This document shows positions 1-46,601 of a DNA stretch of 46,601 bases, in pieces. Both the position numbers and the translations under genes were made by a program. Each line of letters starts with the position of its first letter. Positions within the stretch are counted from its first letter, which is position 1. The DNA is from an uncultured Methylococcaceae bacterium. GTDB lineage: Bacteria > Pseudomonadota > Gammaproteobacteria > Methylococcales > Methylomonadaceae. The notes beneath the pieces were generated by a model. The model had not been told where the DNA came from and made no database searches. It saw only the letters and a program-made list of their open reading frames with translations. The DNA lies in the NCBI GenBank assembly GCA_903866825.1, contig CAIPPE010000141.1:1-46601 (forward strand), given 5' to 3'.

Positions 1-28
1 ATATAGTTACCTAATATATTATTAAAAC
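1..28. repeat. Left copy of 28-bp terminal direct repeat
   Basis: These bases are identical to the last 28 bases of the window. The repeat runs straight into the first late promoter box. It shows either a circular assembly (overlap left by the assembler) or a very short physical terminal repeat; the sequence alone cannot separate these. Confidence 0.9.
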
Positions 29-73
29 AGAGGGTCATCTTTCTCACCTCACAGCTACACAAACATACTTTCG
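27..73 (+). promoter_or_regulatory. Late promoter P1 (terminase unit)
   Basis: The 17-bp box ACAGAGGGTCATCTTTC occupies 27-43 and a -7-like element TACTTTCG lies at 66-73, exactly 22 bp further on. Four other copies of the box in this genome have the same spacing. The -7 element fits the Bacteroidota TAnnTTTG consensus at 7 of 8 positions. It would start transcription near 80, giving a leader of about 200 nt before the small terminase gene. That the box binds a phage late activator is inference. Confidence 0.75.
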
Positions 74-95
74 TATCACCCGATATGTAATACAG

Positions 96-212
96 ATGCG
101 GAGAGCGGATAAAACGGCCTGTCGCCAATATGCCCATCTCGCAAATGGATTTCATATTGAATACTCACAATCGCCGGTAAGGGGTGATGATACAACCAGT
201 CAATCTGGGTAG
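96..212 (+). CDS. Possible 38-aa leader peptide
   Basis: An ATG at 96 opens a 38-codon frame ending in TAG at 210. It lies entirely in the leader between late promoter P1 and the small terminase gene. The product is basic and polar (starts MRRADKTACRQY) with no recognised motif. It could be a leader peptide or only chance coding in a structured or packaging region. No function is proposed. Confidence 0.2.
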   Translation: MRRADKTACRQYAHLANGFHIEYSQSPVRGDDTTSQSG

Positions 213-259
213 CTGTCATCCTACTAGTTACGAGGGGAACTAGGGGTGCAGGCGACAGG
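118..259 (+). other. Inverted repeats upstream of terS (structured leader or packaging site)
   Basis: CCTGTCGCC at 118-126 is the exact reverse complement of GGCGACAGG at 251-259. Between them, CTAGTT (224-229) pairs with AACTAG (238-243) across an 8-nt loop. The block lies between P1 and terS, where cos or pac sites commonly are in tailed phages. It may be a folded mRNA leader or a terminase recognition site; the sequence does not say which. Confidence 0.4.
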
Positions 260-277
260 AAATAATACTTACCTACT

Positions 278-751
278 ATGGGAAAAACAAAACTCACGGC
301 TAAACAGGAATTGTTCTGTAATGAATTTCTAAAAGATTGCAATGCAACTAAAGCAGCAATAAGAGCAGGGTATTCAGAAAAGACGGCAGGAGCAATTGGT
401 TGTGAGAACTTAACAAAACCTGAAATACATGCGCGCGTAGAAGAATTGATGGCCAAACGTACAGAACGTACGCAGATTTCAGCAGATTTTGTTCTGAACG
501 GATTGATGATTGTGGCAAAAAGATGTATGACTGCGGAGCCAGTTATGATATGGAATCCGGAAGATAAGGTTATGCAGCAGGCCAAAGATGACAACGGGAA
601 AGACGTATGGACATTCGATAGTACAGGCGCTAACAGAGCGCTAGAACTACTCGGCAAGCATACTGGAATATTCGAAAAAGATAATGCTCAACAGGGGAAA
701 GTAAGTATTGTTATCAAGAAAACACAGCCACTGCAAAGCGATGCGGGATAA
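278..751 (+). CDS. terS: Terminase small subunit
   Basis: This 157-aa protein matches the Terminase_2 small-subunit family. The N-terminal pattern LTAKQELFCNEFL..CNATKAAIRAGYSEKTA forms the DNA-binding helix-turn-helix at about residues 6-40, followed by a helical oligomerisation region (VEELMAKRTERTQIS). The C-terminus is basic and polar and may contact the large subunit. It would bind the packaging site and recruit the nuclease/ATPase. Length is typical. It is the first gene of the P1 unit and its last 11 bases overlap the likely start of the large subunit, so the two are probably translationally coupled. Confidence 0.9.
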   Translation: MGKTKLTAKQELFCNEFLKDCNATKAAIRAGYSEKTAGAIGCENLTKPEIHARVEELMAKRTERTQISADFVLNGLMIVAKRCMTAEPVMIWNPEDKVMQQAKDDNGKDVWTFDSTGANRALELLGKHTGIFEKDNAQQGKVSIVIKKTQPLQSDAG

Positions 752-2186
752 TAACCAGGGTTTATCGATAGAAATTGAAGATGATGTCATCCTGCCTGTC
801 TATAGACATTTGCTTAATGACGCTGAAGACTTTTCTATTGAATTTCTTTATGGCGGTCGCGATTCTGCTAAATCTTATACTACGGCCCAGATACTGATTA
901 TTGAATGCCTTACGCTGTCCTACTTCCGTTGTGCACTTATACGCGATGTATTTGGAACTATAAAAGATAGTCAATGGCAGCTCATACAGGACATAGTAAA
1001 TGATTGGGGTTTATCTGCTTATTTCACATTTACTAAAGCACCACTAGAAATAGTTTGCAAGATAAACGGGAATAAATTTATTAGCAGGGGTTGTGACGAA
1101 CCATTAAAATTAAAGTCAATTACCGCTTGCAATAGAGCCTGGATTGAAGAAGGTGTGAGGGAATTGGATGCTTTCACCGTTATACTTACTACGCTTAGAA
1201 GCACGCAAAGTAAAGTTAAAATTTACTACACTTTTAATCCAGAATGTGAAGGTAATTATGAGAATTTCTGGCTTTACAAAGAATGGTTTGAGCCTAATAA
1301 GACAGAATTATCTTTTTCGAATCATCGCACGTACAAAGTAATAATCCGCGGTGTATTAAAAACAGTGATAATAAAGTACCGGGCCACTCATTCAACCTAC
1401 CATGACAACCCATATATTAGTGATGAGCGTATCGCGTTCCATGAAAATAACAAAGGATATTACTATACAGTATATACGTTAGGTAGGTGGGGATACAAGA
1501 TTACAGGCGGTGAGTTCTGGACAGGCTTTAAGTCAGAAACGCACACTAAACCGTTGGAATATATCAACAGTGCTATACACATATCGCTTGATAGTAACGT
1601 AAATCCCTATGTTTCGTGCCAAATTTGGCAGATAGACACTATTAAAAAACAGCTTCGCCAATATAATGAACTGATATGCTCATCACCAGATAACAGCGCA
1701 AAGAAGGCAGCAAAGAAGCTCATAGCGTGGATGCAGCGCATAGACTATACAGATCCTGTATACATCTATGGTGACGCATCTGCTAACAACAGAACGACAG
1801 TAGATGAAAATAACGGGTCATTCTTTGACAAGTACATTGAAGTACTGGAAGATGAAGGATATCACGTCATTAAGATGGTTGAACGTAGTAACCCGCGTAT
1901 AGCATTATCCGGTGAGTTCATCAATGAGATATTCGAATTGGGTTATGAAGGCTGGACCATAGTCATTAATGACACGTGCCAAGTAAGCATCGAGGACTAT
2001 ACCATGACCAAGAAGGATAAAGACGGTACAATTCTCAAGAAACGTATCACCAACAAGGAAACAGGGCAGTCTTATGAGCAATATGGCCACCTTTCAGATT
2101 GTATGCGGTATCTGGTATGCAGTGTTTTGAAGGATGAATTTGAACAGTTCAGCGATCGTGGGCGTAAAAAGCTGTCATACGCGTAG
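741..2186 (+). CDS. terL: Terminase large subunit
   Basis: An ATP-driven DNA packaging motor and nuclease of the PBSX/Terminase_3 type, about 481 aa. A Walker A variant GGRDSAKS lies near residues 38-45 and a Walker B/catalytic region NRAWIEEG near 131-138. The C-terminal RNase H-like nuclease region has acidic patches HISLDSN, YIYGDASANN and DCMRYLVC. An upstream in-frame start at 708 is possible, but the ATG at 741 overlaps the terS stop and gives the better N-terminus. It cuts concatemeric DNA and docks on the portal encoded next. Confidence 0.93.
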   Translation: MRDNNQGLSIEIEDDVILPVYRHLLNDAEDFSIEFLYGGRDSAKSYTTAQILIIECLTLSYFRCALIRDVFGTIKDSQWQLIQDIVNDWGLSAYFTFTKAPLEIVCKINGNKFISRGCDEPLKLKSITACNRAWIEEGVRELDAFTVILTTLRSTQSKVKIYYTFNPECEGNYENFWLYKEWFEPNKTELSFSNHRTYKVIIRGVLKTVIIKYRATHSTYHDNPYISDERIAFHENNKGYYYTVYTLGRWGYKITGGEFWTGFKSETHTKPLEYINSAIHISLDSNVNPYVSCQIWQIDTIKKQLRQYNELICSSPDNSAKKAAKKLIAWMQRIDYTDPVYIYGDASANNRTTVDENNGSFFDKYIEVLEDEGYHVIKMVERSNPRIALSGEFINEIFELGYEGWTIVINDTCQVSIEDYTMTKKDKDGTILKKRITNKETGQSYEQYGHLSDCMRYLVCSVLKDEFEQFSDRGRKKLSYA

Positions 2187-2192
2187 GAAATT

Positions 2193-2239
2193 ACAGAGGG
2201 TCATCTTTTAAAGTTAGCTATATCTGCAATTTAATTTTA
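2193..2239 (+). promoter_or_regulatory. Late promoter P2 (portal/head unit)
   Basis: Box ACAGAGGGTCATCTTTT at 2193-2209, then TAATTTTA at 2232-2239 after exactly 22 bp. The element fits TAnnTTTN. Predicted start of transcription is about 2246, so the leader before the portal TTG start is only about 16 nt. Confidence 0.8.
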
Positions 2240-2261
2240 CCACCTACAAAAGGCCAAACAA

Positions 2262-3947
2262 TTGGTACTACCACTTACAGCACCAGAAGGACAATTATCA
2301 ATTACTTCTATTCTCAAGGATAATCCCAACAAGCAATATGTAAAGGATATTCAGGAGTATAGCAGTAAGTTGTGTATGCACATTACCGGCCTTAATCTTG
2401 ACAAGTACCTGGCTAAAATAGACTACTTCGAAAAACCGGAGCTATTAGCGCTCCGTCAAAAGTACAGTCCGAGCAATGAGGACTTCTTCGGTAGAATACA
2501 CAGGCCCATAGACAAAATATGGAATGCCTCCGGGGGAAGTGCTAACTACTACATAGCTGAAGACAGCAAGCCTAAACTACTTGAAAAGCTATCTAACGTA
2601 CGCAACGGATACAAGCTACGCCAATGGTTGCAAACATTCTGGTTGATGCCTTCACACTATGATCCCATGGGCATGGTATTCATGGAGGTTGGAAACAAAG
2701 AAACCTATCCTACTTATAAATCTTGCCATGATGTATTTGACTATCCGCAGCCTAAAGGCCGCATTTTCGATTACATCGTTTTCAAGGTAGACAACAAGAT
2801 ATCAGCTGAGAAAGAAGACGAGAGCAAAGCAAATGATATATACTACCGTGTTGTGGATGATGCTTATGACTACCTGATAAAATGGGATGGCAAGAAAGCG
2901 TACATAATTAAAAAAGAAACATTTAAAAACTACTTTGGCTTTGTTCCTGCTATTACCAATGGCGATATATTCGACCCAATAACAAAGCAATACATTTCTC
3001 CAGATGACGAAATCATAGGGATAGCTGACCAGCACTTGCGTGACCGGTCAGTGCTTACCATGTTTAAACTGCATCATGGATTCCCATTGAAATGGTTGTA
3101 TGGTAGTGATTGTCCCACCTGTAACGGCACAAAGAAGGTAGCAGGTAAGAATTGCCAGTCATGCAGTGGAACAGGGAAAAAGAGCAAGTATGATGTATCA
3201 GAAACGATCATAGTACCTTACCCGAAAGCAGGTGACCCGCTCCCAACCTCATACGCAGGATTCTATACACCACCGGTTGAGACGTGGAATAAGATGGACG
3301 AGTCCATTGCGGAACAATACAAGGATGCTCACTATACCAAATGGGGGACAAACCAGCTTGAGGATAGCGATAGTTCCCAGCCAGCTACGGCTACGGGCAG
3401 ATTTATAGATGTACAGCCGGTTAATGATGCCCTCAACAAATACAGCGATTCAGCCGAATATGTTGAATCATGGATAGTTGACATGATAGGTAAGTTCTAC
3501 TTCAAGTCGTATAAGGGTAATGAAATCAACTATGGCCGCAGGTTTCTTATTGAACCGCCTGACGTTATCTGGAAGAAGTACCAGGACGCGCGGACAGCCG
3601 GAGCGCCTACGAGTTCCCTGACTTTTCTGTATATGCAATGGTTGCAGGCCGAGTTCAGGAGCGATAGCGTAGAACTTGGCAAGCAGATAAAGCTGATGAA
3701 GTTGGACACTTTCTTTCATATTTCGTTAACTCAGGCTGGTACCATCATAAAAAACCCCGATGACTACATCAGGAAGCTGTATTTCGAAGAGTGGATAAAC
3801 CAACTGAAGCCTAATGACCTGATCACAAAGACACTAGACGTACTCCGTAAGATGCGCGATGACTTCATGAACAAAAAGATAGCTGAGAACAATAAGATAA
3901 TGGATGAACAGGCTAAGAAGCAAGCGCAGTTAAACATAGCAGCGTAA
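2262..3947 (+). CDS. Portal protein with embedded DnaJ-like zinc motif
   Basis: At 561 aa, directly after terL and before scaffold and capsid genes, this is the expected portal: the dodecameric ring at the capsid vertex through which DNA passes. Its start is TTG at 2262, just after promoter P2. Residues about 284-307 contain CPTCNGT and CQSCSGTGK, two CxxCxG(T/x)G knuckles as in the DnaJ zinc finger, which is unusual for a portal. The C-terminal 60 residues are helical and charged and end in a Gln/Ala-rich tail. Identification is mainly by size and position plus overall pattern, so portal is likely but not proven. Confidence 0.75.
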   Translation: MVLPLTAPEGQLSITSILKDNPNKQYVKDIQEYSSKLCMHITGLNLDKYLAKIDYFEKPELLALRQKYSPSNEDFFGRIHRPIDKIWNASGGSANYYIAEDSKPKLLEKLSNVRNGYKLRQWLQTFWLMPSHYDPMGMVFMEVGNKETYPTYKSCHDVFDYPQPKGRIFDYIVFKVDNKISAEKEDESKANDIYYRVVDDAYDYLIKWDGKKAYIIKKETFKNYFGFVPAITNGDIFDPITKQYISPDDEIIGIADQHLRDRSVLTMFKLHHGFPLKWLYGSDCPTCNGTKKVAGKNCQSCSGTGKKSKYDVSETIIVPYPKAGDPLPTSYAGFYTPPVETWNKMDESIAEQYKDAHYTKWGTNQLEDSDSSQPATATGRFIDVQPVNDALNKYSDSAEYVESWIVDMIGKFYFKSYKGNEINYGRRFLIEPPDVIWKKYQDARTAGAPTSSLTFLYMQWLQAEFRSDSVELGKQIKLMKLDTFFHISLTQAGTIIKNPDDYIRKLYFEEWINQLKPNDLITKTLDVLRKMRDDFMNKKIAENNKIMDEQAKKQAQLNIAA

Positions 3948-3966
3948 ACAATACAAACCAATCTAT

Positions 3967-4425
3967 ATGACACAACAGGACTTTGAAAAACGATTTAATG
4001 ACAGGGTCAGGGCAGAAATTAACCACGTTATATTTCCCTCTGAAAACATCCCAGATGGCCTACGCGACTATTTGACTTTGTCTCTACCAGTATTCACTTA
4101 CCATTCCGTAAAGTGCACATTGGAAGAGTACGAGCAAGTGGCAATGTGGGCAGCTGATGGAGGTGAAATGCCTATGATCACAGCATTCATTGCTTTGCAG
4201 ATTACGCGCGGTGTATCAGCCAAAGACATTGGTGTAAATCCGGTCGTCTACATCGAAATGAATAAGCTGCTGGATGATATGTCCCTTGCCTGGGATGTAA
4301 TTGTGAAGCCTACAAAGGAGCGCATTAACCGGGAACTTAACGAAGAGTTTGAAAGAGAGTATAAGAAACAGCAAGCAACTCAGGCGCTGAATAGGAAAGG
4401 TATTAAAATACACCGCCCGAATTGA
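3967..4425 (+). CDS. Head-module protein, unknown function
   Basis: A 152-aa, mostly helical protein between portal and scaffold genes. It has no signal peptide or membrane segment. The last 50 residues are strongly charged (PTKERINRELNEEFEREYKKQQ), suggesting a coiled coil. It overlaps the next gene by four bases. A head-assembly role is inferred from position only; no family was recognised. Confidence 0.7.
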   Translation: MTQQDFEKRFNDRVRAEINHVIFPSENIPDGLRDYLTLSLPVFTYHSVKCTLEEYEQVAMWAADGGEMPMITAFIALQITRGVSAKDIGVNPVVYIEMNKLLDDMSLAWDVIVKPTKERINRELNEEFEREYKKQQATQALNRKGIKIHRPN

Positions 4426-4622
4426 TCAATATTGATAACAAATTCGACATTGGTCAGATCGTATATCTGAAAACAGATCCTGAACAGTCCGGTCGAATGG
4501 TTATTTCAATTATCGTGAATAAGTATGATATTCTTTATGAAATGATCATCGGTACATCTACATCAAGACACTATGACTTTGAAATAACAGACACCGCAGA
4601 CATTTTACAAAAAGTCAATTAA
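4422..4622 (+). CDS. Small beta-rich protein, unknown function
   Basis: A 66-aa protein starting with TTG, which overlaps the TGA stop of the preceding gene (TTGA). The pattern DIGQIVYLKTDPEQSGRMVISIIV resembles small SH3/KOW-like beta-barrel proteins often seen in phage genomes. The tight overlap supports a real, coupled gene. The following stretch (4623-4782) holds only frames shorter than 20 codons and no clear signal. Confidence 0.6.
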   Translation: MINIDNKFDIGQIVYLKTDPEQSGRMVISIIVNKYDILYEMIIGTSTSRHYDFEITDTADILQKVN

Positions 4623-4782
4623 ATATATGTCGCAATTTACTGGATATAAAATTAAATACATCGTTACGCCTAAGCAGATGTGAAGGCTATGCAGGTTTGT
4701 AAAAAGTGGATTCACCATGTTTAATTTAAAGAAAAAAGTAAAGAATTTCTCATTATAAAATCAATTCATAAAAATACAAATC

Positions 4783-5130
4783 ATGGCAAAAAAAGATGAA
4801 TTAATAGTTGACCAGCAGGCAGCTGAAAACGCTAATAAAAGCTACAAAGAGTGCAAACTGACTGTCGAAACAGTTATGGAACCACAACAGGATGGAAGCG
4901 AGAAGCTAAGCCACTACGTGATGGAGCCCGGCAAAGTGATTAAAACAGTAAAGATCGAGCCGCATCGTGCACAGCAGCTTAACAGAAGTGCGCATACTCG
5001 TAAAATCATCTACCTGCTGGAAAGTGACGAGATGCCGGCCAAGATACATCGTTCATACAAGTGGGATAAGTCGGTGAAAGATTTTCTGCTCGTTGATGAG
5101 TTCATAAAGGAGGGAGCGCCAGCGCAATAA
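4783..5130 (+). CDS. Head-module protein, unknown function
   Basis: A 115-aa soluble, charged protein with ATG start. It begins MAKKDELIVDQQAAENANKSY and ends in an acidic tail. It lies immediately before the scaffold-like gene in the P2 unit and so is probably made with head proteins. No recognised domain; a minor head or assembly function is only inferred from location. Confidence 0.65.
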   Translation: MAKKDELIVDQQAAENANKSYKECKLTVETVMEPQQDGSEKLSHYVMEPGKVIKTVKIEPHRAQQLNRSAHTRKIIYLLESDEMPAKIHRSYKWDKSVKDFLLVDEFIKEGAPAQ

Positions 5131-5170
5131 TCACCACTAAAAACATATCGTTAACTACAAACTATATTTT

Positions 5171-5989
5171 ATGATAAGCAAAAAAACAGCTGAAGCATTA
5201 GGTAAAAAACTACACATTGACCCCGTAAAACTTAAAGCCGCCATCGACGACGACAAAGAAGTGGATATTGATATCCCTGATGATGTTACCGTCTTTACAA
5301 AAGATGAGATTGCCACCAGGGATAAGGTAAAATATGACGAGGGCAAGACCGTTGGTGTAGAAACTGCCGTTAAGGACTTCAAAAAAGCTAAAGGCCTTGA
5401 CTTTAAAGGAAAAGACCTCGAAAGCCTGCACGATCACCTCAGCACTAAAGGAGAGGATAAAGAAGTAGTTGAAAAGCTGCGTACCTCTGTAACCACGGCA
5501 GAGCGTGAGCGAGACGAAGCCCGTGCAGAAGCTGGCAAAATACGCCTGCAATCAAAAATAGAGTCGTTTATTCCAGAACTGAACAACGGTATGAACAAAG
5601 CCGAAGCCTTGAGCGTACTGCAGGCCAATGGCTATGACTTCAAAGAGGAAGGCGGCAAAGTAGTTGCTTATCGCAATGGTGAAAAAGTAAAGGACGGCAA
5701 GCTGCAAACCGATGTGGCACCTGATGTAGAGATCAAGCGTTTCCTGGGTGAGGAAAAGAAGTGGTTGGGAGAAGCTGACGATAACACAGGCGGTACAGGT
5801 GGCCGCGGTGGTGCAGATAGCAGACCAAAGCCTAAACCAGTCTACACGAAAGCCAGCGAGGTAGAAAAGGCTTTCAATGAAAAGCATGGCGCTGGTGCAT
5901 CAATGGGAACTGAGCACGACTATGCTGGTCACCTGCAGAAAGTGATGGAGGAAGCCGAAAAGGCCGGCACACCTTTAGTAATGGATTAA
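5171..5989 (+). CDS. Scaffold-like capsid assembly protein
   Basis: A 272-aa, highly charged protein immediately upstream of the major capsid gene. Residues about 90-135 (EDKEVVEKLRTSVTTAERERDEARAEAGKIRL) form a predicted coiled coil. A Gly-rich linker (GGTGGRGGAD) separates a C-terminal helical segment. This composition and position are typical of scaffolding proteins that nucleate the procapsid and then leave. The gene is the last of the P2 unit and is followed by a strong terminator. Sequence families of scaffolds are poorly conserved, so the call rests on composition and context. Confidence 0.7.
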   Translation: MISKKTAEALGKKLHIDPVKLKAAIDDDKEVDIDIPDDVTVFTKDEIATRDKVKYDEGKTVGVETAVKDFKKAKGLDFKGKDLESLHDHLSTKGEDKEVVEKLRTSVTTAERERDEARAEAGKIRLQSKIESFIPELNNGMNKAEALSVLQANGYDFKEEGGKVVAYRNGEKVKDGKLQTDVAPDVEIKRFLGEEKKWLGEADDNTGGTGGRGGADSRPKPKPVYTKASEVEKAFNEKHGAGASMGTEHDYAGHLQKVMEEAEKAGTPLVMD

Positions 5990-6013
5990 GATTGTTTTTC
6001 ATAGGGTTTGTAG

Positions 6014-6041
6014 GGCGGTGTATTCTTACACCGCCTTTTTA
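6014..6041 (+). terminator. Intrinsic terminator after scaffold gene
   Basis: A perfect 9-bp stem GGCGGTGTA (6014-6022) / TACACCGCC (6027-6035) with loop TTCT is followed by TTTTTAT. It ends the P2 unit just before late promoter P3. Confidence 0.88.
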
Positions 6042-6050
6042 TTTGGAATT

Positions 6051-6097
6051 ACAGAGGGTCATCTTTTTAGTACCGCCTTTAATGGTCAATATTTTTA
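6051..6097 (+). promoter_or_regulatory. Late promoter P3 (capsid/tail unit)
   Basis: Box ACAGAGGGTCATCTTTT at 6051-6067 and TATTTTTA at 6090-6097, spacing 22 bp. It follows a strong terminator directly, so capsid and tail genes have an independent promoter. The leader to the capsid GTG start is about 100 nt and contains a small hairpin (GAGCA / TGCTC near 6130). Confidence 0.8.
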
Positions 6098-6207
6098 CAG
6101 CGGAAATCAGGATACGCATTTCCAGGTATGACAGAGCAAGATACTGCTCAAGGTAATTCCCCGCACCAAGATACTGGCTGCAACATTTTTTCTAACTCCT
6201 TAAAACA

Positions 6208-7239
6208 GTGGCAAATTTCACTCCTTCTAATCTTGTGGCCGCACAGACGCGCCTCCAGAAGAAATTTACAGCGCCCGAAAGCCGTGAGAAAGTTCTCCCC
6301 GCTTTGAAATTGGGCCTTTCAAACTCAGGTATCCTGATAAAAGATGCTAACAGCATCAGAACACGAGAAGATCGTACAGTAACGGCCTATGCGCTCAAAC
6401 GTCAGTCACGCGTACCGGCATCACAGCGTACAGCAACGCATACCGGTAACTCTGGCGACTCTATGAGCATGCCTTTGTCATGGGCCACATATGCTGACAA
6501 CTTCAGTATCTCACTGAAAGAACTGGACAACAACGTATTCTCATGGCAGGAAGCCTTCGACCAGAATTTAATGAACTGCATTCTGAACATTCATGCTCAG
6601 ATAGAAACAGATTTCGTTACTTATCTGCTTGCACAGCGTACACAGGTTGTTAAGACAACTACTCCGATAGGCAACCGCGTAACATGGAACGCTGGCAACT
6701 ACACACATGAGATCGCATCCGATGACTCAAAGCAGTTCTTCCAGTTGGCTAAACAGGTAATGGCCGCTAACTATTACAACAACGGTACGTTCGATTGTAT
6801 CAGTGGAGGTAATACCTATGTGAATGCCTCTTTCTGGGCTGCACAGGGCAACGAGAATGCGCAGAATACCGCCTTCCAGTTCACCGGCATGAACATAGCC
6901 TACTCAACAGATCTTTCTGATGGTAACTATGTAAATGGCGTATCGCTAGTAATGGCTCCGGGTACCGCGGCTCTTATCGACTGGATTCCTAAGCAGAACC
7001 GTACAGGATATGGTGACTATAACAGTTATCTGGGTGGATACGGTTCATTCAAAGACCCATACGGTAGCGGCCTGACATTCGCAGTACATGCGTATGCTCT
7101 GCGTACCGATACATCTGGCCTCAATGGTGTGCAGCAGGATAATATGATGCAGTTTGAAATATCTGTAGATGTGGCTCAGGCTATCACACCGTACAGCACA
7201 CCGAACGAAAGCAACGTGTACGAATACGCACAGATGTAA
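6208..7239 (+). CDS. Major capsid protein
   Basis: A 343-aa protein right after the scaffold gene, with GTG start. The N-terminal third carries arginine-rich and polar stretches (TVTAYALKRQSRVPASQRTAT), the middle is Asn/Tyr/Gly-rich, and the C-terminus has the beta-rich pattern usual for HK97-fold capsids. It forms the icosahedral shell. Placement after portal and scaffold and its own promoter fit a highly expressed structural protein. The fold is inferred from context rather than a diagnostic motif. Confidence 0.8.
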   Translation: MANFTPSNLVAAQTRLQKKFTAPESREKVLPALKLGLSNSGILIKDANSIRTREDRTVTAYALKRQSRVPASQRTATHTGNSGDSMSMPLSWATYADNFSISLKELDNNVFSWQEAFDQNLMNCILNIHAQIETDFVTYLLAQRTQVVKTTTPIGNRVTWNAGNYTHEIASDDSKQFFQLAKQVMAANYYNNGTFDCISGGNTYVNASFWAAQGNENAQNTAFQFTGMNIAYSTDLSDGNYVNGVSLVMAPGTAALIDWIPKQNRTGYGDYNSYLGGYGSFKDPYGSGLTFAVHAYALRTDTSGLNGVQQDNMMQFEISVDVAQAITPYSTPNESNVYEYAQM

Positions 7240-7289
7240 TTCTAAACGATCAAGCAACAATATTCATAACTCATAAAAACTAAAATAAA

Positions 7290-7772
7290 GTGAAAAGACT
7301 ATTAATCTTACTGGCATTTACCTGCACCTTCTTAGGTGGGGTAATTGCACAGTCAACGCGATCAGGAACCCTGATACAGGTGAATGGATCCGGCATAACA
7401 AAGACGGCTGACACGCTGACGAATACGGATACGAACTATGTATGGAATGGCCGTACAGACAACTACCAATGGAACGTGACTATGCAGTTTAAAAACACGC
7501 AACTCACTGGTGCGTGTACGCCATCTATGGTAGTACAGGGAAGCGATGACGCTACAAGCATGCTCACCGGTAACTGGTACACGCTTAAAAATTACACCAC
7601 CCAGACGGTCGGGTTATCGGATACAGGCAAGGTAACTAATACGACCTACCTATTCCAGATACCGAATTGCGAATACAAATCTGTTCGAGTCAGGACGATA
7701 ACCTCCGGTACTCAGACAAGTGTAACGTCCGGCAGCTTCTGGATGTGGTCGCCTTTTGTGAAAACTCTATAA
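7290..7772 (+). CDS. Secreted-type beta-rich late protein (signal peptide)
   Basis: A 160-aa protein with GTG start and a clear Sec signal peptide: positive MKRLL, hydrophobic core ILLAFTCTFLGG, cleavage near VIA-QST. The mature part is Thr/Ser/Asn-rich and beta-strand-rich (ADTLTNTDTNYVWNG), resembling small capsid-decoration or adhesion-like proteins common beside capsid genes of Bacteroidota phages. A signal peptide is odd for a protein expected to join virions in the cytoplasm. It may instead act in the host envelope. Function not established. Confidence 0.75.
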   Translation: MKRLLILLAFTCTFLGGVIAQSTRSGTLIQVNGSGITKTADTLTNTDTNYVWNGRTDNYQWNVTMQFKNTQLTGACTPSMVVQGSDDATSMLTGNWYTLKNYTTQTVGLSDTGKVTNTTYLFQIPNCEYKSVRVRTITSGTQTSVTSGSFWMWSPFVKTL

Positions 7773-7784
7773 TAACTACCTGCA

Positions 7785-8984
7785 GTGGCAATAAGCAACG
7801 GTTTTGATGAAAGTTTGGTTATTCCAGCCCTTACTAAGCGTAAGGGCTGGAAGCAACCTACTGTTGCCATTCCGAACTTCCCGACATTGACAGGTGATGT
7901 TATTACCTGTCAGTCAGGATTGCCGTTTAATCTGGATCATGCTGCATGTTCGCCTGTTCTGTTATGGAAATGCCAGGAAGATAACGGAATAAGTGCAGAA
8001 GACTTTAACCAGTATCTGTTGGACTTACAGGCCTCGGTGATCATGGACGCGCTGAACGGCATATTTATGATGTCTCAGATCATTGAATCTCCACGGTCCA
8101 TATTCAGTAAGAACTTCAGAACTGCTTACAAGCCTATACCAAATGTGGGTGACTTCTGCGGATGGCAGATAAATGTAGCTGAAGGCGACTATGCCGTAAA
8201 GATTGAAAGCGTAGGCCTGATAATGTCTGATTCGTGCACAGTTACTCTGTACCTGTATAATGACGTAATAGCTGAACCGCTATGGACCAAGGATGTTACT
8301 GTTGTAGCGGGACAGAATCAGGAAGTAATCAATATTGATGACCTGATACTGCACTATTCAGACGATACCCACAAGACGGGCACATTCTTCTTCGGATACT
8401 ATCAGGATGATTTAGCCAATCAGGGAGTTCAAGCTCTGGATGTATACCTGGATAGCTTCAATGGCTTTAATATGATGGGCTATCAGTGTTTTCAGGCTAA
8501 GAGCAACTATACTGATAAAACATTCGTTCGTAGCCAGTATGAGACCAACTACAGAACTTTCGGCCTGAACCTTGAGATAAGCTCTTATAACGACTTCACC
8601 AATACCATTGTTCGCCTTGCTCCACAGTTTGATCGCCTATTGGGCATGTGTATGACTGCAAAGTGCATTACTGAGGTAATGACCAGTGGCCGTATCAATG
8701 ATGGACAGAACATATCACAGCAGCAGTTTGAAATGCTATTCCGCACACTGGAGGGTAGTATTCAGAATCCTAACACCCGGAATGAGTTTGCCGTAAATAT
8801 CCCGTACCGTACCGGCTTGAAAAACAAGATAGAGCGCGAGATGTGGAGAATGACACAAACATTCCTTCCTGATGATAAGATAATGGTTACTATACCGCCG
8901 GTGAATGAGGGATATAATAACAAGGGCTATAGCAGAAGCAGGTACAGTAACGGCATGGAAGATAACTGGGGGTATCAATTGTAA
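7785..8984 (+). CDS. Structural protein between head and tail genes
   Basis: A 399-aa protein with GTG start. Residues about 130-220 are beta-rich (GDYAVKIESVGLIMSDSCTVTLYLYND) and the C-terminus is polar with GYNNKGYSRSRYSNG. It overlaps the next gene by one base (TAATG), indicating coupled translation. Position between capsid and tail-tube genes suggests a neck, connector or head-surface protein. No family motif recognised. Confidence 0.7.
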   Translation: MAISNGFDESLVIPALTKRKGWKQPTVAIPNFPTLTGDVITCQSGLPFNLDHAACSPVLLWKCQEDNGISAEDFNQYLLDLQASVIMDALNGIFMMSQIIESPRSIFSKNFRTAYKPIPNVGDFCGWQINVAEGDYAVKIESVGLIMSDSCTVTLYLYNDVIAEPLWTKDVTVVAGQNQEVINIDDLILHYSDDTHKTGTFFFGYYQDDLANQGVQALDVYLDSFNGFNMMGYQCFQAKSNYTDKTFVRSQYETNYRTFGLNLEISSYNDFTNTIVRLAPQFDRLLGMCMTAKCITEVMTSGRINDGQNISQQQFEMLFRTLEGSIQNPNTRNEFAVNIPYRTGLKNKIEREMWRMTQTFLPDDKIMVTIPPVNEGYNNKGYSRSRYSNGMEDNWGYQL

Positions 8985-9541
8985 TGAACAACACCATTTC
9001 CATATTATCGGGTATCGATCAACCAATACAGAAGCTGCAAAGCAACCTGTATGCCTACCTGATTAATAAATGGGGATTGAACGATAATACTTATTCTGCT
9101 TATGGACGCTGCTACCGTAACAAAGTAACCGATGGCTTCAGACCTGAAGCATTTATCGGAGGTGACTATAAAGCCCTTGTTTATGATGACACTATTTCTG
9201 CTCTGTCGTTTTTTGGTTTGGTTGACCCGGAGACCAGCGTGCAGGGGTACAGCAACGAAACGGTTGCCCTGATATTCTGCATTGACCTTTCAAAGGTAAA
9301 GCCAAACAATGATAACCAAATGCTGGACGAGCAGGCTATGAATGATGTTATTGACTTCATTAACCGGTCCGGCAATGGATTCACGCTTAAAAAGAAATAC
9401 CGCTATGTAGATCATGTTTTTGACCTGTATAGCGGCCAATGGAAAAAGGACATGATGGACAGGGTTTCAAAATACCCGAAGTTTTGTTTTCGTCTTGATC
9501 TGACAGTACCCTACAATTCGTCACTTAACCAATATTGTTAA
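8984..9541 (+). CDS. Probable connector or tail-completion protein
   Basis: A 185-aa protein whose ATG overlaps the preceding stop. Mixed alpha/beta composition, no membrane segment, with motifs such as KALVYDDTISALSFFG and a C-terminal YPKFCFRLDLTVPY. Its size and place, immediately upstream of the tail-tube-like gene, are those of tail completion/terminator proteins. The call is contextual. Confidence 0.65.
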   Translation: MNNTISILSGIDQPIQKLQSNLYAYLINKWGLNDNTYSAYGRCYRNKVTDGFRPEAFIGGDYKALVYDDTISALSFFGLVDPETSVQGYSNETVALIFCIDLSKVKPNNDNQMLDEQAMNDVIDFINRSGNGFTLKKKYRYVDHVFDLYSGQWKKDMMDRVSKYPKFCFRLDLTVPYNSSLNQYC

Positions 9542-9561
9542 CCATTAAATTATAATATAAA

Positions 9562-10557
9562 ATGTTTACCGCATTAAACGTAGGAAATTGCTCAACAACG
9601 GGTAACACATCTCCCGTTACCTGCAATATAGAACCGGGGCTTATTCAGTATAAGATACTTGCCCCAATAGGTACAGTAGTGCCTAATACAGCTCTGGCAT
9701 CGCCTGCTACATTGCTGGCATATATAGTCACAAGGCTGACAGATGATAACCGCGCTACACGTTGGTTCCTGACACCGGCACTCGATAGCTTCAAGGACAA
9801 TACCGACGCTGATAAGACAGAACAGCGCGATAGTTATAAGCTGGGTACCGACAAGGGCAAATATAACTGGGAGTATCGTATGAAATGCCTGAAATGTGAT
9901 CATAGCAATATGCTCAACTTTCACCAACAGCAGGGCAAGTATGGTACTTTTGACATTGATGATCAAGGTAACTTCATAGGCACTAAGGCCGTTGACAGTA
10001 CCGGCAAACAAGGTGTCGGAGTATTTGCACAGGCCCAGATATGGGTGGCTGACTACAAACAGCGCAAATATGGTGCAAACAACGAATACTGGATCAGCTT
10101 TCAGGCTATAGACAACCGTCAGTATAACCAGAACATGGCAGCTGTTGCCGCTAATGTAGTTGTGCCATCACTGGCATGGAGTGGACTGGCGGATGTAACA
10201 CTTGTTGACCTAACTACTACTGTAACGCCAGGGGCTAACTTAGCTGCTATAGGTGGAACACTTGCATGCGGAGCGGCATTCCTCGCTGAGACATATGGTG
10301 GTACGCTTGCAGCAGCAGCAGCGTGGAAAGTGTATGACGACACAGCCGATCCGACACATGCAACACCGATAGTTCCAGCAAGCGTGACATACGTACCTCC
10401 GGTAGGTAGTTCACCAGCTTACTATAAGTTCGCATTCACTGTGGCGCCAACAGCTACACATGTATATAGCTTCCAGTTGGCGGCACCTAGTGTACTGCTC
10501 GCCACGCCGTATTTCGCGAACATTATCAGCGAGACTGCCGTAACTCATACCTTCTAA
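9562..10557 (+). CDS. Probable major tail (tube) protein with C-terminal Ig-like domain
   Basis: A 331-aa protein. The N-terminal two thirds form a mixed domain of tail-tube size (about 200 aa). The last 120 residues are Ala/Thr/Val/Pro-rich (TTTVTPGANLAAIGGTLACG, VPPVGSSPAYYKFAFTVAPTAT) as in Ig-like domains displayed on tail tubes. It precedes the tape-measure region and is followed by a terminator hairpin, as expected for a highly expressed structural gene. Confidence 0.65.
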   Translation: MFTALNVGNCSTTGNTSPVTCNIEPGLIQYKILAPIGTVVPNTALASPATLLAYIVTRLTDDNRATRWFLTPALDSFKDNTDADKTEQRDSYKLGTDKGKYNWEYRMKCLKCDHSNMLNFHQQQGKYGTFDIDDQGNFIGTKAVDSTGKQGVGVFAQAQIWVADYKQRKYGANNEYWISFQAIDNRQYNQNMAAVAANVVVPSLAWSGLADVTLVDLTTTVTPGANLAAIGGTLACGAAFLAETYGGTLAAAAAWKVYDDTADPTHATPIVPASVTYVPPVGSSPAYYKFAFTVAPTATHVYSFQLAAPSVLLATPYFANIISETAVTHTF

Positions 10558-10570
10558 TTTCATAACAATG

Positions 10571-10608
10571 GGCATACCGTGTAACAGCGGTATGCCTTTA
10601 ATTTTTTA
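10571..10608 (+). terminator. Intrinsic terminator or attenuator after tail tube gene
   Basis: A perfect 9-bp stem GGCATACCG (10571-10579) / CGGTATGCC (10588-10596) with an 8-nt loop is followed by TTTAATTTTTT. No late box follows, so partial read-through probably supplies the lower-abundance tape-measure genes. Confidence 0.8.
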
Positions 10609-10610
10609 TA

Positions 10611-10847
10611 ATGAGTACTACTAATATTCCTATACGTTATGGCATCGAGGTAGAAGGTTTCACCGGAGAAGTGATCATGGATGCCTTTAAGACAAAAGCG
10701 GATTTTGTGGCATGGGGTAAAGATATATACTATCCTGCTATGCCCGAGGATGATCGCGTGAAAGCATTGGAGGCAGCATATGATGTTATCTGTGAAGTAA
10801 TGAACCCTGCTGCACCCATAGAACCTGCCGAAACACATACCGACTAG
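10611..10847 (+). CDS. Small acidic tail-module protein
   Basis: A 78-aa acidic protein (DAFKTKADFVAWGKDIYYPAMPEDDRVKALEAAYDV) directly after the terminator. It lies where tail assembly chaperones are usually encoded upstream of the tape measure, but I see no slippery sequence or overlapping extension. Function unknown; ATG start. Confidence 0.65.
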   Translation: MSTTNIPIRYGIEVEGFTGEVIMDAFKTKADFVAWGKDIYYPAMPEDDRVKALEAAYDVICEVMNPAAPIEPAETHTD

Positions 10848-10849
10848 TC

Positions 10850-11323
10850 ATGACCACTATATCTGAAATGGCAGAGCGCTGGCGCAGGGTAAACGAACAG
10901 TTTACCGAAATGCAGGGCGAAGCCATGACGGAGCAGAAAGAGCAGATAGTTGGCGTTATAGTCAATCAGCAGCAATCGGAGCATGTAGATAGTAGCGGAA
11001 GCCCTTTGCGTCCATATAGCCCACGATACAAGCTATTGAAACAGGAAATAGGCAAAAGCGGAGATACAGACTTTGACCTTACAGGTGAATTTCATAGTGA
11101 AGCTGACCTGATAGTAGATGGTGAAACTTACCTGGTCAATAGCCCGGCCCTGACTGATAAAGGAGAATTGAAAAGTGAATGGCTACAAAAATGGAATGAG
11201 AAAGCAGGTAGTAAAGCATCGATCATGCTGCCAGACGATGAAAATAAGGGCGTTATCTGGCGAATCATACGCCCTGATGTAGTGACCAAAATAGCCGACA
11301 CTACCGGCTGCACAGTAGCATAA
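10850..11323 (+). CDS. Phage morphogenesis/connector-like protein
   Basis: A 157-aa protein two bases after the preceding gene. An N-terminal helix (MAERWRRVNEQFTEMQGEAMTEQKEQI) is followed by PYSPRYKLLKQEIG and DLTGEFHSEADLIVDGE. The latter pattern (a D-L-T-G-x-F-H segment leading into a beta strand) is seen in phage virion-morphogenesis/HK97 gp10-like proteins of Bacteroidota phages. A role in head-tail joining or tail completion is likely; the family call is by pattern only. Confidence 0.6.
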   Translation: MTTISEMAERWRRVNEQFTEMQGEAMTEQKEQIVGVIVNQQQSEHVDSSGSPLRPYSPRYKLLKQEIGKSGDTDFDLTGEFHSEADLIVDGETYLVNSPALTDKGELKSEWLQKWNEKAGSKASIMLPDDENKGVIWRIIRPDVVTKIADTTGCTVA

Positions 11324-11404
11324 ACCATGAGCAATGCACAATCTGATATTCATCCTCAAAATAATAGGCTATATACTGGCCATAATATTCATTCTTGAAT
11401 TTAT

Positions 11405-11632
11405 ATGCAGATGGATAATGTACAAAAGATGTCCTGTCCTGATTGTATTCGACAGGATCAGGAACACCAAAAAAGAAAACTGGATGCGCTTATACCGCGC
11501 TTTTGCAAAGAAGCTGGTAAAACGTTTGCCATCATACGTTCAAAAAATGATAACCCCGGCTACATGTGGCGGGAAATCGGGCATCCAGACTGCAAGAGGC
11601 TCGGTGTCGTACTCTATTATATCCAACCTTAG
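11405..11632 (+). CDS. Small CxxC protein upstream of tape measure
   Basis: A 75-aa polar protein beginning MQMDNVQKMSCPDCIRQD, then charged helix and a beta hairpin (KTFAIIRSKNDNPGYMWREI). The CPDC knuckle and layout resemble small CxxC proteins of Bacteroidota phages. It lies in a different frame from a longer overlapping reading frame (11334 onward) that would give a membrane segment. I prefer this frame because its composition looks like a real soluble protein, but it is not certain. Confidence 0.5.
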   Translation: MQMDNVQKMSCPDCIRQDQEHQKRKLDALIPRFCKEAGKTFAIIRSKNDNPGYMWREIGHPDCKRLGVVLYYIQP

Positions 11633-12188
11633 GCAGTTACCACTTACCACATTTATAGCCTGTTCTGTCAACAAAGAATATGAGCTGCTAGGTAGTGCAC
11701 CTGCAGATGTATTGGAAACAGCATGGCAGAAACTACTAAGCCTTTACTATGAGGCCAAAGGCGACAAGCATACCAAAAAGTACGTGGAGCTGGCCGGAGA
11801 AATGGCAGCAATAGAACTAAGGCAGCAAATGATTTCGGTAATGTGTGAGCGCATGAGGATATATCCTACCAAACGCGGCCGGCTGAATTTCGTGGAGCTC
11901 GGGTACAATCTCGCCTTTACCCCGGAAAGCATGGAACAGGATCTTACTATCATCACCAACAAGGAAAAGATGCACAATGTTCGACTGAAACAGTTGAAGG
12001 ATGAATTTAAGCAGTTCCAAAAGCAAAATGATAATGGTAAAACAAATGTAGAGGGCAGCTTTTATGATAATGTAGCGGCCATGAATGAGGCTTGGAAGAC
12101 CTCCTACAGCGTGGACAAAATGAGCACTATGGAGTATTGCATTTACAGCAAGCGATATGAATCATATATAGAAAACTTACAAAAATAA
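11604..12188 (+). CDS. Tail-module protein preceding tape measure
   Basis: The clearly coding part is RQLPLTTFIACSVNKEYELL... to the stop at 12188. The frame stays open back to an ATG at 11334, giving 284 aa with a hydrophobic N-terminus, but that extension is largely antithetical to the CxxC gene in another frame. I choose the GTG at 11604, giving about 194 aa, which overlaps the CxxC gene by 29 bases. The protein is helical and charged (EAKGDKHTKKYVELAGEM, NKEKMHNVRLKQLKDEFKQFQKQ). It may be a tail assembly factor; no family motif recognised. Confidence 0.6.
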   Translation: MSYSIISNLRQLPLTTFIACSVNKEYELLGSAPADVLETAWQKLLSLYYEAKGDKHTKKYVELAGEMAAIELRQQMISVMCERMRIYPTKRGRLNFVELGYNLAFTPESMEQDLTIITNKEKMHNVRLKQLKDEFKQFQKQNDNGKTNVEGSFYDNVAAMNEAWKTSYSVDKMSTMEYCIYSKRYESYIENLQK

Positions 12189-12194
12189 GATGTA

Positions 12195-15100
12195 ATGGCA
12201 GCGGATAATGTAGGGTTAATTAATGAGATTGCCGCTCCGGAGGCTTTAGCGCAACTGCAAACTATAGTTGATAAAACTGCAGAGGCAGATGCGAACATGT
12301 CTCACCTGATAACTACCTGCACCGGCTTATCGGGCGCCTTAAAATCATCTAATAACCTGAATGATTTTGCCAATAACCTCAATCAGGCTAATGATACCAC
12401 CGGGCAGCTTAATCCAGCAATGGCCACGTTAACGCAGAACGTTACGCAGCTGAACGTGGCAAGCCAGACATTTACCCAAAGTCAAATAAAAACAGCTCAA
12501 AGCATTTCCGATACCAAGGATGAGATTGCAAGGCTTACTACCCAGATGGAAGCCTATAAAAAGGCTCAGGCGAACCCGTCACAGTCAGCAGATGGGTTTA
12601 AAAAATTAGGCGACACTATTAATGACCTGAATACTAAAATAGCAGCATTGAATGCAAGGCTATCAAGTTCTCAGGCTTCTTTAACTCAAACTGCCGTTAA
12701 GATAGATAGCACCACTACATCATTTAAGTTGCTAGGGGTATCTATGGAGAGTATGCAGAGCATTTTTGGACGTATGATCTTAAGAATGTCGGCATATGCC
12801 CTTCTTTTGGAACCCGCTATTATGGGAGTAGGCAAATTGAAGGATGCTATATTGGAAAGTATTCCCGGCACAGACGAATATATTAAGAAAATAGAAAAAA
12901 CAACCGCAGCAAACAAGGACCTCACAAAGTCATTCGAGGATTTAACCGAAGCTGTTTCAAAATACGATGAAGAGCAAAAACTCATAGATGCTGATGGGAA
13001 TTACGATAATACAGTTGCCGGACTAAAAAGAAAACTGGATTCGGTCAAAGCGATTGGCGTTGTTCAAAAAGCGGCTTTTGATGCGGAAACTCAACAACTT
13101 GCCGCAGCTCAGGAAATGAGGGAAGCAGAATTAAAAACCCTTGAGGATAAAAAGTCTGTAATTGATCAGACTAAACAGCTATTCGACCAGGTAAATAAAG
13201 TATCATCTGACTTTGTAAACAGGCCAGATATCAAAGCACTGTCTGCCGGTGGAGATCCATCAAAAAATAAGAACGTTCAGTATGAACTTTTCAATAAACT
13301 GAATGCCGCTGTTCAGGGCGGCAATATACCGGACGGTATTAAGAGCGAATTGTCTCTGCAACTTCAAAAGGGCTATGATGATGGAGGTAATTTACTTAAA
13401 ATACTCACGGACACGCTCAGGAAGTATTCTGTGCAGTCCGCGCAAGTAAATCAGGAGATATCAGATAAGAAAACACAGATAGAAGTAGCACAGACTGAGT
13501 ATGAGGCCAAAATCAGAAATATTAAGTTCAATAAATCTATGGACCTTGAAAAGCAGCTTGCGCAAACGCATGAGCAGTTGCGCCAATCTAGTGAGAAAGA
13601 AGATGTTGAAAGTGTTGATAAGGTCGTGAATGATACTCGGGCAAAGTATGCTCTGCTTGCAGCTGATATCAGTCGCAACCGTGAAGCGTATCGCCTTTCC
13701 GTGACTACAAAAGAGAATGTTGGGTATGTAGATAAAAATACAAAAGCTTACGACAGGTTATTATCTACGCTTCGAGCAATTGGTAATCAGGAACAAAAAA
13801 ACCTTTCCTATGAGCTTACACGGGCACAAGCTAATAACACCATCAACGTAGGCGCAGGGCTGGCAGGTAGCGCCGCTGGTATAGCGCAAGGAAATGCGGC
13901 TTTCGGTGTGCCGGACTATAATAAGATGGCTGCGGCCCAGTCACTGGAAACGGAAGCTAAAAAACAGGCCTTAATTGTTCAGTTCAATGAATTGGCTAAT
14001 ACTATTACCGACAGCGACCAGATTATAGAGGCTCAAAAGCAGCAAGATGAAAAATTAAAACAGATTGATGAGGAGGCATATAAAGATCGTCTTGCGCTGG
14101 CTACTGACTATTTCAATAAGATTGCTCAAAAAATCAACGGCGAAACTGCTAACAACCTGACAGAGGACCAGCGCCGCCACTTTGACAATCTGACCGCATT
14201 ATCTAAAGGGTCAAACTTCCTTGGTGCGCGCGACCGCGCAGAGGACAGGGAAAACAATGCCTTTACGCGTTCGCAAGCAAATATCAACATACAGGGTATA
14301 AACTCACAACTACCAGCAGCTCAGGAAGCATTTACCCGCGCTGATAATGCTACAAAGGGGCCACTATCCGCAAATGCTTTGGCTGAAGCTCAAAAGCAAA
14401 GGGAATTAGCAAAAGGTGTTCTTGATGATTTATATAAGGATAAAGCAGAAAATGAGCATAAAATTGCTGATATAGATAAGCTTGAAAAGAAAAAGAAGCT
14501 AAAGCAGCTCAATGACCTGAAAGATGCGGCCATACAAACAGCTCAAGACACGGCAGCAGCCGTAAAGCAAATACAGGATAACCAGTTTGCCGCTGAACAA
14601 CAGCAACTGCAGATCAAGATGCAGGCTCTTGAAAATAGCAATGAGCAAAAAATACAAGCTATCAATGCAACTGCAGGTTATCAAATCAGTAAGGATAATG
14701 CTTTAGCAAAACAGGCGGCGCAGTTTGCGGCTCAACAAAATGCCATACAAAAGCAAGAGAATGAATTAGCACTTAAAAAAGCCAAGGCAGATAAAGTAGC
14801 GGCCGAGGCATCGGTTGTAATGAATACAGCGATAGCAGTTACTAAGATATTGGCCAATGATGCTTATGACCCTCCTGTTGCCGCTGCATTGGTTGCACTT
14901 ACCATTGCCACGGGAGCCGCCCAATATGCCGCAGCAGCTTCTACACCATTGCCTCAGTACCGTTATGGTACATCCGCTACACATACACCGTTCTTTATTG
15001 CCGGTGAAGCGGGTGAGAATGAGTGGATTAAACCTGTGGGCAAACCCGGTTACTGGTCTGGTACCACAGCCAAGATATTCCATGAGCCGCTTGGTACGTC

Positions 15101-15335
15101 TGTAACACCTATCCATAAGATCACAGAGTTTGCCAATGCGAATGTCAGCCATACCTATGGAAAAATTGAAGCTAAGGATAACAGCGCAAAGGAAATGGCA
15201 ACGTTGATTGGTGAAAAAATTGAAAAGTCGAATGCGGAGGTAGTATATGCCCTGTTAAGGTCAAAAAACATTACGCCGCCAGTGATTATCAATAACAGCA
15301 CCAGCGAAATAACATTCAAAATAGGAAGAAAATAA
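12195..15335 (+). CDS. Tape measure protein
   Basis: At 1046 aa this is the longest gene, with extended coiled-coil and Ala/Gln/Lys-rich segments: SDTKDEIARLTTQMEAYKKA near residue 100, a long helix at about 430-560 and AAEQQQLQIKMQALENSNEQ near 800. Short hydrophobic stretches at about 190-215 (ILRMSAYALLLEPAIMGVG) and about 880-920 (VVMNTAIAVTKILANDA) fit membrane-active parts of tape measures. It sets tail length and helps DNA entry. The length implies a siphovirus tail of roughly 150 nm by the usual 1.5 angstrom per residue rule. Confidence 0.88.
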   Translation: MAADNVGLINEIAAPEALAQLQTIVDKTAEADANMSHLITTCTGLSGALKSSNNLNDFANNLNQANDTTGQLNPAMATLTQNVTQLNVASQTFTQSQIKTAQSISDTKDEIARLTTQMEAYKKAQANPSQSADGFKKLGDTINDLNTKIAALNARLSSSQASLTQTAVKIDSTTTSFKLLGVSMESMQSIFGRMILRMSAYALLLEPAIMGVGKLKDAILESIPGTDEYIKKIEKTTAANKDLTKSFEDLTEAVSKYDEEQKLIDADGNYDNTVAGLKRKLDSVKAIGVVQKAAFDAETQQLAAAQEMREAELKTLEDKKSVIDQTKQLFDQVNKVSSDFVNRPDIKALSAGGDPSKNKNVQYELFNKLNAAVQGGNIPDGIKSELSLQLQKGYDDGGNLLKILTDTLRKYSVQSAQVNQEISDKKTQIEVAQTEYEAKIRNIKFNKSMDLEKQLAQTHEQLRQSSEKEDVESVDKVVNDTRAKYALLAADISRNREAYRLSVTTKENVGYVDKNTKAYDRLLSTLRAIGNQEQKNLSYELTRAQANNTINVGAGLAGSAAGIAQGNAAFGVPDYNKMAAAQSLETEAKKQALIVQFNELANTITDSDQIIEAQKQQDEKLKQIDEEAYKDRLALATDYFNKIAQKINGETANNLTEDQRRHFDNLTALSKGSNFLGARDRAEDRENNAFTRSQANINIQGINSQLPAAQEAFTRADNATKGPLSANALAEAQKQRELAKGVLDDLYKDKAENEHKIADIDKLEKKKKLKQLNDLKDAAIQTAQDTAAAVKQIQDNQFAAEQQQLQIKMQALENSNEQKIQAINATAGYQISKDNALAKQAAQFAAQQNAIQKQENELALKKAKADKVAAEASVVMNTAIAVTKILANDAYDPPVAAALVALTIATGAAQYAAAASTPLPQYRYGTSATHTPFFIAGEAGENEWIKPVGKPGYWSGTTAKIFHEPLGTSVTPIHKITEFANANVSHTYGKIEAKDNSAKEMATLIGEKIEKSNAEVVYALLRSKNITPPVIINNSTSEITFKIGRK

Positions 15336-15336
15336 G

Positions 15337-18042
15337 ATGGCATCAATCAACATACCGGACATAAAGATTTATCTTATAAACCCTGTAAATGGGGAGTTTT
15401 ACTATGCTACACAGGCGGGAGACGGGACCTATACCATAAGCAGCACACCTGATGAAAGGGCTATAATTCATCTTCCCATCGATTGGCAGGGAACAAAAGT
15501 AAAGTGGCAAAGGCATCCGGAATATCTGGGTATGTTCCGTAGCCAGGGGCAGACATTCAGGTTTGTAAAAGATGCGCGCGCTATTCTCATGGAGCTTTAT
15601 TATGCTTCAGGAGGATGGATACAAGCTAAATGCAATATGCGTTTTGATGTATTCATAGATGTGAATGCCGGATATGAGACAACTTATACCTCTCAGATCA
15701 ATTTTGCAGAGGTAGACGATGAGAAGTCATCACCTGATTATGGTGGTACCGGTGGAAATCAGATAGATCAGGGAGAATTTTCAGTTTCTACGCTTGATTC
15801 TGAATTATTTGAACTGGTGCAAGCATATGGCCCTACTAAATTCAATATGCCAATCTGGAAGAATACTGGTACAACTGAAGCCCCGGTGTGGGTTCCGTAT
15901 GACGATGTGGATTTTGTGCTGCATAATGGTATCAAATTGCTCTATCAGGCTAACTACATAGGCGCGGCTACACCAGACAACATTTTATCTTATAGTGGCC
16001 AAAGAGGATTTAATAATGGTAATCATGGTACAGGTATAAACATTGGGTTTCATACAATACCTAATATGAATCAGTACAGTATCACCCAAAACAACGGTAC
16101 TACGACATTCATAGGTAATGATATTCTCAACAACATCATTGTACAAGGCAATCAAAGTCCCGGAGCCGGAGCAATAGTTAATGAGGTAAATTTTGATGGA
16201 ACGAATAACTCCAACCCTTTTACGAAGAACAACTACTCTATAAAAAATGTATTACCTACATCAGATGGATTTATAGAAATGAATATTGCCGTCTCTGGAC
16301 AATTTAGCGGTAATATTTCGTATCATATCTCTGGTGCGCCAAGTAGTGTATTTTTAAGAATCGTATTGTTTGAAATAGGGCCTAATGACATATGTACGCC
16401 TCAAATTGGTTTCCCTGGCCTATTTAACTATAAGGAATTGTACACGCTTGAGTTGCCAACTAGTGGAAGTGGAGACCCTATAGTAATCACACCGCTGCCA
16501 TTAAGTAATGGTAAGTTTGATTCATTCAATGATAATGTAAGTTTTCAGATGAAGGATAACATGGCTTATGTGATGGGTATTATTTTTGACGGTGATATTA
16601 CATCCGAAGCATGGATTATAGATTATGCACTTTCCGACTTACGGTTAAGTGTATTTTCAAAATACGATAGTGGAGCAAGCGGCGTGCCCATACCCGCACC
16701 CACACTAAATGCGACAATGTTCCCGGCTATGGGGCTGAGCGCTTTGCTGAAAAGAATAGTTCCCAACCTTGCTACTACGAATACCGATGGATGGGGATTC
16801 CCTCTGCCAATAGTAGACAACCCTTATAGTGGCGTGTCAACGTTTCTGGATTCTACTGATCCCATTGGCGATTGCGTGCCTAAGAACATAAAATTATCAT
16901 CCTCTTACTGCGTGCACGACTTGCAGGGGCAAAGCTACATATCTATGAGCCTGAATCAGCTATTCATGCTCTGCAAGTTTCAGCTAGGCTGCGGACTGGC
17001 TATAAAGGATAATACTGTAGAAATTGAACGTCTTACGCATTACTTTGATAAGGACACAATGATACTGGACCTTGGAAGCAACGTAGCGAAAATGAAGATA
17101 AGGCCATTCAAGGACATGGCCGGGTGCAATCTGGCGCTGGGATATAGTAAGGCAGAAACAAATAGTGATTTTGGCGTAGATGCTTTCATTACGCAGCTAT
17201 TTTTCAATACGCCACTAAGTAAAACACCGCAAACTATAGAGTGGGAAACTAACGATGTGCTATTTGAACAATATGCCATAGAAAAAATAAGACAGCAAAG
17301 GGTAAACCAACCGATAGGAGCGGGCTATGACCCGGCCAGCCCAAGTAGTGATAACCAATGTATAGGATTCTATTGTTCGCCTTCGACCGTTACACCCGAC
17401 AGGTCTCTATATCCTTATGACCCCTCCAATAACCCCGTTGTAGATGCTCCCTATGCAATATCAATCTACCCAGTGTTGCAGCGAAACGGGAATCCTTTAT
17501 GCGGCGGTATCCCGGCAGCACAAAGTACCGACCCGACAGCGGCCACGCAGCCATATATATACGGCATGTACTACCCTGATAGCGCCATCAATGTAGAGTT
17601 GTCTCCCTGCAGGGCTTTTCAGAGAGATGGCGGCGCATTGCTACATTCGGTATTGGATGAAATGGATGATGAATACTTGGTATTCAGAAAAACAGCCATT
17701 ATCCAGTACAATAACACCCTGTCTGACCTTGCCAGCATTCAAAGCAACCTGAATATTGGTGCTGGCGGGTCGGTGACGACAGAGTTTAAAGACGTGGCCA
17801 TAAATTCATTACCAACAAAGCTATTCAGGCCATTCATAATTGATCTTGAAACTGTAACAGGGGTGAACACCTATAATGCAATAAACGTAAATCCTAACGG
17901 CTATGCAAGATGGGTGTGGAAGGGCATAGAATGGAAAGCGTTTTTATGGATGGTAGAGAATGATATCGCAGTTTCGCAACCAACAACCATGCAACTTATT
18001 TGCCACCCTGATATTACTAACGCTCAGATAAAGAGGGCTTAA
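15337..18042 (+). CDS. Large distal tail protein
   Basis: A 901-aa protein starting one base after the tape-measure stop, the usual place of distal tail/baseplate proteins. The N-terminus (IKIYLINPVNGEFYYATQAGDGTY) is beta-rich, with Gly/Asn-rich loops through the middle and a Pro/Tyr/Asp-rich section near residues 660-760. No signal peptide. It probably forms the tail tip that carries the fibre. Its stop overlaps by four bases the stop of a gene on the other strand. Family not recognised. Confidence 0.65.
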   Translation: MASINIPDIKIYLINPVNGEFYYATQAGDGTYTISSTPDERAIIHLPIDWQGTKVKWQRHPEYLGMFRSQGQTFRFVKDARAILMELYYASGGWIQAKCNMRFDVFIDVNAGYETTYTSQINFAEVDDEKSSPDYGGTGGNQIDQGEFSVSTLDSELFELVQAYGPTKFNMPIWKNTGTTEAPVWVPYDDVDFVLHNGIKLLYQANYIGAATPDNILSYSGQRGFNNGNHGTGINIGFHTIPNMNQYSITQNNGTTTFIGNDILNNIIVQGNQSPGAGAIVNEVNFDGTNNSNPFTKNNYSIKNVLPTSDGFIEMNIAVSGQFSGNISYHISGAPSSVFLRIVLFEIGPNDICTPQIGFPGLFNYKELYTLELPTSGSGDPIVITPLPLSNGKFDSFNDNVSFQMKDNMAYVMGIIFDGDITSEAWIIDYALSDLRLSVFSKYDSGASGVPIPAPTLNATMFPAMGLSALLKRIVPNLATTNTDGWGFPLPIVDNPYSGVSTFLDSTDPIGDCVPKNIKLSSSYCVHDLQGQSYISMSLNQLFMLCKFQLGCGLAIKDNTVEIERLTHYFDKDTMILDLGSNVAKMKIRPFKDMAGCNLALGYSKAETNSDFGVDAFITQLFFNTPLSKTPQTIEWETNDVLFEQYAIEKIRQQRVNQPIGAGYDPASPSSDNQCIGFYCSPSTVTPDRSLYPYDPSNNPVVDAPYAISIYPVLQRNGNPLCGGIPAAQSTDPTAATQPYIYGMYYPDSAINVELSPCRAFQRDGGALLHSVLDEMDDEYLVFRKTAIIQYNNTLSDLASIQSNLNIGAGGSVTTEFKDVAINSLPTKLFRPFIIDLETVTGVNTYNAINVNPNGYARWVWKGIEWKAFLWMVENDIAVSQPTTMQLICHPDITNAQIKRA

Positions 18043-18533
18043 TTTGATTCGTAACCTACGGTAGAATATACTCCAGTAAAGTTCCATGAATCAGGAGTAC
18101 TACTAAAAGCAGATTGCTTATACATACTAGTTACGCCCTGAATGAAATTTCTATGCAAATAACCTATAAGGTGGTTTGAGGTATCGGATATTTGATTGCA
18201 GTAAAGCAATAGCCGCCTATATGGCGTAACCCCAAAACTTACAGTAGTGTCGAATAAAATTGTATCGACAGCCCGATAGTTAAATGCATAATTTATACTG
18301 TATGACTGAAAAGTTTCTGTTATTGTGTTGTTGGAATGAACAACTATTGTATCCGGGTATAGGTTTCCAGAAATAGAAGATCCAGCAATCCAGTATTTCT
18401 TCTCGTACTTAAACCCGATGCTATCCCATATCTGGGACGATGAAAGATGCGGATAGTCTTGCGGATTTGATGCGGACTTATGGCAAGAGCTGAACAAGCA
18501 TATTGTGGCGGTGATAAGTAAGAGTGTTTTCAT
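18039..18533 (-). CDS. Lipoprotein, probable moron
   Basis: A 164-aa gene on the strand opposite to all surrounding late genes. The N-terminus MKTLLLITATICLFSSC is a lipoprotein signal with lipobox LFSSC, so Cys17 would be lipidated and the protein anchored in the host envelope. The mature part is Ser/Tyr/Asn-rich and beta-prone. It has its own promoter with an operator-like inverted repeat at its start, predicting near-leaderless mRNA. Orientation, private promoter and lipoprotein signal fit a moron expressed in lysogens, for example for superinfection exclusion. That function is inference. Confidence 0.75.
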   Translation of the reverse strand: MKTLLLITATICLFSSCHKSASNPQDYPHLSSSQIWDSIGFKYEKKYWIAGSSISGNLYPDTIVVHSNNTITETFQSYSINYAFNYRAVDTILFDTTVSFGVTPYRRLLLYCNQISDTSNHLIGYLHRNFIQGVTSMYKQSAFSSTPDSWNFTGVYSTVGYESN

Positions 18534-18534
18534 A

Positions 18535-18568
18535 ATACAAATGTATCAATTTGTATGCCAAGTTGCAA
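18535..18568 (-). promoter_or_regulatory. Moron promoter with operator inverted repeat
   Basis: On the - strand the -7 element TACATTTG (18545-18538) is a perfect TAnnTTTG, 19 bp after TTGC (18568-18565) as a weak -33. An inverted repeat ATACAAAT-N6-ATTTGTAT spans 18535-18556 and covers the -7 element. The start codon is only 5 nt past the -7 element, so the transcript should be leaderless or nearly so. Repression by a phage or host regulator is inferred. Confidence 0.65.
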
Positions 18569-18594
18569 TTCTCAAAAAATAGCCAAAATAAATA

Positions 18595-18641
18595 ACAGAG
18601 GGTCATCTTTAAGCGTAGGGTATTAACGTGAAGGTACTTTG
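18595..18641 (+). promoter_or_regulatory. Late promoter P4 (distal tail unit)
   Basis: Box ACAGAGGGTCATCTTTA at 18595-18611, followed at the same 22-bp spacing by GTACTTTG (18634-18641), where TTTG aligns with the other promoters. Predicted transcription start is about 18648, at or next to the ATG at 18649. It restarts late transcription just past the opposing moron gene. Confidence 0.72.
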
Positions 18642-18648
18642 CAGTAAG

Positions 18649-19788
18649 ATGGCTCTGACTTATCCTACCTTAACTTTCCCATGCAGCGTAAACTCCGTTC
18701 CGTTCTACCCTGCTACATACATGCGCAGGCCATCTGATGCCATGATCAATTGGGGACAATCTGCATACATAGATAGTCTGTTGCAATGGCAGTCATTTTT
18801 GCCTTATGAAAACAAGAGGCTGTTCACCGACACAATTACATTGCAATTCAAAACACAAAAAAACTCTACAGTTTACAACGATACACCAACAACGTTTAAC
18901 TACGTAAATCCAGCTAAATTGTATGTGTGTAATTCTGCACCCGGCCCAAACGGAGTGCCGGTTCCAGGAGCAATTGTAGCTGGGTTTACGAGCGTACTCA
19001 ATGCACCGGGCACACTTTACCCCAATAGATATAATCTTGTTTCCGGTTCTCAGTTTTGGGGCATACAGCAACCAGCTTATGATATATATACCGACCCGAT
19101 AACGGGCAATACCGTCCCGTTGACTACGTACATGTATTCTTTCACCTTCGGGGATGTGCTATCGCCAACTACAGATAGCGGTGTGTACTTTCTGAGATTC
19201 GACAATGTGGATGTAGATGGTGGCATATTTACAGAGTACAGCGAACCAATACTTGTATATGGTACAGATGCTAAAGTGGCGTTCCCCAACACCCTATATT
19301 TCGAGGCTACGAACAGGGTAAACAAAAATGATATCATCATTGATAATTGGTTTAACCATCCATCAGATACGGCAGTATTCACCAACCGCGTAGAAGCCTA
19401 TATACTGGAATATGAGCCGAAGGGCATCTACATGGGATTCCTGCAACAATCGTATGAACCGCTGACTACCTTCAATAAGTCATGGAAAGTCTGGAACCTG
19501 AGCATCGGAGGGGTGGATATAGGAGTGCCAGCTACAGAGTTTGAGATCATTACCAAGATAATGGAAATGGATCTTATTCTTATCAACAACCAGTACTACA
19601 ATTACGACATTCAGACCGGCGGCTCTCAAAACCCTGCCGCTGCATGGAAAATGGATAAGACAAGATACAAGGGACTGTTCACCGGCACGCTGCCTATCAG
19701 GTATAGGTTTGAGAACCAATTCTACATAGGCAGTCCTATAGCTATGCCGCATATATTCGATGGCACATTTGGCGGCCCATTCAGTTAA
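18649..19788 (+). CDS. Tail-associated structural protein
   Basis: A beta-rich protein of about 379 aa (MALTYPTLTFPCSVNSVPF...). A GTG at 18628 would add seven residues, but it overlaps the -7 element of P4, so a transcript from P4 can only use the ATG at 18649 and would be leaderless. Pro/Tyr/Thr-rich sequence with YEPKGIYMGFLQQSYEP fits a baseplate or fibre-base protein. It sits alone between P4 and P5. No family recognised. Confidence 0.65.
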   Translation: MALTYPTLTFPCSVNSVPFYPATYMRRPSDAMINWGQSAYIDSLLQWQSFLPYENKRLFTDTITLQFKTQKNSTVYNDTPTTFNYVNPAKLYVCNSAPGPNGVPVPGAIVAGFTSVLNAPGTLYPNRYNLVSGSQFWGIQQPAYDIYTDPITGNTVPLTTYMYSFTFGDVLSPTTDSGVYFLRFDNVDVDGGIFTEYSEPILVYGTDAKVAFPNTLYFEATNRVNKNDIIIDNWFNHPSDTAVFTNRVEAYILEYEPKGIYMGFLQQSYEPLTTFNKSWKVWNLSIGGVDIGVPATEFEIITKIMEMDLILINNQYYNYDIQTGGSQNPAAAWKMDKTRYKGLFTGTLPIRYRFENQFYIGSPIAMPHIFDGTFGGPFS

Positions 19789-19790
19789 TT

Positions 19791-19837
19791 ACAGAGGGTC
19801 ATCTTTTAAGAGGTAGTATAGCCTGATTTTACTTTTG
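19791..19837 (+). promoter_or_regulatory. Late promoter P5 (fibre/lysis unit)
   Basis: Box ACAGAGGGTCATCTTTT at 19791-19807 and TACTTTTG at 19830-19837, a perfect TAnnTTTG, 22 bp further on. The box begins two bases after the upstream stop codon. Start of transcription near 19844 leaves a leader of about 10 nt before the fibre ATG. Confidence 0.85.
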
Positions 19838-19853
19838 TAAGAATCTCGCATCA

Positions 19854-22289
19854 ATGAAAAAAATAGTCTTCTTATCCATACTTCTCTCCCTGTTTTTTGG
19901 TACATCTTATGCTCAACCATCATTCCCGACAAGGATATCCAATAATATTACCCTTAATGATGCCCGTGTAACTACCAAGACTGCGACATCGTCCATTCAT
20001 CCACCAGATGTTGGTTACGGCATTGATAGCACGCTTAACCTGATGAACTATCTGTATAGCCTTATCAGCGGATCGGGCAATTTACAGGCTGTTACCACCA
20101 TAGGCGCTACCACCAACCACGGAATGACCGTAGATGATGGCGTGAACTGGAAAACTACGCATGGAGCATTCAGCACGACTACATATACTGAATCGGGAAC
20201 TGTTCTATCGGCCATAGGTATAGTATCCGGTAAGCCAACGATGGCCCTTAAAGACAATACCAGTGCAAATTACGGCCAGCTACAATCAGGTAATCTTACT
20301 GCATTGCGCATATGGTTAGGCCCTGACGAAGGTAATGGCAGCGGATTGAACTCAACATTTGTACTACACAGGACAAAGTACCCGACCGTAGTAGATGATG
20401 GAGCTGGAGATAGTGTTCATACCGACCCAAATAAGTTTGAGATCACAATGCCCGGATCAGGAGGGTATAAGCAAACGCAACGGCAGTATGCTAATTATGA
20501 TTTCTTTGGCATACAGAGCACATCATCAGGATCGTATTGGGGTAATAGGATTCATTGGTACCCAACCGTAGGGAATTTGTATGATGACAGTATACCGCAA
20601 AAGTCAGGCACTTTTGCTATGCTTAGTGATGTAACAGGTGCCGCAATACCATTAAATGAAGTAGCATTCGGTACTGGCACATCAATAACTGGAGACGCCT
20701 CATTTGTTTATGATATATCATCTGGCTATCCTTCCTTTAAAATTCAGGATATATATGGTGATAAATACATGTTTTTAGATGGAACAACCTCATTAAAAAT
20801 TGGTTCTATAGATGGGGGTTCAGATTATAGTATATATGAATATTTTGATTACGTAGCAGGGAATGTTCAAACAGGAGATATATCAAGCCTAGTAAACGGA
20901 GTAAGAAGTGTTGTAGACGTACAATATGGATATACTTTAATGGGAGATCCTGACGGTGTTAGGGAAAGAGTAGATGTTGCTAATCAAGTAATTCAATTAT
21001 ATACAACATATAGTCAATTTGATATTGACGGAGTTAATAAAACGGTTAAAGCTGGTGATTTATCACTATATTCAAACGGACAACAATTGCTAATTGACGC
21101 ATTTAATAATAAATCTGCTTTAGGTGATGTTGAAAATGATTTTAGTGGATTGGAATTGCTTATAGACGCATCTAACGCAAAGGGGTATATTGGAGACCCT
21201 ACAGGTGCTTCAAATGGATTAGGTGTTGTTGTAGACATTGGTAATAATATTATTTCTTTAGGTGAAATATCAGCTTTGAGTTCTCAAACTTATTTAAATG
21301 TAGATGTTAATAATGAAAATATTATCGAAGGGGACGCATATTTAAACCATAATGGTTTACAACACAAAGTTGATGTGCTCAATAACGTAATATCTGATGG
21401 TGACCTAACCAATTTATCTACCGGAATAAGGCTGGAGGTTAATCCAGGAACTGAAGATGTATCTATAAGAGATATTGCAGGTGGAACAACGATAGGCCTT
21501 GGCATAGACGTAAATTTTTCAAATAACAAAATACAATTAGGTTCACCGTATGGAATTTCTGGTTTAATTGGCGAATCTATAGATTTAACTACTGGTCACA
21601 TAACGAATGGAGACCCTTTGCATATATATAATACCATTGTTGGAATGTATCAAGATATTGACCTTTCAACAAGCAGTATAAAAGAAGGCGATATTGACAA
21701 TCATTATAATGGATTTGCATCAAAATTAGATGTAGCCAATCAAACTTTTGATATAGGCACAATATATGGAACTTCAACAAATTCATCGATACATCTTGAT
21801 TCTTATGGTGAAGTAATTAAAATGGGTAATCAATCCGGTTTTCAAATAGATATAGACGGGGCTGCTCACGCTACGTATATAGGCGACGTATTACTATCTT
21901 CCAATAGTACTGTAACGGCAGTAGATGACCTAAATAAAGTTAATTGGAGTACAAATTCTGTAGCCTATCCAACAATGAAAATAAGTACTGCTACATCCGG
22001 TACAGTTGTAATGTCCAGCGATGCCAGAGGTTATTATATAAATCCACCCAGTACCGCTTCTACACTTTCAATACAAACTCCAAATACAGCAACTAAAGAT
22101 GGGGAAGAGATGTTAATAATTTTTGGAGGAACTATACCTAGCGGAACTGTAGTAACTACTTTATCTATAGCTACAGGATCTTTTATAGGAAATATAGTAA
22201 GTCCAACAGTTGTAACATCTAGTGTAAAAGCAGGGTATTGTATACACATAAAATACTTACAATCACTAAACAGGTGGTACGTCTATTAA
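19854..22289 (+). CDS. Tail fibre/receptor-binding protein with signal peptide and internal repeats
   Basis: An 811-aa protein beginning with a strong signal peptide (MKKIVFLSILLSLFFGTSYA-QPS). Residues about 20-60 (TLNDARVTTKTATSSIHPPDVGYGID) resemble an attachment head. Residues about 290-690 hold roughly a dozen degenerate repeats of about 25-30 aa built as ...I.xGD...NG...xVDV.N..I, suggesting a beta-helix or beta-prism shaft. The C-terminus is a compact beta domain (TLSIATGSFIGNIVSPTVV). The repeat part is much more AT-rich than its flanks (about 30 percent GC by hand count of sample lines), suggesting an exchanged module. Host-recognition role is likely; the export signal is odd. Confidence 0.72.
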   Translation: MKKIVFLSILLSLFFGTSYAQPSFPTRISNNITLNDARVTTKTATSSIHPPDVGYGIDSTLNLMNYLYSLISGSGNLQAVTTIGATTNHGMTVDDGVNWKTTHGAFSTTTYTESGTVLSAIGIVSGKPTMALKDNTSANYGQLQSGNLTALRIWLGPDEGNGSGLNSTFVLHRTKYPTVVDDGAGDSVHTDPNKFEITMPGSGGYKQTQRQYANYDFFGIQSTSSGSYWGNRIHWYPTVGNLYDDSIPQKSGTFAMLSDVTGAAIPLNEVAFGTGTSITGDASFVYDISSGYPSFKIQDIYGDKYMFLDGTTSLKIGSIDGGSDYSIYEYFDYVAGNVQTGDISSLVNGVRSVVDVQYGYTLMGDPDGVRERVDVANQVIQLYTTYSQFDIDGVNKTVKAGDLSLYSNGQQLLIDAFNNKSALGDVENDFSGLELLIDASNAKGYIGDPTGASNGLGVVVDIGNNIISLGEISALSSQTYLNVDVNNENIIEGDAYLNHNGLQHKVDVLNNVISDGDLTNLSTGIRLEVNPGTEDVSIRDIAGGTTIGLGIDVNFSNNKIQLGSPYGISGLIGESIDLTTGHITNGDPLHIYNTIVGMYQDIDLSTSSIKEGDIDNHYNGFASKLDVANQTFDIGTIYGTSTNSSIHLDSYGEVIKMGNQSGFQIDIDGAAHATYIGDVLLSSNSTVTAVDDLNKVNWSTNSVAYPTMKISTATSGTVVMSSDARGYYINPPSTASTLSIQTPNTATKDGEEMLIIFGGTIPSGTVVTTLSIATGSFIGNIVSPTVVTSSVKAGYCIHIKYLQSLNRWYVY

Positions 22290-22313
22290 TTAATTAACCT
22301 CAAATAATAAAAA

Positions 22314-22664
22314 ATGAAAAAATCAATTTTATCGCTGCTGTTTTTATCGGTATTCACCGGCGCTATTGCTCAAAACAAAACGCAAGCTATTCGCCAAGGT
22401 ACAAGGAATCTCGAAACGCCACAGGTATTAGCCCTACTGAATGATACAGCATCGAAAATAGGCGTTATATCTCACGATAACAATATAGATGCTGTAGTAT
22501 TCGGCTACTCAATATTCACAGCCCAAAATAAGCAAATAGGCGCTACGGCTACTTTTGTATGTAAAGGTAGTTGCTACACCTATTACCAAAATAACCTGGG
22601 CAAGAATATACCCTTCCAAATCGTGGCCGATAGCGCACTGCACGTAGACATCATTCAACCATAA
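22314..22664 (+). CDS. Small secreted protein after fibre gene
   Basis: A 116-aa protein with signal peptide MKKSILSLLFLSVFTGAIA-QNK. The mature part of about 97 residues has two cysteines close together (VCKGSCYTYY) that could form a disulphide. It follows the fibre gene by 24 bases in the P5 unit. It might act as fibre partner or chaperone, or in the periplasm during lysis. No family recognised. Confidence 0.65.
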   Translation: MKKSILSLLFLSVFTGAIAQNKTQAIRQGTRNLETPQVLALLNDTASKIGVISHDNNIDAVVFGYSIFTAQNKQIGATATFVCKGSCYTYYQNNLGKNIPFQIVADSALHVDIIQP

Positions 22665-22694
22665 TTCGTTCACACTTTCATATCCATATTAAAT

Positions 22695-22961
22695 ATGACA
22701 CAGGAACGGGAGAATATACTTAGCCGGCAGATAAAGGGCCTGACGTGGGGTGTGATGATTACGATCATTACTGTATTTGGTGGTGGAGCAGTATTTATTG
22801 TACGCGGCTACGGGGATGCCCGCGTAATCATGACAACCGTGCTCCTTGAAGTAAAAAACAACAAAGAAACCCAACAGGAAATAAAGAATGATATCCGCGA
22901 ACTGAAGAATAGGCAGGATATGGTTGAAAGTAAACTGATTTCTCAACGATTGGACAAATAG
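22695..22961 (+). CDS. Membrane-anchored coiled-coil protein (holin-accessory-like)
   Basis: An 88-aa protein with a single membrane segment (WGVMITIITVFGGGAVFIV, about residues 18-36) and a C-terminal coiled coil (EVKNNKETQQEIKNDIRELKNRQDMVESKL). This is the mirror layout of XhlA-type lysis accessories. Located five bases before a two-segment holin candidate and upstream of the endolysin, so a lysis role is probable. Confidence 0.6.
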   Translation: MTQERENILSRQIKGLTWGVMITIITVFGGGAVFIVRGYGDARVIMTTVLLEVKNNKETQQEIKNDIRELKNRQDMVESKLISQRLDK

Positions 22962-22966
22962 TCATC

Positions 22967-23233
22967 ATGAAACAAGCATCATTTCCGCAGATAGTAGCCG
23001 CTTGCGTATGCGGCATTTCCTTGCTGATACTCGCAGCTGTTCTTTTCGTGCCGTCTAAGGGGTCGCATCAGGACATGATCGTAGGTTGTCTTATCGGCAG
23101 CTTCACATCTTCTCTTGGCTTCTTTATCGGTACAACTATAGGGAGTAAGGCAAAAGACGAAGCCAATCAGGATAATACCAATAAGTTGATAGACTCCCTA
23201 GCTAACTCAACTCCAGTAACAAAAAACATATAG
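22967..23233 (+). CDS. Holin candidate
   Basis: An 88-aa protein with two hydrophobic segments (IVAACVCGISLLILAAVLFV about 9-28 and IVGCLIGSFTSSLGFFIGTTI about 38-58) and a charged, polar C-terminus. Size, topology and place in the lysis cassette fit a class II holin that forms lesions in the inner membrane. Holins lack conserved motifs, so the call is by topology. Confidence 0.6.
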   Translation: MKQASFPQIVAACVCGISLLILAAVLFVPSKGSHQDMIVGCLIGSFTSSLGFFIGTTIGSKAKDEANQDNTNKLIDSLANSTPVTKNI

Positions 23234-23268
23234 AACCTCTCGAAGTAAAGGCAATCGAATCCATAGAA

Positions 23269-23454
23269 ATGAAAAGGATCTTACTATTCATCAAAACCGT
23301 AGAAACGGAAATAGCGGCGGCGCTTACTCCTGAAAAGAAAAAGGAAATACTGGAAACTGCTAAGACACTTGCGCCACATGTGCTTAATGGCACATGGTTG
23401 GAACTTGCGCTCGTGGCAATAACAGCATTAGAAGCAACAATAGCAACCGCCTAA
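23269..23454 (+). CDS. Small helical lysis-cassette protein
   Basis: A 61-aa helical protein: a charged amphipathic half (VETEIAAALTPEKKKEILETAKTL) and a hydrophobic end (WLELALVAITALEATIATA). Its TAA overlaps the ATG of the next gene (TAATG), so translation is coupled. Possibly a membrane-active lysis helper; function unknown. Confidence 0.6.
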   Translation: MKRILLFIKTVETEIAAALTPEKKKEILETAKTLAPHVLNGTWLELALVAITALEATIATA

Positions 23455-24014
23455 TGAGCCTCAACAATCCAGAGATGATGAGTTTCCTAAAACTCCGAAA
23501 ATACATCGGGGTTTTAGGTTTCTTTTTGCCTATACTCATCATCTGCAGAGTGGGATTATTGTCCTCCATTTCCTACAGTTACTATACACCGGCTCACGAC
23601 ATATTTGTCGGGTCATTGTACCTTATAGGTGGGTTTTTCATTGGGGATAAGGGGTATGACCTCAAAGACACTATAGCTAATAGAATATGCGGCGCATGCG
23701 CCCTGCTTGTGGCTAATTTTCCCTGCAATGGGCAATATGCATGGGTTCATTATGTATCGGCGTTTATTCTGTTCTCAATGCTGGGGTATATCTCCTGCTT
23801 TCTGTTCACGAAAAGCGCCGGGGCTTACAATTACATGAAGGGCAAAAGGAATGCAGTTTATTCGTTTTGCGGCAAGCTGATATTTATGAATGTGCTGATC
23901 ATTGCTGCATTTTCCTATTCCGGGTTGCCCATTTTCATCCCTGAGAGCTTATGCCTGTTTCCATTCGGAATAGCGTGGATTGTAAAGGGTAAAGTATTAT
24001 TAACTGATAAGTAA
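23454..24014 (+). CDS. Multi-pass membrane protein in lysis cassette
   Basis: A 186-aa protein with five or six predicted membrane segments (for example VLGFFLPILIICRVGLL, IFVGSLYLIGGFFIG, FILFSMLGYISCFLF). The loop SYYTPAHDIFVG followed by GDKGYDLKD resembles a widespread bacterial membrane-protein family of unknown function. The frame is open further upstream, but the ATG overlapping the preceding stop is the natural start. It precedes the endolysin by five bases. It could be a large holin or an envelope-modifying protein; neither is proven. Confidence 0.6.
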   Translation: MSLNNPEMMSFLKLRKYIGVLGFFLPILIICRVGLLSSISYSYYTPAHDIFVGSLYLIGGFFIGDKGYDLKDTIANRICGACALLVANFPCNGQYAWVHYVSAFILFSMLGYISCFLFTKSAGAYNYMKGKRNAVYSFCGKLIFMNVLIIAAFSYSGLPIFIPESLCLFPFGIAWIVKGKVLLTDK

Positions 24015-24019
24015 TTTTT

Positions 24020-24484
24020 ATGAGAGATACAATTTCAATAGATAGGATTGCGCGCCTGCACCCAAAAGTTCGTGACACTTTCCAGCAGTTCATAGAAGAA
24101 TGCGAAAGTACGTTTGATATTACCCTGCGGATCATGCTCGGTTATCGCACAATAGCGGAACAGGATACTTTATATGCTCAGGGCCGCACAACGGGTGGCA
24201 ACATCGTAACTAATGCAAAGGGTGGCCAATCATTTCATAACTATGGTCTGGCTGTTGACCTATGCCACATATTGGACAATAAGCAAGTGGACTGGAACTA
24301 TGATATGTCCACTTTGAAGCCTATAGCCGATAAGTACTGCCTTGAATGGGGTGGTAGCTGGGTGCACATCAAAGACAGGCCTCATTTTGAAGCGCGCCTA
24401 GGATTTCAGGAAAATTGCAGCGATCTACTTGCCATAGTAAAGGCAGGAAATGTCGATGAAAACGGGTATGTAAATCTACCATAA
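24020..24484 (+). CDS. Endolysin, M15 (VanY-like) L-Ala-D-Glu peptidase
   Basis: A 154-aa peptidase of the Peptidase_M15_4 type that cuts peptidoglycan stem peptides. The zinc ligands are visible as H73 and D80 in SFHNYGLAVDL and H122 in DRPHFE, and the GYRT loop (about 41-44) and WGGSW also match the family. There is no signal peptide, so it needs a holin to reach the wall, consistent with the membrane proteins just upstream. It is the last late gene and is followed by a terminator hairpin. Confidence 0.92.
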   Translation: MRDTISIDRIARLHPKVRDTFQQFIEECESTFDITLRIMLGYRTIAEQDTLYAQGRTTGGNIVTNAKGGQSFHNYGLAVDLCHILDNKQVDWNYDMSTLKPIADKYCLEWGGSWVHIKDRPHFEARLGFQENCSDLLAIVKAGNVDENGYVNLP

Positions 24485-24524
24485 AGGCCACGGCCAGTAG
24501 AAAACGTTCCGGCGTCCCGGTGTA

Positions 24525-24552
24525 AGCCCTGCTTCTTAGCGGGGTTTATTTA
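24525..24552 (+). terminator. Terminator at end of late region
   Basis: An 8-bp stem with two G-T pairs, AGCCCTGC (24525-24532) / GCGGGGTT (24539-24546), loop TTCTTA, then TATTTAT. It separates late + strand genes from convergent early genes. The rest of the gap (24553-24640) is AT-rich with a small palindrome ACAATAATTGT and could hold an attachment site, but nothing shows this directly. Confidence 0.55.
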
Positions 24553-24640
24553 TACCGAAAACGGGGTAATTAGAATTACAATAATTGTGTTGAAATATGT
24601 AAAAAAACAACTTTGAGTGTTAAATTATGTACTACATAGC

Positions 24641-25540
24641 TTATGCGGCTTCGGTAATCCATTTCATTAATCGCATAAAGTGTTCGATATTACTCTCCTT
24701 TGCCGCACTTAGTGAAGAAACGGAGGTTTCTGTAAAGGATTGTTCAACTTTGAGCAATCCTTTTTCATTTAATATCAATGCTTTATGAGCATAAATAGGT
24801 GTTAGGAAAAGAGTTCGATAAGTTCCGCTTTGGTAGCTCAATTTGTTATCGAACACCACATTAATGAATGCTTTTTTACTATGCATGCTACTAGAATTGT
24901 AGATATATGCTATGTCTGACAGCTTGTGAAGGCTGCTTTCATATCGCTTCCAGGTATTGGCGATCGGCTCACTAAGCTCCTCTATGTCGTGCATAAGGAA
25001 CATTCGCTCACTCTCGTATCTGGTTTTCCATTTACGGTATGTTTCATCGTCGAGCTTGTTCACAATGTACTTTTCCTCAATGCCATCTATTTTTGATTCC
25101 AAAGCTGATAACTCCCTGTTTTTCTTATCTACGGCATCATTATTGGCATTCAACAATATCTGCGTACGGAATGAGAAAAATACAGGCGACTTAGGGTGCA
25201 CTCCTATATTTTCAAGTATTGACAGGATGGTGATTTTGTATTTCTTCTCCAGCTTTTCCATCATGGCCAATGCCTCAGCAAGATTGCGGGAAAAGCGATC
25301 GTACTTATAAACTATCAGGTAATCAATGGCTTTATGATTGAGTGCAATGTAACTCTCCAGTTCCTGCCATGAGATGCGGTCAAAGTTCTTTGCACTCTGC
25401 CCATCATCTTCAAAAACAGAGAGTAGCGATATATCATGCTTGATGCAGTAAGTTTCTATCTCTGAGCGCTGGCCCGATAGGGAGTAGTTAGACTGCTCTT
25501 TTGTGCTGATTCGGATATACCCTATTGCTTTCTTCGACAT
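24641..25540 (-). CDS. Serine recombinase lacking its DNA-binding middle
   Basis: A 299-aa protein starting at MSKKAIGYIRIS. Residues 1 to about 130 are a complete resolvase catalytic domain: YIRISTKEQ with Ser12 as nucleophile, and YKYDRFSRN. After FFSFRTQILLNA (about 122-132) the family normally continues into the recombinase and zinc-ribbon domains (about 200 residues). Here it jumps to the coiled coil (RELSALESKIDGIEEKYI, DDETYRKWKTRYESE) and the C-terminal tail (HSKKAFINVVFDNKLSY...TLFLTPIY) found at the end of large serine integrases. The frame is preserved across the gap. Integration activity is doubtful without DNA binding. An extra 14 upstream codons are in frame but unlikely. Confidence 0.82.
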   Translation of the reverse strand: MSKKAIGYIRISTKEQSNYSLSGQRSEIETYCIKHDISLLSVFEDDGQSAKNFDRISWQELESYIALNHKAIDYLIVYKYDRFSRNLAEALAMMEKLEKKYKITILSILENIGVHPKSPVFFSFRTQILLNANNDAVDKKNRELSALESKIDGIEEKYIVNKLDDETYRKWKTRYESERMFLMHDIEELSEPIANTWKRYESSLHKLSDIAYIYNSSSMHSKKAFINVVFDNKLSYQSGTYRTLFLTPIYAHKALILNEKGLLKVEQSFTETSVSSLSAAKESNIEHFMRLMKWITEAA

Positions 25541-25664
25541 GGTTCGGCTTTTTAATGATACTGTGTGCAAACATTTCGGCAAGTAAAATAAGAAATTCCT
25601 GTTCCTCCTTTGACATTGAAGGTAACGGATTGTTGGTTTTTGGTATTTGTATTTGCTTTTTCAC
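25488..25664 (-). CDS. Small protein preceding recombinase
   Basis: A 58-aa frame from GTG at 25664 to TAA at 25488, overlapping the recombinase start by 53 bases. It reads SKEEQEFLILLAEMFAHSII and ends NRVYPNQHKRAV. Such short genes ending in a (Y/H)PNx(Y/H)KR motif are a recurrent partner upstream of Bacteroidota serine recombinases, from memory of such loci. It may help control recombination. It fills most of the gap between DUF1064 and the recombinase. Confidence 0.6.
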   Translation of the reverse strand: MKKQIQIPKTNNPLPSMSKEEQEFLILLAEMFAHSIIKKPNHVEESNRVYPNQHKRAV

Positions 25665-25686
25665 TTATTTATTGCCTATATTCTAT

Positions 25687-26073
25687 TTATACTTCCTTTA
25701 TCCTTATCCCCAACTCCTTAAACATCATTTTGTTTTTCAGCCGGTAAACGGGTAATTTCCTTGTGATTTCCGATTTCACATCCTCTACAACCTCCAACCC
25801 TGTTTTAGCATCGATGTACACATGATCGGCTATATAGTCGCACACCGATAGATTATAAACAACCTGACGGCGTAACTGGCCAATCTCCCCGACTTTGAGC
25901 AGTAGTAGCAGTTCCCGGTACCGCTTATATTCCTTTGAGCTGTCGAACACCATCCCATCCCACTCTATTTTGTTGTTGTTGAATTTAGGGCGTTTCTTAT
26001 TTTTATCTGTTGGTGGATCATCCAACCCCTCCGCCGCAACGATGGTGCCCTTTGCTAACTTATCCCTGACCAT
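25687..26073 (-). CDS. DUF1064 protein (putative nuclease)
   Basis: A 128-aa protein. Residues from about 36 match DUF1064: EWDGMVFDSSKEYKRYREL, LLKVGEIGQLRRQVVYNL, YIADHVYIDAKTGLEVVEDVKS and a C-terminal VYRLKNKMMFKELGI. The E...D-x(n)-E-D-V-K layout is that of PD-(D/E)XK nucleases, and the family is thought to be phage endonuclease/junction-resolvase-like. It overlaps the upstream gene by 14 bases. It probably acts on phage DNA in late replication or packaging. Confidence 0.8.
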   Translation of the reverse strand: MVRDKLAKGTIVAAEGLDDPPTDKNKKRPKFNNNKIEWDGMVFDSSKEYKRYRELLLLLKVGEIGQLRRQVVYNLSVCDYIADHVYIDAKTGLEVVEDVKSEITRKLPVYRLKNKMMFKELGIRIKEV

Positions 26074-26491
26074 CTGGGCGGTCCATTGTACCTATTGCTT
26101 CATTCTCCATTTTAGTTTTAACAATATCAACCGCTCGTTCTATTGCGGATGTGAGGGCTTCGCTAAATGTCGCCACGGGTTCATCGTCATTTATTACACC
26201 AATCGGCTCAAACGTTCCTTTTGATTGTATTCCCGCTATCCATCCGTCATGGTCTGTATTAGTGCATACAAGCACATGCAGCCTATGTTTCTCACGAAGC
26301 CAGTCGGTTACACAATGTAAATCAGGGGCGGAAACGCACATATCCTCATCATTATGATTGAAAGCCGATTGTTCCTGCATGAAGCGGTCAACATTATTTC
26401 CTGTATCACCATCATACCAATAATCCGTTGTAGGAACATCGAAACCAATATCCCTCAATTTGTGCGCTAGTTCTTTTGTTACGTGTATCAT
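26060..26491 (-). CDS. Bacteroidota-phage accessory protein, unknown
   Basis: A 143-aa protein with N-terminal VTKELAHKLRDIGFDVPTTDYW and the central motif DLHCVTDWLREKHRLHVLV (a W-L-R-E segment often seen in early proteins of Bacteroidota phages). The C-terminal helix FSEALTSAIERAVDIVK is typical of the same group. No enzymatic motif. Its role is unknown. Confidence 0.7.
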   Translation of the reverse strand: MIHVTKELAHKLRDIGFDVPTTDYWYDGDTGNNVDRFMQEQSAFNHNDEDMCVSAPDLHCVTDWLREKHRLHVLVCTNTDHDGWIAGIQSKGTFEPIGVINDDEPVATFSEALTSAIERAVDIVKTKMENEAIGTMDRPDGQG

Positions 26492-26500
26492 TGTTCTGTT

Positions 26501-26974
26501 TTAAAGTGTGATTTGCAATTCGGTTTGGGTTAGGACGTAGTAGGCATTTTGCAGGTGATGTAGTGACTCTATAGCAGTTATCCCTATTCTGAAATCATTC
26601 CTAGCATTTTCAACACCAAGTAAATAGTCTACTCTCCCTAACTGGTATGGTAAGATAATAATTCTTTGCCGTGCACTATTTTCTTCTGGTCGAATATATT
26701 CCGTTGCCCAACAATCAGAAGTCCTAATGTCTTTCTCGAAAAATCCGACATTTTCAAACCCACATTTCTCTAGCAGTTCGGGCGTGAGTTCCCATGCCTC
26801 TATGTCTATTAACGTGTCGTCTTGCTCATACCCAGCATCTGCCTTTGAGTAGACACTAACCCACTTAACCTCTTTTTCTGAAATGCTCTTAATCTGAGCA
26901 AAGGTGGTCATATGCAAAACTTCATTTTCTGCCTTTACTATATTACCTATCCTCAGTTCGTTTGCTTGTATCAT
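26501..26974 (-). CDS. Early protein of the NELRIGN type, unknown
   Basis: A 157-aa protein beginning IQANELRIGNIV, with a middle WELTPELLEKCGFENVG and an end IESLHHLQNAYYVLTQTEL. This order (ELRIGN, L-x-x-(C/F)-GF, HxLQNxYxxLT) is common in small early proteins of Bacteroidota phages. The fold begins as a small beta barrel. Function unknown. It overlaps the upstream gene by four bases (ATGA). Confidence 0.75.
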   Translation of the reverse strand: MIQANELRIGNIVKAENEVLHMTTFAQIKSISEKEVKWVSVYSKADAGYEQDDTLIDIEAWELTPELLEKCGFENVGFFEKDIRTSDCWATEYIRPEENSARQRIIILPYQLGRVDYLLGVENARNDFRIGITAIESLHHLQNAYYVLTQTELQITL

Positions 26975-27252
26975 TGTTCCTTAGTTTTAGATTGTCTGTC
27001 TTGAATGAATAATGCGAAAAGGTCAGCACTTTGCAAATACACGCCTTTGTGTTCGTTTCGGATACCATTATACCACTTCCTGCTTCCACGGTGGAATTTC
27101 CACCCATTCAAGCTACACCACTCTGCGAAGTCTTGGCAGTCGGTAAGGGCTTGGGCGTAACCAATACGGTTGTCTTTAACTGATATTTCAGAAAGTATAT
27201 CTTTGCTCCCATCTAATGGGTACGCCTTCTCGGCAAGCTGTTCGTTGCTCAT
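26971..27252 (-). CDS. Small early protein, unknown
   Basis: A 93-aa protein. The frame is open 14 codons further upstream, but the ATG at 27252 overlaps the previous stop (ATGA) and is preferred. It contains GYAQALTDCQDFAEWCSLNGWKF and RSKWYNG-like aromatic residues (SRKWYNGIRNEHKG). No domain recognised. Tight overlaps on both sides place it in a coupled early operon. Confidence 0.65.
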   Translation of the reverse strand: MSNEQLAEKAYPLDGSKDILSEISVKDNRIGYAQALTDCQDFAEWCSLNGWKFHRGSRKWYNGIRNEHKGVYLQSADLFALFIQDRQSKTKEQ

Positions 27253-27476
27253 ATCTTGTTTTGGTTTTTGAGATGTTCGTAAGCGACTTTCCACGACTCC
27301 TTTGCATTACCCTTGAAATAGTGACTAGGAACAATTATATTTATTTCGTTATTTGCCTTAACCCCTATATGATAGCATTTAAGCGCACCACCTAGTATAG
27401 TCCCTGTATTATAACATTTGGCTGTCGGATAAACCTTCTTCACCTCCTGTTCGTAGTTTATTTTATCGTTGCTCAT
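27249..27476 (-). CDS. VYP-family small paralogue 1
   Basis: A 75-aa protein with NYEQEVKKVYPTAKCYN at the start and ESWKVAYEHLK at the end. The pattern (Y/F)xx(V/I)KxxYPxA...(A/S)WxxA recurs in four nearby genes (27473, 28708, 29174, 29624). It overlaps its upstream neighbour, another family member, by four bases, suggesting tandem duplication. Function unknown. Confidence 0.7.
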   Translation of the reverse strand: MSNDKINYEQEVKKVYPTAKCYNTGTILGGALKCYHIGVKANNEINIIVPSHYFKGNAKESWKVAYEHLKNQNKI

Positions 27477-27667
27477 AATAAGTTTTCGCGTTTAAGTTTT
27501 AAATAAGCACTCTTCCACGCTTCACGTTTTGTCTTGCCCTCTGAATAAAATATACAATCGGTCAGGCGCAAGTACACATTATAACCTCCAAACTCCCCAC
27601 AATAAGCGTTAGGATAAACACTCTTAATCTCTTTCTCATAATCAATTATTCCGTTCTCGTTGCTCAT
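27473..27667 (-). CDS. VYP-family small paralogue 2
   Basis: A 64-aa protein: DYEKEIKSVYPNAYCGEF, a beta-rich centre (YNVYLRLTDCIFYSEG) and REAWKSAYLKLKRE. It has the full family pattern and is the shortest complete form, so it probably represents the whole domain. It overlaps both neighbours by four bases. Function unknown. Confidence 0.72.
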   Translation of the reverse strand: MSNENGIIDYEKEIKSVYPNAYCGEFGGYNVYLRLTDCIFYSEGKTKREAWKSAYLKLKRENLL

Positions 27668-27996
27668 TCTTTCGTTTTTTCGGGGATAAGCCCTAGTGAT
27701 TGTAAATACTTGCCTCCGTATCCCCTTGACGGCTCACCTTTAATCTCATCACATTTTACATGATACCCGTGCGATAAAGCCTTAGTAACCTCCTCCGCAC
27801 ACTCTCGTAGTGCTAGTTCCGCAAGGGGAAGCATTTCTGCAATACATTTTTCTCTTATTTGCGGGAATAACTCGTATTTACTTTCTGCCATTTTTTCGGC
27901 CAGCGCATTTAAACGCTCTATGTGCTTATCCATTGTGCTTTGATTTAGTGATTCAAGATAATTATCCGCAGTTTCCCATTCTTTTCTGTTATCCAT
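27664..27996 (-). CDS. Early protein, unknown
   Basis: A 110-aa, largely helical protein (MDKHIERLNALAEKMAESKYELF, LPLAELALRECAEEVTKALSHGY) ending in a Gly/Tyr-rich stretch GYGGKYLQSLGLIPEK. Starts one base before the end of the preceding gene's stop region and overlaps the next gene by four bases. No domain recognised. Confidence 0.65.
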   Translation of the reverse strand: MDNRKEWETADNYLESLNQSTMDKHIERLNALAEKMAESKYELFPQIREKCIAEMLPLAELALRECAEEVTKALSHGYHVKCDEIKGEPSRGYGGKYLQSLGLIPEKTKE

Positions 27997-28677
27997 TTAC
28001 CCCTCCTTCTGTTTTAGGTAAGCTGCGAAATCAAATTGTGGCGTACCGTTTTCGCTATCGTCTAGCATTTGTTGGTATTCGGTAGGGAAATCTAAATTTC
28101 TCCAATGGGTAACTTCTACATCGGTTAGCTCTTTTGCTCCTATTCCGTAGCACACAAAACCTACACTACCTTTATAGTGACCTCTGAAAATACTACCCGA
28201 CTCAGTAAAGAAAACTATATTCTCATTATGTTCAGGAGGTGTGAAATTAGATTTGTCCACCCTGTGCCATTTGTTTAGCCCCCTAGCTTCCAACATACTA
28301 TTGAAATTATGTGGCTCTTTCATCTCCGCATCGCTCACCCCTGCTGATACGTACGAGCGGAGAACATAAGCGGCATAGTCATCCATAACCTCATACATGT
28401 CTGATGTATAGTGGTCGCCATTTTTTATAGCCCAATCTCTCGCCTTCATTATATCGCTCGGCAGGTCTTTCTGTTCGGACTGTTCCTGCTTTTCAATTAT
28501 ATCCACATTTTCGCACCTTAGCCATATAATATCTTCGGGTTTGCACCCCTCATAATAACATGGTATACCTATAAGGTTTTGCGAAAAATCAACAGAGCTA
28601 ATGTTATGTTGTTTGCCATCGTAGATACACTTTGTATTAACCGAAAAGCCGTATTTGTCCATTTCTTCTATAGTCAT
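27997..28677 (-). CDS. DUF551-containing early protein
   Basis: A 226-aa protein. The C-terminal 90 residues match DUF551: KWHRVDKSNFTPPEHNENIVFFTESGSIFRGHY...EVTHWRNLDFP. The N-terminal part has a beta-rich segment (NTKCIYDGKQHNISSVDF) and a helical middle (MKARDWAIKNGDHYTSDMYEVMDDYAAYVLRSYV). DUF551 is frequent in phage accessory genes without known activity. It begins a cluster of tightly packed small genes. Confidence 0.7.
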   Translation of the reverse strand: MTIEEMDKYGFSVNTKCIYDGKQHNISSVDFSQNLIGIPCYYEGCKPEDIIWLRCENVDIIEKQEQSEQKDLPSDIMKARDWAIKNGDHYTSDMYEVMDDYAAYVLRSYVSAGVSDAEMKEPHNFNSMLEARGLNKWHRVDKSNFTPPEHNENIVFFTESGSIFRGHYKGSVGFVCYGIGAKELTDVEVTHWRNLDFPTEYQQMLDDSENGTPQFDFAAYLKQKEG

Positions 28678-28707
28678 CTTTTTCTATTTTTATCCGCTAC
28701 CTGCGGG

Positions 28708-28926
28708 TTACTTATTTTGTTTTAACTGTTCACGGATACGGTTTGCTGCTGATGTCCATGCGGCTGCTTCTGATGTGGTTTCTACGCACAAAGACAGGTG
28801 GTCTTTGTCTAATTTTGGTGTAGTAATCCAGTAACTACAGGTGTAGTCATCAACATCGCCACAATCACAAAATGCGTCCTCATAATGTTCCTTCACAAAA
28901 TCCTCTGCGCTCTTATTCTTTTCCAT
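28708..28926 (-). CDS. VYP-family small paralogue 3
   Basis: A 72-aa protein starting MEKNKSAEDFVKEHYEDAFCD and ending AAAWTSAANRIREQLK, a diverged member of the small paralogous family (YEDA replaces YPxA). The frame is open to an ATG at 28998, but those 24 codons read across a tRNA T-arm-like hairpin and do not resemble the family, so the internal ATG is preferred. Function unknown. Confidence 0.62.
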   Translation of the reverse strand: MEKNKSAEDFVKEHYEDAFCDCGDVDDYTCSYWITTPKLDKDHLSLCVETTSEAAAWTSAANRIREQLKQNK

Positions 28927-28961
28927 ACGTGTGGTTTTAAAATGTGTGGTTAAATATGTCG

Positions 28962-29004
28962 CCCCTGCGTATGGAATCGAACCATACGCTTGAACCATTC
29001 AGGG
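28962..29004 (-). ncRNA. T-arm-like hairpin (tRNA 3'-end-like), uncertain
   Basis: On the - strand GCGTATGG / CCATACGC forms a perfect 8-bp stem closed by the 7-nt loop TTCGATT, which has the T-loop consensus TTCRAxx. Flanking CCCT and AGGG can extend it. There is no matching 5' acceptor, D arm or anticodon arm, so it is not a complete tRNA. It may be a tRNA-derived remnant or a leader structure before the next gene, or chance. Confidence 0.35.
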
Positions 29005-29006
29005 TG

Positions 29007-29144
29007 TTACTGAAAATTGAATACCGGCTCATAGTTTTTCCATAATGCCAGTTGATGACGGGCAATTCGGAAATTCCACTTACTGCCAATTAGGTTTAGT
29101 TCCCATGAACCCCCTATTCCGTGTTTGAAAAATCGTATTTCCAT
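29007..29144 (-). CDS. Small basic early protein (45 aa)
   Basis: An ATG at 29144 opens a 45-codon frame (MEIRFFKHGIGGSWELNLIG..., ending EPVFNFQ) with stop at 29007. It lies in the otherwise empty 28927-29173 interval. Trp/Phe/Arg-rich sequence resembles other tiny early phage proteins. A hairpin (AAAACC / GGTTTT with 12-nt loop, about 29149-29172) lies just upstream. No function known. Confidence 0.5.
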   Translation of the reverse strand: MEIRFFKHGIGGSWELNLIGSKWNFRIARHQLALWKNYEPVFNFQ

Positions 29145-29173
29145 TGTATTAAAACCGGCTCCTTACCGGGGTT

Positions 29174-29611
29174 TTACTTTTTCTCCCAGATTCTGTTAGC
29201 TGCGTCCGACCATGCGGATTCAATATCTTCCACTTCGCCCGATATTACAATCTCGTTTGCATTATTTGAGTTCACTAAAAAGTAATAGTCTGTATCAAAT
29301 GCCGCACTATATCTTCTGCGTATAATGGCATCAGGATAAACACTCTTAACATATTCCTCATCGCTCATTTCATCATCCCCTTGTACTTTCTCTGCCCCGT
29401 AGGTCGTGGCGAAGTAGGTTTCCGAATCGTTTATATGACCATATACGCAACCATCATTATACGCTTGCTCTATCTGCTGCTGCTCGGCGGGGAGATACTT
29501 TTCAAGGCTTCTAATTACCGCATTCGTAGTTGGATGATTAGTCATGTCTAACTCCTCAAATTCTGCTTTCATATGCTCTATCGCCTGCTGCAATGCTGTC
29601 TGTTTGCTCAT
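29174..29611 (-). CDS. Early protein with C-terminal VYP-family domain
   Basis: A 145-aa fusion. The N-terminal 80 residues (TALQQAIEHMKAEFEEL, SLEKYLPAEQQQIEQAYNDG, SETYFATTYG) match a helical domain common in Bacteroidota phage early genes. The C-terminal 65 residues (SDEEYVKSVYPDAIIRRRY...IESAWSDAANRIWEKK) are a full copy of the small paralogous family found alone in neighbouring genes. This shows the family is a mobile domain. Function unknown. Confidence 0.7.
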   Translation of the reverse strand: MSKQTALQQAIEHMKAEFEELDMTNHPTTNAVIRSLEKYLPAEQQQIEQAYNDGCVYGHINDSETYFATTYGAEKVQGDDEMSDEEYVKSVYPDAIIRRRYSAAFDTDYYFLVNSNNANEIVISGEVEDIESAWSDAANRIWEKK

Positions 29612-29623
29612 TTGGATGTGGTT

Positions 29624-29887
29624 TTATCTTAATTCTATTGGAGTTTGTATGTCGGTAATCTCAGAATTACTCCCGTTACCTGTAATCACTCGATAGTACT
29701 GCCCATTAGTGTCCAATACAGTCCAATAACTAATTTTACTATCTGCCTCGTGATATATTCTGGCTTTTGGGAATTTCTTTCTTACTGATTGATATGTTTT
29801 AAGTTCGCTATATCCGTCTCCTATGCACGATGAAAATAGCAATGTGCTAAGAGTTACTATTGCTAGTGTTTTCATTATTTTGCTCAT
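29624..29887 (-). CDS. Lipoprotein carrying a VYP-like domain
   Basis: An 87-aa protein with signal MSKIMKTLAIVTLSTLLFSSC and lipobox LFSSC, so Cys21 should be lipidated. The mature part YQSVRKKFPKARIYHEAD...ISYWTVLDTNG follows the start of the VYP family pattern ((V)RxxFPxA) but lacks its AWxxA end. An exported version of an otherwise cytoplasmic domain is unusual. It overlaps the next gene upstream by four bases. It may protect the infected host or alter its envelope; this is inference. Confidence 0.7.
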   Translation of the reverse strand: MSKIMKTLAIVTLSTLLFSSCIGDGYSELKTYQSVRKKFPKARIYHEADSKISYWTVLDTNGQYYRVITGNGSNSEITDIQTPIELR

Positions 29888-30489
29888 TTTTCTGAAAGTT
29901 TAAACTCGTAAAGAAATATAAATTTGTTCTCGTCAAACGCGGCTTTGTCGGGCGGTGTGATACCTAGCGTGTGGCATAGTTTGTTGCTCAGGTCTTGTGT
30001 ATGCATACACTTCACGCCCACTATCGCTAACCACGTCCTCGCAGCTTCACGGGGCATCGTGGCGGGGGATTTCCAACGGGCATATTCGGGTCTTTCGTCT
30101 GCACCTACATTATCCCATCCGCCCGGCGCTACATCGTCTGTATCGGCTTTATATTCCCAATAAACCCCCTTTCCTCCAGCATCTGTATTGTCAGTCAAAT
30201 GCCAACTTTCACGGACATATATCTTCTGACCTATCGAGTAGTGGAAAGTGTGTGTCCAAAAACCACCATCGGCAATGTGTGGATGCCTCTTTGATTTCCA
30301 GTTAAACATTACGCCCGTCTTACCTCCCATGATATTGGGGGTTAGGCTTATGATTGCCTCCACTTCATCAAGATTGTATATTGCTCTTGGCGGAATAGGT
30401 TGCGGTTTAACCACCTCATAAAAAGCGGTCATCTTACCTTGCATTATCGAACAGACTTCATCCGTGGTGAATATCTTAGAGTGGCGCAT
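29884..30489 (-). CDS. ASCH/PUA-like early protein
   Basis: A 201-aa protein of the widespread phage type beginning with an IMQGKMTAFYEVVKPQP segment, then GQKIYVRESWHLTDN, WEYKADTDD, RWKSPATMPREAARTWLAI and ending MHTQDLSNKLCHTLGI. This order of motifs (GD/GQ-x-(I/L)-(Y/W)-VRE-(S/T)-W, MPREAAR) is that of ASCH-domain-like phage proteins, which may bind nucleic acid. No catalytic claim is made. Confidence 0.75.
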   Translation of the reverse strand: MRHSKIFTTDEVCSIMQGKMTAFYEVVKPQPIPPRAIYNLDEVEAIISLTPNIMGGKTGVMFNWKSKRHPHIADGGFWTHTFHYSIGQKIYVRESWHLTDNTDAGGKGVYWEYKADTDDVAPGGWDNVGADERPEYARWKSPATMPREAARTWLAIVGVKCMHTQDLSNKLCHTLGITPPDKAAFDENKFIFLYEFKLSEK

Positions 30490-30492
30490 GGG

Positions 30493-30681
30493 TTAAAGAA
30501 TTTCAATTGTTATTTTAACTTTGTTTGTATCATAGCAGTCTTTAGCCATTGATTTGGTAAGTTCTATTTTCACTTCACTACCAAAAAGCTCAATAATAGC
30601 ATATTCAGTAGGCGGCTTGCCAACAACTCCACCCATACCCATTCTCACAATATTACATATTACTGTTATCTCCTTTTTCAT
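30493..30681 (-). CDS. Small early protein, unknown
   Basis: A 62-aa protein with two beta-rich halves (EITVICNIVRMGMGG and YAIIELFGSEVKIELTK). No domain recognised. It lies between DUF551-like and ASCH-like genes with short spacers on both sides. Confidence 0.55.
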   Translation of the reverse strand: MKKEITVICNIVRMGMGGVVGKPPTEYAIIELFGSEVKIELTKSMAKDCYDTNKVKITIEIL

Positions 30682-30701
30682 AATCTTCTTTGAGTGAGTG
30701 G

Positions 30702-31052
30702 TTAGTTATTTGATGGTGGGTCAATTAATTCCATCCAGTATTCATTATCATTTGGTTTTCTATTGGCGTACTGCCATCTTTCCTGACCTGTGGTACAATC
30801 CTTCGTTATGTAGTCTATCGTTTGATTATCATACTCAGCATGCCCTTCAACCCTGTGGTCCGACCTGATTACCTTTTTGTTGATTTTTGGAGGGTCTGAA
30901 TTAACGTGATGCCATTTTAGTTTATACACTCCCTTATTTTGTTCTTCGTGGTAGTATTCTGCATAATGTTGCATCATTTCGGCTATTGCAGATTCTTGAT
31001 AGAAATCCCCCTTTGTTGATAGCCATTCTTGTGGTGTTTGTACAATGTTCAT
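30702..31052 (-). CDS. Early protein with DUF551-like end, unknown
   Basis: A 116-aa protein. N-terminal helix (FYQESAIAEMMQHYAEYYHEEQNK) and a C-terminal NDNEYWMELIDPP that recalls the last strand of DUF551 (YWMPLPxPP). It follows the DnaB gene by about 40 bases. No function known. Confidence 0.6.
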   Translation of the reverse strand: MNIVQTPQEWLSTKGDFYQESAIAEMMQHYAEYYHEEQNKGVYKLKWHHVNSDPPKINKKVIRSDHRVEGHAEYDNQTIDYITKDCTTGQERWQYANRKPNDNEYWMELIDPPSNN

Positions 31053-31093
31053 ACTGTTTCTTTTTACCTGCTCCGTTGGTAGCAGGGTGGTTA

Positions 31094-32656
31094 TTAAAAT
31101 GGTGCATCCTCGTCTGTTTTCTTTACCGGCAGGTCATCATCCCAACCTGAGTTCTGTTCTTTCTGCGATACTGAAAAATCACGGTTATAATTCTGAAAGC
31201 CAGCACTCACGTATGACGGGTAGACGGTTTGATCTATATCATCCTTATTCAAAAACAACTGGATATCCCCATTGAACCTTAAAACCACATCCCCACACTC
31301 CCCATCTCGGTTTTTGGCCACTATGATCACAGTTTCGTAAATCGGGTCGCCAGACGAATCTTTGTTACCGGTATCTTTCCACCAAATAAGCATGATGATA
31401 CTAGCATCCTGCTCGATGGCACCGCTCTCTCTCAGGTCTGACACCATAGGCCTTTTGTTGGTCCTGTCTTCTACCTTCCTGTTAAGCTGACTGAGTGCTA
31501 TGATGGGAATCTCCAGATCCATGGCCAACTTCTTCAGGTCGCGGGATATCTTGGATATCTCCTGTTCCCTATTACCACTACCATTACCCTCAATAAGCTG
31601 CAGGTAGTCGATAACGACCAGTAAGTCTTCATTCACCAGCTTGCCGTTGGCATCGGGTTTCGGGGGATTCTTCTTACGTTGCGCCTTCACCCAGGCACGA
31701 ATAGAACTGACTATTTGCTTTGACGTGAAGCATTTATCCTCTATGGTAATGGGTAACCTGTTAAAATCAGCAACCTTGGATTGCAGTAGCTTTTCCTCCA
31801 CATCTGAAATGCGGCCGGTTTTCAACCTACGCAACTGAATACCCGACTTTGCAGCGGCCATCCTGCGAACCAACGGCTTCTTTAAAGTTTCAAGGCTAAA
31901 GAACTGTGAAGGGCATCCGCTGTTCATGGTGATATTCAACCCTAATGCTGTCTTACCCTGAGAAGGACGAGCGGCCAGTATAATCATGTCGCCGGGTACC
32001 CATCCCTGAGTTAAAACATCTATCTCGGTATAACCGGAAGGAATGCCTATTTTCTGCGTTGGATTTGCTTTTTTTGTTGCGACATCTTCAATCACCTCAA
32101 TGAAGACTTTGCCTACCTCTGTACCCGTGGAACCATGTATGCCGTCAAATACACCAGAAAGGCCACTCACAGCCTCGTCTACGCCCTCAAATGCATCTGC
32201 CCCATCTTCGTAAGCGAAGTTTATTGCGTTGCCGCAAATACGTATTGTTTCTCTTTTTGCATATTTTTCAAATACGATCGATGCATGCGCCATAACATGC
32301 GCGCTTGATAATACGCTCATGGTAAGGCGGCTGAGGTAGTAAGCACCCCCTACCAGTTCCAATTCGCTGGTTTTTCTCAGTTCATCGGTTATGGTCAACA
32401 GGTCAACAGGTTTACCAACCCTGTACAGCCTCATCATGGCAGCAAATATCTTCTGGTGGGCATCAACGTAGAAAATCTCCTCACTGTGTATGATTTGCTG
32501 CACTTCCTCGAATGTGTCACGCTCGAGCATGCAAGCCCCCAAAATAGCCTCCTCCATATCTGGCGCTTGCGGAGGCACCTTACCATAAATCATGGTTGAT
32601 GGGTCGGGCGTGCGGCTCCTGGTATTACCAAATTCTTTTTTAATGTTTAGGGCCAT
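31094..32656 (-). CDS. dnaB: Replicative DNA helicase (DnaB family)
   Basis: A 520-aa hexameric 5'-3' helicase that unwinds DNA at the fork. The N-terminal domain (APDMEEAILGACMLERDTFEE, residues about 31-130) precedes a linker and a RecA-like ATPase with Walker A ARPSQGKT at about 229-236, FFSLET, and Walker B LLVVIDYLQL near 350. Gln/Arg motifs (LSQLNRKVEDRTNKRP, SDLRESGAIEQDA) are intact. Length is slightly longer than bacterial DnaB because of an N-terminal tail. It sits just downstream of the replication initiator that would load it. Confidence 0.95.
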   Translation of the reverse strand: MALNIKKEFGNTRSRTPDPSTMIYGKVPPQAPDMEEAILGACMLERDTFEEVQQIIHSEEIFYVDAHQKIFAAMMRLYRVGKPVDLLTITDELRKTSELELVGGAYYLSRLTMSVLSSAHVMAHASIVFEKYAKRETIRICGNAINFAYEDGADAFEGVDEAVSGLSGVFDGIHGSTGTEVGKVFIEVIEDVATKKANPTQKIGIPSGYTEIDVLTQGWVPGDMIILAARPSQGKTALGLNITMNSGCPSQFFSLETLKKPLVRRMAAAKSGIQLRRLKTGRISDVEEKLLQSKVADFNRLPITIEDKCFTSKQIVSSIRAWVKAQRKKNPPKPDANGKLVNEDLLVVIDYLQLIEGNGSGNREQEISKISRDLKKLAMDLEIPIIALSQLNRKVEDRTNKRPMVSDLRESGAIEQDASIIMLIWWKDTGNKDSSGDPIYETVIIVAKNRDGECGDVVLRFNGDIQLFLNKDDIDQTVYPSYVSAGFQNYNRDFSVSQKEQNSGWDDDLPVKKTDEDAPF

Positions 32657-32661
32657 TGCTT

Positions 32662-33426
32662 TTAGGTGTTTCTTTTATGCCATGCAAGAATGCACAGGTA
32701 GGGTGAACGAAACTTTTTCAAATAGTTTTTATTGTTCTCGATCGACAGAAGAATGTCCTGACATTCCTGTTTGGTTATGCTTACTATTTTACCATTACTG
32801 TTCGGAATAGTGCCGCGTAAAACAAAAAACTCTTTGATAGTTAGGGGCTTTTCCATTTTGACGACGGTAGGTGTATTCTTGAGCATCCAACCTTGAAACT
32901 TCCTGAATAACTCATTTTGTTCATCTGAAAATTCAGGGTCATTTTCAGCCGCTTGCGGCAAATCTCCTTCCTTTCCCTTCCTTTCCTTTCCCTTCCCTTC
33001 CCCCGCTTTTACTAGACTATTAAAAGACTTGTTCTCGACTAGTGTATTTTCTCCTTGATATTCAGGTAATTGCGATAGATTCTCATTTATTCTATCTATT
33101 TTTTGATGCTTGGTAAAAGTTAATATCTGAATACAGTTTACTTCGTTTGCAGGCTGCTCTGGGGATAATATCCTGTCGGAGACATTTGCATTACCCTTGT
33201 ACCTGACGATGAAGCCTTTAGCTTGCAGTTCATTTAATCCTTTATCAATATCAATGTTATCATATGGGAACAGTTCGGCTTTTATTCTTTTCGGCCTGTC
33301 TTCCAGTCTGCCTTCACGGTCTGCCTGAGTCCATAAGCCTATGAACAACAACCTGTACATAGCTGTCAACTCTGCTATCTCCTCGTTTTTAAAGAAATCA
33401 GGTTTTATAGTTCTGATACGCGCCAT
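32662..33426 (-). CDS. Replication initiator/helicase-loader-like protein
   Basis: A 254-aa protein. The N-terminus RIRTIKPDFFKNEEIAEL...LLFIGLWTQADREGRLEDRPKRIKAELFPYD is the winged-helix start typical of phage replisome organisers. A low-complexity linker (GEGKGKERKGKEGD) encoded by a polypurine tract joins it to a C-terminal helicase-binding-like domain. It directly precedes dnaB. Analogy with lambda O/DnaD-type proteins suggests the replication origin may lie within this gene. A 12-bp repeat TGTCTATTCTTG occurs twice (33429-33440 and about 33496-33507) in the stretch upstream. Confidence 0.8.
   Translation of the reverse strand: MARIRTIKPDFFKNEEIAELTAMYRLLFIGLWTQADREGRLEDRPKRIKAELFPYDNIDIDKGLNELQAKGFIVRYKGNANVSDRILSPEQPANEVNCIQILTFTKHQKIDRINENLSQLPEYQGENTLVENKSFNSLVKAGEGKGKERKGKEGDLPQAAENDPEFSDEQNELFRKFQGWMLKNTPTVVKMEKPLTIKEFFVLRGTIPNSNGKIVSITKQECQDILLSIENNKNYLKKFRSPYLCILAWHKRNT
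32963..33004. repeat. 42-nt polypyrimidine/polypurine tract in initiator gene
   Basis: A run of 42 uninterrupted pyrimidines on the + strand built from CCTTCCCTTT-type units. It encodes the Gly/Lys/Glu/Arg linker of the initiator protein. Such tracts can form triplex or unpaired DNA, and phage origins often lie inside initiator genes, so this is an origin candidate. The tract itself is certain; the role is inference. Confidence 0.7.
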
Positions 33427-33542
33427 GTTGTCTATTCTTGTTAAGGTTTTCTAAATTCAAAACAGTTGGCACGAAATATGAAATATACCTTCTGTCTATT
33501 CTTGATACCTATACCGGTTGCAGCCTGTGTAGGTATTTACTT

Positions 33543-34061
33543 TTATGCTGCAGGTATGATAACCTGCTTAACTAAGTCGCCGTGCAGGCCATGTAAAGGG
33601 CATATGAGCTTTCCATCATGCTCATGCATTACGGTGCCCAAATGAGGGCATTTTTTGCCAGCACACGACTTCCCTAATTGAGTATTATACCACAACGCGT
33701 ATTTTGTAAGTTCACCCCATAAGTTTGCAAACGGAGGATTTGCGCCTGTAGTTAACCTTTTGCATTTTATTCTTTTCAATACAATATCAACCAAGTTGGC
33801 GGTAATAAAATCGTGATGTTCAGCGGCAACGAATCCATTTGTAATGCCGTTTTTATCAGTATCATAAATCCCGTTACGTCCCCTAGTAAATCTGCCATCT
33901 ATATGATAATGCTTTATATCAGGGCCAAAACTCAGGTCTTTATGAGGTATGCCAATGACAGGCACAAATAGTGTTTCCATATTTACTTCAACAATCGCGC
34001 ACTTAAACATGTAATATTTACCTACTTCAACAATTGTATTTTCTTCAAGTATAGGGGTCAT
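33543..34061 (-). CDS. Rieske-like [2Fe-2S] motif protein
   Basis: A 172-aa protein. Near its C-terminus KKCPHLGTVMHEHDG...ICPLHGLHGD gives the Rieske ligand pattern C-x-H...C-x-x-H (CPH, then CPLH 13 residues later). The rest (FANLWGELTKYALWYNTQLG, DIKHYHIDGRFTRGRNG) is conserved-looking and His-rich. Rieske centres carry electrons in oxygenases and reductases; here no oxygenase domain is visible. It overlaps the next gene by four bases and lies among DNA-modification and replication genes. A redox or nucleic-acid-related role is only suggested by context. Confidence 0.72.
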   Translation of the reverse strand: MTPILEENTIVEVGKYYMFKCAIVEVNMETLFVPVIGIPHKDLSFGPDIKHYHIDGRFTRGRNGIYDTDKNGITNGFVAAEHHDFITANLVDIVLKRIKCKRLTTGANPPFANLWGELTKYALWYNTQLGKSCAGKKCPHLGTVMHEHDGKLICPLHGLHGDLVKQVIIPAA

Positions 34062-34324
34062 GCTGCTTTATTTTTGGGTTTACATTCAACTATATCAACC
34101 ATGGATGCATCTAATACGGCTCCTGCTATAAGCATCTGTTTTCGCTCTTCATATCCATTACCCTTGGCGTATGCATCAACGGCTTTTCGGTACTTGTTGG
34201 CGGCTTCCATAACCCGCTCAAGGACCATTACAGCATGCTTAACCGATTGGTCATATTCAGCCATCCTTTGCGCTACGGGGTCTTTAACCTGGTACCATGT
34301 GCCATCTATGTTAATGTCGATCAT
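34058..34324 (-). CDS. Small early helical protein, unknown
   Basis: An 88-aa protein: a short beta start (IDINIDGTWYQVKDP) then helices (AQRMAEYDQSVKHAVMVLERVMEAANKYRKAVDAY). It overlaps the methyltransferase end by 14 bases and the Rieske-like gene by four. No domain recognised. Confidence 0.65.
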   Translation of the reverse strand: MIDINIDGTWYQVKDPVAQRMAEYDQSVKHAVMVLERVMEAANKYRKAVDAYAKGNGYEERKQMLIAGAVLDASMVDIVECKPKNKAA

Positions 34325-36143
34325 AGTCAGAATAATTTAGGTCAAACAATCTTTTTGCTATGGCAAGTACCATGTGTTTTGTCACCCCATTCCCGCACAG
34401 TTTGTATCGCTGCGTGTCGGATATTTCCTTTATCTCTCCGTTGTAGTTGCCGTACTTAGTCCAATCATCAGGCAATCCTTGCAACCGCTCCGTTTCTATT
34501 GGGGTTAATCTTCGGATATTCGAGGTTTGTCGTGCTGATTGGTTTTCTTCATAAGTGCATTTCCATATTTTTTGAAACGTTGATAATGCTTTTCGCAGTA
34601 ACCAAGACCCTTCTGTGGTTTCCCACAAACAACGCAGATTTTTTTTCTTTTGTGCTGTAAATTGTGGCATGAGCGACATAAAACCTGTAAATTGTTTATA
34701 GAGTTGTTCTTCCAGTTTTCGTCCTTGTGGTGTATGTCCAAATTTTGTTCTGCACCACACATTTCGCACTTTTCTTTCGTCTTCAAATTCCTCGCATGGT
34801 GATGTGCTGTCATCCACTTCACATTCTCCTTTTTTTGTCCCATAAGGTTTTTTGCAGAACATATTTGATTGCAAAATTTTCGCCTGTTGAAATGTATTAA
34901 TGCCTCCAACTCCCCATTCGACCATCTCTTCCTCTCCAATTTCTTTGAACAATAAAAACAGTGCTTTAATGGCGTTTCTTTTATCCTCTGTCCCATACAA
35001 AATAGTTTCTTTAAAGATAAGCATAAAACCTTGCAGCAACAAGGAATTAGACACATCATTTACTCTTTTTTCTACGATTTTATATTGGTCTGTTATTTGG
35101 CTATTAAGCGCTGGAGAAATGCCACTGCTATCGTACACCCTATTTTGCTGATAGGGTTGCTTGCCATCGCTTTCTATTGATGGATTTACTTGTATCACCC
35201 CCTGATTACACGCCGTATCTAATGTTTGCGCTACACCCTTCCCAATACGCCCACGCCTTGTTGTAGAGTTGGGAAAACTAAAATTGATACTATCACCTTC
35301 TGCCGCTTCTTCATAACCTTGTTTGGTAGCTGACTTGATAGCTACTTTTGGTGTGTTCCCGTGACCACCAGATAGGCATTGCTCAATGCCTATCTGGTCA
35401 AATACCTGACCATCTTGGCTACTATTTAATCGGGCTAATACTTTTATGCCTTCACCCTTATTTGTGGATAATGTAGGGCTAATTCCGTTCGACCCGTACA
35501 CGTTGCCATTCATTCCGTTACCTGACGGATTTACATTGCCTATATTTTCAATGCCTATGCCGATTTGGCTATATATTCCAAAATCTTCCCCGATAGGAAA
35601 TACTTGTCTGCTACCTGTTCCTCTAAGATGTCCGATAATGAATATCCGCTCTCTATTTTGGGGTAATACCCAACGTGTATTGCAAAGCTGCAATTCAATA
35701 TCATATTGTGGCAGACTTTCATTAAGGTAGGCAAGAACTTCAATTGCATTGCGGAAGTCCACACCGGAATTGACAGAGTACAATCCTTTGACGTTCTCAG
35801 CAATAAAATTTCTTGGGCGATATTGACCGATAAGCCTAACCGCTTCATATAAAAGACCGCTTCTAGTACCTGACTGTTGTCCTTTGCGTTTTCCAGCAAT
35901 ACTATTGTCCTGGCAAGGCCATCCGAAAGTAATAAGGTCAAGTTTTCCGCAGGTTGATTCTGAAATAGACTGTATTGCTCCGACATATTGTGATTTTGGG
36001 AAGTTGTAAGAATAATTAGCTATGGCATGTTTATCTATCTCAGAAAAGTAAGTTTCCCTGAAACGAAATCCAGCTTCTTCGATGGCTTTATGAAACCCGC
36101 CATACCCTGAGAATAAATCTAAATAACCGTTGAGTAATTCCAT
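34311..36143 (-). CDS. C5 cytosine DNA methyltransferase with inserted segment
   Basis: A 610-aa enzyme that methylates cytosine at C5. Motif I YLDLFSGYGGFHKA (7-20), motif IV GWPCQDNS with catalytic Cys77, motif VI ENVKG (116-120), motif VIII LPQNRERIFIIG, motif IX RRLTPIETERLQGLPDDW and motif X YKLCGNGV are present. Residues about 361-546 are extra and unlike a methyltransferase: this stretch is the alternative frame of a nested HNH endonuclease gene. Without it the protein would be about 420 aa, the usual size. It probably protects phage DNA from host restriction; no partner restriction enzyme is encoded. Confidence 0.9.
   Translation of the reverse strand: MELLNGYLDLFSGYGGFHKAIEEAGFRFRETYFSEIDKHAIANYSYNFPKSQYVGAIQSISESTCGKLDLITFGWPCQDNSIAGKRKGQQSGTRSGLLYEAVRLIGQYRPRNFIAENVKGLYSVNSGVDFRNAIEVLAYLNESLPQYDIELQLCNTRWVLPQNRERIFIIGHLRGTGSRQVFPIGEDFGIYSQIGIGIENIGNVNPSGNGMNGNVYGSNGISPTLSTNKGEGIKVLARLNSSQDGQVFDQIGIEQCLSGGHGNTPKVAIKSATKQGYEEAAEGDSINFSFPNSTTRRGRIGKGVAQTLDTACNQGVIQVNPSIESDGKQPYQQNRVYDSSGISPALNSQITDQYKIVEKRVNDVSNSLLLQGFMLIFKETILYGTEDKRNAIKALFLLFKEIGEEEMVEWGVGGINTFQQAKILQSNMFCKKPYGTKKGECEVDDSTSPCEEFEDERKVRNVWCRTKFGHTPQGRKLEEQLYKQFTGFMSLMPQFTAQKKKNLRCLWETTEGSWLLRKALSTFQKIWKCTYEENQSARQTSNIRRLTPIETERLQGLPDDWTKYGNYNGEIKEISDTQRYKLCGNGVTKHMVLAIAKRLFDLNYSDYDRH
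34505..34996 (-). CDS. HNH homing endonuclease nested in the methyltransferase gene
   Basis: A 163-aa protein from ATG at 34996 (an in-frame ATG at 35059 is also possible), in a different frame from the methyltransferase that spans it. Zinc knuckles CFYCSKK and CNQICS precede the HNH core CEMCGAEQNLDIHHKDENWKNN...LQVLCRSCH; a last knuckle CVVCGK follows. Its final codons run into the methyltransferase motif IX, whose DNA supplies the stop. This is the signature of a homing endonuclease inserted in a host gene. The host frame stays open through the insert, so both may be made. Confidence 0.82.
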   Translation of the reverse strand: MGQRIKETPLKHCFYCSKKLERKRWSNGELEALIHFNRRKFCNQICSAKNLMGQKKENVKWMTAHHHARNLKTKEKCEMCGAEQNLDIHHKDENWKNNSINNLQVLCRSCHNLQHKRKKICVVCGKPQKGLGYCEKHYQRFKKYGNALMKKTNQHDKPRISED

Positions 36144-36144
36144 G

Positions 36145-36780
36145 TTACGATGCTTTATTTACTTGTTTTAATGCTCCTTTGAAACTTGGGTTAATGCAGG
36201 CCAGCGGATGCGGGATATACATGTGCTTATTCGGGTCGAATGGTTCTGCGACTATACGCGTCGGTTTTGGCGCTGGCTTTGGTTCCCTCATTGGCTTAAC
36301 GGGCCGTTGATTTTTGACGGGAGCGGGTTTATCTTTTTTGACCTGTACGGGGTTTACAACCTTTGGCTTTACCTCTACAGGCTTCTTTTCTTTGCGCCTT
36401 AGATCGGTGCCTACTTTCTCCCTACTCCATGTACCATCAGCGTTTTTCGTGTACTTGTAGGTAACACCATAACCAGATACGGATATTCTGCTTGTGCCTG
36501 GTACTACCTTATACAGCTTAGGAAATGTCTTGTCAATCCTACGATAGTCGGACATAGCCTTTCTGAATAAACTTGTTTCCACTCCGAAGTGCTCAGCCAT
36601 TTCACGTATGTTCATAGTGTCTCTGTGTTCCCTTACATATTTTAAACGGGAGAACGTCCAGATTTTGCGGGAGCATGTACGTGAGCAGTACACTTTTTTA
36701 GATGAAGGCTTGCACTGAAATTCAGTTGTGCAGGAATCATTTTTGCAGGTGCGGGTGTGTTGGGTGCTCGGCATATTCAT
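36145..36780 (-). CDS. Zinc-finger/HTH DNA-binding early protein
   Basis: A 211-aa protein. Residues about 11-37 have C-K-N-D-S-C...YCSRTC, a zinc ribbon. Then NIREMAEHFGVETSLFRKAMSDY forms a helix-turn-helix. A long Lys/Pro/Val-rich linker (KKPVEVKPKVVNPVQVKKDK) leads to a short conserved tail (MYIPHPLACINPSFKG). It is probably a DNA-binding regulator or structural DNA protein. It ends one base before the methyltransferase start. Confidence 0.65.
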   Translation of the reverse strand: MNMPSTQHTRTCKNDSCTTEFQCKPSSKKVYCSRTCSRKIWTFSRLKYVREHRDTMNIREMAEHFGVETSLFRKAMSDYRRIDKTFPKLYKVVPGTSRISVSGYGVTYKYTKNADGTWSREKVGTDLRRKEKKPVEVKPKVVNPVQVKKDKPAPVKNQRPVKPMREPKPAPKPTRIVAEPFDPNKHMYIPHPLACINPSFKGALKQVNKAS

Positions 36781-36797
36781 TGAGTATTTTATTGTTG

Positions 36798-36844
36798 CAG
36801 AACTGGCAGATTTGAACTACCAGACGGCCTTTAACCGTGTTCTG
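36798..36844 (-). ncRNA. 47-nt tRNA-like element without D arm
   Basis: On the - strand CAGAAC (5') pairs with GTTCTG (3') as a 6-bp acceptor-like stem. Inside, ACGG / CCGT closes a 7-nt loop TTAAAGG (anticodon-arm-like), and GGTAG / CTGCC closes TTCAAAT, a consensus T loop. Joints are 0, 2 and 1 nt. There is no D arm. It fills the gap between two early genes. It may be a minimal tRNA-like RNA, a tRNA-derived remnant or an attachment core; a functional tRNA is unlikely. Confidence 0.55.
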
Positions 36845-36845
36845 A

Positions 36846-37583
36846 CTACTTATGAATGATTACAAAGTCTTTCACATTGGCAAGTTCAGTTTCGAATATG
36901 CCATCAATGGCGCCGTCGGTCGCTTCTTTTAGGCCTACGCTTTCCAACCAAAATGATATAGCGCTATTCAGAACTTCCCAGCATATTTCTACCTCTATTT
37001 TCACAGGGTCAAATCCCTTAAATAGCGGAACTGACAATGTAAATTTGTCTTTGAAACCATCATGTGCAACAGTATTGGATTCATCGTTGTTAACACGCTT
37101 GCCCTTCCCATCTTGCTCCTGTGTCAGTTCCTGTTGAGTTTTAAAACGGATAGCAGATAGACCAGAGATAACTTCATTGTATTGCTGCTTATCTTCAAAA
37201 AACAGGCGGTTGAATTTCAGGAGGCGTAACAACTGCTTGCGGTCGTAACGCGTATCTTGGTTGATACCAAATTGCTTAAGTTCCTCCGATGCCTGTAGTT
37301 TTGCGGTTACGGTAACACTATAATGAGCTTCCGGGTCCTGCTTCATAACTATAGTTCGAGCGTTCTTGTCCGCTTCTACTATAATTGTGTTTGGATTTAG
37401 CACCTGAATACCCTGCGCGCTTACCCTGCGTATCGCTACATAATTAGTGATAGTATGAATATCACCATCAATAGCGATAGACTTTGGTTCTTTCAAAGGA
37501 AGCGGGGCAACTGCGGCTCCTTCCCTGATTGTAAGTTCTGTGCATCCCTCAGGAAGTACAATTTGCATTTTTTCGTTATTCAC
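36846..37583 (-). CDS. Early protein upstream of recombination genes, unknown
   Basis: A 245-aa protein. The first 110 residues are beta-rich (CTELTIREGAAVAPLPLKEPKSIAIDGD). Then FGINQDTRYDRKQLLRLLKFNRLFF, a helical segment, and an acidic C-terminus. Located with the RecT/exonuclease set, so a role with them is possible. Not recognised as a named family. Confidence 0.65.
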   Translation of the reverse strand: MNNEKMQIVLPEGCTELTIREGAAVAPLPLKEPKSIAIDGDIHTITNYVAIRRVSAQGIQVLNPNTIIVEADKNARTIVMKQDPEAHYSVTVTAKLQASEELKQFGINQDTRYDRKQLLRLLKFNRLFFEDKQQYNEVISGLSAIRFKTQQELTQEQDGKGKRVNNDESNTVAHDGFKDKFTLSVPLFKGFDPVKIEVEICWEVLNSAISFWLESVGLKEATDGAIDGIFETELANVKDFVIIHK

Positions 37584-37614
37584 TTTATTTGTTTTTGGTA
37601 TGCTGAAAGAATAA

Positions 37615-38037
37615 TTAAGATGCTTTAACAGTAGGAACGAACATCCTGCTTTGTCCTTTCTTTTCCTCTGGACGTAGGCGGCGTGATTCTACGAAGTCGC
37701 CATTTTCATCGTAGGTAACCATAATGCTATTATCATAGTCGGCAATGTGGTAGATAACGCCTTCACGTTTCTCCTGCTTAGTGGTAATCTCATAAAGAAG
37801 TTTGGTGTTTTCCTCTGCCTTCGGCTTGATGTGCTGTTTGTGAGTGTCTACCAATTCCTTGATTTTGGCTTTCTCGTTTCCGAGCCAAATAGAATTGTCG
37901 GTAAATTGTTCACGCTTCAGGTCAAGGTCTGACTGAGTAAGCGGAGTATAGTACTCCTTTTGCTCTATCTTCTCTGCGGTGTCTTGTAATACCTGCATCC
38001 TTTCCGCATAGGGTGCATCCGGCATGAATTTTTGCAT
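37615..38037 (-). CDS. Early charged protein, unknown
   Basis: A 140-aa protein rich in Glu, Lys and Gln. A helical first two thirds (DLDLKREQFTDNSIWLGNEKAKIKELVDTHKQHIKPKAEEN) is followed by a beta hairpin (GVIYHIADYDNSIMVTYDENGDF) and a basic end. It lies between unknown early genes upstream of the initiator. No domain recognised. Confidence 0.65.
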   Translation of the reverse strand: MQKFMPDAPYAERMQVLQDTAEKIEQKEYYTPLTQSDLDLKREQFTDNSIWLGNEKAKIKELVDTHKQHIKPKAEENTKLLYEITTKQEKREGVIYHIADYDNSIMVTYDENGDFVESRRLRPEEKKGQSRMFVPTVKAS

Positions 38038-38111
38038 TGCTTTATGTTTATTGGTTAATAACGATTATTTAAAAAATGCTCGCTGTAGAAACAGAAAGCG
38101 TAAACCTGTAA

Positions 38112-38354
38112 TTAGTCTCCTGACTTTTCGAATGACTTGAGAAGTGGGTCATATACCTGCTGACAGGTAACGATGCACGTCTCATTCATTTCCAGAGAGG
38201 TGTGATTTTTTGTTGTCAACTGGGATTTACCCTCTACAACAAAAGTTTCATTAACAATGTCAAGGTCAATAACCTTTACTCCGGCTCCTTCTACGAAGTG
38301 ACCGTTATCGCTGCTCGGAGCGATATTCTTTTTAATCTGTGCTACTTTCTGCAT
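38112..38354 (-). CDS. Small early protein, unknown
   Basis: An 80-aa beta-rich protein with ATG start (MQKVAQIKKNIAPSSDNGHF..., KVIDLDIVNETFVVEGKSQL). No recognised domain. It follows the DUF6745 gene closely. Confidence 0.6.
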   Translation of the reverse strand: MQKVAQIKKNIAPSSDNGHFVEGAGVKVIDLDIVNETFVVEGKSQLTTKNHTSLEMNETCIVTCQQVYDPLLKSFEKSGD

Positions 38355-38385
38355 TTTTTTGGTTTTATTGTATTAGAAAAAAATA

Positions 38386-39648
38386 TTAGTACTCGTAAGT
38401 CATTTTTGAAAAATATTCTTCTCCGGTAATTGGCGTCAAATCCTGCGCTTCGGTTTTTGTTAACTTTTTCAAAAGTTCATTGCCCCTGTCAGTCAGCGTT
38501 GTGCTGTAGCGCTCTCCTTGCCTGCGTATTTCCTTTATATATGGCTTGAGACATACGGGTATCCGGTAAAGCGATGCTATAGCATCCTTAGCCTTTTTCT
38601 GAACAGGATCTACCCCCAGATAAAACATTCGATCGGTAGATGGGCAATAGCAACGAACGTAAGCAATAGCAATGCCGCCAAAGTTTCCCTTGAACAAAGT
38701 GTACACCCCGATGTTCATGCCTTCATTTGTACCCTGCAGATATTCAGGTTTCTTTTTGTCAACGTAGGTGTCGATCTCTTTCAGGTGCTCAGTAAATAAG
38801 TTGACCAGGTAATCTTCACCCCAATTCTCGCGCATGAATAATAATATGGCTGCTTTGGTTTCTTCGTTTTTTTCGGCAATAAATTCACCTAGCCCATATT
38901 GCTTTTTCAGTAGCTTATCAAAAGTGTTTTGCTCAAGGTTTACCCCATTTACATAGTACTGGCAGTACCCGTCTTTGAATATAATAGCTGGACCAGAGAT
39001 GCTATGAAGTAAACCGGCATCGTTACGGGATATTTCAGATGGCAGAGCAGAAATGATGCAAAATCCGCTCAAATGGATCATGTCGTATATCCCAGAGAGT
39101 ATCAATTGTTTGAACTGGTTGAACCCTTCGTGATTTATCACACCTATCTGCGTGAAAAAATCGTAAAAAGAAACCCAACCATAGTCGCCGATGCTGCCGT
39201 AAGAAGAAAAGGATTCGTATTGAATTTTGCTGGCCCAAACGCTGTCCCCGACGCTGGCCCTGACGCTGGCCCTGACGCTGGCCCTGACGCTGGCCCCGAC
39301 GCTGGCCCAAACGCTGGCCCTGACGCTGGCCCCGACGCTGGCCGGAGCCGACTTCGTCAGCTCTTTCAAAAGATGTACAGCATATTGCGCTCCCATAGGG
39401 CTATCTACATAGACTATCGTCGGTACTTCGTGTTTAGCAAGTTTATAAAGCCATTCAATTCCGATTTTAGCCTTTGCCTTGTCTATTGAATTTTTACAGG
39501 AAAAAATGTAGTCCAGCCAGAAATCCCTTACTTTATCTGCATGTGCTAATTGCAGCTCATTAAGATGTTGAAGTACGCCGGCTGACTTTACAAACATTAA
39601 TTGATTGCCATTGATCTGGTCTCCTTCTGCGATAATTACGTTATCCAT
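38386..39648 (-). CDS. DUF6745-like protein with tandem ASV repeat
   Basis: A 420-aa protein. Residues about 100-140 are a run of four-residue repeats of the form A-S-V-(R/G/W), encoded by 12-bp DNA repeats. The segment after it (GWVSFYDFFTQIGVI..., ISALPSEISRNDAGLLHSISGPAIIFKDGYCQYYVNGVNL) matches DUF6745, a family known for such SVxxS repeats, mainly in free-living bacteria. The C-terminal 150 residues add a mixed domain. Function unknown. It lies between the exonuclease and unknown early genes. The repeat count could vary between isolates. Confidence 0.78.
   Translation of the reverse strand: MDNVIIAEGDQINGNQLMFVKSAGVLQHLNELQLAHADKVRDFWLDYIFSCKNSIDKAKAKIGIEWLYKLAKHEVPTIVYVDSPMGAQYAVHLLKELTKSAPASVGASVRASVWASVGASVRASVRASVRASVGDSVWASKIQYESFSSYGSIGDYGWVSFYDFFTQIGVINHEGFNQFKQLILSGIYDMIHLSGFCIISALPSEISRNDAGLLHSISGPAIIFKDGYCQYYVNGVNLEQNTFDKLLKKQYGLGEFIAEKNEETKAAILLFMRENWGEDYLVNLFTEHLKEIDTYVDKKKPEYLQGTNEGMNIGVYTLFKGNFGGIAIAYVRCYCPSTDRMFYLGVDPVQKKAKDAIASLYRIPVCLKPYIKEIRRQGERYSTTLTDRGNELLKKLTKTEAQDLTPITGEEYFSKMTYEY
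39226..39345. repeat. 12-bp tandem repeat in DUF6745 gene
   Basis: Nine consecutive 12-bp units (39238-39345) of GACGCTGGCCCT with few changes, preceded by one degenerate unit (39226-39237). As a multiple of three the array can grow or shrink without breaking the frame. It adds or removes four residues per unit. Confidence 0.95.
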
Positions 39649-39714
39649 TTTTTACAGGTTTGTGTGGTTTAAAAATTATTTTCTATTCAAACATTTTTAC
39701 TTGCTCATTTGGCA

Positions 39715-40524
39715 TTAATCCGCAACTTTATCGTGCACAACAACAGGCACACCATTGATTTGGTCGTGAATAACAACAGAAACAATTGGGCGTTCAATTA
39801 ATAGCTTACCAGCCTTAAGCACGCACTCTGTAAGCATATCTTTGTCTGCTTGGGGCACCTCAAAGCGGATGATGTTGAGGTTTTTGTAGTAACCATTGTT
39901 GCGGATGTATGGGAGTGAATCATCAGAGGCGAAAGCAAGCCACATACAATTATCCTCTCCCTGAGCTTCTAAGCGGATCAAGTCTAATTCACTTTGATAT
40001 GGTGCGTAAACTATCAGCTCTGCAAACCTGCAATTATTAATAACGGAGTTTGAAACAAGCTGCAGGTAGTACTTCTCTCCGTCTTTGTGCTCCTTTCTTA
40101 TAGCGTTCATGGCATCCATTCCGGTAAGACCATCATAAAGCGGCTGCACCAAGCCACAAAATGACTTACGGGTGAAAGGGCACTTAATATCAAATACTGT
40201 TTTCCCTTCATCATACTTGATACCATCTTTGCTACCAGCCCAATAGTCTATACGTGGGTGTACATCAGTTTCTGTAGATGTAAGAATATATTCCATGCCC
40301 AACAGGTCGAATACGTTCTTTTCAACGCGCTTGCCCCATGTAAGTGGTTTTGCATCTGCTTCACTATCGAGCGACATATCTAGCCTACGCTCCATATTCT
40401 TTTCTTTGATGTAGGTAATGGCCGGTGCGCCAAATCCTAGTTCGCCCTTTCCTGTTGTCGTGAGTGCTACTACCTCTGATGAAGTAAATGAGCCTATACG
40501 GTTGATGTTCTTTGTAATTGACAT
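39715..40524 (-). CDS. YqaJ-type recombination exonuclease
   Basis: A 269-aa nuclease of the lambda-exonuclease/YqaJ group. N-terminal GSFTSSEVVALTTTG, then PLTWGKRVEKNVFDLLG, GSKDGI and the metal-binding DIKCPFTRKSFCG, with YYLQLVSNSVI (Gln) matching the family. It degrades one strand of double-stranded ends, leaving tails for the RecT protein encoded just upstream. The pair forms a phage single-strand annealing system. Its acidic centre uses D-x-K in place of the common E-x-K. Confidence 0.88.
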   Translation of the reverse strand: MSITKNINRIGSFTSSEVVALTTTGKGELGFGAPAITYIKEKNMERRLDMSLDSEADAKPLTWGKRVEKNVFDLLGMEYILTSTETDVHPRIDYWAGSKDGIKYDEGKTVFDIKCPFTRKSFCGLVQPLYDGLTGMDAMNAIRKEHKDGEKYYLQLVSNSVINNCRFAELIVYAPYQSELDLIRLEAQGEDNCMWLAFASDDSLPYIRNNGYYKNLNIIRFEVPQADKDMLTECVLKAGKLLIERPIVSVVIHDQINGVPVVVHDKVAD

Positions 40525-40597
40525 ATGATTGGTTTTTTGCCGCCAAAGGCAGATGCTGGTGGGCTATCGGCTGATTGACGGAGTTTGTACTTACTGG

Positions 40598-41536
40598 CTA
40601 CTTTCCCTGTAACAGTGTGTGCAGCTTCTTATAACTTGCCTCCTCTTTGTTGTTGATAATGCGCTCCGCATCTTTCAGTTCCTTTTCCGTTAACACATCT
40701 TTCTTGAAGTCAAATAGCATTGTGAGGTCTTCTATATTGATAGCTTCTGGTAATTGAGCATTAGCAACATCTTCATGGTCTACATATTCAACCTCGTTGG
40801 TGTCCGCATCTTTAACTACTGATTGATCAGTTATCATAGCGGTTTGAATGTCAACCGACAATGGGCCATACTTCGACAACAGCAACTTTATTACGGTCTT
40901 TGTTGCCATTGCCTCAAAGTCTGTTTTCCATTTGCCGTATGTCTGGTTGTAGGTCTTGGAATACTTTTTGCCATGCGCCTGTAGCTGGTCAACAGTCATA
41001 TACAGCGTAGCCTCGAATCCATTAATAGTGGAGAAGTAGGCAGCATATCCCGTTACCTTGTCAGATAGTTTCTTATCAAAGTCAAATTCGCAGCCTGTAA
41101 GCGGATTGTTCTTTATCAGTTGACCTTCATAGATTGCAGCGGCCCCTATTTTCTTATACATGCCCGTGCGCTGTGCGAGCTGAATGAAACCTTTGTAGCC
41201 TATCTGAAATTGAGCTACCTGGATAGTGTAATCCCGGCCCTGCTCGTCTTGCCTTTTCTCGTTGTACGGGATGATATAGGCGAAGCCCAAGTTGTTGTTA
41301 AGCGGGAGGTCAAGCGTTGCGGCCACACATGCAGCCTGATAGATGCTCATAGGGTCAGCGTTCGCCAGTAGCTTGTTAGATGCCACTATCTGCAATACCG
41401 ATGTAATAAAGCCTGTTGACTTTTTGCCCAACATGGCCTGTAGCTTACTTTTTATATTGTCCTGATCAAATAAGGACTTTGCAGTTAATTTCTGTTGTGG
41501 TGGTGGCGGGGTCTGTACTGATGTTTCGTTTGCCAT
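40598..41536 (-). CDS. recT: RecT single-strand annealing protein
   Basis: A 312-aa RecT/Redbeta-family annealing protein. The N-terminal tail is Pro/Gln-rich (TPPPPQQK), followed by the core FITSVLQIVASNKLLANADPMSIYQAACVAATLDLPLNNNLG, the hallmark QFQIGYKGFIQLAQRTGMYKKI and ATKTVIKLLLSKYGPLS. It anneals complementary single strands made by the neighbouring YqaJ-type exonuclease. Such pairs drive recombination between phages and may explain the mosaic features seen here. Confidence 0.95.
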   Translation of the reverse strand: MANETSVQTPPPPQQKLTAKSLFDQDNIKSKLQAMLGKKSTGFITSVLQIVASNKLLANADPMSIYQAACVAATLDLPLNNNLGFAYIIPYNEKRQDEQGRDYTIQVAQFQIGYKGFIQLAQRTGMYKKIGAAAIYEGQLIKNNPLTGCEFDFDKKLSDKVTGYAAYFSTINGFEATLYMTVDQLQAHGKKYSKTYNQTYGKWKTDFEAMATKTVIKLLLSKYGPLSVDIQTAMITDQSVVKDADTNEVEYVDHEDVANAQLPEAINIEDLTMLFDFKKDVLTEKELKDAERIINNKEEASYKKLHTLLQGK

Positions 41537-41553
41537 TTGGTTTGTATTGGTTT

Positions 41554-42675
41554 TTATAGTGATTTAACGTTTTTGAGAATATAGTCCTGAACCTTAGTAA
41601 GTAGCCCTTGTACGCCTGTTGATACCTTCATGCCTTCTTCGGTTGCGCACTCGGGTATAGTCAGCTCAGATATTGACTTAAATAAAACCATCAGCTTTTC
41701 TTTGTCCGGTGCCAGTGCAGCCTGTCGTGTCGCTTCTATTTTTGCCGCTTCTGCTTCCTGCATCTTACGGGCTTCCTCTGCCTTTTGTTCCTCGATCATG
41801 CGCAGACGTTCATCCTCTACGGCCTTCACCCTTGCTTCTTCCAGTTCCTTTTCACGGGCAATAGCTGCTATCCTTTCAGCCTCGGAGCGTTCTGCAGCCG
41901 CCCTTTCATCTGCTATGCGCTTGTTTTCAGCATCTATCTTGTCCTGTGCGGCCTTCTGCTCTGCGGCTATGCGCTCCTGTTCTGCCTTGGACTTGGCTTG
42001 CTGTTCCTCAAACTCCCTGCGCTGGCGTTCCAGTTCTTCGCGCTCCTTTTGCAGGCGCTCTTCCTCTGCTTTCTTTTCAGTGGCAATGCGTTCGGCTTCT
42101 ATGCGCTCCGCTTCTTTCCTATCTGCTTCGGCTTTCAGGATGATAGCATACTGTTCTTTCACCTGAACCATAAATGCGGAAAACCTTTCATTATCCATGT
42201 CCTTTATGATAGGCATCGATATAGTCAGCTCATTGATAGAATAATTGCTACCATCGAATGCGCATCCACAATCAATAAGTTCCTTGCAACGCGCATTTAA
42301 ACGCTCCTGAGCCACGCGCTCCGCTTCCTGCCTGATGCGCTCTTTCTCTGCATCTACTTTGTCTGTTTCAGCCTGCAGATGTGCTTCAACTTCCTCAAAC
42401 TGGCTGTTAATTTCTTTTTCCTTTGCAATCCAGGCTTTCTGAATGCGGACGGCTTCCTGTCGCCCGCATTCAGCAATTTTTGAAGTCAGGACGCGCACTT
42501 TCTTTATTTCCTTGCGAGCTTCATCGGCGGCTTTGTAGCCTAATTTATCATCTATACCATTTACAACCATTTCCTTGTAGGTAGGTAGCTTTATGAGCAT
42601 ATCCCCTATTTCAGACTGCTTTACCAGTGATGTTTCTATGGGGTCGATAACTTGTAATTCGTTGGTTTGTGACAT
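41554..42675 (-). CDS. Coiled-coil protein of the recombination module (DUF1351-like)
   Basis: A 373-aa protein. The frame is open 36 codons further upstream, overlapping the previous gene; MSQTNELQVIDP at 42675 is the better start. The middle 150 residues are a very regular Glu/Arg/Lys/Ala coiled coil (EAERIEAERIATEKKAEEE...). N- and C-terminal parts are compact helices. Similar long coiled-coil proteins (DUF1351-like) commonly accompany RecT. A scaffolding or SSB-like accessory role in recombination is inferred from context. Confidence 0.7.
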   Translation of the reverse strand: MSQTNELQVIDPIETSLVKQSEIGDMLIKLPTYKEMVVNGIDDKLGYKAADEARKEIKKVRVLTSKIAECGRQEAVRIQKAWIAKEKEINSQFEEVEAHLQAETDKVDAEKERIRQEAERVAQERLNARCKELIDCGCAFDGSNYSINELTISMPIIKDMDNERFSAFMVQVKEQYAIILKAEADRKEAERIEAERIATEKKAEEERLQKEREELERQRREFEEQQAKSKAEQERIAAEQKAAQDKIDAENKRIADERAAAERSEAERIAAIAREKELEEARVKAVEDERLRMIEEQKAEEARKMQEAEAAKIEATRQAALAPDKEKLMVLFKSISELTIPECATEEGMKVSTGVQGLLTKVQDYILKNVKSL

Positions 42676-42700
42676 TGCTATAATTTTATGAGGTTGATAA

Positions 42701-42919
42701 TTAGTCCATTTCTTTTTCAACATCAGTCCCGAATGAATGATGCGGCAGGTTGGTGTGTAGTTGCTTATTAGCTTCATCAACAAGGGCGTTTACACTATCG
42801 AATACCGACCTTTCCTTATTGATGGGTATAGTTATTTCGGTTACTGTACCCGTTGCACTCAATACCTTTATTTGTGGGTCACTTGATGGGTAGATGAGCA
42901 CCCCAACTATTTTATACAT
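42701..42919 (-). CDS. Small early protein, unknown
   Basis: A 72-aa protein with a beta-rich first half (YKIVGVLIYPSSDPQIKVLSATG) and a helical second half (DSVNALVDEANKQLHTNLPHH). It starts three bases after a 30-aa basic frame and precedes the coiled-coil gene. No recognised domain. Confidence 0.6.
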   Translation of the reverse strand: MYKIVGVLIYPSSDPQIKVLSATGTVTEITIPINKERSVFDSVNALVDEANKQLHTNLPHHSFGTDVEKEMD

Positions 42920-42921
42920 GA

Positions 42922-43014
42922 TTATCTTTTTATGATTGAGAGAATTATTTGCTTTTCTTTTATTGGGAGCGTGGCCAGTCTGTCTATCAGATAGCGGCGT
43001 TTACGTTTTCTCAT
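42922..43014 (-). CDS. Tiny basic peptide (30 aa)
   Basis: MRKRKRRYLIDRLATLPIKEKQ... is a 30-aa strongly basic frame. Its ATG overlaps the TGA of the preceding membrane peptide and its stop is two bases from the next ATG. The tight packing on both sides suggests a real gene. It may bind nucleic acid; unproven. Confidence 0.45.
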   Translation of the reverse strand: MRKRKRRYLIDRLATLPIKEKQIILSIIKR

Positions 43015-43136
43015 ATAGCATCATTTTTTTTGAGAAATAATACTATGAATCTGATAGACACTGCCGCACTTAGCGGGAATATCCAGAACCCGCCTGTAGT
43101 GCACGCGCTTATCGCGTAGCCGAGTGATGCGTCCAT
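43011..43136 (-). CDS. Small membrane protein (41 aa)
   Basis: A 41-aa protein starting at MDASLGYAIS, its ATG overlapping the preceding TAA (TAATG). It has one long hydrophobic segment (GFWIFPLSAAVSIRFIVLFL) and ends KKNDAI. The frame is open further upstream but overlaps a clear gene. A membrane-anchored early peptide of unknown role. Confidence 0.55.
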   Translation of the reverse strand: MDASLGYAISACTTGGFWIFPLSAAVSIRFIVLFLKKNDAI

Positions 43137-43492
43137 TATGCAGCTGTTTTTACAAACTCCTTCGCAATATTGCTGATACGGGTTGCTAGGCTCTGCGTAA
43201 CTTCCCACAATTCAAAATCGAAATAGAGATTGCAGATAACTTCAAATTCGGTTGGCGATGGAACGATATCAGGGCATATGGTATCGAAAAAATGAGCTTC
43301 TACATCTTTGTGTGCCCATATGTAGCTCTCTGGTATCTCAGAGGCTGGTTTGAATCTGAGCGCCACTTTGTTGAGAACGACCTTGCACATATCGCACAAT
43401 ACATCGTGATCATCGGGGCAGCATTCAAGGTCTGTGGCAAATAGTATAGTCCACAGGGTATTTGTAATTTGCTCTTTTGTTACAGGTTTCAT
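43136..43492 (-). CDS. Early helical protein, unknown
   Basis: A 118-aa, acidic, largely helical protein with a cluster of cysteines (LECCPDDHDVLCDMCKVVLN) that might bind metal or form disulphides. No known family recognised. It is the first of a tightly overlapping group that leads to the coiled-coil/RecT genes. Confidence 0.65.
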   Translation of the reverse strand: MKPVTKEQITNTLWTILFATDLECCPDDHDVLCDMCKVVLNKVALRFKPASEIPESYIWAHKDVEAHFFDTICPDIVPSPTEFEVICNLYFDFELWEVTQSLATRISNIAKEFVKTAA

Positions 43493-43499
43493 ACCTTTG
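43468..43499 (+). promoter_or_regulatory. Possible + strand promoter inside early region
   Basis: TTTG at 43468-43471, a 20-bp spacer, and the perfect -7 element TACCTTTG at 43492-43499 on the + strand. No + strand gene follows. A terminator begins 21 bp downstream, so any transcript would be about 40 nt. It may be chance, or a tiny RNA that opposes the start of the early gene beginning at 43492. Confidence 0.35.
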
Positions 43500-43520
43500 T
43501 CATGTTACAGGTTAACAATT

Positions 43521-43546
43521 GCCTCTGTGTCCGCAGGGGCTTTTTT
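43521..43546 (+). terminator. Intrinsic terminator facing + strand
   Basis: Stem GCCTCTG (43521-43527) / CAGGGGC (43534-43540) with one T-G pair and a 6-nt loop, followed by TTTTTT. It is oriented for + strand transcripts although neighbouring genes are on the - strand, so it would stop antisense transcription. Confidence 0.6.
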
Positions 43547-43548
43547 AT

Positions 43549-43704
43549 TTAATAATGATGTAGGTTGCTTAGTACCATTCCCACCCACCAGATAAAGAAT
43601 GCAGCAGAACCGAATAGTATTGCTGTCACCCTCAGCAGGTCAGCCCACGGGTTGTAGTGGTGGTACCTTCTGTAGATCGGTTTGTACACGTAATTGCGTT
43701 TCAT
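43549..43704 (-). CDS. Small membrane protein (51 aa)
   Basis: An ATG at 43704 opens a 51-codon frame with basic, aromatic N-terminus (MKRNYVYKPIYRRYHHYNPW) and one membrane segment (VTAILFGSAAFFIWWVGMVL). It fills an apparent gap between two early genes. Its composition and clean ends make a real gene likely. Function unknown; it might be a small envelope-targeting early protein. Confidence 0.6.
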   Translation of the reverse strand: MKRNYVYKPIYRRYHHYNPWADLLRVTAILFGSAAFFIWWVGMVLSNLHHY

Positions 43705-43799
43705 AGTTGGTTCGTGTGTTTTGTTACAAGGTGTTGGGCTGGTTTATTCGGTAGTTGTTAAATATTTTGTATTAAGTGATATTTGGCAGGGTGTTTGAG

Positions 43800-44084
43800 T
43801 TAGGCTACTAGCTTTTTAATAGCATTCTCTCTCTCTACGATGATTGCACGCAATTCAGTAAATATTTTTTTACCTGTTACTACACTCTGCACATTGCCCC
43901 TGATGTACTCTTGGCAATTGCGCTTTGTTTCGCCTGAACGCTTCACTACCTCGTCAATGTCTCCGCGTTCCATCTGTACCCTGTATTCCTCAAAGGCACG
44001 CTCCAATAATTCTTTCGCTGTCAGCTTGTGGGCGGTTTGTGAATTATTTGTATTTTGCATGATTGATGTTTTTTTGGTGTTCAT
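43800..44084 (-). CDS. First early gene of the leftward operon, unknown
   Basis: A 94-aa helical, charged protein (LTAKELLERAFEEYRVQMERGDIDEVVKRSGETKRNCQEYIRGN). The frame is open to 44147, but that start lies upstream of the -7 element of the leftward promoter. MNTKKTS at 44084 is placed just after transcription begins. It is the first gene of the early leftward operon and thus likely expressed first, making it a candidate regulator. Confidence 0.6.
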   Translation of the reverse strand: MNTKKTSIMQNTNNSQTAHKLTAKELLERAFEEYRVQMERGDIDEVVKRSGETKRNCQEYIRGNVQSVVTGKKIFTELRAIIVERENAIKKLVA

Positions 44085-44101
44085 ATTTTGTATATCTAAT
44101 G

Positions 44102-44144
44102 TAAAGTTAAGGCATTTTCTAAGACATTTCCAAATTATTTTGGA
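44102..44144 (-). promoter_or_regulatory. Early leftward promoter with operator
   Basis: On the - strand TTTG (44134-44131), a 21-bp spacer, then TAACTTTA (44109-44102). The inverted repeat TCCAAA-TTAT-TTTGGA (44129-44144) covers the -33 element and lies between two divergent genes, so a single bound repressor could control both. A related site TTCCAAATTTTGAA lies at 44517-44530. Confidence 0.7.
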
Positions 44145-44170
44145 CAATTATTAAAATATTTTTTATCACT

Positions 44171-44455
44171 ATGGCTAAGGCAATCATTTTAAATGAACTA
44201 ATTACAGAACTAGGGTTAAACGTTAGTTCATTTGAGCGTGAAATAAAGGTTGGTGCAAGTACAATAAGCAAGGCTATTTCCAGAAAAAGCGAAATAAAAT
44301 TAGACGTTGTCGAAAAAATATTGGACGCTTTCCCTGAAGTTTCCAAAAAATGGTTGTTGACAGGGGAAGGTTTGCTATCAGAAGTAGTGCGATTCCTGAT
44401 GAAAGAAAATGAGGAAAAGACAGAAATTATTAAGCGTTTAACCATGATGAAATGA
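44171..44455 (+). CDS. HTH regulator (separate DNA-binding protein)
   Basis: A 94-aa protein with helix-turn-helix features at about residues 8-50 (ELITELGLNVSSFEREIKVGASTISKAISRKSEIKLDVVEKILDAFP). It then reads KKWLLTGEGLL, the segment that in Bacteroidota S24 repressors links HTH to peptidase, and ends in a short helix. It transcribes away from the early operon across a shared operator. It is probably a repressor-like regulator acting without its own S24 domain. Confidence 0.78.
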   Translation: MAKAIILNELITELGLNVSSFEREIKVGASTISKAISRKSEIKLDVVEKILDAFPEVSKKWLLTGEGLLSEVVRFLMKENEEKTEIIKRLTMMK

Positions 44456-44516
44456 TGTTTTTAGTTTGTATTGTTTCTGTGTTTCTGATGTAAAGATAAA
44501 GACAAAAAGTATTCAA

Positions 44517-44530
44517 TTCCAAATTTTGAA
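44517..44530. promoter_or_regulatory. Second operator-like site
   Basis: TTCCAAATTTTGAA is a near-perfect palindrome (one mismatched pair) sharing TTCCAAATT with the operator at 44128. It lies between the HTH gene and the S24 gene. It could let the HTH protein control S24 expression. Confidence 0.4.
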
Positions 44531-44588
44531 GACATTTTGTATAAATATTTGTTATTGTAAAGCGTAATTTATTTAAATACAAACTATT

Positions 44589-44669
44589 GTGATAGAAATA
44601 ACCGACGAACAAAAGGCTGTTTTGAACTACATTTTATCTGAAAGAAAAGACCGCAAAAGCGTTGGGTAA
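44589..44669 (+). pseudogene. N-terminal remnant of S24 repressor
   Basis: A GTG at 44589 opens MIEITDEQKAVLNYILSERKDRKSVG and stops at 44667-44669. The next frame over reads EKTAKALGKSVQDIFGQ, the usual end of an HTH domain, and runs into the S24 peptidase. Together they look like one repressor whose HTH core (about 40 residues) was deleted out of frame near 44640-44660. A programmed frameshift is a less likely alternative. Confidence 0.45.
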
Positions 44670-45138
44670 ATCGGTACAAGATATATTCGGCCAAGAGGAG
44701 GAAGAAACGCCAGAGATCAAGCCCGGACAGAACAAAGAAGTGATTCCACTGGGTAAACATGTACCTATAACGGCCAGCTTCGTGGAAAGCTACAGAGACG
44801 ATGCCAGGTACAAGCCGCAATATTACTTCTATGATCCGCGGTTCAAAGATTGTGACTTTGGGGCCATCATCACCGGCGACAGTATGCACGGTGAAATAAG
44901 ACACGGAGACTATGTGCTTTGCAAAGAAATCATTGATAAGCGTTTTATTGTATATGGGGATATTTATTATGTAATATCTTCTAACGGGCTTGAAACATGT
45001 AAGTACGTCAACGTGGATATGAACGACCCTAACAACCTGCTTCTCGTGCCTAAAAACTTAAAAATAAGCCCCTCTCCCATCCCTAAAGACATAATCCAGA
45101 AGCTGTATAAAGTGCGAGGAATTGTAAGGGGGTATTGA
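44662..45138 (+). CDS. S24 (LexA/CI-like) peptidase without HTH
   Basis: A 158-aa protein from a TTG at 44662. The C-terminal S24 domain is intact: GDSMHGEIRHGDYV with catalytic Ser74, and Lys114 in ETCKYV. The N-terminus keeps only the last turn of an HTH domain (GKSVQDIFGQ). No Ala-Gly cleavage site is evident in the short linker (VPITASF). In intact CI-like repressors this domain gives dimerisation and damage-triggered self-cleavage; alone it cannot bind DNA, so lysogenic repression is probably lost or now shared with the separate HTH protein. Confidence 0.75.
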   Translation: MGKSVQDIFGQEEEETPEIKPGQNKEVIPLGKHVPITASFVESYRDDARYKPQYYFYDPRFKDCDFGAIITGDSMHGEIRHGDYVLCKEIIDKRFIVYGDIYYVISSNGLETCKYVNVDMNDPNNLLLVPKNLKISPSPIPKDIIQKLYKVRGIVRGY

Positions 45139-45160
45139 TTATTACAATTTATTTTACAGA

Positions 45161-45194
45161 TTTTGTAATAAAATTACAAAACGGTGTATTTTTG
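45161..45194 (+). promoter_or_regulatory. Promoter with palindromic operator for DnaA-C-like gene
   Basis: TTTG (45162-45165), a 21-bp spacer and TATTTTTG (45187-45194), a perfect TAnnTTTG. An inverted repeat TTTTGTAAT-AAA-ATTACAAAA (45161-45181) overlaps the -33 element, and an extra half-site ATTACAA lies at 45141. This strongly suggests regulation by a DNA-binding repressor. Confidence 0.75.
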
Positions 45195-45214
45195 TGCAAC
45201 TCACTCCCATTCTT

Positions 45215-45499
45215 ATGACTGCACATAATATACTTGAAAAGGTCGCTGATCATTATTGCATACCTGTCGAGGCACTTACCGACCATTCGTATAAAAGCAA
45301 CTCCAACTGGAAACGGGTAACATTAGCAAAAAAACAGGCTTGTTTCATCCTTGCAAAGATCTACAGCCAAAAACAAATAGCAACCATGCTTAGATATGGC
45401 TCAAAACGGGCTGTTAAACGCAATATTGACAAGGTAAGGGTATCCATTACAAAATATGATTTCGGTTTCGTAGAGGGATTGCTTTCCGGCATGGGATAG
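45215..45499 (+). CDS. DnaA C-terminal-domain-like DNA-binding protein
   Basis: A 94-aa protein from ATG at 45215; a GTG at 45194 lies inside the -7 element and so is unlikely. AHNILEKVADHYCIPVEALTDHSYKSNSNWKRVTLAKKQACFILAKIYSQKQIATMLRYGSKRAVKRNIDKV follows the layout of DnaA domain IV (helix, basic loop, helix, HTH with final basic helix). It may bind DNA at an origin or act as a regulator, for example the missing late activator. It ends before a bidirectional terminator. Confidence 0.65.
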   Translation: MTAHNILEKVADHYCIPVEALTDHSYKSNSNWKRVTLAKKQACFILAKIYSQKQIATMLRYGSKRAVKRNIDKVRVSITKYDFGFVEGLLSGMG

Positions 45500-45557
45500 T
45501 GTTTCTTTTTTATTTTTGGTGACTATATATTAATTCAACCTAATGAGATTGTGAAAT

Positions 45558-45584
45558 AGCCCCGCTTGTTGTGCGGGGCTTATG
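45558..45584. terminator. Bidirectional terminator
   Basis: A perfect 8-bp stem AGCCCCGC (45558-45565) / GCGGGGCT (45573-45580) with a 7-nt loop sits between convergent genes. The + side is followed by TATGTTAT and the - side by ATTTCACA, so termination may be moderate in both directions. Confidence 0.65.
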
Positions 45585-45848
45585 TTATACTTTCTTTCGG
45601 GCTATCTTAGCCAGTGCTTTGTTAAAGCTAATTCCTGCGATCTTTTCAATGTCGTGCGATAGTTCATGTAACACTTCTAACAGCCTCTGTATTTCAGCAT
45701 CTGTAAACGTGTAATTTGGCTTTTGCAGTAGCTTCATCTTGAACGTATATGCATTCATTGGCATCTTAGAAGCCAAGGTTGCCTTGTTTAACTTCCATGA
45801 AGTTAGCAGGGTAAATATCTCTGTAAACTGGTATTTTTGCTTCGCCAT
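45585..45848 (-). CDS. Small regulator-like protein, unknown
   Basis: An 87-aa basic protein (EIFTLLTSWKLNKATLASKMPMNAYTFKMKLLQKPNYTFTDAEIQRLLEVLHELS). The pattern of two helix pairs suggests an XRE-like HTH without a canonical motif. It is convergent with the DnaA-C-like gene. Function unknown. Confidence 0.6.
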   Translation of the reverse strand: MAKQKYQFTEIFTLLTSWKLNKATLASKMPMNAYTFKMKLLQKPNYTFTDAEIQRLLEVLHELSHDIEKIAGISFNKALAKIARKKV

Positions 45849-45934
45849 CTTCTATCAATTTTTTGTATGGTAATGTCATAGCAATATTGCTTAACATGGT
45901 ATTAAACCTTTCAAATGTGCGGAATTTTTGAAGA

Positions 45935-46141
45935 TTAAGCATTGTCTATTGTTTCTAATTTTACATTATTTAACCCATCCTTATTTGCTAATTCAATAGC
46001 TGATTCCATGTTAGCTTGTTCGCACTCAAAGTGGTCGTTAGCGTATATGTCCACATTATCTGATTGCTCAAACGCTTGTTTGCTCCAATTGTAATAGAAC
46101 TCTGTACCGTTCCATGATGTTGCACTGATTACTTGTTTCAT
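45935..46141 (-). CDS. Small acidic early protein, unknown
   Basis: A 68-aa acidic protein with an aromatic first half (TSWNGTEFYYNWSKQAFEQ) and a helical second half (ANMESAIELANKDGL). Part of the operon downstream of the 46481 promoter. No recognised domain. The 86-bp stretch to its left (45849-45934) holds no feature I can support. Confidence 0.55.
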   Translation of the reverse strand: MKQVISATSWNGTEFYYNWSKQAFEQSDNVDIYANDHFECEQANMESAIELANKDGLNNVKLETIDNA

Positions 46142-46164
46142 TGTTTTGGTTTTTAATTGTGAGA

Positions 46165-46461
46165 TTATATTTTACCCATGCAAGCTGCAACGTTTGCTTT
46201 GTGCATGTTCATTACATCGTAGTTAAGTTGTACAGGGTCTGAATAATTACCCCTGTTATCACAAATGAATGATTGCATGAAGCCTTCTATTTCCCATGTA
46301 GCACCTGTAAATGGCTCTGCTGCATGTTCTGTGGTTGCTGATGCAAAAAAATCATTCATAATCACAGCAAGTGTTTCTTTAGTGCCATTACCTAATTGGC
46401 TATCTAATTTTGCTATTATCATGTTGCGATTTGCTGCGAATATTTCTTTAAGTGTTTTCAT
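46165..46461 (-). CDS. Small early protein under operator control, unknown
   Basis: A 98-aa protein starting MKTLKEIFAANRNMIIAKLDSQLG at 46461, shortly after a strong promoter; the frame is open further upstream to 46494 but that would begin within the promoter. The middle (ETLAVIMNDFFASATTEHAAEPFTGATWEIEGF) is mixed. No domain recognised. Confidence 0.62.
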   Translation of the reverse strand: MKTLKEIFAANRNMIIAKLDSQLGNGTKETLAVIMNDFFASATTEHAAEPFTGATWEIEGFMQSFICDNRGNYSDPVQLNYDVMNMHKANVAACMGKI

Positions 46462-46480
46462 GTTGATTGCTTTTCTTACA

Positions 46481-46512
46481 CAAATATACAACACTTTTGG
46501 TTTAAACCAAAA
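46481..46512 (-). promoter_or_regulatory. Early promoter with perfect 18-bp palindromic operator
   Basis: On the - strand TTTG (46511-46508), a 19-bp spacer and TATATTTG (46488-46481), matching the Bacteroidota consensus exactly. A perfect 18-bp palindrome TTTTGGTTTAAACCAAAA (46495-46512) covers the -33 element. The remaining stretch to the end (46513-46573) is AT-rich without further features I can name. Confidence 0.8.
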
Positions 46513-46573
46513 CTATTTTAAAAATAATTTTAGCCATTAACAAACATTAACAATTGACGTGTGTTGAATAGGT

Positions 46574-46601
46574 ATATAGTTACCTAATATATTATTAAAA
46601 C
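46574..46601. repeat. Right copy of 28-bp terminal direct repeat
   Basis: Identical to bases 1-28. Joining the ends would place late promoter P1 directly downstream of the early promoter region at 46481-46512, making this a divergent control region in the circular map. Confidence 0.9.

Follow-up and report, generated by a model that had tools for sequence, protein, structure and literature searches.

A repeated 16-bp box upstream of five late gene units in a phage contig and its possible role as an activator site

Five late gene units of a phage contig are each headed by the same short box, and the question raised by this locus is what reads it. An earlier note on this DNA had taken the box for the activator site of an undescribed late regulon, and we followed up that note over the whole stretch that was analyzed (46,601 nucleotides; referred to here as the window). 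It belongs, as contig C141, to a 4.28-Mb Bacteroidota assembly and was taken to be a circular phage contig on account of a 28-bp repeat at its ends; the first copy of the box lies at the contig junction and is complete. The late genes are on the plus strand and encode the small terminase subunit (from 278), the large subunit, the portal, the capsid, a tape-measure-like protein, and an endolysin (24020-24484), with one small open reading frame (ORF) (18039-18533) on the opposite strand inside this run. Genes from 24641 to 43492 are on the opposite strand, and a repressor-like region is found near 44171-45138. A partial serine recombinase also is encoded in the window.

The box and the promoter elements downstream of it

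The box, ACAGAGGGTCATCTTT, consists of an invariant 16-bp core and is present in five copies, all on the plus strand. Box 1 (27-43) lies 5' of the small terminase subunit gene (278-751; PHROG E value, 4.5e-40), box 2 (2193-2209) 5' of the portal gene (2262-3947; 3.8e-39), and box 3 (6051-6067) 5' of the gene for a capsid-like virion protein (6208-7239; 1.3e-26) that is homologous to the gene annotated as the major capsid in phage Pan5. Box 4 (18595-18611) precedes a 386-aa late protein (ORF 18628-19788; the first in-frame ATG past the -7 element is at 18649), and box 5 (19791-19807) precedes an 811-aa protein and a gene run ending in the endolysin (5e-32); neither the 386-aa nor the 811-aa protein has a PHROG match. 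The terminase, portal, and capsid heads named in the earlier note stand on their PHROG matches, as does an endolysin-ended run; for its labels "distal tail" and "fibre," gene position alone makes a plausible case.

The five positions were given correctly in that note, and a search of the whole window on both strands with up to three mismatches to the 17-mer yielded no sixth copy. The same threshold gave a mean of 0.15 matches, and at most 2, in 100 dinucleotide shuffles. The note had described 17 bp; the first 16 are invariant, and base 17 varies, being T in three of the five copies, C in the copy at 27, and A in the copy at 18595. The intergenic position of every copy also was confirmed (5/5), in a window whose noncoding share is 5.2% by the ORF rule used; this rule placed the box at 6051 inside a 55-codon ORF, which we took to be spurious, and the box sits between genes 5171-5989 and 6208-7239. 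Immediately 5' of box 3 is a terminator-like hairpin (6012-6037, plus strand). Such hairpins number 22 in 20 kb versus 16.2 in shuffles, so that any single one is weak evidence. AATT directly precedes the box in three of the five copies.

The 30 bases upstream of the boxes resemble one another no more than do shuffled sequences (P = 0.44), and the same is true of the spacers between box and -7 element (P = 0.28). This suggests that the box itself has been kept constant by selection, and that the five boxes did not arise by recent copying of some larger cassette. No significant dyad symmetry was found in the box (P = 0.2).

Downstream of each box, on the plus strand, is an element resembling the Bacteroidota -7 element. 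The elements of box 1 (TACTTTCG, 66-73), box 2 (TAATTTTA, 2232-2239), and box 3 (TATTTTTA, 6090-6097) and that of box 5 (TACTTTTG, 19830-19837, an exact TAnnTTTG) lie 22 bp past the box; that of box 4 (TACTTTGC, 18635-18642) lies 23 bp past it. The fixed spacing of 22 bp claimed earlier accordingly holds for four of the five copies and fails at 18595. The claim of a TAnnTTTN-like element is borne out insofar as a promoter-like element follows all five boxes, with TAnnTTT exact at 22 bp in three of five, the exceptions being TACTTTCG and TACTTTGC. Counted by eye, and at 23 bp for box 4, the elements match 5, 5, 5, 4, and 6 of the six fixed positions of TAnnTTTG for boxes 1 to 5. When the 60 bases after each box were put through 20,000 mononucleotide shuffles, no shuffle equaled the agreement in spacing seen in the window, nor a looser agreement in which all five elements stand at neighboring spacings.

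In Flavobacterium johnsoniae, the -7 element has T at -12, A at -11, T at -8, -7, and -6, and G at -5, with transcription starting 4 or 5 nt later (PMC6847099). On this scale the box would occupy approximately -51 to -35, which is consistent with the earlier placement of the box just upstream of the -33 position: it lies upstream of that position or overlaps it. TTTG was absent 17 to 22 bp 5' of the -7 element in all five late promoters of the window (0/5), and TTG likewise was absent from their -33 region (0/5). Since the -33 motif is much less evident than the -7 element in F. johnsoniae and is weakly conserved even at host promoters (PMC6847099), its lack here is weaker evidence than it appears.

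Near early-region genes of this phage, two promoter-like sites do have TTTG together with a -7 element. One, TTTG-N21-TATTTTTG (45162-45194, plus strand), looks canonical, lies 5' of gene 45215-45499, and is overlapped by a palindrome, TTTTGTAATAAAATTACAAAA (45161-45181), read by eye. The other, TTTG-N19-TATATTTG (46511, minus strand), has a palindrome nearby, also read by eye. The scan that listed both sites gave three further matches in the window, at 35322, 43468, and 9320, which have no promoter assignment.

The box and other late boxes in related phages

The papers searched on late promoters of Bacteroidota phages yielded no such box, in agreement with the earlier description of the regulon as undescribed. 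Judged by titles and the start of abstracts, no late activator site was reported in these papers for phages of Bacteroidetes, Bacteroides, Flavobacterium, or Chitinophagaceae. In crAss001, whose late transcription has been timed, the late genes are likely transcribed by the host polymerase, the role of the phage polymerase subunits being left open (PMC8375218); no common late box is named in the portion of that paper used here.

No near DNA relative of the window was found among phage records, and a scan of IMG/VR with TerL as a single-protein query likewise gave no near relative. Relatives were represented by 152 loci from TerL, portal, and capsid searches, overlapping loci being included in this count. 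None contained the box with up to three mismatches followed by TAnnTTT at 18 to 27 bp; the 19 copies found all had three mismatches and all were without TAnnTTT at that distance. Within the order, an exact copy occurred in 1 of 311 genomes, namely, that of the window itself, and not in the other 310. At up to one mismatch, 237 genomes of the family gave, besides the phage described here, eight genomes with one stray match each. The host's own genome had no other copy within one mismatch outside the phage contig and had two copies at two mismatches, the same number as for a reversed control pattern.

Searches of IMG/VR produced leads that were rejected. The exact 16-mer occurred once in each of 17 stretches, always inside an ORF of at least 60 aa and never with TAnnTTT at 19 to 26 bp, and 10 of these stretches had common flanking sequence. 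A 13-bp core with TAnnTT at 20 to 25 bp gave 29 single matches, all within ORFs. In the loci of the relatives, an 8-bp core, GGGTCATC, with TAnnTTT 22 to 30 bp on, was found on the minus strand in 12 loci of one group; the seven that were located all are antisense inside the portal gene. As far as searched, the regulon is limited to this phage. The earlier note had named the absence of the box upstream of late genes in all related phages as grounds for refutation, and absence in all those searched is literally what was found. We do not take this as a refutation, because in some relatives these late units are headed by a different shared box.

Of the relatives found, G237:C24 (locus L109; portal, 74% identical) and G238:C52 (L110; portal, 69%) are the nearest, both with a capsid protein 81% identical to that of the window. 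The capsid promoter can be aligned among the three phages. The -7 element of box 3 is conserved in the two relatives, as is the leader that starts just past it (6102-6149, plus strand; CGGAA..CA.GATACG...TTCC), which contains two hairpins with AGGATAC and AAGATAC loops; the sequence above the -7 element is far less conserved. At this position the window has the box, C52 has a TTAG palindrome, TTAGTCATGCCTAA, followed by TTTTG 18 bp before the -7 element, and C24 has TTTTTG alone, 21 bp before it. At the junction of the large terminase and portal genes, the two relatives (C24/C52) have an 11-nt gap and an overlap, and the window has box 2. Because the core of the capsid promoter is common to the three and the module above it is not, we read the box as the late switch of one lineage.

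Among 23 relatives, TTTG-N17..22-TAnnTTT was present within 250 bp 5' of the capsid gene in 12 and absent in 11, compared with a mean of 0.55 and a maximum of 4 under the same rule in 200 shuffles. These 23 comprise 20 loci from a set of 68 (mostly the more similar ones) together with L111, C24, and C52; the rest of the 68 and near-duplicates such as L126, L127, L129, L130, and L132 were left out, and three of the 12 positive relatives (L135, L136, and L137) are close kin of each other.

A search for recurring words before TAnnTTT in the relatives was too noisy, and restricting it to noncoding parts gave the TTAG lead; two other leads, TGTAAAGGTAA in L036 and TACAACGCC in L077, were dropped. 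In L125 and L126, the palindrome TTAGNCNN[GA]NCTAA precedes a small terminase gene as well as the portal and capsid genes, and in L035 it precedes the portal gene. In C52 it occurs 5' of the capsid gene and twice 5' of a unit encoding the large terminase subunit and a 116-aa protein, the latter weakly matching an antitermination-Q-like family (E value, 1.1e-4). The main sites are 30 to 33 bp before a -7 element, the rule having been widened to accept TAATATTG as the -7 element of the terminase-side promoter of C52. L125, L126, and C52 each have three matches, versus 0.07 to 0.12 in mononucleotide shuffles, for a pattern that had been shaped on some of the sites counted. TTT(T)G accompanies the palindrome at -33 in 8 of 10 rows and is missing in the two terminase-side rows of C52. 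Judged by sequence, the TTAG palindrome probably marks a parallel late regulon in these relatives. An IMG/VR scan for the palindrome with a -7 element returned 32 stretches, 13 of them inside ORFs. The pattern has a single match in the window (29538, within ORF 29174-29611) and a single one in Pan5 (4601), in neither case at a box. We take the palindrome to resemble a DtxR-type binding site. A DtxR-type binder was rejected: the single match to PF01325 in G238 falls on C70 instead of the phage contig C52, and there was no match in two virus records (possibly fragments). A further sequence, ATAGATTTTNTCTAT, lies near or inside a promoter in L111, L135 to L137, Pan5, L058, and L096.

These comparisons raise the possibility, which we put forward tentatively, of plug-in late promoters, in which the core (-7 element and leader) would be inherited and the upstream module and its regulator would be swapped between lineages, such that capsids about 80% identical would be under unrelated late switches. 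In the version found in the window, the activator would then belong to an undescribed family and would substitute for the contact that the unusual Bacteroidota sigma factor makes at -33.

A putative activator and rival readings

We consider it likely, from the sequence evidence, that the boxes are bound by an activator encoded in the phage, which would switch on the five late promoters at once. We infer that a protein binds at the box, that it activates, and that it is of phage origin. The imperfect -7 element would be recognized by the RNA polymerase of the host, carrying the primary sigma factor of Bacteroidota, and an activator bound at approximately -51 to -35 would recruit this polymerase, substituting for the missing -33 contact. 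The single orientation and nearly single spacing of the boxes point to contact with RNA polymerase and hence to an activator over a repressor. Given the lack of dyad symmetry beyond chance, the protein may bind as a monomer, or the site may be strongly asymmetric. As at activator-dependent late promoters, several late units are headed by one shared site whose distance to a host-type core element is fixed, and the upstream core element is poor (TTTG in 0/5 at N17 to N22).

The same features also fit an unlikely variant with two phage proteins, one remodeling the sigma factor of the host and the other reading the box instead of the -33 element, as with AsiA and MotA of T4. The box is without a significant dyad, stands at a fixed distance from a host-type -7 element, and overlaps the -33 side; T4 middle promoters keep the host -10 element, with the MotA box replacing -35 (PMC2988021). 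However, the center of the box is near -43 rather than -30, and a scan of 40 of the 62 listed ORFs found no AsiA- or MotA-like protein, a result in which divergence could hide one.

Slightly less probable still is that the box is the operator of a repressor that silences the late promoters in a prophage. The phage does carry repressor-like genes, and the ATAGATTTTNTCTAT palindromes located between -33 and -7 before the capsid gene in L111 and L135 to L137, which occur also on the other strand in L135 to L137 and Pan5, look like such sites. The box of the window has no significant dyad (P = 0.2), however, and its single orientation and spacing are not needed by a repressor. Furthermore, a repressor that regulates its own gene would be expected to bind at the immunity region, which lacks the box, and the palindromes at 45161 and around 46500 differ from the box.

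That a host regulator reads the box is very improbable: the reading has no direct support, the host's own genome has the box within one mismatch only in the phage contig, and an exact copy is found in none of 310 other genomes of the order. We give equally little credence to the reading that the box serves in packaging, replication, or recombination, or is a mobile snippet that was copied, and lies near promoters by chance. The (partial) serine recombinase and the AATT before three of five boxes might speak for it; against it, all copies are in direct orientation at a near-fixed distance from the -7 element (5/5), and their flanks otherwise are unlike.

Returning to a phage activator as the preferred reading, the number of box matches in the host genome is not above chance, suggesting that the activator gene is phage borne. 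Four candidates had been proposed earlier, at 43800, 44171, 45215, and 36145, and none was confirmed. The product of 44171-44455 (plus strand) resembles a Cro/CI-type helix-turn-helix protein by profile match, and 44662-45138 (plus strand) matches the S24-peptidase part of a repressor. The other three candidates had no match above the curated cutoff. The best guess is the 94-aa protein encoded at 45215-45499 (plus strand), which has a subthreshold match to the DnaA C-terminal helix-turn-helix (E value, 0.013; 16 bits against a cutoff of 31.5). Its gene adjoins the repressor genes and is preceded by the canonical-looking promoter at 45162-45194, with its overlapping palindrome. A single-sequence fold prediction was all helical and unreliable (mean pLDDT, 44.9), sequence searches of the PDB with three candidates gave no match below an E value of 0.18, and no homologue of the 94-aa protein other than its own copy was found in phage records, 201 family genomes, three relative genomes, or IMG/VR. 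Its identification as the activator is a guess that we regard as somewhat doubtful.

Since one 46.6-kb contig contains the regulon, its site, and a few candidate regulators, reporter assays could be used to look for the activator. Three related phages have three different modules upstream of their homologous capsid promoters and thus provide a natural series for the replacement of promoter control. A phage activator compatible with the sigma factor of Bacteroidota would also lend itself to use as a switch in these hosts.

Comparison with known systems

The standard Bacteroidota promoter combines TTTG with TAnnTTTG. The -7 elements of the window approximate TAnnTTTG, with no G at the two inner positions (PMC6847099); unlike the standard promoter, the late promoters of the window lack TTTG at -33 (0/5) and have an extra box. 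The TTAGNCNN[GA]NCTAA boxes of L125, L126, L035, and G238:C52 resemble the box in that a common element lies 5' of terminase, portal, and capsid units. They differ from it in sequence, in being palindromic, and in mostly keeping TTT(T)G at -33.

Outside these phages, T4 middle promoters and Mu late promoters may serve as the closest working analogies. At T4 middle promoters, one box is common to many promoters, and a phage box is combined with a host-type promoter-proximal element and replaces the host upstream element (PMC2988021). The MotA box is centered at -30, lies 12 ± 1 bp from the -10 element, and tolerates changes (PMC2988021), whereas the box of the window would extend from approximately -51 to -35, lies 22 to 23 bp from the -7 element, and is invariant over 16 bp. 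The sigma factor also is different, and no relative of MotA or AsiA was present among the 40 of 62 listed ORFs scanned. The late promoters of Mu (lys, I, P, and mom) similarly are few, have a common activator site upstream of or overlapping -35, and have nonconsensus core elements (PMC4461284). No relative of Mu protein C was present among the same 40 ORFs, and protein C is drawn as a dimer (PMC4461284), in contrast to the lack of a significant dyad in the box described here.

Hairpins in the capsid leaders

The leader of the window's capsid gene, at 6102-6149, contains short hairpins that differ in their stems and share a loop sequence of AAGATAC or a close variant of it. Leaders of this kind carry one to several such hairpins, and AAGATAC-loop hairpins were likewise found 5' of the capsid gene in the phage relatives L037, L131, L134, L138 and L140 and in the two nearest relatives of the window, G237:C24 and G238:C52. 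Under a strict rule, which was itself shaped on some of the capsid leaders counted, a loop hairpin was observed in 8 of the 44 leaders; the corresponding averages were 0.34 for shuffled sequences and 0.9 (of 42) for random stretches taken from these loci. A search of Rfam with E values of up to 1 returned no match to the capsid-leader hairpins. These hairpins may represent a so far uncharacterised RNA regulator of capsid genes.

TTAG-box promoters of relatives

Palindromes of the form TTAGNCNNGNCTAA are present at the late promoters of L125, L126, L035 and G238:C52, and resemble the metal-regulator sites of the DtxR family. PF01325 matched only once, in G238 and off the phage contig. Late transcription in the relatives with a TTAG box might sense metal status. 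The TTAG-box promoter at the terminase side of C52 is followed first by the gene L123:7256-7606 (minus strand), which weakly matches an antitermination-Q-like family (E value of 1.1e-4).

Pan5 and a second phage in the window's assembly

L028 (ON968456.1) is phage Pan5, whose recorded host is the cyanobacterium Pseudanabaena. This host label may be worth checking on sequence grounds, since the Pan5 TerL is 51% identical to that of the window, further portal matches include Polaribacter and Bacteroides phages, and ATAGATTTTATCTAT is common to the Pan5 portal promoter and a locus from a Chitinophagaceae assembly. A second, distant phage of the same group is partly present in the window's own assembly, on the 8.4-kb contig G000:C163 (locus L031; portal 32% identical), and no copy of the box was found there at up to 3 mismatches.

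Recombinase, repeat and repressor genes of the window

The serine recombinase gene (24641-25582) may be incomplete, because its match to the resolvase catalytic domain covers only profile positions 1-103 of 145. Within the ORF at 38386-39648, a 12-bp tandem repeat (39246-39343) encodes an alternating ASVRASVG run. The HTH and S24 parts of the window's repressor (44171-45138) are separate ORFs, whereas the repressor of G238:C52 combines HTH and S24 in a single ORF of 237 amino acids.
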